Assembly (NCBI RefSeq): GCF_949628265.1
Contig: NC_088788.1
Span: 13,702,001-13,766,000 of the forward strand
From: Cloeon dipterum
Lineage: Eukaryota > Arthropoda > Insecta > Ephemeroptera > Baetidae
DNA: 64,000 nucleotides
Reading direction: 5' to 3'
Positions 1 to 64,000 of the stretch are shown one piece after another. The position numbers and the translations under genes were made by a program. The notes under the pieces were generated by a model that ran no database searches, had not been told where the DNA came from, and worked only from the letters and a program-made list of their open reading frames with translations. How positions within the stretch are numbered: the stretch's first letter is position 1; each line of letters opens with the position of its first letter.

Positions 1-754
1 ACCGTCGGGGTGGCGCTTTTGTGCAGTGTTTGCCGCGTGGAAAATTTAACCTTTCGATTGGTGGAATGACTGACTCATGTAGTGATGAAGCGGGCTTTTA
101 CTAGATAAAAGTAGTTTCTATAAAGGCCATGCACAAATTTGCAACTGATTTAGAGTTATGGACGAAGAAAAGAAACAGAGAAAGCTAATATATTTACTCT
201 CGACGCGGCAACGACAAATATTTTTAAACTAGAAAATCGATATATACTGACTAAAAATATCTGATTTGCAGCAAAAAATAAACGAGAAATGGGTGTATAA
301 CCGAGAGACGGCATTATTGATCGATTTTTAGTGTTTGTGTGCAGCGTACGTCAAGTCAAATAAAACAAGCCTCTTGGGAAGCCAAACGTAGGAAAGAGGT
401 TGCAAAAGGTCAACTAAAATAATTAGATACTTTTTGTTTGTAATCGTTTGGTGTTTACACTTTTGTAAACAAAATATTTATGCAAATTAACGTGTTAAAA
501 ATACAAGCACTAGAAAGTTTCACGTGAGTGATCAATGACAGCAGTAATTTATGGAACAGCGCTGTGTAAATTCCAATGAACTATACCTATGATTCATAGA
601 GGCACACGAGGCGTTTACTCACGAGAAAAATTAGCAATTTCTGCAAAATCATGCTGAAAATAATTCTGACAGGAAAAACAATATTTTAAAATTTGCGCAA
701 AAATATACAAAGCTGATCGTGCAGGAACAACCAACACTGAAATCAGCAGCTTAC
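1..754. other. AT-rich flank, no gene seen
   Basis: No exon with a family match, RNA gene or mobile element could be recognised. The stretch lies downstream, in the minus sense, of the last visible exon of the minus-strand membrane-protein gene, so it is probably intron of that gene. Confidence 0.4.
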
Positions 755-3700
755 CTTCTTCACCACGGGCTGTTTCACCGGATCCTTTTTTGTCTGCTTG
801 CACAAATAGAGAAAGAAATTTTTCAGTTTTCGACTGGTGACCCAAGTGACTAGATATTCGAGCGCTCTTATCGTCGCCGAATTCGGTAACCACGCTTCTT
901 ATCATCTCGCAAAAACACAGATTATACGCAGTGCCAAAACATGTGTGAAATGAGCTAGCCGGACCGTGTTACTCCGACGACGGCCGGCATCGGATTAGCG
1001 CAAAAGGGAGTCCCCAGTATGCAGTGAGTCAGGCAAGGTCGCAGCCAAGTGCAATAAAACTAGTCTCTGCGATGCTTGTAATGCGGATGAGTCATACTCG
1101 CGCTTTATTACCGACAGGAGGCGCCGACTACGCGATAAGACGCAGAATTCTGGCCGTATTGTACACAGTGTCGTTATAGGTGTGTTTTGTTGGGTTAAAA
1201 GAGAAGTCACTCGGGCCGGGCGCCAAAATTCATCACCGGATTTTGATTAGCAACAAAGCGCTGATTCACACGGCGGACCTGATACGTTCAGAAAGAATTC
1301 AGTGCTTTAACTGATGAATAATGTTGTTTAGACACATACCAACCGAAAGGGTTTCAACTTAAATTTTTCGGTTGCTAAAGCAATTAGACCACGCATTAGA
1401 TTTAAGGGCTGAATTGTTGTTTGTTTTATTTTTCTGGTATTTTAAATTAATAATGACGTAGATGTGACCTTTTTTCCACTTGTCGCTTGCAAAACAGTCA
1501 TTCTTTGGAGCAATGAATAATCGAGTTAACTCTACTTCACGTGTATAGTGAATTTTTTACGGATCTAGACCGTTTACAGTCTGCAATAAAGCAGGCTCGT
1601 TTGCCATAAAATCATTGCTTCCAAGGCTTTCAGAGCAATGGCAAAACAAAAATGACATAAAATCTTTGTATATGGTAACGAAGAAATTGGTCAAAAGCGT
1701 GCGCGCCTCCGTTGCGTGAGTCACCGCGCAGACAAATCGATACAAAGGTGTTCATTTTTCATAAGCGAGCACGATTCGGATCTTTGGCCGCTGGTGAGCA
1801 GAGCCAGGGTATAAAGCACTGACACCGACTCCTGCACATTCAATACTTATTTCCATGCACGGTTTATCAGGCATCTGACCGACGAGGGCATCTATTAGTC
1901 CATCAAACGAAAGGAAACTGCTCGACCGAGTAAGTGGCAGCCCTTCAAAGTCAACAACGATAGATTGCGATCGCCAGAGCCAAACTTTAGCGGCCTGCGC
2001 TATATCAAGGTGTCCTTTCAGCCGGCAAAGTGAGTCTGGCCAGATGGAAAAACAAAATTCGCAGCACGAAGAGCTATGAACCAAAATAAGTGGCTAGTCT
2101 GGCTGCATATTTTAGAGCAATTTATCCAGTTTATTTTTGTCAAAGACTTTGTAACTTCATATTTAAATTATATAAAAGAAAATATTTTATTTTAAAGATA
2201 TTTATACCAGCACCGTACAATATTATAATTTTTGACGGATTTTTACAAGAAATAAATGTTAACTGAATGCCAAACCACTTGAATATTAGATTGATTAATA
2301 ATAAAAAAAACATTGAGTATTTGTGAGCAAAATTATCACTTGACACCGGATTTCTGCTTCCTAATTTTAATAACCTCCCATCCAAACTTTATTACGCTTT
2401 ATAAAACATTGACCAAATAATCAAATAACAGCACACGTGCCGAAAAAAATATGTTCTGATTAGATTAAAATTTCTGCAAGCTTTAAAAAGCAGCGAAGTA
2501 AGACGCAATGAAATATCGATCCGCACTGTGTTACACTAATAAAATAATTGGCCGGTACCATCAAACACGCCCTTCGCCACCCGCTGGAGACGCCCCACGA
2601 GCAAACAGACCGAAAACATGACAGTGCAGTGCTGCGGGCTGCATAGCCCGCGTGAAATCGCTGTGTCTGTCAAACTCGTGGCGTTTGGCCTCTCGAGAAG
2701 TAAAGCACAGTGGTGTGCTGTGTGCGCGGGGGTCAAGGTCGTGGGTTCGTGTCCTCGATGCGCATAATTCTTTTTCGGTCCATCCTTCACTGTTCCACGC
2801 GATGAATAATAATTAGCGTGACAAGGTGCTCTAATTAAGTGTTGGCGGGGTGCAGCTTTTACGATATTAAGGGCGGCACCTTTTTCCCCGGAAGCATTCC
2901 GGGGTATCATCGATCCTGCTCCATAATAGGATTCCCCTTTTTGAAAGCCCCATTTGCGTGCTCGATAAAAATATACGAGTTGCGTAGTTTTCTAAGGTTT
3001 TTTTCCATTACTATCTGTTTATTTGAGTTCAGACTTTTTTCTTGCCTAACAATAAATGAAATTTATTTATTACGTTTTCTTGTTTGCTGCCTCGATGAGT
3101 CATGAGGCGTAGTACTCTTTCAAAGTCCAAGAGCTTAAAAACTTTTGAAGATCTTTGGTTCGAAAAGTGAAATAATGCAAAAGTTAAGGCCTTTAAATTT
3201 ATGGCACTAGAATAGAATTGGTCCGTTACGCACGGATGGTTCCCAGTGAATCAAAGACCTCAGCATTCATCAATTTGATAATAATTGTGGCGGCGAATAA
3301 GGCACGATTCCATTGTGCGGCGCAGCATATGGATTCCACCAAACACCAGCCCACTGGGATGGGAATTTATCAGCGTGCTTGTAAAACAAGAAAAAGAAAC
3401 ACGGTTATTCTTCTTTGCGGCGTGAACAATTGCGCGATATCATCCGCCGCTTTTTTGGCTTCACCGCAAGAAAAGTAGTGCCGAGGACTCGTTTATTACA
3501 CAACCCACTTGAGCTGATGGCGGAAAATTGAAATGTAACGAAGCAGTTGCGCGCCAGTCAGACCTGTGAACGGATTCTCTTCGTGAGTAAAAAATTAATG
3601 GTTCCAGCTTTGTATTTTTACCACTGGGGTTGAGTTAAAATATCTTTTAAACTAATTGTAAAATGGGTCTAAAAACTAAAGAGAATCTTTCCAAGAAGAA

Positions 3701-6700
3701 GAAAAACTATGTGAGCCAAGGTGTCATCCATTCTTGTTGAGCACAAAGCCCAAAAGTCCGAGGAAACCAAGTTGCACGACGCCAAACCAAAGGCAAGAGG
3801 CGATTCAGTTCCCAGCGCCATGCGTTGAGATACTGTTTTCCTAATTTGGCATTTACAACGCCACAACGAACAATAACACAGGCAGAGAGTAGCGTGGCGG
3901 CGAAGCCACGTATGTCAATCAATTCCGATTCTTTCGTCCGAGTTCCATGAAGCGTGCATTCTGCCGATCCGATGGCGTGACGAACGCTCCACCGAGGCTA
4001 TGAGCGGATAAATTGCACATCTGTGAATACGGGCCCAGCGATTTAGCTTCTCCCGCACACACCCACCCACCCGCACGGTTTGATCATGAATGAACGAGCC
4101 ACGCAAACTGCAATAATCCCAGCAGCAAATAGAAATTATAGTCCGATTTTTGTTTTTTCTATGGCTCTCTCGAGAGCGTGTTTTGAAACCTATTGCACGA
4201 GAGCAGTTGCGAAAAGCGGCGATTCCCCTTCAGCCAGAGTCATGAAAGTTCCGGCGCGGCGCGCACGGTCAACATCTGTGGTCTATTGAACACCAGAATT
4301 GGGGAAAGGTCGACGAACCAGACAATTTTATTTTGGAGCTCGTCCAGGTTTCACGACTTTAAACGTTTGCGTTCGAGGATTGACACCTATTGCGTGAACA
4401 CCGTGCGTGGTTTGATCGTCAGCGCACGAACTGACTGAAATGCTCCATTTCTCTCTTTAACACACAGATTGAACTTAACGCTATGATGTTAACGCCTTCC
4501 ACATTCTACAAATTGCCGCCTTTTTATAAAATATCAGAAAATATTTTTGCAGCAGTAATTTAACAAACAAATCAATAACTGCTTCCTTTTACCAAGCCAC
4601 GGTAAAAACATGCTAACTTTGTCTCAAGATACAAGAGTAAAGGAAAGTAACATAGAGTCTTGTATTTCTTATCGGCTATGTACATGTGTATTTTGAGATT
4701 GATAAAAATCCAATCAGACTTTGCTCAGCAGCAAAGACGTAAAATTCCCAAAACAGACCAAGAATCAAAAGCCTTATTAGATGCGAACCGTTTAAAAAGT
4801 CTGGCATTTTGAGCAGGATAGAAATTGCTCGGTTCATCCCTTAAAAGCTGCTGCAGCAACGTTGACATTTTCATTTCGCAAGGCATCCGCTCTTCATTCA
4901 CGCCGCGCACTGTTTTTCAGCAGAAACATTTCAGAACTAAATACACCGAATTCCGCAGTGGATGGCAGACATTGTCAGTTCAAATTAGACCCGGAGCGCA
5001 CATTACGTCGAGGGCGAAAACATGGGAGCACGCACGCAATAATAAAATATGAGTGGCGCGTTGGATGGCTGACTAGAAATGTCACTTTGTGCGCGTACGA
5101 TAGCGCGGAAAAGACGCCGTCTAACGAACGAGCGACAGCCGTCGTCTCTTGTAACAAAAATGACTCGGCATCGATTGTGCGGCACGACGACGAGCCAGAG
5201 TTGCAATAGCACTGAGAGTTTACAAGTGGTGGTGCTCATTGATTTTGCTCCTGTTGCGGCTTAATGAGGACATACGCGAACGTGTTATTAGCTCGTTACT
5301 TCATCGATTGTGCCGCTGCTTTATCGCGTCATCCGGACGATTGAGCAACAAAGCAATCGGAAGCGAGCTGAGCCAAAATAATAATTATTTCACTGTTGAT
5401 CTTCAAATGTCAGCAAATGACGCCGTGCAGCGCTGAAAAACATTATTCAAATGCCCGGCTTTCTCAAGCAACACCTCGAATTTCAAATTAAAAGTAATTC
5501 TTTGTGACACGCTGACGCACGCGTTTCCCAACTTAAATGGACACACACACCGAGGACGCGCTCTTATTGTTTTTCGACTCTCATCTAAAACTCAACTAGC
5601 AGGAAGGCGGGTGAGAATGAAGTAATTACGCCGGAGTGGTTTCATCCTGAATGGAATAAGAAGGTAATTGACAAGGTCCGGCGATGCAATTCGGCTGCGT
5701 GGGCGCTCTCCCAGCTAGAGAATGGTGTCAACGAACGCACTCTTTGTCATCGTTACCTCTCAATGTTGAGAGGCGCATTATTTAAGCTCTCAGCCAGTTA
5801 CGTTGTTGTGTTGCGGGCCAACGAAAAATTGCTCCATTAGTGATTTCATGGGAGAAACACGTGGCGACATTTTATTATTTGCAAGATCCAGTGTTATAAA
5901 TCTGCACCTCATTCATGCAGTAATTTATTTCATGCCACGTCGCTCACTCTTTGCATTTTATTTTCGTGCCGCGGAGATGAGCTGCTAACGAAGATGAATT
6001 CATGAATAATGCTCATCAACGCAGCAGTTTTTGTCTTTTTTTTCTCAATATAAGCAGGCGGCAAACTGTGAGAAATTATATGATATTTCTCTTTCTTCGT
6101 TTCAGCATAGTTAACTGTTTGTATAGGATTATATAATTCTTTTATTCATTGTTCGTTTTTCATTAAATTACAAAATGATGTGAAAATAACGGTTTTTGCT
6201 AAAATTGCCTTTTATTTATATATTAATTCAAACAAATAAACATCAAGTGAATATGAACTGAATAACGGCTTTGATAGATGCAACTCTGGAAATCAATGAA
6301 AACACATTTATCCTTTTTGTCGTTTACTAAACAGTTTCCCATTTCCCCAAACACAATAAGAGCACGAAAGCGAAAAAGGACAATTTGTTTCCGGCGGCGG
6401 CGTTGAGATCACATTGAATAACGCTCAGCGAGAGGGTGCGAAGAGTGTGATTTATGTATTTTCGAGAAGGTCGCAGAATAAATAAGCTTCAGGCGCCAGG
6501 GGTGAATACACATTATTTATACGCAGCGAGTAGCGAAAAATGGCACAGAGCACTTGGACTGGCTGAATAAGTTTTTCGGCAGCGAAATATGCGACTCCTG
6601 AGACCGCGTCTGCACTACTTGGCACATGGCCGTCGCCGCTTCGAGGGTGCTCGGCCGCCAGACGTTTAATATCCGAGGGCTCTTGAAAGGTTTTGTCACG

Positions 6701-9700
6701 AGTCGGCTCTGCGTTATGAAAATGAGAAGCGTGAATCAGAATGGAAGGGCTTTCGAGAGAAGGGGGTCGCGTCCCTCCGGATGAAAAAGGCACTGCTTCG
6801 GAATTTGCGAGATTCAAAGAGCGCAAGCATGGCGTTCGGATTCGACGTGAGAAAGACACAAACAGTTCAAAGGTGCTCTCGACGCCTACATTGATTCCGT
6901 CCACTACACACACACAATGAAGACAGAGTGGGTGTTTTTCCCCATATTCGAGTCAATTCGAGTGTCGGATCATGAGATAAATTTGGTCTCCAGCAATGCG
7001 GACCATGGGAAAGCTCACCTGGAAGGGCGGAGACTTGTTTCTCCTGCAGCAGACGCAGCCTAGCAAGGCCAGTGCTGCGCACATCACAAGGAGGACCAGG
7101 CTGGCCGCTATCGGGCCCCATACTTCTTCAGCTCCACCTGGAAAAGAGAAATTTCGTTGTTAAACTCGAATTTTAATTAGGCCATAAATTCAATGGAAAT
7201 TTATTGAATAGATTTCTGACATCTAAAAATATCTCACAACAGTTCTTTCCATGCTAGGAAAATGTATTTCCATTAATTTACAATCCTGACTGTTTATAAA
7301 TTATGATCTATAAATGGGGCACGATGTGGATATCATTTGATTTTTGTTTTTTTAAACAGCCTCAATCTAATATAACATTGTTATTGGAGGAAACCCACTT
7401 GAATTTGGAACATTAATTATTAGATTAGACACCACCTTGTTTTCAATGTCGTTGCATGTCAAAATTTTGACACAGTTCAGTGCGGCGACTGTACTGTGAC
7501 ATCAATGTACAGTGGCACAAACTCGCTAGCGTCATTACGTAAGCAATCTAACGGCGTGCACCAATTGAAAACCAAGTGAGCGAGCTGTTGGTAGGCACAC
7601 TCAGCCCGTTCATCCGTCTTGCGGTGATCGTTGTCCAGCTGAAAATTTATGTATGCCCGACGCCGCTCTCATCGCCACCTACACGGACAACAACGCGTAT
7701 ATCTGAAGAGTGAAAGGGATTACAAAGCGCGCATATATAGCGTCTGCTGTCGGCGGCGACGGCGATTTTTCCCTGCACGCCTTGTGTGGCGGCGCATATA
7801 CACCGCAGCGGCTGGTTTCGAATATAGATTGCTCGCCGTCTTGCTTTTGCTGCGCGCAATCGGCACTACTTGTGGGGTTGGATTACCGCGACCGACCGAG
7901 AGAGAAAGAAAGAAACCGACTTCACAAACAGGCTCTGTCGCTATTAAGACTTCTTGCTGATAACCGCACTGAACGATGCCTTTTGGCTCGCACTCGTACT
8001 CGAGTGGTGGGCTGAATAAAACACGGATCAAGAAAGGCACTGCTTTGCGTTAGAGTCACAACTGTATAATTACGATCGCTCGCACGTGTATGTTTGCTGA
8101 GTACAGTGATAGATGACCGTTGGAAAATTACAGCTCAATTAATTACGAGGTGTTTTGAATTTGGTCAAGCGTTGAATCCTGGGAAGCTGTTTTAATGAAA
8201 CACAATATCCTATAAACGTAAAGGCAGAAATATATTATATTTTTGGATTTTTTTTAAATAATATATGATATGCGGAGCGCGGAGCAAAAACAAATTAAAT
8301 ACATTTTCACTGAAGCATGCTAATTATCTGCAAATATGACAGTCTTGAAGATAAAAAGGAGGACGTCTTCATAAATTAATTAACTGAATTGAAATAATCA
8401 GCATGAATGAAGCTCAAGATTAGATCCGAGTTCAAACTCCACGTGTATGACGCATTTGACCTCATCCTCTAATTTACGTGAGAAGTCTTTGCATTGATAA
8501 AGAAAACTTGTCAAACTATAAAAAAAAAACGAGAGGCGTGCATGCCTTATTTAATTGAAGCTCTTCGGCTATCCTATTCAAATCAGTTTCAATCGAATGT
8601 TAATTAATTGGACGCGAACGGAGCTGCACACGGGTTTCTTTGCCGACCTTGCCGCTCGAGTCTCGTGATTGTTGGACAAGGCTAGAGGCGAGAATACTTT
8701 TAAAGTTGTTTAGCGTGGGCGTTATTCAGTCACGGCTTTGATGAATTTGGTGCCACGCGGCTTGTGGAATTATCCAGTGCGCTGTACGAAGGCAAATCAG
8801 CTCGTGGAGCAGAGAATCCGCATGTTATGATTTCTCTGGAGGAAGCCAGCATGTCGGATTAACTAGTTGTTTGCAAATCCGAATGCTCGTGAATGCAAAA
8901 CCACAATGAATCGGAATTTCGGAACAGAAAAGTCTCCAATGTGGTTCAATTGTAAATTAGCTGCCAGCAACAAATCATTTCACAATGTAAGCTGCAAATT
9001 AGTTCATAGCGTTTCATAGCTACATGAGGACTTAAATTACATTGCATTCATGCATTTTATCACTTTTAAACTTTTTTCAATACAAAATTTTTGACAATAA
9101 TAAAAAAGTGCAATAATTATCACAACCTATGTTTCGAGGGTCAGCGTTTCAGTTTTTTTCAGTTTGGACTGTTAATTTGATGAGAGTTTAGCATTGCACA
9201 CAAATGTATCGAGCTCTCCTTTAAAATTAAATTTACAACAGTATGGCAACGCAGTAATTTAAAGGATTTTCAGATTACCAAAACTTACATGCAATAATGC
9301 CGGGACTTAATTCAATTTAAGACTTAGCACAAATCTGGAGCAGAAAAGCCCATATGTGCCGTTTTCACTTTTGAAACAAAAGTACTCGTATATACCGGAT
9401 TAACCAGCTCATTGTGAAACGTCGCGAATATTCCGCTCCTTTCTTTGGAACGGAAAAGCGGCACAAAAGACTGCTTCTGGCGGCCCATCTGGCGCGAGAA
9501 GAATAAGTGCGAGACTTACACACACCAAGTTTTTGCTGTGGCCGCTGCCACCACCGTCATGTTTTATATAAGTCTTCTGGCTGCAGCATCTGCTAAATCT
9601 CTTTATAGGATTACTCGCAAGTTTTTATAGCTCGGTACACGCTAACGTTCTGCCCAATATATTTCGCAGGGCCGCGGATAATTTCCAAGACGTAAATTTA

Positions 9701-12700
9701 TTTGCAGACGATTTTACAGCCACAACGCTAAAATGGGTTTCAGGGATAAGACCATATTATTGTGTGTGTGAGAGAGAAGTCTTCAAATAAAACGGCAGAG
9801 GCAGATTTTGGTGACTCGATTTGGTCTGAAGTCTGAAAATCGTCTTTTGTGGTGTCAGAGATAGTTAATTAAAGTCATTTCATTTTTATCAATGACTTTT
9901 TTAACCTTTGATATCATCACTTCATCACCCAATAAAAAAATAACAGTTACGCAGAGAAATAGAGAATATAATCCCTTTTGTCGGGAATCTGAAAGCAAAA
10001 TGATGGTGCTGCTTCTAACTAAGTGATTTGCTCTCTCTTGGTACGAGGAGGTACTCAACTCGAACGCGCCATCCGCTGAAACTGAGCAAATGTGTGACAG
10101 CCGCAGCTCGCGCTGAATGCAGTCGGTTGGGCATAAATAAACGCCTCTTTTTATTTTGTAAACTGTGCAAACGGTTGTCGCAATGTGCGCCTTATCGCGC
10201 GCGCGAAAAGTAATTCCCGCTGGCACAACTAGAAGACGTGTGTACGTCACACTGGGTATAATTTAATTAAGGCGCCGACTCGACGTAAACTAATCTAAGT
10301 GCATCCGATTTGAGAGTCTTGAGTTGCGGCACTTGGAGGTTTCCCAGCGAAATCTCTCGATCTTGAGCTCCGCGCAAGGCGACGGAAAATAATGCAACGC
10401 CGGTCTGGTATTTTTTCCTCCCGTTTTTTTTGTGAAAAATTACAAATTTACTTGAATATAAAAGAAAAACTAAATTGATTCTTATATATAATTATTTCAC
10501 AACGGGACATTTCAACGGACCCCATTAATACGATATTGAGCTTGACAAATTTATTGCAAGCATCTCAAACTAGTATCCGAAAAATCGGACTGTTCAAGGA
10601 CACACGCACGACACACGCTGGAAAAGAGCACAGTAGACGCCTACCGGCCCACAACCCGCGCCTACTCACGTTCGCGAAGATAGTCTTCGCAAAAATAAAC
10701 ACTTATCATTAACAGTGGCCGAAAATACACTGAAAATCCATATTTAAACGTTGAAACGGGTTAAACAGGCTCGTCCTTCATAATCATCACTCAACGCTAG
10801 ACACGAGTTGAAACGGTGAAGGGGTTGCTGATGTAAAACAAAGTGGCTCGCTGCTCAAACGGGCAAATGAATGGTTTTGTAAATTACTTAGAGGAGTGCT
10901 AACAAGCAACGAGGAGGAAGTTGACTACTTTAATGATGCTTGACGCAGGGGTGTGTTGATAGAACCAAGAAGTGATAGCCGAGAAAATAAATAGATTTTC
11001 ATTGAGCAATGCACTCTGAAGAGGAAATAAGCAGGACATAAACTTTCTTTAACCTTAGGTTTCGATTTTTACCTCCAATTACTGCAAGAAAAAATGTTGT
11101 TAGTTTGAATTATGTAATATTTTTCTTCCGATTAGCACACAAAAATTATTGAAAATAATATACAGCTTGGCTATATTTCAATTCTTTGCATTTTAAAATT
11201 AAGTATTCTTCGCTTGCAAATATCTTGGGTTTTTTGTTAAGTGAGGTTTCACTGATTTGCATTTAAGAAACCATTAAATCAGACCAGTTTGGTGAACAGG
11301 AGTTAAAATTTTCGTTTCCCTCCACACTTCAGTAGTTCAATCAAATCCGTACCTTGGCTCTTTATTATGAGTAAAATGCCACACAGGCAGAGGGTGGAAG
11401 AAAGTATTATACGTTATTGGCGTGCCGGTGGGTCGTTCAGTCGGACGCGAAATCAATACGCACACGCAGAGAGAGTGCGAGAGCGGCGGCGGGGCCTTTC
11501 GGGACGCGCCGGCTAAAAATATAATGTGCGCGCAAAACTACACCTACCCGAAACCTAGTAATTAAAAGTCGACGGATTTGAAACACGCGGAGCGCGCCCG
11601 CCTGCCCGTCCGAGCCGGCTTTCTTTCTGCCGTTTCTTCCCCATAGTCGAGTGCTCTCTTTATCCACGCCGGGGGCAGACAATGAAAATAAAAAAAGAGC
11701 GCAGGGCAGGACCGATCGTCAACAAAGCGCGCGCAGTGTCTTGGCCACCGCTACGAGTTGGCCAGAGCGGACTCTGGCGACGGCCGCCACCGCCTTTGTC
11801 TGCTTCAAAAGTTAAGACGGATGAGATCGAGACGAACATCCGATGGCAGGAACGAATTTCGACGCTCTCCACTGGCTAGTGGATCCAAATCGCCCCGTCG
11901 CGACTTCTGTTTTGGTCTTTATTAATGTTATGTTAATTAGTGCCAATAAAAATTCTTCAACCTCTTGAGTGTTATTACATTTGTAACCATCGATTGTTAT
12001 TGTTTCATTTCTTCTTCAGAACTACTTAAGTTTTATTACTATTATTTTTTATTTAATTCATTACATTCCTGTCTTAATGACCTTTTGACCGGACTGTGTA
12101 GCATTTTTATAACGTTGAGCGTTGTGCAGCAACTGTCATCTCAAGGGTTTTTTAAAAAAATATAGATCTTTGCTTTGGTAGTTTCAAACATGATAAATAT
12201 TGCTAATTAAAAGTAACAAACGACGAGTCAACTTTGACATTTGAAAAATGCCAGTTCGTTCACAATCCACCATCCGGGACGTCCGCGTGCGTGGAAAATA
12301 GGGCAGGAGGTTCGCCTCTGTCTGTCTGTCCGTCTATCCGTCCAAACCTTTTGATGCTGCGCGAGTGAAATGTTTTTGGCCGCGACGCGAGAGAGATAAA
12401 TAATGGAGGAGGGAGCGCGAGATATTATTACTGTTGTAATTATGAGTCATCGCAGCCGTTGTGCTCTGGAGCTGCGCCGCGTCAGTTGCATGCAGTAATA
12501 ACCCTCCATATGTACGCAAATACGCCCGAATAACGATAACTAACTTTTTCACTCTTCACGTTTTAATGGAAAAATTTATGCAAACAGCTGCGGGCCAAAT
12601 TTAACACTGGAAAGAGGCGGCAAATTAAAAAGGACATTGTGTCATCCTTCTCCGGCTTTCTTTCTTGCTTTGTTGCAAGGCCGCCCAAGCGCGATAACAA

Positions 12701-15700
12701 CGTGTACTCGTATATATTTCCCGCAGCTTGGCATTTATTTCTCTGCGCGCGAACTCATGGTGCTTCTCGCGTGTGCTCGTAATGGACGTCATCAATAAAC
12801 TTGAACTAAAAATGAGTGTGTTTTCCACGCTTATTTTTTTCGCCGACAGCGTGAAATAACACAATGTGGGTAGCTGCAAATAATAGAAACAATCCCAGTT
12901 TTCAGCCCACACGTTATCTCTTGCTGCATTTTTAGGCGAAAAAATGCTTTGCAATAAATTTTCTCCACGTCAATCACTCTTGAACAACCCGTCTTGACTT
13001 AGTTAAATCTAAATACGACCAGAAGGAATTCAATCAGTGGCCTTTCATGAATTTTATCTGCCAGCATCTCGGCGCAGCATGCAGTCAAGCAGGGAGCAGC
13101 CGAATGAATGAACGAACTGGCTATCGCGCATCATGAATGGGAACACGCAATGATAATTGATGGCCTAGTGCAGCAGGTGCATTCAAAATCCGTGAAATAA
13201 GCACTTTTGCCCATTGTTGCAAGTAGTGCGTTAATGGGGCTAATGGCGGAATAACAATTGAGCAGGCAGGTGTTACGGTACCTTCGCTGCTGCACACACG
13301 CAGTTCGATATTATTATATCTCTCTGCTCGCGCCATGCCAACGTACAGCCGTGTATACACGACAGATACCCACCAGCGATTTTTTCATAGTTTTTCACGG
13401 AACATAACGGCAATCTTTATTATAAATGTAGTCTAGGTGCAATCAAAGTGCTGCCTCTGCCGCCGCGGCTCACGCGCCTAACTATTTTTTACGCTCGACG
13501 CTCGGCGTTTCAGCCGCGATAGCATTCTACAGCTTCGGGCCTGATTTTGCACCTTCCAGAGGGCAAGAAATTGAGTCTGGAGGCTTCTAGCATCCCAAAC
13601 ACTCTTCATTGCATCTGGGCAGGTCGAGACCAGTCAAACGGTGTACAATTTTGACGGTGACAATATTTTTAATAGATAAAATAATTTATGTTTTTTTGTT
13701 ATCATATCTTCAAAACGAAAACGTAAGGAAACAACAAACTAAAATTTTCTCAATCGTTGATTAAAGCTTTGGGACATCTTTCAGAGTTTAAAAAATATAG
13801 TTTTCTGCATTTGAAAGTTAAGAAAACTCAGAATTTTCACCATTGACTGTTGGCCCTTTAATTATTTTTTATGATGCTCATTCAATTGGTCTGTGCAAGC
13901 GGAATCCCAACCAAGATTTTTTTTTTAATTTACAGCAATAGCAGACGAGACATTGCGGTCTAAAAATTTAATTAATACATCCTTGTAAAACCTGAGAAAA
14001 TGTTCCGCAAATTCTCAAGAGAGTAGGTTACAACATATCTATTGCGTGAATTTTCGATTGAGCTCGACACTAATGACGATCCTAAAACTGTCCTACGATT
14101 CGTGACTTTGGCTTTTGCGGCTGAGCATGCTGCTGGCTAGCCTTTTTTATTATACAAAGAAAACAAAACCAAACCTAACGGGGCTGACTGACAATAAGTT
14201 GTCCAATTTCGTTCGTGGGAGTATTAATTGCGATTTGTGTTGGGTGTAATATCTCGATTACTCCTACAAAACAGAAAAAATGATCAGAGAAACAATCGAT
14301 ACGACCAGTTGTGTAATGGAAGTGGAGATAAAATCCACAGTGGAAATAATCGTGGTGAGTCAGAGAGCAGAGGCGATTCGTGGAAACCATGATGGGCTGC
14401 ACTTTTATATAACGCGCACATGTCAACACCAACTGCCTCTGGGGTGTTATTCTTTCCGTCATTGTTTTCGACTTTTGCGGCATATCTTTGACCTCCGCGT
14501 GCAATAAAAATGAAACCGTAAAAATGTTTTGTCTGTACAACGTCGAGTTGAGAGATCGTTTCTGCTGACAGCGGCCAAGGTTAAATGGCGAGTCAAAAGG
14601 GCGGAATCACAAAAATTAATAAACGAGAGGATCTCTTTACACCATTGCTGAAGGACCATCTGGATGAGGACAGTGGTAGTCTGTTTAGTTTGCTGCAGTT
14701 TTAATGAAGAAAACCAGAAGTGTAAAGTTGACTTTAAAAGAGGACTCATAGGGGAAATCAATCATTATTTGTTTGTAAGTAGGATTACTCGCAAACAGCT
14801 CTTTTTTAATTACGTAACCAAGGAAATCCGACGAAGTGCACGGCTGATCAAATTAAGGGAAACATAAGAACACTTCAGTTCAGAGTGTCTAATCAATTCC
14901 AATGCCACTCGGTCGGCAGCTAACTCCGTAACTCCAGCATCTGAGCAGATTTCGCTGTCACTCGATTCAAACGAGCATAAAAAAGACGCTTTCCTGCTCC
15001 TGCTGGAGCGCAGTTGTAGGTGTCTGCCTGCAAATTCCCTCTCGCGTCTTTTGTCAGCCTTTGTGGAGTTATTTTTCTGTCTGGCTGGCTCAGCTCTCGT
15101 TTGACCATGCATGAATGGAAAGAGAGCAAGGCTACTGAACCGACCCGCCGGCTTTTTCAGCCGCTGTCGCGAATGCAAGTGGCCAAAAGCGCTCGTTTCG
15201 GAACAAATAATAATGAATGATGGAAGATTCGTTGTCTGCGCTGCTGCAGCGGAATGTGAAGTGAAGAAAGCGTGTACGCGCCGAAGAGACTGGCGAGAAA
15301 TTTGCGTAATTTGTGACAAGGCCCTTATGTTTCTAAATAATCCATCAAAATTACACGCTCCTTTCCGAATTGTTGTAATTGCATGCGAGATGTATAAAAC
15401 GTAAATCAGGCCATGCAGGCTCGGTCGTAATCTCCAGCCAGGAAGCAAACTTTCTTTTGAATGCATAAAAAGGCCGTAAATTTTACACTTTCATGAATGG
15501 AAAAAGACCCGAAAGTTTTGACACAAGAGACAATCATAAATATTTTTAAGTGCTTAAGCAGATAATGGCTCTAGGAGGAATAATAGCTCTTCCAGAGCTG
15601 GCAGTTCCTTCTACAGTTTTAAATTCTCTACAAAGAAAAATCATGATCAGATCGGGGTTCAATTCCCATTTGGAACGAGAACAAAGGATGCTGTTTGCTT

Positions 15701-16160
15701 TGTTTACTTGAAAGGCACGTTTTTTATTTGTTATATGCGGCGCGTTAAATTTACTTAATTATCAATGTTATTGATGAGGACACAAATTTTAACAATCAAT
15801 TTCTTGGAATATTGTTTATCCCGTTACGACCGCTCATTTATATTTAAATTAGATTCTTTAATGCGTTCCAGATTATTGAACATGGTTCCGTGTTTTAAAT
15901 AAATAAAACATTGCTGTGAAAATTCTTTCAAAACAGCCGCTTGCAAGTTTAATATAGAAATCGATTGTCTTTCACATTTACTATGATCTTGGAGCGTTCC
16001 CAGCGAAAGTGTGTTTTATATCACATACAACAAACTTGAAAACGTGGGTGAATGCAAAAGGCGCATTACCTGCAGTGTTGGTCCAGTCGATGGGGTAGCA
16101 GCCGCCCTGCTGGAGCAGCGACAGCACCAAAAAGACGACCTCTCGGCAGTCCCAGGCCAT
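755..16160 (-). CDS. single-pass membrane protein, 5' exons only (3' end beyond window)
   Basis: Three minus-strand exons join in frame. Exon 1 (16160-16070) starts at an ATG in a strong context (GCCATGG). It encodes a hydrophobic signal peptide beginning MAWDCREVVFLVLS and ends in phase 1 at CAG|GTAATG. Exon 2 (7137-7019) follows a TTTTCCAG acceptor. It encodes a short acidic linker, a membrane segment of about 20 residues rich in Leu, Ala and Val, then CVCCRRNKSPPFQ, a likely palmitoylated and stop-transfer region, and ends at CAG|GTGAGC. A third candidate (793-755, flanked by AAGCAG and GTAAGC) adds 13 residues of the type KKDPVKQPVVKK. The intervening introns are about 6.2 and 8.9 kb. The protein is a type I membrane protein with a very short ectodomain. 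The cytoplasmic start loosely recalls synaptotagmin-like or lemur-kinase proteins, but no catalytic or C2 domain is visible, so no name is given. It is transcribed divergently from Rac1. Exons 1 and 2 are well supported; the third is less sure. Confidence 0.6.
794..7018. other. presumed intron, no coding content recognised
   Basis: Lies between candidate exons 3 and 2 of the minus-strand membrane-protein gene. It is AT-rich with short GC-richer islands (about 2,540-2,760 and 6,430-6,900). Open frames here lack family features and consistent splice signals. A possible tRNA-derived fragment at 2,690-2,775 is listed separately. Confidence 0.4.
2690..2775 (+). repeat. possible tRNA-derived SINE fragment
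   Basis: GGTTCGTGTCC at 2744-2754 resembles a pol III B box (T-loop). About 44 bp upstream, AAAGCACAGTGG resembles an A box. The spacing is close to that in tRNA genes, but no full acceptor stem or cloverleaf can be folded and the tail runs into TTCTTTTT. A decayed tRNA-derived repeat is more likely than a working tRNA gene. Confidence 0.25.
7138..16069. other. presumed long intron, no coding content recognised
   Basis: This 8.9 kb stretch separates the signal-peptide exon from the membrane-segment exon of the minus-strand gene. Two GC- and CpG-richer patches (about 7,640-7,960 and 11,430-11,880) stand out from AT-rich surroundings and could be regulatory. No RNA gene, mobile element or protein family was recognised. 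Confidence 0.4.
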
Positions 16161-17024
16161 GGCTCTCACACCATCGGGCGTCGGGCAGGTCTGTCGAATT
16201 AGCAGAGCCGCTTCCCGACTAGCTGCTCAATGGACTCTACGCTTGGCTGGTCCATCATGTCGATGCTGATGTTACAGAGTTCAGCTGGTGCCAAAGTGCG
16301 TGTTGGACCTCACCGGCGAAAAATCACACGAGACGCGCACCGCGGCACGCCGGACATGTTCGCAGTTCACGGTCGGGGCTCGGTTCAGCGGTCAACGCGA
16401 AAATTGCTCGCGAATTCGGTGCGGAATGGGCACACAAACGAACGGCCGCCGTCAACATGCACCGTTCTCCAACATCGTTACTCTCCAAACCCCCTCAGCT
16501 GAACACTGACTGACTGATGATGGCGCATTGCGCATGGAGGCACCACATTGCGCCGCTGATTTTCACTCTTCTTCAGTCAGTCACAGGCTTGAAAGCAATT
16601 TTTTAAAAAAAGCATGCAAAATTAGCAGGCTGTTGTGCGGAGGACAGTCAAAATCTCACCCGAATTTGGAATAAATTGGCAAAAATATCGGCGAATCCAT
16701 GTTGCCGCTTTCCGCCGTCAGAGGACAGGCGTTGCGCGGACGGCACCTGGCTGAAAATTAATGAACAGGCGATGCCAGCGCGACCGACGAGCGATTCTCG
16801 AAGCCTAAGCAAAACCTGTCGCGCGCAGGCTGCCCACACTGCGCAGGAATGACGAACGCCGCCCGAGTGCCGAGTGGCACTACCAACCCGCGCAAGTTGG
16901 TAATGGTAACGCCAGTGAGTTGAGTTAAGTCGGTCGTGTTGTCTGCCTTGGTTGTGCATAACACACACCTCCCCGCCCATCATAGACGCTTTTTATTTCC
17001 TGCTGGGTGGGTGCCGAGCACAAA
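16161..17024. promoter_or_regulatory. shared divergent promoter region of the membrane-protein gene and Rac1
   Basis: The two start codons (16160 on minus, 17025 on plus) face away from each other across 864 bp. The interval is much richer in G+C and CpG than its surroundings, as expected of a housekeeping promoter. Several TCAGT-type initiator-like matches occur near 16,570-16,580. The transcription start sites cannot be set from sequence alone, and each gene may carry further untranslated exons. Confidence 0.5.
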
Positions 17025-29188
<12,164 letters not shown>

Positions 29189-30240
29189 GGGTGTCCACCG
29201 ACAAGTGCCACGTTTCCTCCTCACATATCTAATGTTAATTCACTGCAAGAATGGACAGCATAATGGTCTTGTTTGCCTTCACTCGCATGCGACGGCAAGT
29301 AAGCAACACAACACTACTACTACTACTGCAAAATGGAGTTTTTAATTGAGGGAGAGAAAGAGAAAAAATTGGCTAGAGAAAAAATACACACGGTGCTGAA
29401 ACACCCACTCTCTATGTATGTGATGCTGATGTTCAAGAGAAGGAACGGCGGACTCCTCCTCGGCAAGAGCAGCCAGCTTTTGTTTTTTGGTGGGACCAAT
29501 TCGCTTTGAGTTTTGCGGTCAGGATGCTTGCCCAGTTTTTGTCCCTGCCATCAAATGGTCTCTAGAGGTCGAATACAACCTCTTGCTCAGGAGAAGCCGC
29601 CGTTGATGCTTTTTCAAATTTAGTAAATCTTTAGGACTTTTGAGAAGCAGTACCATTTTTGTATGAAGCTTCGTCAAAGATGATTACATCCCTGTGTTGG
29701 CGAAAATCGTACCAGATATTTTGGATGATGTAAACACGCGGTTTGCAATTGGCTCTGGAAAAGTCTCTCAATAATTTTTATATGAAAACAAATCTTTGAA
29801 AATGTTTAAATCAAAATTAGCCATTTTAGCTGCTACAGCTCCCATTTCTGAGATGAGAATCGATTTTGTTGCTTAACAAAATTCTCATTTGCTAAAGGTG
29901 ACGATGAGCAAAATCCACTCCTGATTGTTTCTTCCCAGCTTTGCATGCTTGTCTAATTATGATAACAACACAAATTTGATGAGGGTGGAAGTTATTTAAG
30001 TTTTAAATTTTATAAAGTTATCAGCACAAGTTTTCCACGCAATAATTAATTAAAATCAGAATTTTGTTGCAGGAGACATTATCATGCTTCATTATGTCTT
30101 GGAAAAGGATTATCAAGTTAATTAATCAGACTATGGAGAGAAGTTGATAATCGTCTAATATTGTAAAATGCATTTATTTCACAATAACTATGTTCTTTTG
30201 TCTTTAATTTCCTAAAAATACTATAATTATACCACCCGTT

Positions 30241-30263
30241 CACACACACACACACACACACAC
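30241..30263. repeat. (CA)n microsatellite
   Basis: An uninterrupted CA dinucleotide run of about 23 bases in the Rac1 trailer. Confidence 0.95.
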
Positions 30264-31216
30264 GTTAGAACTCACGACCTCTTCTTGTGAATGAGTGATA
30301 GCAAGATATAATGGAGAGTATATTTTTGCTAGGTGCAAAGAAAGTTAGTTTAAGAAAGTGTTTATCCTTTGAAGGATTACTTAAAACGGTTAGCTTTGAT
30401 TTATGACGGATGAGTTTTTCCTCGGAAAGAAGCATTCATTGCAGAAGGCCTATTTACATGCAGTATTGTTTTACACAGAGAAAATATAAAAAATATTTCG
30501 GAAGTGAAAATGCTTGAATGATGAATGTTTGTTAACGCGTAAGTTTCATTTTCGGGGAAAGTGACTTGTAGTTTCTACATATAAACATTTTATTCCTAAT
30601 CAACCTTCCTTCTGTGCAAGTGCAAAATAATGCTTTGGTTACTCTCTCAAGTGTCACCGAGTAAATCACCTCTCCTGGAAAGGCCCGTTGTTCACAGTTT
30701 AGGGCCGTTAAGGTTGATTGGTTATTCGTCCACACTACTACACATACGCATCTTCCTACCAATTCACGCACTCTCTCCCTGCAGTTTTAGTGGCAGAAAC
30801 TTGTGTACCGATTTCGCGTTGCAAGCCAACTCATCCTTCGAACAAACAAATGCCGCTCTTATTGTCTGGGATGAAATGGGAAAAAGAATAACTACTAATG
30901 ATTATCTCTTGTTGTTGCATTTGTTGAGAAATTTACAACATCGTCCTACACTAGCTGATCGACATAATTGATTTCCTTTAACAGATGTAAAATGTCCACA
31001 TTGCTGTTGTTAATTTGGAGCTCATAATAAAAAAATAATAATTAACATTGAGGAACTCGCTAACTGACGAAATCGATTGATGATGCCTCGGGAAAAATAC
31101 CCATGTTTGGATTTAAATGGATAGGTGGAATATTGAACAGCAACATACTGTGTGTAACCTGTACCACAAATTGAAATTTTCCAGAAAAATCTTAACTGTG
31201 TATGCTAGTATTTCCA

Positions 31217-31222
31217 AATAAA
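31217..31222 (+). terminator. candidate poly(A) signal for Rac1
   Basis: AATAAA in an A/T-rich context, followed by a GT/T-rich stretch (TTGTAAGTGCATCTTTT) that fits a downstream element. Another AATAAA is at 31026-31031. The signal is conserved in the duplicate near 41,327. Confidence 0.35.
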
Positions 31223-31239
31223 AATAATAAAAATAATGC

Positions 31240-33000
31240 ATTGAAATCTTGTAAGTGCATCTTTTATTTAATAGTTGTTTATCCTCACATTGTCAAAATA
31301 CATACAATCATTTTATGGCATTAATTACAATAATTGTTAAATCTTAATGTCATACCAACTAGCTTTTCAAAAGTTTCATCAACTACCATTAATTATGAAA
31401 ATTAATATTTATTTTGAAAAAAAAAACGGATTGTGGAAGAATACGAAATCTAACGCCCAACTTAAATAGAGAAATCTTACAACAAGTAGTCAATTGACAA
31501 ATTTCAAAATATGCATCTTCAAAGGAAAATTGCAGTAGCTCTCAATAAATGGAAACATACGAATATCAAGCTTTGCAGAAGTATGAAAAAGCCACCAACA
31601 CGTTCTCATGTCCAAGTTAAATGATGGTTGTAAGAAGTTAAATTTCAAACTTCTGCTTGCACAATGAGGCTGAAAATGCTTTTACTAAACTAAAACAATT
31701 TCCGTGTAGCTCTTTCCTATAATTATCCGCCGCTTCTTCATAAGTTTATTTACATTTTTTTTACCTTCGATTGCAATCGGAGTCATTTCCAAACTAAATT
31801 TTATATTTTAAAATTTTCGTAATTTGTTTGCTAATCAACCTGTTAAATTAAAAAAACATTATAATATCAAGGGCAAAGCTTAACCCTTAATAGGTCTAAC
31901 CTGATTCCTAAGTAATCCACGCATCTTTTGTCATTACTCCACGGACTATTAATTTGCAAGTAAAGTCTTTGAAAAAAAAATAAATTAGAATTTTTTCGAT
32001 GATGAGCATATTTTAAGTATCACACGACACGACATATCATGCAACATTTTAAAAAGTGAACAGTTATGCTACCAGCACTTTAAGACTGCTTGGTGACACA
32101 GTTTTCCAAATGTGCAAGGCGTATCGCATACGTTACATGTGACAGTAACAATAGAACACTGTTTACCAACATCATGTACCTTTTTTGGTTTAGGCCGATT
32201 CATTTTAATGACTGCAGAAGCACGTAGGACAGGTCCCTCATCACGTATTTGAAAATAAGTATACATAAATGTTATTGAAAACATCAAATTACCTCACACG
32301 TTTCACTTACCAAGGTATTTAGCAAGGTGAAAAAATACAATTTTATTTTAGTGATCATGAATCAAACTTTATTTTCGGTCCTTACAAAGAAAACACTCAA
32401 GCACGATAAACGATAATGTCTAATAAAATAACGTAAATTAAAAATATAATGCACGTCATCTTTTTCCGACTAAACGTTACAGCCAAGGAATAAGAAAAGA
32501 TCTCATCGTCATCAAAAAGCTAGTTCCTAGTATATCATATCCAATGGAACGCATTTAAATCAACTGGCTGTCAGGGAAAACTAAAATTTATTTCAAGCAA
32601 ACATTTATCTGACCACTTCAAATAAAAATCCAAATCTAAACTATATCTGTTATCTGTAGAGCACTCAAAACAATTAAAATATCAATCTCCTATTAACACT
32701 GAGAAATGAAATCTGAGAGCAGCTCTTTTAAAGCAGCTGATTTGAATATTCAATTTCTCATCTACTATCAAACTAGCTTTGGTACGTAAATAAAAATGTG
32801 CTTAGACGCGGGAAGCATAATACCTTCCTCAAATAAAGCTCAAACCGCAAATGTATTAGACTGAAAGCTGTCAATCAGGATTTAAGCACTTCAGATTTCC
32901 TCTGTGTTTCTTAAAATTAATATGCGCATCACCTGTAGTGTGTGTTTTGGAAAAAAATATACTTGAAAAGTTGTGTAGAACCAAAGAAATCGAACTTAGT
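31240..33000. other. intergenic region between Rac1 and gene A
   Basis: AT-rich, and duplicated at 41,340-42,777. A 70-codon open frame at 32,069-32,287 is not conserved in frame in the duplicate and is probably noncoding. At 32,090-32,120 and 41,866-41,900 the plus strand resembles the 3' coding end of the LINE at 49,565 (shared core GGCGGCACAGTTT), so a short LINE relic may lie here. Confidence 0.5.
32368..32373 (-). terminator. candidate poly(A) signal for gene A
   Basis: On the minus strand this reads AATAAA, about 630 bases after the gene A stop. It is conserved in the duplicate near 42,150 downstream of gene B. Position and conservation support it, but no transcript end is known. Confidence 0.3.
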
Positions 33001-36000
33001 TCAAGGTTCGCATAAGGTGTTCAGCTTACTCGCAAGGCGTTCTCGTGACACGGCAGCAAATGGTATCGACCCATTCGGTCTCAATTTAATTGAGTACAAA
33101 AACCATTCGAGGTAGGGATTGCGATTGGTGTAGCGGTCTTGAAGTTCAGGCGTTAGATTAACTCGGCTGCCTGAAGTGCACCATCTGTAGTCTAAACGGT
33201 CTGAGGCACCAAGTCTGCTCGCCGCTGCCCAGATGAAACCATACGAATCATCTCTTAATGACATTCCTGTAAAGGAAACGATTATTTTAGATTTGTGGTG
33301 TGCTTAAACGAATGCGCTGCTCACCTATTGAACGGTCGATACAATACATTTCCTCGATGGTCTCAATTGAAACCATCTTAAGACCATATTTACAGCATAG
33401 AGAAAAGGCGTCTTGATAAGAAAGCTATAAACACGTTAATGTTAGTATGAAAAAATGTTTGGTTTCAACAAATAGATCATACGCTTATTATAACAAGGAG
33501 GTATTTTTTTCCACAAGCCGTGAATATTTCTGTATCTTGTATTGCTGAAATAATAATTAATTAATATTTTCATATCAAAATTTTGGTATCTAACCTCGGT
33601 CATTCATGTAGTCATCTCTCATTGTTTGCTTTTTTTGATAAACGATGGCTTAACAATTCTTTTGTTTCAATTGACATAGGGTGCTTACATTGATTACACA
33701 TTCATAGTCAGTAAGGCATTTGGGTGCAATTCTAGGGAGTGGTACCGATTCCTATTCAATCGTTTTCCTCGTCATTTCTTTTTTCAATAATGCATGAAAA
33801 AACTACATACTGCCGATGTATCCAGTTGCGCCGTGTTAATCAAGTTGGTCACTAAATCCGGGGCAGTTTCTTGGCCGCATTGAAAAATTAAAGCAGCTGT
33901 GTCGCACTCATCCATTCCCCCTAAATATATACATTTTTTAGTTTGCCAAGAAAAATTTATTCACTCACTTTTTGAACCGCAAGTTGAGATGGCATCCATG
34001 TTTTCTTGTAATCGTGTGTCAGAATCTTGTGCAAACATCTCAGCCAGCAAAATGACCCTCTCGTCAATAAGTTGCCCGTCCCACATCTAACTTGAATTAG
34101 GTTTGAAAATTTTTTCATGTGCGAAAACTTACAAATCCTCCGTTTTCCCCAACACATTTTAGAAAGCACTAAAATTATTTTACCGAATTATAAAAATTTC
34201 ACTTAAAATTATCATTTCCTTAACATTCTTGTTTGTTATTCTTACTATTCTTATTTATATCTTACGGTAATATTTTCATTCTAAATAATATTTCAATCAT
34301 AATTTTATTTTTTAGAATTAATTAACTTATTTCATTAAGGAAAATCAGAAAAGTTAAAAGGCAAAATACACAAGCGTTCAAGTCACTGAAAAGTCGGCAA
34401 AGATAGTCAAGACTTACACAGCCTGCTAAAACAACTAAAAATATCAATTTTTAATAATATTGTAATTTTATTTCAGCAAAACTGAAAAACATTGGGAATC
34501 TTACAGCGGATTAAAATTCTCCACCTCAGTTTATTATTTAGGAGTAACCTTTCGAGTTTCTCGAACGTGTTTTAGTAAAAGGGAAAAATATTCCTAAGGC
34601 TTCTTAAGCCTCTGCCCAATTGTCTAAGAGGAGCCTCTAAATTGTCTCCTTCCTCCTTAGTCGCAATTTTTAGTGAGGCCAATTGGCCCAACGTCCAGGC
34701 CTGCAACTGTACGCTAACATTCGCTTTTCCCTGGTTAATTCGTTTCAATAGACAAGACCGCGCTTCTTTGTGTTTTCGGTGGCCGTAGTTTGTTGCGCCT
34801 CCGTATTAATATTCCAAATTGAACCGTTCGCCCGGGAACGGGAGTTTCTGGACTTATGGAGTGATGCCTGAACAATAATTAAGAATGATTACCTTTATTT
34901 GAAGAGTAAATTTAGTCATATTGAATATGGCCTGAGTCTCTTCTAACAAAACAATACATGAATTAATATTTAGTTTGCTATAACGGCATTATTTTTATTG
35001 TACTTGCCTTTTGATAAATTGAACACCGCAGCGCATTCTTCAACTATTGCATCTGAATGGACCGGGGTATTTCTCGTATCCCGCGCCTCGCATATGTACT
35101 TTTGACTGTTCGAGCAGTCCACGTCATTCAGAAGTGCTCCAGTTTTGCTCAAGCCGAGAATGAGACAGTTTTCTTTTCTTCCGAAATTATCTGGTTGTCC
35201 AGGGGACCACACGGCCTCTTGTTTTCTGACCAGTTTGTTCGCCGCACACCAACCGAATTTACCTTCGCAAGCTTCGTCGCTTCCAGAGGTCCAAAATGAT
35301 CCTTCAGCATTTGATGAATCTCGAAAAAAGTTATATTGAAATTTATTTAAAACTATGTTAAACATTTGATACTTTTAGCTGCTTCAATTAAATTGTTGTA
35401 TTCATAGTCGAATTCTACACTCAGAATCTTCATTCCGATTGCACAACACGACTTCATCGCTTCCAACCACTGCAAAATAATTTAAGCCAGGAGTAAATTA
35501 GCAAATTTAAATTTACAGTCATTTTCGCCGAGCTGAAAAGGTAGAATCTTCCATTGATTGAGTACCAGAACCCGTATTTGCTTGCATCTATATGAATGTG
35601 AGGCGATATTAAAATTTTCAGCTTTTTGCACAATTAAAAAAACTCACTCGTAAGGTAAAGAGTTACGCCGTCTGCAACGTATGTGCTGAACAATGACACC
35701 TTCCAATTATTTCGTTTTTAATGTTAATTATTTTGCAAATTCTATCAGTAATTTACATTTTTGTCACAGTTGAGTTCTGGACATTTTGGAGCAGAGCAAG
35801 CTGGTGGAGGGGTAGTTGGTCCCTACACAAGTTATTTACATAAAATTTAAAATAATGAAGACAAAATTCACACGAACTTGGCATCCGAAAACGTAGAGAT
35901 TGGTGCAATTTTTGCTGGTTAAAAATACTTTGCCGATGCCTTTATCGACTCGCAGATGAACACAGTTGTTCCCAACCGAGTTATTTGGCTGTCCCCGCAG

Positions 36001-37975
36001 CCAATACAACGACGTGTTGTCAATTGTTGATTTGAAATTTGTCATATTTGGCAGACGCCATTGGAACGTTCCATTAACCGATTTGAGAGCCGCGCTCCAG
36101 TAGTTGGCATTATACTTCCACAAAGATGCTGCTGAAAATTTTTTGAAATAAACTTAAGCAACATCCATATCAGTTTATCATACGCTTGGTCATATTTTCT
36201 AAACAATTCCTTTTGTCGTCGTTTTCAATGGCAATTGGTGTCATCCCCAGACTACAGCATTTTACGTAATTTGTTTGCCAATCAACCTGTAAATTAAAAA
36301 CATAACTTGACGGTATTTTGCTGGTAAAATATTTTTTCATTGGATTTTGTTCAATATCATAACATTTTTTGTCACAGAGAATCGCTACATCGCTACTCCT
36401 TCCGCACATAAAGACCGCTCGGCGGCACAGTTTCTTTACTTGAGTAACGCGTCCATCTATCTTTCATGACACCAGAAAGTATAATACAAATTTTTACGTG
36501 CGGATATTTAACTGTATTTTTTGTTTTAAGCATACATTCACTTTTTTCTGCTTCTTTTAACGAGTATATTAATAAATTTGCTTATAAGCATAAATGTCAT
36601 TATTTTTTTAATCTATTTTAACCAATTAAGGAAAAATGAATACTCAAAAATGTATTGAGAATATATCAGTTACTATGTACCACAGTTTTCCCCCACAGAA
36701 ACAATGCACCACAGGCCTCAGTCCAGGAGCCATATTTGGTGGCGTCTGTGGAAATTTCCTGTGAATTACTCAGCAAAACAAATCCCTTAAATCGTACCAA
36801 TAACTCGACCATCCGTGTGAAACAGAGATGCCTAGTGGACAAGTTGAACCCAATGAGCGAGCGATATTTTTCGTGTAAAAATAATTCATACGCTTTTCTT
36901 GCATGCATAGTTATTAAAATCGAAAATTTTCTAGTGAGAAAGAAACATTATTTTTGTGACATTTATGGCAAATAGCACAGCGGATTACATACAGGAGAAA
37001 TTGTTGTTGTAGTGGTGGTGGTGGTAGTAGTGGTGGTGGTGGTGGTGGTGGTGGTAGTGGTGGTGGTGGTTGTGGTGGTTGTAGTGGATGTGGTGGTTGT
37101 GGTGGTAGTGGTAGTAGTTCCAGCAGTTGTGATTTCTGTTGTATTTGGGTTAGAAGCGATAGCATCTGTCGTGGCATTAATATTTCCGCTCTCAGTCACA
37201 GTGGATTGAGCTGCTAAATGAGGTATTTTAATAAAAAAAAAACAAAATATATTTTGCAATTAGGGACAGTAAATTTGAATGTTTTGCGAGTAGCACCTAT
37301 TATTGTTGTTGTTATCAAAGACGAAGGCTCGTTATTTGTCACTTCAGTAAATGAGTTGGTATTATTTGCTATTTGTTCTTGGCTCGATAAAATTTTCTCC
37401 GCACTTTCTGTAGGTTCATCATTCGGAACAACATCGTTTACAGTAACTTGTAATGATTCCTCTGCAATCGTTGGGACTTGAAAATTTTAGGTATTTAATG
37501 TGTCTTTCCAAGTGCACAATTTTGTGCACTTGCAATTTATAAACTCACCACTGCTGGTCAGATTGACGGTGGAAAGAATGACTTCTGTTGATATTCTTGA
37601 CACCTTTTTTTTAATTTTTCGCTATGATTTTAACTATTAATTGTCACTGCTATACTATCACCTGTGAAGAAGAACTGGTAATTCGTGAACGATTGAATGT
37701 TCCTTTGGAACATGACAATTTCCCGCAGCACTTAATTATATAAAACTTTTTCTGATGGCGAGCTGCGAAATTTTACATGAGATTGAGATATTTATAAATT
37801 AAATTTTTTTATAACAAACATCGCCAAGGTCTTTTATTAACATTTTTTGTGTTGATCAATAGCAAGCAGCAAGCTATCCTCTATAATTCCACTGTTCACT
37901 TCATTCACAAAGTTAAAAGTAATATTCACTTACCGCAATCAGAATCATGCAGAAAATTGTACTAAATTTTACCAT
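33001..37975 (-). CDS. gene A: secreted mucin-like protein with three CTLDs and an internal OBP domain
   Basis: Twenty-two exons join in frame to about 815 residues. Exon 1 (37975-37934) encodes signal peptide MVKFSTIFCMILIA. Exon 2 (37751-37662) carries YIIKCCGKLSC. Exons 3-5 (37603-37549, 37476-37297, 37210-36989) are Ser/Thr-rich and end in a long poly-Thr run. CTLD1 (residues about 197-337; 36745-35878) contains WTEACG, DWQTNYVKCCSLGM and WLRGQPNN. A hinge (35822-35757) has CSAPKCPELNC. CTLD2 (about 360-520; 35699-35008) has FWTSGSDEACEGKFGWC and a galactose-type QPD. The OBP-like domain (cysteines 528, 554, 558, 601, 610, 619) is spread over 35319-33811. A second hinge (33751-33689) precedes CTLD3 (33544-33001), which lacks EPN or QPD. 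No membrane anchor is seen. The intron after the exon ending at 35008 has a GC donor (AAAG|GCAAGT). The exon 3 acceptor is weak. A secreted, glycosylated, ligand-binding role is inferred; the biological function is unknown. Confidence 0.88.
37012..37120. repeat. GGT/GTG trinucleotide tract (poly-Thr codons of gene A)
   Basis: On the minus strand this is a run of ACC/ACA/ACT codons giving a nearly pure threonine tract in the mucin-like exon. The homologous exon of gene B (46995-46807) is 33 bases shorter, so the repeat number changes without a frameshift. Confidence 0.95.
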
Positions 37976-38086
37976 TTGTGTAGATTGGAGTAGGGAACTA
38001 TCACACAGGTCTTACAAGTTGGGTAGTGGTATGCACCATCAATCTAGGTTTTGGCATCATTAGGGCTTGCCATGACGTTTTTCCGG

Positions 38087-40650
38087 CAACTCAATACCAT
38101 CGCATCAATATATGTTCTCGTTTTGTTTTTTCCGCTCTGCAGTTTTCCGTTATCGTCATCATTTTTCGTTTAATTTCATAGTAACCTCAAAATTTTGATG
38201 GTAAACAGAAGCGCAGGGTAAAGGCACTCCTGGATTTCTGCGCATAACATTTTTTAAAAGGCAAAACACGGTTGGAATTCTATGTACCAGTACTTACAAA
38301 CCCGCTCTAAGGCTTTGTTGATCCAACATTCCAGAATTTCACACATATCTGCGTTAGGATTAAGAACCTATACCAGCAATAGACTATGCCCATAAAGATT
38401 AACGTATTATATACATGTGTTCTTCAACTGTCTAAGCAAACCTTTTAAAGTGGAATGATACTGGGCAACAATTGAAAATTATTTAAATTGTTGGATGCCA
38501 TAAACAACTGATCCATTAACAATTTGTTCAACAATTTGCAATAATAAAAAATGGACCTTCCCCCACAATAAAAATTCAAATTTTGCCAATTTTCTCCAAA
38601 ATTTACAGTGCTTGAACATATTTCCTTGGCATATTTAGATTCCTCTCGTCGAGATCTGTCCAACGGTGTATGCCACTTATTGGGGAAACTCTTGGTTTTG
38701 AAATTAAATCTAATTTCAAGTAAGGAGACAGCCATTATTACCATTTGAAAAGCACGGCAACTTTCCAGCCAATTTTCTCGAAAAATTACAGTGCTTCCTA
38801 GGTCAATTCAGGCTTTAACTGAATCCTAAGGGAAGAGTTTATGGCAACAAGCATTTTCCAGGCTTTTGCAATATCATTCCTCTTTAAAAAATATACGTGA
38901 GTTTTCATTGTTCTTGACATGCGGCACCAACAATCATGTCAATGAACAAGTTAGGCTGTTTACTAATTATTGTGGAATACGCTATGCAAGTAAGTTCACT
39001 GGAATTCTCAAAGTAAACCAGCATTTCCAGCACGATAAAAAAGATGCTACTGATGTACTCTTCATACGCATAATGCAAAACACAAAATAAACTCTTGTTT
39101 TGTTGTTTTTTGTGACACCAAAACTGGTCGAGTTGAATTAAAAAAGTTTGAAATCAACGAGACTGAAGAAGTCTTGTTTATCATTTTCCACTCAATTATA
39201 ATTTTCCCAATTTTCGACCTTGCGTCTGTATTCTGAGAGAGCAATAAAGGATGATTTCTTAGATTGGCATAATTTTGTGTGAATGATAAAGAAGCAACAC
39301 AGACGCTGAGCTTAAATGTGAAGCTGGGTGCATATAAACACTGATGCATATCAAAATTTATTCCGGTAGATGAATGCAGATGTGCACAAATTCAAACTTA
39401 TTGTTAATCTGTGTCAGGCATACAGAAAGTGAAGCAAATGCTTCCACTGCCTTCTCGGCTAAGCGCAACTGCTGCGGGTTGCGCTTCAAACTAGACAGAG
39501 AGTAAAAATCGCCAGGATTTGCCGCTCGGACAGCAAATCGATCAGTGATTATCGGGAACAGGTTGAAGAGGCTGCTAGTGTTGCACCAAGAGTATTCTGT
39601 GACGCCCAGCTTACTAGCAGCCAGCCAAGCAGGTTCCGCCACAACCGGAATCGTGCCTAGAAGAGGAAGCACAAATATTCATTTATAATATCATTGAAAA
39701 TGAATTTAATCTTACTCTTTGAGGTATCAATAAGGCATAAAAGGTCACTCGGACTCTTGAACGAAGAAAGTTTCAGACCGTATTTACAGCACAAAGAAAA
39801 TGATTCCTGATACGACACCTGCAAAAATAAATAATTTTTTTATAATTGTTTTGCATCTAAATTTTCTGTTACACACTCTTGAAAAGATGATTAGATATTT
39901 AACCCCACAAGCCGTAAAAATGTTTCCATTTGGTATAGCTAAAAATAATAACTGTAAGAATAAGAATTACAAGCGTTTATAAAAGTTAGGTTACAAAATT
40001 AAGTTTCAAACAAATCTTTATCTGGAATTCTGTAATAAAGAGTTAAACAGACAGCAAACCTCTGTTGTTCAAGTAATCATCTCGCATTTGTGGCTGTTTG
40101 TGAGTAAGTAATGATTAATTATTATTAGGAACTCATTTGAAATAAAAAAATGTTCACATCAATGACACAGTCGAAATCAGTAAGACACTTTCCTAAAGTT
40201 CCAGGTAGTGGCACTGATTCCTAAGTTAGTAATTTTTCTGAATATTTACTTGTTAAAAAAATATTTAACTTTTACAGAAGATTTATTGAATTCGACCGTA
40301 TTTATCACGTTAGCGACGAGATCTGGTGCTTTTTCTTGGCCGCATTGGAAAATCAATGAAGCTGTATCGCATTCATCCATTCCCCCTAAAATTGTTTGTA
40401 TGAATAGAAGCTCTACGAAATGTTTTTCATTTTCGAGGGGCCTACTTTTTGAACCGCACGTATAGAGACAGCAATCATGTTTTCCTGCATTATGTCCGTG
40501 TTTACTGCCATGCTTTCGGCCAGTAACAAAATCTTCTCATCAACGAGTTTTCCATTCAACATCTGATTAAAATTTGTAAAAATCATGGAGAAATCATTGC
40601 TACGTGTGTGAATTGAAAAACTTACAAATCCTCCATTTTCTGCTAAGCAT
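38087..40650. repeat. duplicated block, copy of 54491-56515
   Basis: Collinear with the gene D-gene E intergenic region and the 3' exons of gene E (54491-56515), except for a 435 bp TTAA-flanked insertion at 38449-38883. It begins after a 1-base overlap with unit A and stops abruptly inside the OBP exon corresponding to 56526-56491. There it joins a gene A fragment with 1-2 bases of microhomology. Confidence 0.9.
38449..38883. mobile_element. MITE-like element with TTAA target duplication
   Basis: A 435 bp insertion absent from the paralogous site near 54,800, which reads AAGCAAACCTTTCAAAAAAT. Both ends are flanked by TTAA (38445-38448 and 38884-38887). The ends are imperfect inverted repeats: left AGTGGAATGATACTGGGCAA, right in reverse complement AGAGGAATGATATTGCAA. 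No transposase is encoded. TTAA duplication is typical of piggyBac-type elements, so a non-autonomous piggyBac-like MITE is inferred. Confidence 0.65.
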
Positions 40651-40922
40651 TACATTTTTGTCACAGTTGAGTTCTGGACATTTTGGAGCAGAGCAAGCTG
40701 GTGGAGGGGTAGTTGGTCCCTACTCAAGTTATTTACATTAAATTAAAAAGAATAAAGACAAAATTCACACAATTTTGGCATCCGAAAACGTAGAGATTGG
40801 TGCAATTTTTGCTGGTTAAAAATACTTTGTCGATGCCTTTATCGACTCGCAGATGAACACAGTTGTTCCCAACCGAGTTATTTGGCTGTCCCCGCAGCCA
40901 ATACAACGACGTGCTGTCAATT
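39404..40922 (-). pseudogene. relic C: chimeric fragment of gene E 3' exons fused to part of gene A
   Basis: From 39404 to 40650 this matches the gene E exons for CTLD3, the second hinge and the C-terminal half of the OBP domain. From 40651 to 40922 it matches gene A 35753-36025 (hinge exon and the end of CTLD1). It is broken: a one-base deletion in the terminal exon near 39,500 shifts frame relative to gene E, and a two-base insertion (near 40,460; CACGTATAGAG against CACGTAGAG) disrupts the OBP exon. The E and A pieces are joined inside exons in the wrong domain order. No signal peptide or promoter is present. It is a duplication by-product, not a working gene. Confidence 0.88.
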
Positions 40923-40931
40923 ACGTCTTTA

Positions 40932-42777
40932 CAAGCCAACTCATCCTTCGAACAAACAAATGCCGCTCTTATTGTCTGGGATGAAATGGGAAAAAGAATA
41001 ACTACTAATGATTATCTCTTGTTGTTGCATTTGTTGAGAAATTTACAACATCGTCCTACACAAGCTGATCGACATAATTGATTTCCTTTAACAGATGTAA
41101 AATGTCCACATTGCTGTTGTTAATTTGGAGCTCATAATAAAAAAATAATAAATAACATTGAGGAACTCGCAAACTGACGAAAACGATTGATGATGCCTCG
41201 GGAAAAATACCCATGTTTTGATTAAAATGGATAGGTGGAATATTGAACAACAACATACTGTGTGTAACCTGTACCACAAATTGAAATTTTCCAGAAAAAT
41301 CTTAACTGTGTATGATAGTATTTCCAAATAAAAATAATAAAATAATGCATTGAAATCTTGTAAGTGCATCTTTTATTTCATAGTTGTATACTCTCACATT
41401 GTCAAAATACAATAATTTTCTGGCATTTATTATAGCTATTAAATCTTAATGTCACACCACCAGCCTTTAAAAGTTTCATCAACTACCATTAATTAGGAAA
41501 ATTAATATTTATTTTTATAAACACCGGATTGTGGAAGATTAAGAAATCTGAACGCCCAACTTAAATAGAGAAATCCTCCAACACATTTCAAAATATGCAT
41601 CTTCTAAAGAATAACTGCAGTAGCTCAAAACAAATAGAAACGTGAATATATCAAGCTTTGCTTTTTTTGCCAAAACTTAATATTATCAAGGACAAAGTTT
41701 AACCCCTATTATAAACTCCATGGAATAATTTCTAATAAAATATTTGGAAAAATAAATTAAAATGTTTTCGATGATGAGCATTATTTTAAGTATGTATCAC
41801 ACGACACGACATCATACACAACATTTAAAAAAGTGAATAGTTATGCTACCCGCACTTTAAGACTGCTTGGCGGCACAGTTTTCCAAATGTGCAAGGCGGA
41901 TCATTACATAATATGTGACAGTAACAATAAAACACTGTTTACATACATGTACCTTTTTTGGTTTAGGCCGATTCATTTTAATGACCGCAGTAGCACGTAG
42001 GACAAGTTCCTCATCACGTATTTGAAAATAAATATAAATTTTAAATAGAAAACGTCCAATTGCCTCACTCGCTTCATATTTACCAAGGTATTTTTGCAAA
42101 GTAAAAAGTTAAATTTTAAAATTAGTGTTCTTGAATCAAACTTTATTTTCTGTTCTTACAAAGAAAACACTCAACTCATCACGATAATGTCTAATAAAAT
42201 CACGTAAATTAAAAATAAATAGCCCGTCATCTTTTTCCGACTAAACGTTTTAGAACCAAGGATTAAGAAGAGGTCTTATCTTCATTGAAAAAGCTAGTGC
42301 CTAGTATATCATATCCAATTGAACACATTTAAATCCACTAGCTGTAAGGGAACACTAAACACACGTTTATTTGAACACTCCAAATAAAAATCTAAATTAT
42401 CTATGATCTGCAGAGCATTCAAACAATTAAAATAAAAATCTCTTATTAACACTGAGAAAATATAATCTGAGAGCAGCTCTTTTAAAGCAGCTGATTTGAG
42501 TAATTCAATTTCTCATCTACTATCAAACTAGCTTTGGTATGTAAGTGAAAATGTGCTTAGATGCGGGAAGCATAATACCTTCCTTAAATAAAGCTCAACC
42601 GCAAAGGTATTAAGACTGAAAGCTGTCAATCAGGATTGAAACGCTTCAGATTACCTCAGTGTTTATTAAAATTGGTGTGTGCATCACCTGTAGTGCGTGT
42701 TTTGAAATATATTGGTTGTGTTTCACACGAAAAAAAAATACTTGAAAATTTGTAGAATCAAAGAAATCGAACTTTGT
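40932..42777. other. noncoding stretch upstream of the gene B stop (duplicated trailer)
   Basis: Copy of the presumed Rac1 3' trailer end (to about 41,350) and of the Rac1-gene A intergenic region. Because Rac1 itself is not duplicated, this is an orphan trailer fragment. No gene is seen. Compared with unit A there are several small deletions, for example near 41,590-41,660. Confidence 0.75.
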
Positions 42778-45700
42778 TCAAGGTTCGCATAAAGTGGTCA
42801 ACCTACTCACAAGGCGTTCTCGTGACATGGCAGCAACTGGTATCGCCACTGGCGGTCTGAATTTAATTGAGTACAAAAACCAATCGAGGTAGGGATTGCG
42901 ATCGGTGTAGCGGTCTTCAAATTCAGGCGTTAGATTTACTCGGCTGCCTGAAATGCACCATCTGTAGTCTAAAGGGTCTGAGGCACCAAGTCTGCTCGCC
43001 GCTGCCCAGATGTAACCTAACGATTCATCTCTTAACTCCATTCCTAAAAATGAAACAATTCTTAGACTTGTGGTGTGCTTAAACGAATGCGCTTCTCACC
43101 TATTGAACGGTTGATACAATACATTTCCTCGATGGTCTCAACTGTAACCATCTTAAGACCATATTTACAGCAGAGAGAAGAGGCTTCTTGGTAAGAAAGC
43201 TACGAATATGGTTATGCTAGTATGAAACAATCATTTGGTCTCAACAAGTAGATCATACGAATTTTTTGAAAAGGAGGTATTTTATCCCACAAGTCGTGAA
43301 TATTTCTGTATCTTGTATTGCTGAACAAATACATACTAATTTATTAATATTTTCGGATCAAAATTTTGGTGTCAAACCTCGGCCATTCAAGTAATCATCT
43401 CTCATTTTTTGCTATTTTTAATAAACGATGGGTTAACAATTATTTTGTATCTGAAATAAGGTGCTTACATCGATCACACATTCATAGTCTGTAGGGCATT
43501 TGGGTGCAATTCTAGGGAGTGGTACCGATTCCTATTCAATCGTTTTCCTCGTCATTTCTTTTTTCAATAATGCATGAAAAAACTACATACTGCCGATGTA
43601 TCCAGTTGCGCCGTGTTAATCAAGTTGGTCACTAAATCCGGGGCAGTTTCTTGGCCGCATTGAAAAATTAAAGCAGCTGTGTCGCACTCATCCATTCCCC
43701 CTAAATATATACATTTTTTAATTTGCCAAGGAAAATTTATTCACTCACTTTTTGAACCGCAGGTTGAGATGGCATCCATGTTTTCTTGTAATCGTGTGTC
43801 AGAATCTTGTGCAAACATCTCAGCCAGCAAGATAACCCTCTCGTCAATAAGTTGCCCGTCCCACATCTAACTTGAATTAGGTTTGGAAATATTTTCTTGT
43901 GCGAAAACTTACAAATCCTCCGTTTTCCCCAACACATTTTAGAAAGCACTAAAAATTATTTTAACGAATTAAAAAAATTTCACTTAAAATTATCGCTTCC
44001 TTAACATTCTTGTTTGTTATTCTTACTATTCTTATTTATATCTTACGGTAATATTTTCATTCTAAATAATATTTCAATCATAATTTTATTTTTTAGAATT
44101 AATTAACTTATTTCAGTAAGGAAAATCAGAAAAAGTGAAAAAGGCAAAATATACAAGCGTTCAAGTCACAAAAAAGTCGGCAAAGATAGTCAAGTCTTAC
44201 ACAGCCATATCCGTTTTAAATAATATTGTCATTTTATTTCAGCAAAACTGAAAAACAATGGGAATCTTACAGCGGATTAAAATTCTTCACCTCAGTTTAT
44301 TATTTAGGAGTAACCTGTTCGAGTTTCAGAAACGTGTTTTAATAGGCATATTAACAAAAGGGTAAAATCTTCCTAAGGCCCCCGCCTGTCAATGCACCCG
44401 AGCGCTTGTTTACCCTCTGCCCATTTATCTAAAAGGAGCATCTAAATTCTCTCTTTCCTCCTTAGTCGCAATTTTTTAGTCAGGACCAGTTGGCCAATTG
44501 GCCCAACATCGAGGCTTGCAACTGTACGCTAATATTCGCTCTTCCCTGCTTAATTCGCTTCAATATAGACAAGACCGCGCTTCTTACAATTAGTGTTCTC
44601 GGTGGCCGCACTTTGTTGCGCCTCTGTATTAATATTCCAAATTTAACCGTTCGTGCGGGAACGGGAGTTTATGGCGTGATGCCTGAACACCCATTAAGAA
44701 TGATTACCTTTATTTGAAGAGTAAATTTAGTCGTATTGAATATGGCCTGAGTCTCTCCTAACAAAACAATACATGAATTAATATTTAGTTTGCTATAACG
44801 GCATTATTTTTATTTTACTTGCCTTTTGATAAATTGAACACCGCAGCGCATTCATCGACTATCGCATCTGAATGGACCGGAGTATTTCTCGTATCCCGCG
44901 CCTCGCATATGTACTTTTGACTGTTCGAGCAGTCCACGTCATTAAGAAGTGCTCCAGTTTTGCTCAAGCCGAGAATAAGACAGTTTTCTTTTCCTCCGAA
45001 ATTATCTGGTTGTCCAGGGGACCACACGACCTCTTGTTTTCTAACCAGTTTGTTCACCGCACACCAACCGAATTTACCTTCGCAAGCTTCGTCGCTTCCA
45101 GAGGTCCAAAATGCTCCTTCAGCATTTGATGAATCTCGAAAAAAGTTATATTGAAATTTATTTAAAACTATGTTAAACATTTGATACTTTTAGCTGCTTC
45201 AATTAAATTGTTGTATTCATAGTCGAATTCTACACTCAGAATCTTCATTCCGATTGCACAACACGACTTCATCGCTTCCAACCACTGCAAAATAATTTAA
45301 GCCAGGAGTAAATTAGCAAATTTAAATTTACAGTCATTTTCGCCGAGCTGAAAAGGTAGAATCTTCCATTGATTGAGTACCAGAACCCGTATTTGCTTGC
45401 GTCTATATGAATGTGAGGCGATATTAAAATTTTCAGCTTTTTGCACAATTAAAAAAACTCACTCGTAAGGTAAAGAGTAACGCCGTCTGCAACGTATGTG
45501 CTAAACAATGACACCTTCCAATTATTTCGTTTTTAATGTTAATCATTTTGCATATTCTATCACTAATTTACATTTTTTTCACAGTTAAGCTCTGGACATT
45601 TTGGAGCAGAGCAAGCTGGTGGAGGGGTAGTTGGTCCCTACACAAGTTATTTACATTAAATTAAAAAGAATAAAGACAAAATTCACGCAAACTTGGCATC

Positions 45701-47787
45701 CGAAAACGTAGAGATTGGTGCAATTTTTGCTGGTTAAAAATACTTTGCCGATGCCTTTATCGACTCGCAGATGAACACAGTTGTTCCCAATCGAGTTATT
45801 TGGCTGTCCGCGCAGCCAATACAACGACGTGTTGTCAATAGTTGATTTGAAACTTGTCATATTTGGCAGACGCCATTTGAACGTTCCATTAACCGATTTG
45901 AGAGCCGCGCTCCAGTAGTTGGCATTATACTTCCACAAAGATGCTGCTGAAAATTTTTTGAAATAAACTTAAGCAACATCCATATCAGTTTCTCATACGC
46001 CTGGTCATATTTTCTAAACAATTCCTTTTGTCGTCGTTTTCAATGGCAATTGGTGTCATCCCCAGACTACAGCATTTTACGTAATTTGTTTGCCAATCAA
46101 CCTGTAAATTAAAAACATAACTTGACGGTATTTTGCTGGTAAAATATTTTGTCATTGGATTTTGTTCAATATCATAGCATTTTTTGCCACAGAGAATCGC
46201 TACATCGCCACTCCACCCGCACATAAAGACCGCTTGGCGGCACAGTTTCTTTACTTGAGTAACGCGTCCATCTATCTTTCATGACACCAGAAAGTATAAT
46301 AAAAATTTTTACGTGCGGATATTTAACTGTATTTTTTAGTTTTAAGCATACATTCACTTTTTTCTGCTTCTTTTAACGAGTATATTTATAAATTTGCTTA
46401 TAAGCATAAATGTCATTATTTTTTTAATCTATTTTAACCAATTAAGGAAAAATGAATACTCAAAAATGTATTGAGAATATATCAGTTACTATGTACCACA
46501 GTTTTCCCCCACAGAAACAATGCACCACAGGCCTCAGTCCAGGAGCCATATATGCTAGCGTCTGTGGAAATATCCTGTGAATTACTCAGCAAAACAAATC
46601 CCTTAAAACGTACCAATAACTCGACCATTCGTGTGAAACAGAGATGCCTAGTGAACAAGTTGAACCCAATGAGCAAGCGATATTTTTCGTGTAAAAATAA
46701 TTCATACGTTTTTCTTGCATATATAGTTATTAAAATCGAAAATTTTCTAGTGAGAAAGAAACATGTTAATTTTGTGACTTTTATGGCAAATAGCACAGCG
46801 GATTACATACAGGAGAAATTGTTGTTGTTGTGGTGGTGGTGGTGGTGGTAGTGGTGGTGCGGGTTGTGGTGGTAGTTGTGGTGGTAGTTGTAGTGGTGGT
46901 AGATCCAGCAGTTGTGATTTCTGTTGTATTTGGGTTAGAAGCGATAGCATCTGTCGTGGCATTAATATTTCCGCTCTCAGTCACAGTGGGTTGAGCTGCT
47001 GAATGAGGTATTTTAATAAAAAACTAAATATATTTTGCAATCTATTGGGACAGTAAATTTGAATGTTTTTGTGAGTAAAACCTATTATTGTTGTTGTTAT
47101 CAAAGATGAAGGCTCGTTGTTTGTCACTTCTGTAAATGAGTTGCTATTTGCTATTTGTTCTTGGCTCGATAAAATTTTATCCGCACTTTCTGTAGGTTTA
47201 TCATTCGGAACGACATCGTTTACAGTAACTTGTAATGATTCCTCTGCAATCGTTGGGACTTGAAAATTTTCGGTTTTCAATGTTTCTTTCCAATTGCACA
47301 ATTTTGTGCTCTTGCAATTTGTAAACTCACCACTGCTGGTCAGATTGACGGTGGAAAGGATGACTTCTGTTGATATTCTTGACACCTTTTTTTAATTTTT
47401 CGCTTTGATTTTAATTAAAAAATTGTCATGCTATACTATCACCTGTGAAGAAGAACTGGTAATTCGTGAACGATTGAATGATCCTTTGGAACATGACAAT
47501 TTCCCGCAGCACTTAATTATATAAAACTTTTTCTGATCGCGAGCTGTGAAATTTTACATGAGATTGAGATATTTATAAATTAAATTTTTTTATAACAAAC
47601 ATCGCCAAGGTTTTCCAACCGCTCCAACTTTTTGTTGTCTTTTATTAACATTTTTTGTGTTGATCAATAGCAAGCAGCAAGCTATCCTCTATAATTCCAC
47701 TGTTCTCTTCATTCATTCACGAAGTAAAAAGTAATATTCACTTACCGCAATCAGAATCACGCAGATAATTGTTCTAAATTTTACCAT
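42778..47787 (-). CDS. gene B: secreted mucin-like CTLD-CTLD-OBP-CTLD protein, duplicate of gene A
   Basis: Same 22-exon layout as gene A and intact in every exon checked, predicting about 803 residues. Signal peptide exon 47787-47746 encodes MVKFRTIICVILIA. The Thr-rich exon (46995-46807) is 11 codons shorter than in gene A. CTLD1 has WLRGQPNN (exon 45946-45693). CTLD2 has GQPDNFGGKENC (45134-44823). OBP cysteines lie in exons 45134-44823, 43948-43913, 43866-43749 and 43700-43591, with the same spacing as in gene A. The terminal CTLD3 exon is 43043-42778. The GC donor AAAG|GCAAGT after 44823 is kept. A and B differ mainly by scattered substitutions, for example EGKFGWCAVNK against EGKFGWCAANK. 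Its own upstream region (about 120 bp) is duplicated too, so it may be expressed like gene A. Function is inferred only from domains. Confidence 0.87.
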
Positions 47788-47911
47788 TTGTGTAGATTGA
47801 AGTAGGAAACTATCACACAGGTCTGACAAGTTGGGTAGTGTGATGCTCCATCAATCTAGGTTTTTGGCATCACTTAATTTAGCGAAAGGCTTGCCATGAC
47901 GTTTTTCCGGC

Positions 47912-49064
47912 CTCCACGGTTTTCCCATACACAATTTTTAGAGTTTTAGTGACCAGAGAGTGTGGAGCTGAGTCATGCCAATCTTTTACTCTTGAAAGGT
48001 CTGAGGCTGAAATAAATTATAATTTAAGACACGATCAATTGTTTGGACGGATTTAAACTATCCTCTCTTAACTTTTTTCAATGAATTAGGCTCAGGGTAA
48101 CGATGAGCATCAACATGCTTAAAATAAATAAATATAATTAAATATTTTATAACATCAATGATCTGCGAATTAAATGACCTTAACTAACATTTATTTATTC
48201 TATATGCATGTGACTTTACCGTTTTGCTGCACAGAATGAGTATCCTGTCATTTTGTCACGTCCCGTTTGCAAGTTGACATGATTTTGACGCTTCAGCAGC
48301 CATGTTTGATGCTAATAAAGTATAGTGATCGCACTTTCTGTGCCGAAGGACTTTAAAAATCTTTCTGGTTCAACGTTTCTCACTCATTCAGTAGCAATTA
48401 ATGCGACCAATCATTAATGAAAACCATGTGGGGGAACTTGTTTATATTTTATTCCAAGAAAGTAAGCATTAAACATTTCTGGAGGAATACTAAATAAGAA
48501 GCTCAATATACACCGAGGAAGCTGCTTTAAATTTTAACTGAAAAATGGCGAACTAATTGTTTAGCTTACTAACAGAGATTGCAAAATACAACGTCACCCC
48601 ATGTTAGTTATTGTTGACTTTAATTTCTGATTTTTCCCTTGAGGTATACTTTTGAATCTATTTTGGTTTCCGATTTATTCAATTTCAACAAATAATATCT
48701 GATTTGGGCGATTTATGCAATTCAATTACTTTGAATTTAATTTTAAAAAAACACACTTTTATGTTCTTAAGAATTTTATTTGCAACACTTTAAAATATTG
48801 ATATTATACGAAACAATACAATCCATATCGAAAAATTAAATTTTGAATCAATTTACGAAGCATTAACACATTTAGAATGTGAATTTTCAAAACTGTTTCC
48901 AAAAGTAATTATTAATCAAAGCTAATCTAATGGAACACAGCGTTTATAGCCACAAAGATGATATAATAAACAAAATTATATTTACAGCAAAGAGGATTCA
49001 TTTTTGATTAAACCTATTGCGACGAATGCAGTGTTTCGAGCGATATGAGTTGAAGACACCGCAA
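47912..49064. other. intergenic region between genes B and D
   Basis: AT-rich unique sequence beyond the edge of unit B. It must hold the distal promoter of gene B and the 3' end of gene D. No open frame, repeat or RNA gene is recognised. Confidence 0.6.
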
Positions 49065-52000
49065 TTACGGCTTGCACAAAGCGCGAAGTGTGCTGCCGGG
49101 AGTCTCATACATGAAGTAAGTGTTGTTTGTCGCCATGTTAGAACCGAAAGTGATGGACAGCAAGTAGCATCCCCCACACGATGCTCTTGAAGGGGTTCCT
49201 TCCTTCAGCGTAGGAAAAAGGGTGAATGGATTGCTGGAGGAGCACCAGCCGTACTGACTTGCGCCCATTCTGGACGCTCCGACCCACGCAGGGTAATTAC
49301 GAGCGAATGACGCTGGAATAACATTGTGGTGAATTAAGGTTAAGTTTGTAGCACAGATTTTTGTATTACGCAACGAGGAGTTAACAATGCAGGAAATTTC
49401 GTCCATGCTGTCCAACGACGCCAATTTGAGTCCATATTTGCAGCACTCGGTGTTCGCATCTTTGTAGATTTTCTTTTTAGAAATTGAGAGTTTCAGGATT
49501 TTGATTTGTTTTTAAGATTGTGTCTTACACCAATGTTTAATTGTAGATATTTTATGCCACAAGCACCGTGGCTGCACGCAGAGAGTGAAAAGGATGGCGT
49601 ACCTGACCCTCGTGAAGCCCAAGTTGTTTTACGGGACTCCGGCGTGGCATCCCTGGACCAAGGCAAACATCGGGAAGATGGCTAGAACCCAAAACAAAGC
49701 CCTCCACTTCATCTATGGCCGCCACGTCCCGCCGCCGCAACACCAGAAAATGCTGTCCGTCCCAGCCCAGCTGATGTTCAACGACCTGCTTTTCTTCAAG
49801 AAGAGTCTTTGCGGCCTCACAGATTACGACGCAATGGCGCGCATCACCGAGGGCCGAGTGCACCGCGGCGACGACCCGCAGCATCCGCGGCTGCAACAGC
49901 CACCAGCGCGCACCGAACTCGGCCAGTGTGTGTTTGATTTTCGAGTCATCGCCTTTTGGAATGCTACACCTCCTGCATTGAAAGACTGTTCGGCGGCACA
50001 GTTTCCTTCCAAGTGTAAGGCGTTTGTGAGTGCTTTCTAGTGCAGCTTAATTAACCTCCTTTCAAGGCCCATTCCGGCTCTTCCCTCCTGGGTAGAGTTT
50101 TAGCGAGATGTTTGCCAGGAATGGTGCCTTTTCTCACTATGTACTTCCTATTTTTAATTTTTGACAAATTGTTTTTTTAACATGTATGTACATCTTTTGG
50201 TGAGAATAAACAAGCAATAAGCTGTAAAAATATGTTGAGCTGTGTTCGTGGTAATGTTAATCATTTAATTTCCTCATGGTTCAAAATTTAATTTAACCTT
50301 TGTTGCTAATGTAATTATTGCGCGAGACCGGCTGTAAAAAATTCAAAACCATGATTGTATAGCAACAAACAAGAGACAAAATGTGCATAATACATACATC
50401 CGTGGTACACTCGTAATCAACTGGGCATTGGTGCACTGTTGATTTTAATGGCACGTTTTCCTAAAATATTAAAAGTGGTTTAAGATGTTTATTTTGTTTC
50501 ACTGTATTCTAAATTATTTTTAAATTATTCTCACCCCAGATGAATTTAGCTCTACAACTTTGACAATATTAGACACTAGTTCTGGTGCCTTTTCCTGGCC
50601 GCATTGGAAAATCAAAGCGGCTGTGTCGCATTCATCCATCCCTCCTGAGACTTTAAATAGAGATTTTCACCGCAAAAAAATTGAATCGGTACTTTGTGTG
50701 CTGCAATTTGAAATGGCTATCATGTTGCTCTGGGCAATATTTGCCGTTTTGGATAATGCTTCCGCTAAGCTGATGACCGCCTCATCAATAAGTTTACCAT
50801 TGAGCATCTGAAATTTATTTCGTTTCAATGATTTATAAATTAAACCAAAGGTGCACTTACAAAACCTCCATTTTCCCCCATGCATTTTAAGAAACACTGG
50901 CAATTTTTATTGATGTATTATACGACCAAATTAAATTTAAGTAACGTACTTTGGCTTTGAGGGAGAAGGAGGTCAAGTTGAAAATATCTTTGATCTCGGC
51001 TGAAATAATATGTGGAATTTTTTATAAAATTTAATTCAGCCTTTACCTTTTGACATGTTGTAGGCAGCTGAGCATTCATCGGTGATAGCATCCGAGCTAA
51101 ATGACGAGCTGGTCGAATCTCTAGCTTCGCAAATGTATTTTCGAGTCAAGGTGCAGCTCCCGTCAAAAATCATTGCGCTTGTTTTGTTCACAGTTAAATA
51201 AACGCAGCTTTCTTGCGCAGAGTTTGGTTCTCCTTTGGCCCACTTTGCTTCTTCCTCCCGGATGAGTTTGTTCGCCGTGCACCAACCGAAACTTTTTCTG
51301 CACCCTTGGTCACTTCCAGAGGTCCAAAACAATCCCGTATAGTTAGAGCCTTAAAATATTAAGGATACCAATACAATAAATGTTTTTATAAATGATATAT
51401 ATCATATCTTACTTTTAGCAGCAGCAGTGATTAGGTTGTTATACTCGTAATTGTACTCAATGCTGAGCACACTCATTCCAATCTCGCAACAGGCCTTTAT
51501 CGCGTTTTCCCACTATGATCGAGACAAATTTAGAATTGACAGAGAAAATTTTGGTTTAATTTAAAGAGATTTACTGATTTCTGGGCTGTGCTGTACACAT
51601 AAACTCTGCCGTTGATGAAAAACCAATATCCATGGCGCGAAGGATCTAAAATAAAATTTCGGATCTTCATGCTTCCCTCAATTTAACAAAATACTTGTCA
51701 AATAATTTGTTACACCGTCAGTTGCTGTGCTGAAATAAGTCAGCTGAAACAAATACGTCTTTATAATATTTAGATTCTCAATTAGAAAAGATTCACATTT
51801 TTCTTGCAGCTGATTTCAGGACATTTAGGCTTGTAGCATGGAGGAGCAGGAGTTGTGGGGCCCTAAGTGAAAATTCCCCGAAGTTAATAACTTTTACAGA
51901 TTATTTTTTAACAGACTTGGCAACCAAACACATATAAATCAGAGCAATTTCTGCTTGTGATGGAAATATTGTTTGAAGCCGTGTTTAGATAAAGATTCAC

Positions 52001-54454
52001 GCAGCTCTCAGTGTAGGTAGGACCCTTTGGTTCTCCTGGTAGCCACAGCTTTGAGGTGCTGAACTGCAGATTGGTTGTTCCCCACTCGAATGTTCCGTTG
52101 CCCAAAATTTTTCGTCCTCCAGTCCAGTAATTTAGGTTGTAATTCCAAAGAGGGTTGGGACCTTACATTGAGGAATATACATCAGCTCTATACGATATAT
52201 TAAGCACAAATCTCACTCTTCAAAAATGAGTTTAAACACGTTCTGTTTGAATCATCCGTGATTAAAATTGGCGTCATTCCAATGCTGCAACATCTGTTGT
52301 AGTTTGTTTGCCAGTCAACCTGAGCGTGCATACCGAAATATTTATTATCATTGAGGCCACCATTCAAATTTGTCTTTTGGAAATGACTAGCATATTTTTA
52401 CAACCTATATATTTCAAGATACATTAATTTTATTTTCTTGGAGATTTCCAATAGGGGCTTTTCCATCCTGAATCGAAATGCCTGACATATTCCTCAAAGC
52501 TAACAACCGTCATCTGTATTGTTCTATTATAGTTTCGGTTTCTGCCCGACGCACTTTTTCATGTTATTTTTTTATGTTTATTCATGAAATATGGCTTTGG
52601 GAAGAAGCCGGGACTAGTAGAGCAATTAAGATGCCGTTTGTAACCTTCTAGGAAAATTCCCGGCACACCAATTCACCATCAACATTATTTATAATAAATA
52701 AATTGCTTTTAAAATTCTTGAATCAAGAAAAAGTTTAACAGAATGTAGGGAAATTAAGTTAACATAATTTTGTCTGTCACGTTAACTTACCACGGTTTTC
52801 CCCCACAAATACAGCATGCCACAAGCATTTGTCCAATATCCATAGTCATCAGGATCTATGGTGTTATATTTTACAGTAAAACTAATTGGTTAAAAAATTG
52901 CAAAATATTTTTGGTTCAAAGTAAAGAGACCAAAACGTTCAACAAATCAAATTTCTTATGCAGCTTGAGCTTTAAAGGAAATTCATTTAAATATTATAAA
53001 TCCCTTCGTTAAGATGTCAACACTCGAGGTTGGTTGTTCCATATTATGATAGAAACGGAATTTTTTAGCATTGAGAATGGAGTCCATTTCTATCATAATA
53101 TTATTAATCCCATTTAAGAAAACTGTTAACAATAGAGGCAAATAATCACTAAATTGAGGGAAATTTCTCTGACTGAGTGAATTTAATTAGTATGCAAAGG
53201 AAGAGAAAATAAATACGAAATTTTGCATAGAATAAGAATAAAAAAATGTCATACCAATCAATGTGCCACTTCTAAATAATGCATCCTATGTGAAGCGTGT
53301 ATTTTATGACAAGGAAAGTAAATAATATATTATAACCTACATTTCTCTCGCACAATCCAAATTCATATATTACCTAGAAGAATATAGGTGATATGATCTT
53401 AAAATGTTGTTTATAAATATATTATCAGTACTTTATAATACAAGGGATTCCGAGTTGTCGTTCTTGTTGTAATGATCTTATTAGTTTTTTGCGTGGTTTC
53501 TTGCTCTTATAAATTTTAAATATCACAAGCAAACTCAATTTATAGATTTTAAGTAACTACGGGATGTGACCGATGATGCATTTGTTTGTAAGGTAGATTC
53601 AGAGGATGACGTGATAGTGCTGTTAAGTGCTGAAACAATATCAGTAGTTAACAGTTTTTCTGGTCCTTCCGTTGGAGAAATAGATTGGTGAGTTTCTGTC
53701 GGCTCATCAAATCTAGATGAGATTTCTCCAATTAGCATAATTTTCCAGAAAAATTGATAGTTCAAATACTTGGAAGTGTCAAGTATCTGTTGAGTTTGTT
53801 TTGAGCTTGTTGAGTCTTCTTGCACCGTTGTAATGACTTCAAAACTAGCGGTTTGTGTCAAAATTTCAGTTACTTCAGGAACCTTATCCTGTGAGGTTGA
53901 TGGAAGAGAAAATTCAGTCTGCTTTGGTGCAGCCGCCAAGTCAATATGAAACTCTAATAAAATGTTTTGCGTTCAGCTATACTTTTACCAGATATGTTGT
54001 TCTACCTTTCACTGTTGAGAATAGCGTTGTGGTCTGACGCATCGCACTGTTCCATTAATTTTTAGTAAAAATAAATTATTACCACGCACCTCAATAACGC
54101 TTGTCGTTCCATTTTTGCGATGTTTGGGCGGCACGTTTGTACAAGATGCTTTTCCGCAGCATTTTATTATGTGCTGCCGTCTTATTAAGTTAGCTATGGA
54201 ATGAAATTATAAAATGCAACTTTTAATAGAAGCGAGAAAAATTAAACGTATGTTCTGTTTTATTATGAATATTAAAAAGCAATATTTTAAATTATGTTCT
54301 AAAATTTGCTTACATGATGGCCTCTTGCGTCTATCTCGTAGCAGTGAGTTGGAAAGCTGCTTTAATTAGTTAACGTGAAAAACTTGCACTTTGCATCAGT
54401 TTCAAATAATACCCCAATAAGTAAAAGCACTATGAACATATGAGTAGCCGACAT
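49065..54454 (-). CDS. gene D: CTLD-CTLD-OBP-CTLD protein, CTLD3 exon interrupted by a LINE
   Basis: A diverged paralogue. Exon 1 (54454-54413) encodes signal peptide MSATHMFIVLLLIG. Exon 54173-54090 has HIIKCCGKASC. A Ser/Thr-rich region (about 54033-53561) follows. CTLD1 (52855-52791, 52319-52217, 52161-51917) carries PGEPKG. The hinge reads CYKPKCPEISC. CTLD2 (about 51750-51047) carries KGEPNSAQESC, a mannose-type EPN. The OBP domain (51349-50535) has spacing C-x25-C-x3-C-x41-C-x8-C-x8-C. The exon starting CTLD3 (50239-49529) is split between IFTA and CGIKYL by the LINE at 49565-50218, which brings in-frame stops when read through. The last two exons of other family members appear fused here into one open frame ending at 49065. 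All exons upstream of the LINE are open. It is therefore either a recent pseudogene or a shortened protein lacking CTLD3. Confidence 0.75.
49565..50218 (+). mobile_element. 5'-truncated non-LTR retrotransposon (CR1/L2/jockey-like) 3' end
   Basis: The plus-strand frame, open through 50040, encodes the C-terminal tail typical of non-LTR reverse transcriptases. It shows LVKPKLFYGTPAWHPWTKAN, then TQNKALHFIYGR, then a distal FDFRVIAFWNATPPALK resembling the WNxLP box of CR1/L2 elements. The catalytic domain and 5' end are missing. The element ends in an A-rich TGAGAATAAACAAGCAATA tail. It sits antisense in a gene D exon. A possible 4-base target duplication AAGC (49561-49564 and 50219-50222) restores the family codon sequence when one copy is removed. 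It is dead on arrival and cannot move itself. Confidence 0.85.
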
Positions 54455-54490
54455 CAGAACCGAGTTTACTGAACGGATTTGAAATGATGT

Positions 54491-56515
54491 CAACTCAATA
54501 GCATCGCATCAATATATGTTTTCGTTTTGTTTTTTCCGCTCTGCGCTTTTCCGTTATCGTCACCATTTTTCGTTTAATTTCATAGAAACCTCAAAAATTT
54601 GATGGTAAACAGAAGCGCAGGGTAAAGGCACTCCTGGACTTCTGCGCATAACATTTTTTAAAAGGCAAAACACGGTTGGAATTCTATGTACCAGTACTTA
54701 CAAACCCGTTCTAAGGCTTTGTTGATCCAACATTCCATCAAAAAACTATGCCCATAAAGATTAACGTTCTTATTTGTTCTTAAATTGACTAAGCAAACCT
54801 TTCAAAAAATAAAAGTTTTCATTGTTCTTGACATGTTTCGGCACCAACAATCATGTCAATGAACAAGTTAGGCTTGTTTACTAATTATTGTGGAATAGGC
54901 TATGCAAGTAAGTTCACTGGAATTCTCAAAGTAAACCAGTATTTCCAGCACGATTAGGAAGATGCTACTTGATGCTGCTCAGATTGCAAAACACAAAATA
55001 AACGCATGTTTTGTTGTTTTTTGTGACACCAAAACTGGTCGAGTTGAGTTAAATAACGAGGCTGAAGAAGTCTTGTTTATCATGTTCCACTCAATTATAA
55101 TTTTCCCAATTTTCGACCTTGCGTCTCTATTCTGAGAGAGCAATAAAAGATGATTTCCCAGATTGATATAATTTTGTGTGAGTGATAAAGAAGCAACACG
55201 TACGCTGAGCTTAAATGTGAAGCAGGGTGCATATAAACACTGATGCATATCAAAATTTATTCCAGTAGATCAATGCAGATGTGCACAAATTCAAACTTAA
55301 TCTGTGTCAGGCATACAGAAAGTGAAGCAAATGCTTCCACTGCCTTCTCGGCCAAGCGCAACTGCTGCAGGTTGCGCATCAAACTTGACAGAGAGCAAAA
55401 AATCGCCAGGATTTGCCGCTCGGTCAGGAAATCGATCAGTGATTGTCGGGAACAGGTTGAAGGGGCTGCTAGTGGTGCACCAAGAGTAGTCTGTGACGCC
55501 CAGCTTACTAGCAGCCAGCCAAGCATGTTCCGCCACAACCGGAATCGTGCCTGGAAGTGTAAGAAGATTTTCATTTATGATATAATTAAAAATGAGATTA
55601 ATCTTACTCTTTGAGGCATCAATAAGGCATAAAAGGTCACTCGGACTCTTGAACGAAGAAAGTTTCAGACCGTATTTACAGCACAAAGAAAATGCTTCCT
55701 GATACGAAACCTGCAAGAATTTTTTTTAAATATTGGTTGCATCTAAATTTTCTGTTACTCTCGAAAAGATGATTAGATATTTAACCCCACAAGCCGTAAA
55801 AATGTTTCCATTGGGTATAGCTAAAAATAATAACTGTATTAACAAGAAATACAAGCGTTAGGTTATAAATTTAAGTTTCAAACAAATCTTTTTGTTATAA
55901 AGAATTAAACAGACAGCAAACCTCTGTTGTTCAAGTAATCGTCTCGCATTTGTGGCTGTTTGTGAAGTAATGAAAAAATATTATTATTATTAGGTACTTA
56001 TTTGAAGTAAAAAAATGTTCACATCAATGACACAGTCGAAATCAGTAAGACACTTTCCTAATTTTCTTGGTAGTGGCACTGATTCCTAAGATAAAAATGT
56101 TTCTGAATATTTACAACAGCGAAAATAAAAATTAATCTTTTACAGATGATTTATTTAATTCCACCGTATTTATCACGTTAGCGACGAGTTCTGGTGCTTT
56201 TTCTTGGCCGCATTGGAAAATCAATGAAGCTGTATCGCATTCATCCATTCCCCCTAAAATTGTTTGTAATAATAGCAACTCTACGAAATGTTTTTCATTT
56301 TCGAGGGGCCTACTTTTTGAACCGCACGTAGAGACAGCAATCATGTTTTCCTGCATTATGTCTGTGTTAACTGCCATGCTTTCGGCCAGTAACAAAATCT
56401 TCTCATCAACGAGTTTTCCATTCAACATCTGATTAAAATTTGAAAAATCATGGAGGAATCATTGCTACGTGTGGGAATTGAAAAACTTACAAATCCTCCA
56501 TTTTCTGCTAAGCAT
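54491..56515. repeat. duplicated block, source-like copy of 38087-40650
   Basis: Contains the gene D-gene E intergenic region (54,455-55,296 holds no gene) and the 3' exons of gene E. It lacks the MITE-like insertion found in the 38 kb copy, and its gene E exons are intact, so it represents the ancestral state. Confidence 0.88.
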
Positions 56516-59500
56516 TTCAAGAAGCACTGAAAATTTTACGATTTGAATAAAAAAGGACAATGATTAAAAAATACTTTGATCTTGAGGGAAAATATTGTTG
56601 TATTAAAAATCTGCCTGGCTTCCTCTAAGAATAAAATATTAATTATTGTTGATGCAATATCGTAACACAAATTACCTTTGGAAACATTAAATGCGGCTCC
56701 ACACTCGTCTACCATAGCTTCTGAATTGGACGTTGTTTTTGTCGTGTCCCTAGCCTCGCAAATGTACATTTGACTTGTCGAGCAGTCCGCATCAAAGAGC
56801 GTTGCGCTAGTTTGGCTCAAACTAAGAAAGATGCAGTTTTCCTTGCCGGCATAATTATTTGGTTCACCCGGGTGCCACTTGGTTTCTTGACTCCTTGCCA
56901 ATTTGTTCACCGAGCACCATCCAAAATTCCCCTCGCAGCCATCATCAGTGCCTGAAGTCCAAAATATGCCATTTGCACTCGTCGAATCTGAAGAAAATAT
57001 TTAATTCCAGCTCAGTTAGGAACCGTTTACTATACATACTATACGCGGCAGCAATAAGGTTATTGTATTCATAGTCGAATTCTATGCTGAGGATCTTCAT
57101 TCCAATTGCGCAACACGATTTTGCTGCATCCAACCACTTAAAAAAATTGTACAAACCAGCAGTGGGGATTAATTCCTTTATTGATATAATTTAAATTACG
57201 GTCTTTTTCGCCGAGTTGAACACGTAGCTTCTACCATTAACTGTGAACCAGAAACCATGGCTACTTGGATCTGTTTTCAAGAGTACCAAAATATCATAGA
57301 AAACAATTCAGACACAATTAGTTTACTCGTCAAGTACTGAGTAACGCCATCAGCAAGAGTACTAAAAAACGATGGCTGGAACAAAGGAGTTAACAATCAG
57401 TCGTACGTACTTTTAAGCCTATTTTTATTACATTTTTGTCACAGTTAAATTCGGGGCATTTTGGAGCAAAGCACGGAGGGGCAGGAGTCGGTTTTCCCTT
57501 TGATGAAAGAGGTAAATAGTTTAAAATAAACTTAAATTTTGCTTACTTGGCATCCAAAAACATAAAGATCGGAACAATTTCTGGCAGTCAGGAATACTTT
57601 GCTTAGACTTTTGTTCACTTGCAGGTGGACACAATTTTCCCCGTTTATAGCACGCGGTTGTCCTGGCATCCAATACGACGACGTGCTGCCAAATGTCGTG
57701 AAGTTTGCAGCATTGGGCAGACACCATTCAAACAATTGGAAGGTGTCATTCATGCTGGTTTTGTGGGCCGCGGTCCAGTAATTATAATTATACTTCCAAA
57801 CCGAGGCTACAAAGATTTCATTTTTAGCCGCATTTCAATATTGATTTTACAAAATATATTCGTACGCTTTGTAATATTTTCTAAACATTTCTTTTTGTTT
57901 TCGTTTTCCATAGTGATTGGCGTCATTCCCAAACTGCAGCATTTGTCGTGATTTGTTTGCCAATTCACCTTTGAAAATTTTGTGTTTATAAAATTATTGT
58001 AAAACTTTTCAACATAGAAATTTCATATAGGTAAAATCTACCGCAATTTTAAGAGTGATATTTCTGTTACCAGAAAATGTGTCTTGTTAATTTATAGCTC
58101 CCAAATTTGTTTTCTGCTCTTTAAAAAAGAATGCAAGAAATAAATATCGGCTTATAATCTATTTAAGTTTAGATAGATATGATTTGTTATCGGATTTGCA
58201 GAAATGTACTGGTGAGCAAATAATTAAGATCAAAGTCAAGAGTAAGCCGCGAATTAGAATGTTAGATAATGCTGCCATCAGAAATGGAAAATACGGACTC
58301 TTACAGAGTTCGTCAATATTTTTCGCAAACTGTTCACAAGGACTGCAATAATTATTATTTTCTATATTTTACTTAAAACAATATAATAAACTAATAATTA
58401 AAAATTTATTTATTTTATAAATAATGACTAATATAACTCGAACTATCGCGAATTGAAGTTCACATACCACCGTTTTCCCCCACAAAAATAATTGGCCACA
58501 GGCCTCGGTCCAGTACCCATAATCTTTTGCATCTATGGATGATTATAGATATTATTACATGCTAAATACATTCCGTTTAAATAATTATGCACCAATGAGA
58601 TGACCGTCATTGGAATACAGGGATACCTGACGAAATATTTTAAATATAATTTATTTCTTAAACTAAAAATCTGGTAATATACGTTTTTCTTGCATGTGCT
58701 GTTGTTGTATTCAAAAATCGTCTGTAAAATGAAATTAATATTTTTCAGATTTAAAGAGCATGGCACGTGCAACAATTTTTTTTGGATCGATTGTTGTTGT
58801 GAGGACCGTGGTGGTTATTTTTTGTGTATCAGCTTTGGTGGCAGTAGTTGTTGAGAAGCCAGCAGTGGGGCTCGGAAAAGTGCCGGAAACGGTGCTTGCG
58901 CTGATGATGGTTCCGGTGGCAGCGGCGGTGCTGGTGCTGGCTGTAGAACCATAATCTAGCTGCTTCAATTCATGTGCATTTGTGATTATTATCTTTTGGG
59001 CTAAAGTTTCTATTTGAAATCTGACACTAAAAATCGGTTTGAATCAAGTTAGGTAATTTAAAATGCACTAAAACTACAACTGCTTCGCACACAAAAGTTA
59101 AATTAAAATACTAAACAATTCGATTTACCGTAATTGGATTTACCGTGGTTGTGGTTGTGGACGTTGTGGTGGTGGTGGTGGCGGCGGTTGATACTTCAGT
59201 CGCACTGGGTAATACGGAGGGTGCATTCACTGGAGCTAGGTTAATTTTTTGAAATTTTTATCGATTAAAATAAAAGATTAAACCTGAAGTCGTAGCTATA
59301 TCAGATTTGGTCGTAGTTTCACCAGGACTGTTTGGTTCAGTCTCAATACGATTTGAATTAGTAGTTTCTGCGTCTTGCTCCTGATTATTTGTAGATGATT
59401 TTTCCTCAATTTGTGTAGATTCCCCTATATCTCCTTCATGTATCTGCGTAGTTTGAATTAAATCTTCACCACTTGAGGCTGCATTATACAATTTTCAGTA

Positions 59501-60005
59501 TACGTTCTCCGAAAATAACTGATTTACCAGGATCCCCGTTGTTCGTATTTAGAGAAATCATTGTTTCCGTTGAATTTATTTGAGGCTTTGTATTACTCTT
59601 AAAATTTTTTAAGCTGACTTTATATACTGGGCAAATATTAATACATTAAATTTTCTCACTTTCGGTGAAGAAGTAGGCTGTCGCGAATTCTTATTAAAAG
59701 CTTTAGAGCATGATTGTCTGCCGCAACATTTGATTATGTATATTCGTCTCTGTCTGTTTGCTGCAGTTTTGAAGTTTTAGGATATTTAAATTTGAAATAA
59801 TAATATATGTTACTGACATCGCAAAGATATTCGAATGGGCCCGCGTTTTGGATTGTGTATATTCACTCCTGATGACTCGGAAATTAGAAACCAGCATGCC
59901 ATCTTCTCGGAATTTAACTATATGATGACAATATTCGTCTATAGGACTAAAATTTTCACTCACCGATACCAAGAGCACGCAATTTAGAGTTTTCAAGTCA
60001 GCCAT
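55297..60005 (-). CDS. gene E: secreted Ser/Thr-rich CTLD-CTLD-OBP-CTLD protein, intact
   Basis: Twenty-three exons join in frame to about 843 residues. Exon 1 (60005-59964) encodes MADLKTLNCVLLVS. Exon 2 (59749-59660) encodes YIIKCCGRQSC. Four Ser/Thr/Asn-rich exons (59597-59528, 59478-59284, 59235-59144, 58959-58767) form the mucin-like part without the long pure Thr run of gene A. CTLD1 (58532-58468, 57968-57866, 57806-57547) has PGQPRAINGENC. The hinge (57497-57432) reads CFAPKCPEFNC. CTLD2 (57375-56676) has HPGEPNNYAGKENC, a mannose-type EPN. The OBP domain has cysteines 560, 586, 590, 632, 641 and 650 (exons 56987-56676, 56624-56575, 56526-56491, 56428-56314, 56253-56144). CTLD3 is 55820-55297. 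All donors used are GT. The exon 2 start was set by phase and by homology to genes A and D. The domain layout is clear; the biological role is not. Confidence 0.88.
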
Positions 60006-60719
60006 CTCTCATGATACCAGCACGACTGCAAATTTTATGAAACAAACGGTGACGCTCTATGGCTCAGAATCACATCCTTTCGATTTAATTTTTTTTCCAA
60101 CCCAACAACAACACACGCACGTGCCAACATTAGGACAATTCATGTAGTGCAAAAAATAAATTTTTTAGAGGCGGGGTAAAGTTCAATTTAACAGGTGCTG
60201 AAATTATAAAAGATTAAATAGAATATTAATTTTTTATATTAGTTAGACTCGCAAAACTGTCTAAATTTTACATGATTGATATATAGATGAAAAGCACAGA
60301 AACCCACTTCCAGGCGTGAATCGTCACGTCCTGTAGGCTAGCTGTAAAATTTTAAAAAATTATTTAAAAAATTAAATTATATTACAGCTAAGTTGAACTG
60401 GTGGCATATTTAAAAAGACGTTTTATGTTAATGATATTTAATATCCATGTAGATTTAGATTCAAAAGTAATTATTTATTCTTTCATAATTAAATTTAAAA
60501 CAAACGCACTCTGGTAATATTATGGTAATAAAATGGTATTTAATACCGTATATATTTATGTCAAGGGATTCATTGCCTTCCTAGCATCTATCCATTAAAT
60601 TGCAATAAACGAAAAATCCAGGGGTGGCGCGTCCATACATGTGTTGCAAGTACCTCAGTTGCCATACGTAAGAGAAAAGGAGAAAGTCTGCCAACTAACG
60701 TGGAGGATAGAAAAATCTA
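60006..60719. other. intergenic, upstream of gene E
   Basis: AT-rich, no gene or repeat recognised. It should include the promoter of gene E, but no TATA box or initiator can be fixed. Confidence 0.5.
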
Positions 60720-61600
60720 GTTTTCGTATTTCTTCAATATTTTTCGCACGCCGTTCAATGGGACTTCATTTTTAATCATCTTCATCGGTTTATTAGATTT
60801 AAAAGTCGGTAATGTACGTTTCTCCTGAACGATGATCTGCCGTATTTAAAAATCGTCATTAAAATTGGGAAAATATTTATTCCTAACAGATTTTTAATCG
60901 CAGCTACTGCTTATCGATTCGTACTACAATTTTTTGGGTCGAATGATGTTGAGAGTACCGTGGTAGTAATTTTTTGTTTCAGTTTTTGTGGCGGTGGTTT
61001 TTGAGGAGCCAGCGGCGGTGCTGGTATAGAAGTGCCGGAAAAAATGCTTGCACTGACGTCAGTCCGCAGCGATAGTGCTGGTTGTTGTGCCACCGGACAG
61101 TTTCAATTTATAAATATATTATGTAATACGATTTGATTTTGGCAAGGGTTGTATTTTCAATGCATTTGTTGCCAGGATGGTTATTCTCAAAATATGTCTA
61201 TAATTCATTATGTTTGAATTTTTCATGATGAAAAACATGTTACAATTAGAGATAAAAATTTAATGATCTTTTACAATTATTTTTTTGGCCTCTTCACTGT
61301 TGCGTGATTGGAAAATGCCACCAAGATATAATAAGCGAGCTTATTTTCTGAGTATTAAAGTGCTGTGAAATGGAAGTACTGGCTTTAGCATTATAACAAA
61401 TCATAATATTGCTTTTCACCAGCATTTAACTTATGCACCAAAGTGGGCAAAAAAACTAATTTTGACACTACCCATCATACCGCATAAGATTAAAATTAGA
61501 AATTCAAAACTACCGTGGTGATAACGGTAGAGGCTTTATCTTTCGTAGTGATAACATCTGTTGGTACATTCATAATGGAGCTGGGTTAAATTTTTTAATA
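60720..61600 (-). pseudogene. relic of a family member: Ser/Thr-rich exons and nearby introns
   Basis: Decayed match to gene E 58,650-59,240. The minus strand at 61093-60911 reads KITTTVLSTSFDPK, against KITTTVLTTTIDPK in gene E. The stretch CCGTGGTGATAACGG near 61,513 matches the end of the next Thr-rich exon of gene E. Frames are short and interrupted, and no signal peptide or lectin exon remains beside it. It marks a lost copy between genes E and F. Confidence 0.65.
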
Positions 61601-62110
61601 TTATATCGGCTTTGGCTGCATTTACGTTGGTGGTACAGGGTGGCGCTCTCTCCTTCCCTGGCTGCCTGAATCTATTCGTCCAAATATAGGGTATGCGTCG
61701 AGATAAGTTAAACCCCACGAATTGTCGTAATGCCTTTATTTGTATGCCGTAATTAGGTCCCTAAATAGGGAGCTGTCAGGATTGGCAATGCAAAATTGGA
61801 TCGTTCAATTAATCGTCGAATTAAGGGTTCGTAAAGTAAGCTATTTGCTTAAAGGTCAACGAACTCCTAAATGTGCGGCCGAGGGAGCAATATTTGCTGC
61901 TACCGCACACGTCGATCTTCGAGTTTGGAATAACTACTTCTGGTTAACACGAATATATTCAGGCAGCCAGGGAAAGAGAGAGCGCCACCCTGTGGCAGCC
62001 ACCATAGTGGTGCTGAGGCTGATTATTGAACCACAACTGCTTCAATTCATATGTAATTGGTACAATATTTTGGCCAAATTATATGGTTACTCGGCCGTAG
62101 CATTTGAATT
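61601..62110 (-). pseudogene. second relic of a Ser/Thr-rich exon, interrupted by a MITE-like element
   Basis: The left flank (ATCGGCTTTGGCTGCATTTA) and right flank (GAACCACAACTGCTTCAATT) of the element at 61636-61992 resemble the gene E exon 58959-58767 and its acceptor region (ACCATAATCTAGCTGCTTCA). The relic is a separate copy from the one at 60.7-61.6 kb. It may be the decayed 5' part of an older gene near F. Confidence 0.5.
61636..61992. mobile_element. MITE-like element with long terminal inverted repeats
   Basis: About 357 bp. The ends are nearly perfect 44-45 bp inverted repeats. The left end starts CAGGGTGGCGCTCTCTCC. The right end in reverse complement starts CAGGGTGGCGCTCTCTCT, and both continue through CCCTGGCTGCCTGAAT and ATTCGT. 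No transposase frame is present. No clear target duplication was found, so the superfamily is open (hAT- or Tc1/mariner-like ends are possible). Confidence 0.8.
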
Positions 62111-62511
62111 AAAAGACTGTTTAATAAATATCGATATTTTTACAAAAATGCTATTGAAATTATTAAAATAGCGCTTCCGTAAAGATGTTTGCTGAAAATT
62201 TATAACCGCTGATTTTTGCAAATATTTTCAATAACATTTAATGAAGATGTAAAATATATTGCACACAAAATATTACAGAGGAGAAGAAGATTGCCCTCGA
62301 TTAAAATTATTCGAATTAAAATTAGATATATTCAGGACTAATAACAACTCATAACATTTCTGCACCGAGGATAAGTCCAATAATTTATTAATTGTTCTGC
62401 AGGTGGGAAATAGATATAGCAATTTTAATCAAACTTCTTGGCATTATACACTCATAAAGGGACATTTTAACTTCCCAAGTGAACATTTTTAATAATAAAA
62501 CGATGAAAGTT
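62111..62511. other. 3' flank of gene F
   Basis: AT-rich with no gene recognised. It probably holds the gene F poly(A) site. Confidence 0.5.
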
Positions 62512-64000
62512 TCAAGGCTTGCAGAAAGGTAACAATATGCTTCCCTTGTCCTCCTGGGCTAAGTAAACATCAGTTGGCTGCGTATCAACGACGAATCTGA
62601 CCGAAAGAAGAAACGAGTTGGGCAAAGATGAGCGTTCAGGGTAGTGAACGGATATTGTGGGCATCAGATTGAACGGGCTGGTGGACGTGCACCAAGCGTA
62701 ATTCGCGACTCCACGTTTACTTGCCGCCAGCCAGACGTGAAAATTCAAGACGGGAAGCGTGCCTGAGAGAAGAGACAATTATTTTGCACTTTCAATGATA
62801 ATGCTTTGCTCACTCATTGATTTGTTAACCAGGCACAAGAGCTCACTTGGACTACTGAAAGAGGCCAATTTGAGGCCGTACTTACAGCACAATGAAGCTG
62901 CTGCTTGATACGAAATCTGAATGCAATATGGATATTTATTTAATTATAAATGTAAGACGTCTTCATTGGGATACCCAATCATACGGGATCAGATACTTCA
63001 CTCCGCAGGCGGTGAAAAGTATAACCTTGTTCGCATCAACTAAACAATAATTGTTAACGTTGCAATGCGATATACCTAAATAAAAATCTGGAATCTATTT
63101 ATACCTCTGTTATATAAATAATCATCTCTCATTTGCGGCTGTGGATTAAAAATCAATGTATTAACTCCTATTAGCGCAAAAGTAATGAGTTTACGTCCAA
63201 AACACAGTCATACTCAGTCGGGCATTTCGGTACAGGGCCTGGTAGAGGAACTGCTTCCTAAATTGAAATTATAAAACTGGAATAGAGTGAGACACAACTA
63301 AATATACTGAGGACGCATTTATTTCCACTGTGTTGATTATATTGGCAACAAGATCTGGCGCATTTTCCAGACCGCATTGGAAGATTAACGACGCCGTGTC
63401 GCACTCGTCCATCCCCTCTGTGATATATATCGGTATTTCAAAGTGAACTCTATTTCCTCTATAATGCTTGCTTTTTGAACTGCAAGTTGAAACGGCGATC
63501 ATGTTTTCTTGCAGTATCGCAGAATTAGCTGCCATAATTTCGGCCATCAACAAAATTCTCTCGTCAACCAGTTTTCCATTCAACATCTGATAAGCAGTAA
63601 AATGATAAGTTATCCTTAAGCATAAATGGAACTTACGAATCCTCCATTTTCTCCCATGCATTTCAGAAAGCACTGTTTAAAATAATTATATTTTAGAGTA
63701 TTTTAATTTATTACTGTTGCAAAAATACTTTGATTTTAAGAGAGTATGTGGTTGTATTGAAAATCTGTTTGATTTCATCTAAGGTATTATTTAAAAATAT
63801 TATTTCCCGCGACTGGCTCAAATTTATTATAATCTTAAATGCCTTTGGAGAGGTTGAAAGCTGCTCCGCACTCGTCCACCATTGCCCCAGAACTTGAAGT
63901 CGTTTTGGTCGTGTCCCTCGCCTCGCAAATGTACATTTGGCTGGTCGAGCAGTCCGCATCATAGAGCGTTGCGCTAGTTTGGCTCAAACTAAGAAAGATG
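62512..64000 (-). CDS. gene F: 3' part of another CTLD/OBP family member (5' end beyond window)
   Basis: Visible exons encode the end of CTLD2 (SATLYDADCSTSQMYICEAR, partial at the window edge), the OBP domain and CTLD3. OBP pieces are EECxAAF-type C1 (DECGAAFNLSK), IKQIFNTTTYSLKIK, CFLKCMGENGGF, MLNGKLVDERILLMAE and GMDECDTASLIFQCG, keeping C-x3-C and C-x8-C. The second hinge reads PVPKCPTEYDC. CTLD3 has LFTACGVKYL, CCKYGLKLASF and VWLAASKRGVANYAWC, and ends in the stop at 62512 (terminal exon 62762-62512). Two donors appear to be GC rather than GT: AAAG|GCATTT after the CTLD2 exon and AAAAA|GCAAGC after the third OBP exon. No frameshift is seen. The closest relative in the window is gene E. 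Confidence 0.82.

Follow-up and report, generated by a model that had tools for sequence, protein, structure and literature searches.

A tandem array of predicted genes joining C-type lectin and odorant-binding-protein domains in the mayfly Cloeon dipterum

Gene models in the window

The stretch of DNA analysed here (the window) comprises 64,000 nucleotides of the Cloeon dipterum genome (contig NC_088788.1, positions 13,702,001 to 13,766,000), and its second half carries, on the minus strand, genes A to F, in which an odorant-binding-protein (OBP) domain is found among C-type lectin domains (CTLDs). The exon chain of gene A was built by hand, while those of genes B, D, E and F came from an exon search that used an AG acceptor, a GT or GC donor and the phases of gene A. 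As exons were searched with these phases, agreement in phase among the paralogs is in part a product of the method; the presence, in the right order, of stop-free, well-matching exons with the required sites is not. The features are as follows.

33001..37975, minus strand: gene A, 23-exon model, 809 aa, with a signal-peptide-like start, N-terminal part, CTLD1, CTLD2, OBP and CTLD3 (splice sites, phases, single stop at the end; Pfam on the model from CTLD1 on)
33811..35054, minus strand: gene A OBP module, comprising the end of 35319-35008 (C1), 34942-34893, 34168-34133 (C2, C3), 34086-33969 (C4) and 33920-33811 (C5, C6) (splice model, Pfam)
39358..41004, minus strand: gene C, rearranged pseudogene (comparison with A/B and E)
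42778..47787, minus strand: gene B, near-copy of A, modelled without 5' exons (exon chain; start codon placed from the open reading frame)
43591..44869, minus strand: gene B OBP module, comprising the end of 45134-44823, 44757-44708, 43948-43913, 43866-43749 and 43700-43591 (exon chain)
49065..52319, minus strand: gene D, modelled part with CTLD1, CTLD2 and OBP (exon chain, Pfam)
50535..51093, minus strand: gene D OBP module, comprising the end of 51349-51047, 50999-50950, 50896-50861, 50807-50693 and 50644-50535 (exon chain, Pfam)
55297..57968, minus strand: gene E, modelled part with CTLD1, CTLD2, OBP and CTLD3 (unbroken frame to the stop, Pfam)
56144..56722, minus strand: gene E OBP module, comprising the end of 56987-56676, 56624-56575, 56526-56491, 56428-56314 and 56253-56144 (Pfam model positions 4-112 of 113)
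62512..64000, minus strand: gene F, end of CTLD2 with C1, OBP and CTLD3 (exon chain, Pfam)
63778-63729, 63672-63637, 63586-63472 and 63417-63308, minus strand: further OBP exons of gene F (exon chain, Pfam)

Genes A and B form a 6.3-kb duplication with a DNA identity of 89.9%, and the N-terminal part of gene A consists of 166 residues, 50% of them Ser, Thr or Pro. Gene C is A/B-like in its 5' part (CTLD1 end and linker) and E-like in its 3' part (second half of the OBP, CTLD3); it lacks CTLD2 and the first half of the OBP, and its OBP exon bears a frameshift. In the CTLD3 region of gene D about 0.7 kb of DNA has been inserted (about 49500-50050), and the CTLD3 exons are unconvincing. Gene F has its OBP wholly within the window and its 5' part beyond it, in the separately fetched locus L027. 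Donors are GT, except that GC is used by the exon spanning CTLD2 and the start of the OBP in A and B (GCAAGT) and by two exons of F, of which the one that encodes the first cysteine has a poor GC donor (GCATTT). Because of the gene C pseudogene, the gene D insert and the gene F donor, a clean full CTLD-OBP-CTLD3 chain is present only in genes A, B and E, which run from CTLD2 through the OBP and CTLD3 to the stop in one unbroken frame. Rfam gave no matches within the window.

Identity of the OBP domain

The six cysteines of gene A, at residues 522-613, are spaced C-x25-C-x3-C-x42-C-x8-C-x8-C. In genes D, E and F the C3-C4 gap is one residue shorter, and the OBP of gene B is 98% identical to that of gene A. 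This is the block that a sequence-only reading of the window had described, and its placing of C1 in the exon that also holds the end of CTLD2 was borne out in the rebuilt chains of the window genes. The same reading had located the domain at about residues 520-640 of gene A, which agrees with 516-635 found here, and had proposed a PBP/GOBP search on the spliced proteins. That search placed PF01395 above the curated cut-off in all four spliced proteins scanned (E = 6.4e-10 for A, 9.1e-10 for D, 7.3e-10 for E and 7.4e-8 for F), and the OBP piece of gene A alone gave E = 3.7e-11; matches of this strength are far from what chance would produce.

The match extends beyond the window, as all 15 OBP domains taken from the window and from distant loci matched PF01395 at E <= 0.01 (the cut-off being shown for the first only). 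A profile of these 15 domains matched 27 different PDB sequences with E <= 0.001, the best being 4pt1 (7.3e-11); by name these are odorant- or pheromone-binding proteins, save three that are listed by mosquito gene name alone. In the 15-row alignment C2-C6 are invariant in every row, and C1 is present in all 13 rows with a C1 segment. The alignment consists of genes A, D and E together with 12 of 16 automatic chains, and the C1 segments of L024, L025, L038, L040 and L041 were entered by hand from displayed reading frames. Automatic OBP modelling succeeded at 16 of the 28 places attempted, 8 of the 12 failures lying at the short first OBP exon. As a CTLD1-region exon was taken as CTLD2 in six of the 16 chains (L024, L027, L034 twice, L038 and L040), and the third OBP exon was shortened in L022, only the OBP exons of these chains were used.

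The domain thus resembles insect PBP/GOBP proteins (PF01395; PDB 4pt1, 5dic, LUSH) in its six cysteines with classic spacing, its near-complete Pfam model and its profile match to solved OBPs. However, those proteins are free and small, while here the domain is joined to CTLDs, in gene A within a chain of about 800 residues; these are not small single-domain soluble secreted proteins, since CTLDs share the frame. OBP folds within larger secreted proteins are known from D7 salivary proteins and dimer OBPs, which are built of OBP repeats and are not known to have a lectin domain. The likeness to these lies in the probable OBP fold within a larger secreted-type protein, and the difference in the lectin domains that are present here in place of OBP repeats.

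Divergence of the lectin domains

CTLD2 is the best PF00059 stretch in genes A, D and E, and two stretches are counted in D and E. For CTLD3 there was no Pfam match in the spliced proteins A, D, E and F, and the CTLD3 of gene A, a degenerate CTLD, matches its CTLD2 by BLASTP at 3e-5. The EPN/QPD motif occurs in 13 of 33 CTLD1 rows and in 16 of 52 CTLD2 rows (some rows being other CTLDs or poorly aligned), and among the CTLD1 and CTLD2 rows displayed none shows a WND motif. As EPN/QPD is found in a minority and WND was not seen in these rows, sugar binding by many of the CTLDs seems doubtful.

CTLD3 is also the fastest-changing part of the protein, with a dN/dS of about 0.96 between A and B. 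For the OBP, comparing the less closely related genes of the window gives a dN of 0.11-0.29 and a dS that exceeds 2 or is saturated, and by this measure the OBP is under purifying selection in this array. Between window genes its conservation equals or exceeds that of CTLD1 and CTLD2, and it retains its cysteines.

Recurrence across the genome

At least 180 OBP loci were found in the genome (about 190 Mb), and 175 of the 180 listed have a same-strand CTLD exon a short way upstream, a fraction that is uninformative on the number of ordinary single-domain OBPs because the OBP queries were taken from this lectin-OBP family. Within a pool of 175 loci (mostly last-exon OBP matches, with a few on an earlier OBP exon, and with C3:1957500 and C3:1963662 possibly belonging to one gene), 159 have a same-strand match to the CTLD2 query less than 3 kb upstream, at a median distance of 492 bp, and local tblastn found an upstream CTLD at 11 more; 5 OBP loci beyond the pool also have one. 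The segment from CTLD2 to the first cysteine runs in one frame in 104 of 150 cases among the matches listed, and none of these 104 contains a stop. In fetched sequence an upstream CTLD was present at 28 of 29 OBP places, the remaining one lying at a locus edge and being covered by the genome-wide CTLD2 search. One lone OBP locus was found, at C3:3625362-3625941. When the whole genome was searched with PF01395, one place only was matched; this search scores exon by exon, so that its single match is no evidence for rarity of OBPs. The genome has 7tm_6 receptor matches and gave none for DIOX_N, a domain taken as a sign of springtail penicillin genes, a pattern unlike that of a springtail.

The sequence-only reading had also placed the OBP between CTLD2 and CTLD3 in one continuous frame. 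This holds for genes A, B and E, but among the fetched OBP loci a downstream CTLD3 was detected at only 16 of 25. At the other 9 the CTLD3 query found no downstream match, perhaps because the C-terminal CTLD has been lost or has diverged too far; this includes 5 of 5 tested in a large subfamily on contigs C1, C4 and C5 (L031, L035 twice, L036 and L037).

It could be argued that the OBP exons are separate small OBP genes scattered among CTLD genes and that the chimera is an artefact of modelling, given that read-through from the OBP of gene A into the next intron can stop within a few residues, which makes short 3' isoforms conceivable, that CTLD3 was undetected behind those 9 OBPs, and that published counts, in the part of the source available, treat such loci as OBP genes (PMC7250882), but we rejected this reading as very unlikely, since in the window genes one exon holds both C1 and the end of CTLD2, the 104 stop-free joins cross the same boundary, and an upstream CTLD accompanies 175 of the 180 loci listed. 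The sequence-only reading had named transcripts with the OBP exons in a gene of their own as fatal to its claim, and such a gene is very unlikely. Taken together, the exon models and their recurrence indicate that the CTLD-OBP architecture is almost certainly real, and by these models CTLD2 and the OBP lie in one predicted gene, a combination that recurs across the genome.

A probable origin by exon shuffling

At loci with an intron between CTLD2 and the OBP, a phase-0 donor follows the CTLD2 residues ICE, and the last OBP exon ends in phase 0 as well. Compared by eye, the lone OBP locus and the family have two intron positions in common, one in phase 0 ahead of C2 and the other in phase 1 between C4 and C5. 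These predicted intron phases agree with exon shuffling. A set of OBP exons with phase-0 ends would have entered an intron behind a CTLD in this way, probably once, and the chimera would later have spread through tandem and segmental duplication.

Relation to the published OBP set

OBPs are commonly regarded as small free odorant carriers, and their number is taken as a guide to olfactory capacity. For C. dipterum 191 OBP genes have been reported, the largest insect set described at the time of publication (Almudi et al. 2020, PMC7250882). This number is close to the at least 180 loci found here; the difference is that the published set is treated as OBP genes with no mention of lectin, the words "lectin" and "CTLD" occurring 0 times in the available text of that paper (PMC7250882). 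On this agreement in number, we consider that the lectin-OBP family very probably makes up most of these 191 genes. The literature searched yielded no description of a CTLD-OBP protein; "OBP" and "CTLD" do co-occur in work on mites, but are unrelated there, as far as the consulted part of it goes (PMC6275457).

The mayfly Parafronurus youi shares the PBP_GOBP domain, but has only 10 OBPs, of 135-252 aa, and "lectin" occurs 0 times in the available text, which thus gives no sign of a chimeric expansion (PMC13205551). Chiggers resemble C. dipterum in a large secreted CTLD family with some EPN/QPD motifs; the difference is that this family has no OBP and that the tabulated mites have 0 OBPs (PMC6275457). 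The same table gives 0 ORs and 0 OBPs for Daphnia pulex (PMC6275457).

Our preferred reading, for which the odds seem strongly favorable, is that the window genes are a tandem array within a family of secreted-type mosaic proteins present across the genome, with the order CTLD-CTLD-OBP-CTLD in gene A, and that this family was shuffled probably once, spread by duplication and constitutes the bulk of the published OBPs. If so, OBP counts from domain searches mislead as a guide to olfactory capacity, and the proposal that mayfly gills serve chemosensing has to be tested anew. The family would also be a natural case of an OBP fixed on a lectin-like scaffold, and would allow direct tests of OBP action in immunity or surface chemistry versus smell.

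Possible function

The published expression data bear on what such proteins may do: 82 of 167 OBPs are expressed in gills, 25 are gill-specific, expression is also seen in nymphal heads, and the in situ signal of three OBPs falls in HRP-positive gill clusters, co-stained with a neural marker (PMC7250882, as far as the accessible text goes). We think it likely that the 191-gene record consists mostly of one exon-shuffled, secreted lectin-OBP chimera family and not of free odorant carriers, and that gill expression is to be re-read as that of surface-anchored ligand traps, with immune or barrier lectins and tethered chemosensing as alternatives. The CTLDs and a glycosylated N-terminal part would keep the protein attached to surfaces rich in glycans and exposed to water (coats of gill and cuticle, mucus, microbes), where the OBP pocket would catch small hydrophobic molecules. 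Anchoring would prevent the wash-away to which a soluble carrier is exposed, and might serve chemosensing or the sequestering of microbial or toxic lipophiles. We propose this function tentatively, as the least certain part of the reading; a single protein might bind sugars as well as small ligands.

On one hand, the family may consist mainly of innate-immune or barrier lectins (a secreted opsonin, a mucus component), with an OBP that binds microbial lipophiles or is structural and has no chemosensory role, an idea we hold to be possible but somewhat improbable. The CTLDs, the Ser/Thr-rich part, the strongly diversified tandem arrays and the rapid change of CTLD3 would suit it, as would the mite CTLD expansion, read as immune, and the secreted CTLDs at barriers, e.g. 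crustacean gills, in the part of that source available (PMC6275457). However, the OBP is unlikely to be a mere spacer, being no less conserved than CTLD1 and CTLD2 and retaining its cysteines, and the published expression, in heads of nymphs and in gill cells positive for HRP, is not opsonin-like (PMC7250882, available text).

On the other hand, the proteins may be tethered odorant carriers whose CTLDs fix the OBP in the sensillum or gill glycocalyx against wash-away, which we regard with about the same reserve. The gill and head expression and the neural-marker co-staining of OBP-expressing gill clusters favor this (PMC7250882, in the part available), but the three OBPs stained in gills may be genes other than those described here. 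The HRP-type neural marker recognises a carbohydrate, and secretory cells could therefore stain too. As regards receptors in general, an exon-wise search of the genome for 7tm_6 receptors gave 5 matches among those listed, and the available text of the C. dipterum genome paper reports 49 ORs together with ORCO (PMC7250882).

Lectin-like domains and a predicted odorant-binding domain share one chain

Stop-free frames, splice sites and paralog comparison served to rebuild the exons of the minus-strand genes A to F, which lie between 33 kb and the window's right end. The sequence-only reading had placed C-type lectin-like domains (CTLDs) and a six-cysteine block in one frame, and this was borne out in gene A, where a complete chain of 23 exons and 809 residues can be read, with consistent phases and a single stop at its end. 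Its acceptors are AG and its donors GT, with one exception, a GC donor (GCAAGT). The N-terminus bears a hydrophobic, signal-peptide-like segment, half of the 166-residue N-terminal part is Ser, Thr or Pro, and CTLD1, CTLD2, the six-cysteine block (spacing 25-3-42-8-8) and CTLD3 follow in this order. The predicted product unites a secreted-type N-terminus, lectin-like domains and an odorant-binding (OBP) domain. Gene B has 17 exons equal in length to those first modelled in A, from CTLD1 onward, and the modelled stretches of D, E and F agree with gene A exons, the phase agreement between paralogs being partly built in, as the exon search demanded the phases of gene A. Gene F uses GC at two donor sites, of which one is poor. 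Thr-codon repeats in the mucin-like N-terminal exons differ in length between A (37012-37112) and B (46827-46897).

The odorant-binding identity of the block, previously read from its cysteines, held in the Pfam check: PF01395 scores above the cut-off in spliced A, D, E and F, and with E = 3.7e-11 when the gene A block is scanned alone, while the gene E domain spans model positions 4-112 of 113. A profile from five window OBP domains matches solved OBPs (best 2.5e-6). Built from 15 domains, some of the window and some of distant loci, a second profile picks up 27 distinct PDB sequences at E <= 0.001 (the best at 7.3e-11), all odorant- or pheromone-binding by name, bar three bearing only a mosquito gene name. 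Each of the 15 domains matches PF01395 individually (E <= 0.01). Cysteines C2-C6 are invariant across their alignment, and cysteine C1 is present in every one of the 13 domains aligned with their C1 segment, which for five of them was entered by hand from reading frames. By its sequence, the block is an OBP domain.

The CTLD-OBP arrangement is not confined to the window

OBP queries drawn from three subfamilies were run against the species' own genome (190.1 Mb), and their pooled matches gave at least 175 loci, all on the five large contigs (C1: to C5: in locus names). These contigs, of 33-43 Mb each, account for 187 of 190 Mb; for C. dipterum, a karyotype of 2n = 10 is reported (PMC6446309). 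A same-strand CTLD2-query match lies within 3 kb upstream of at least 159 of these 175 loci (median 492 bp), where an OBP position is mostly that of the last OBP exon, in a few cases of an earlier one, and CTLD coordinates are those among the matches listed in three CTLD2-query searches. In 11 of the remaining 16, upstream CTLDs were found by local tblastn. One other is pseudogene C, and at C3:1963662 no CTLD was found within about 2.5 kb upstream. The check left out C2:10724049, C2:34730519 and C3:1957500, the last perhaps part of C3:1963662. Two further searches with divergent queries added five clear loci, all with upstream CTLD matches; three weak ones were excluded from the count.

OBP loci with an upstream CTLD from local tblastn or the further searches
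Tblastn, contigs C1 and C2: C1:8282892, C1:8289102, C2:8153847, C2:10715259, C2:34609201, C2:34620873, C2:34709814, C2:34724007
Tblastn, contigs C3 to C5: C3:22379274, C4:8664683, C5:3171488
Further searches: C2:34704840 and four loci at C2:8.298-8.315 Mb

In total, a CTLD lies upstream at 175 of the 180 OBP loci found, a proportion uninformative on ordinary single-domain OBPs, since the queries came from the lectin-OBP family itself. In fetched sequence a CTLD precedes 28 of 29 OBP places; the remaining one is at a locus edge, and the genome list has a CTLD there.

The OBP module probably derives from an ordinary OBP gene

It had been claimed that cysteine C1 shares an exon with the end of CTLD2. 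This was seen in the window genes, and a 99-residue query across the CTLD2/OBP join (best 150 of 349 candidates scored) gave 104 of 150 listed matches that cross the join, none with a stop; for three of the 104, no OBP exon follows among the matches listed. Other subfamilies have an intron there. A phase-0 donor right after the CTLD2 motif ICE (LCE in L038) is the sole candidate in four fetched stretches (L023, L024, L038, L040); in L025 it is one of several, and in L041 a GC donor would be needed. A phase-0 acceptor ahead of the OBP exon is available in all six, as the sole choice in L038 and the best by paralog likeness in the other five. The last OBP exon ends in phase 0 in gene A (the automatic models elsewhere required it). 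Phase-0 introns at both ends are what exon shuffling predicts.

One lone OBP locus was found, C3:3625362-3625941. Read by eye, its C2 is directly preceded by a phase-0 intron, and a phase-1 intron separates C4 from C5. The embedded OBPs have both, in position and phase, and thus the module probably came from an ordinary OBP gene. This lone OBP carries extra cysteines ahead of C2 (CCNF...SC) and is possibly of Plus-C or atypical type.

Domain order may differ between subfamilies

Among 25 fetched OBP places with at least 1.5 kb of downstream sequence each, a CTLD3-query match follows in 16, and no match to the window CTLD3 was found behind the other nine.

OBP places with no window-CTLD3 match, by fetched stretch
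Large C1/C4/C5 subfamily, five: L031, L035 (twice), L036, L037
C3 subfamily, three: L028 (twice), L038
One further: L034

A diverged third CTLD is possible in L031 (C1:40585000-40594000), as two CTLD matches come after its OBP. There, and in L035-L037, an apparent extra CTLD stands ahead of CTLD1. Together with the missing CTLD3-query match, this suggests that domain order in C1/C4/C5 members may differ from that of the window genes.

The OBP domain is conserved and CTLD3 changes fastest

Simple pairwise counts among window paralogs, the recent A/B pair aside, show an OBP conserved in protein with synonymous sites near saturation (E vs F, last four OBP exons: dN 0.107, dS 2.5; A vs E: dN 0.21, dS saturated). 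Within a pair, dN of the OBP is similar to, or lower than, the values for CTLD1 and CTLD2 (OBP, CTLD1 and CTLD2 in turn: 0.21, 0.22 and 0.21 for A-E; 0.29, 0.43 and 0.37 for A-D). CTLD3 is fastest, with an A-E dN of 0.42 and an A-B dN/dS of about 0.96 (39.5 nonsynonymous and 11.5 synonymous changes); A-B changes in other domains are too few to weigh (OBP: 3 and 3). Judged from these comparisons and the locus counts, the family combines a conserved OBP with massive duplication.

Possible roles and the published OBP repertoire

The protein may be anchored by its CTLDs and its Ser/Thr-rich part to glycans on water-contacting surfaces, where the OBP pocket would hold hydrophobic molecules. Anchored ligand holding might serve smell, defence or surface care; a role as tethered carrier and an immune or barrier role carry about equal weight. 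The motifs EPN and QPD, together with WND, are associated with sugar specificity (PMC6275457). EPN or QPD occurs in 13 of 33 CTLD1 and 16 of 52 CTLD2 rows, and WND in none of those printed; with the motifs only partly present, the ligand of many of these CTLDs may not be a sugar.

The published C. dipterum assembly (180 Mb, 1395 scaffolds) was reported with 191 OBP genes, a record repertoire when published, 49 ORs plus ORCO, and gill expression of 82 of 167 OBPs, 25 of them gill-specific (PMC7250882); 'lectin' and 'CTLD' were not found in the main text consulted. The scale of the lectin-OBP family would change how this result is read. Insect-type odorant receptors gave at least five matches in our search of the genome. 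Just 10 OBPs, of 135-252 residues, are reported for the mayfly P. youi (PMC13205551), which suggests a lineage-specific expansion. Literature searches found no description of a protein joining CTLD and OBP; both domains are well known, and their joint architecture appears undescribed.

Duplication and probable unequal recombination in the array

Duplicated segments at genes A and B
31936-38087 and 41715-47911: A/B segmental duplication, 6.3 kb, 89.9% identity
30819-31576 and 40929-41661: separate duplicated flank, 0.75 kb, 90.4% identity

A and B arose by the 6.3-kb duplication. At about 40650, gene C (38883-41004) switches from an A/B-like 5' part (identity 96%, 273 bp) to an E-like 3' part (identity 89.6%, 1.8 kb); CTLD2 and half of the OBP are lost. 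Gene C is a pseudogene, and unequal recombination within the array is its apparent origin. Gene D has inserted DNA in its CTLD3 region. The insert (49516-50046), which resembles a retroelement reverse-transcriptase remnant, has long open frames on both strands, and a Pfam scan of one frame gave no match. The array extends past the window, where at least two further members lie (C3:13771726 and C3:13778876). Near the array, at 27911-28294 on the plus strand, lies an exon of a Ras-family small GTPase, which we take to be Rac-like; its Pfam Ras match (E = 1.3e-4) narrowly passes the cut-off.
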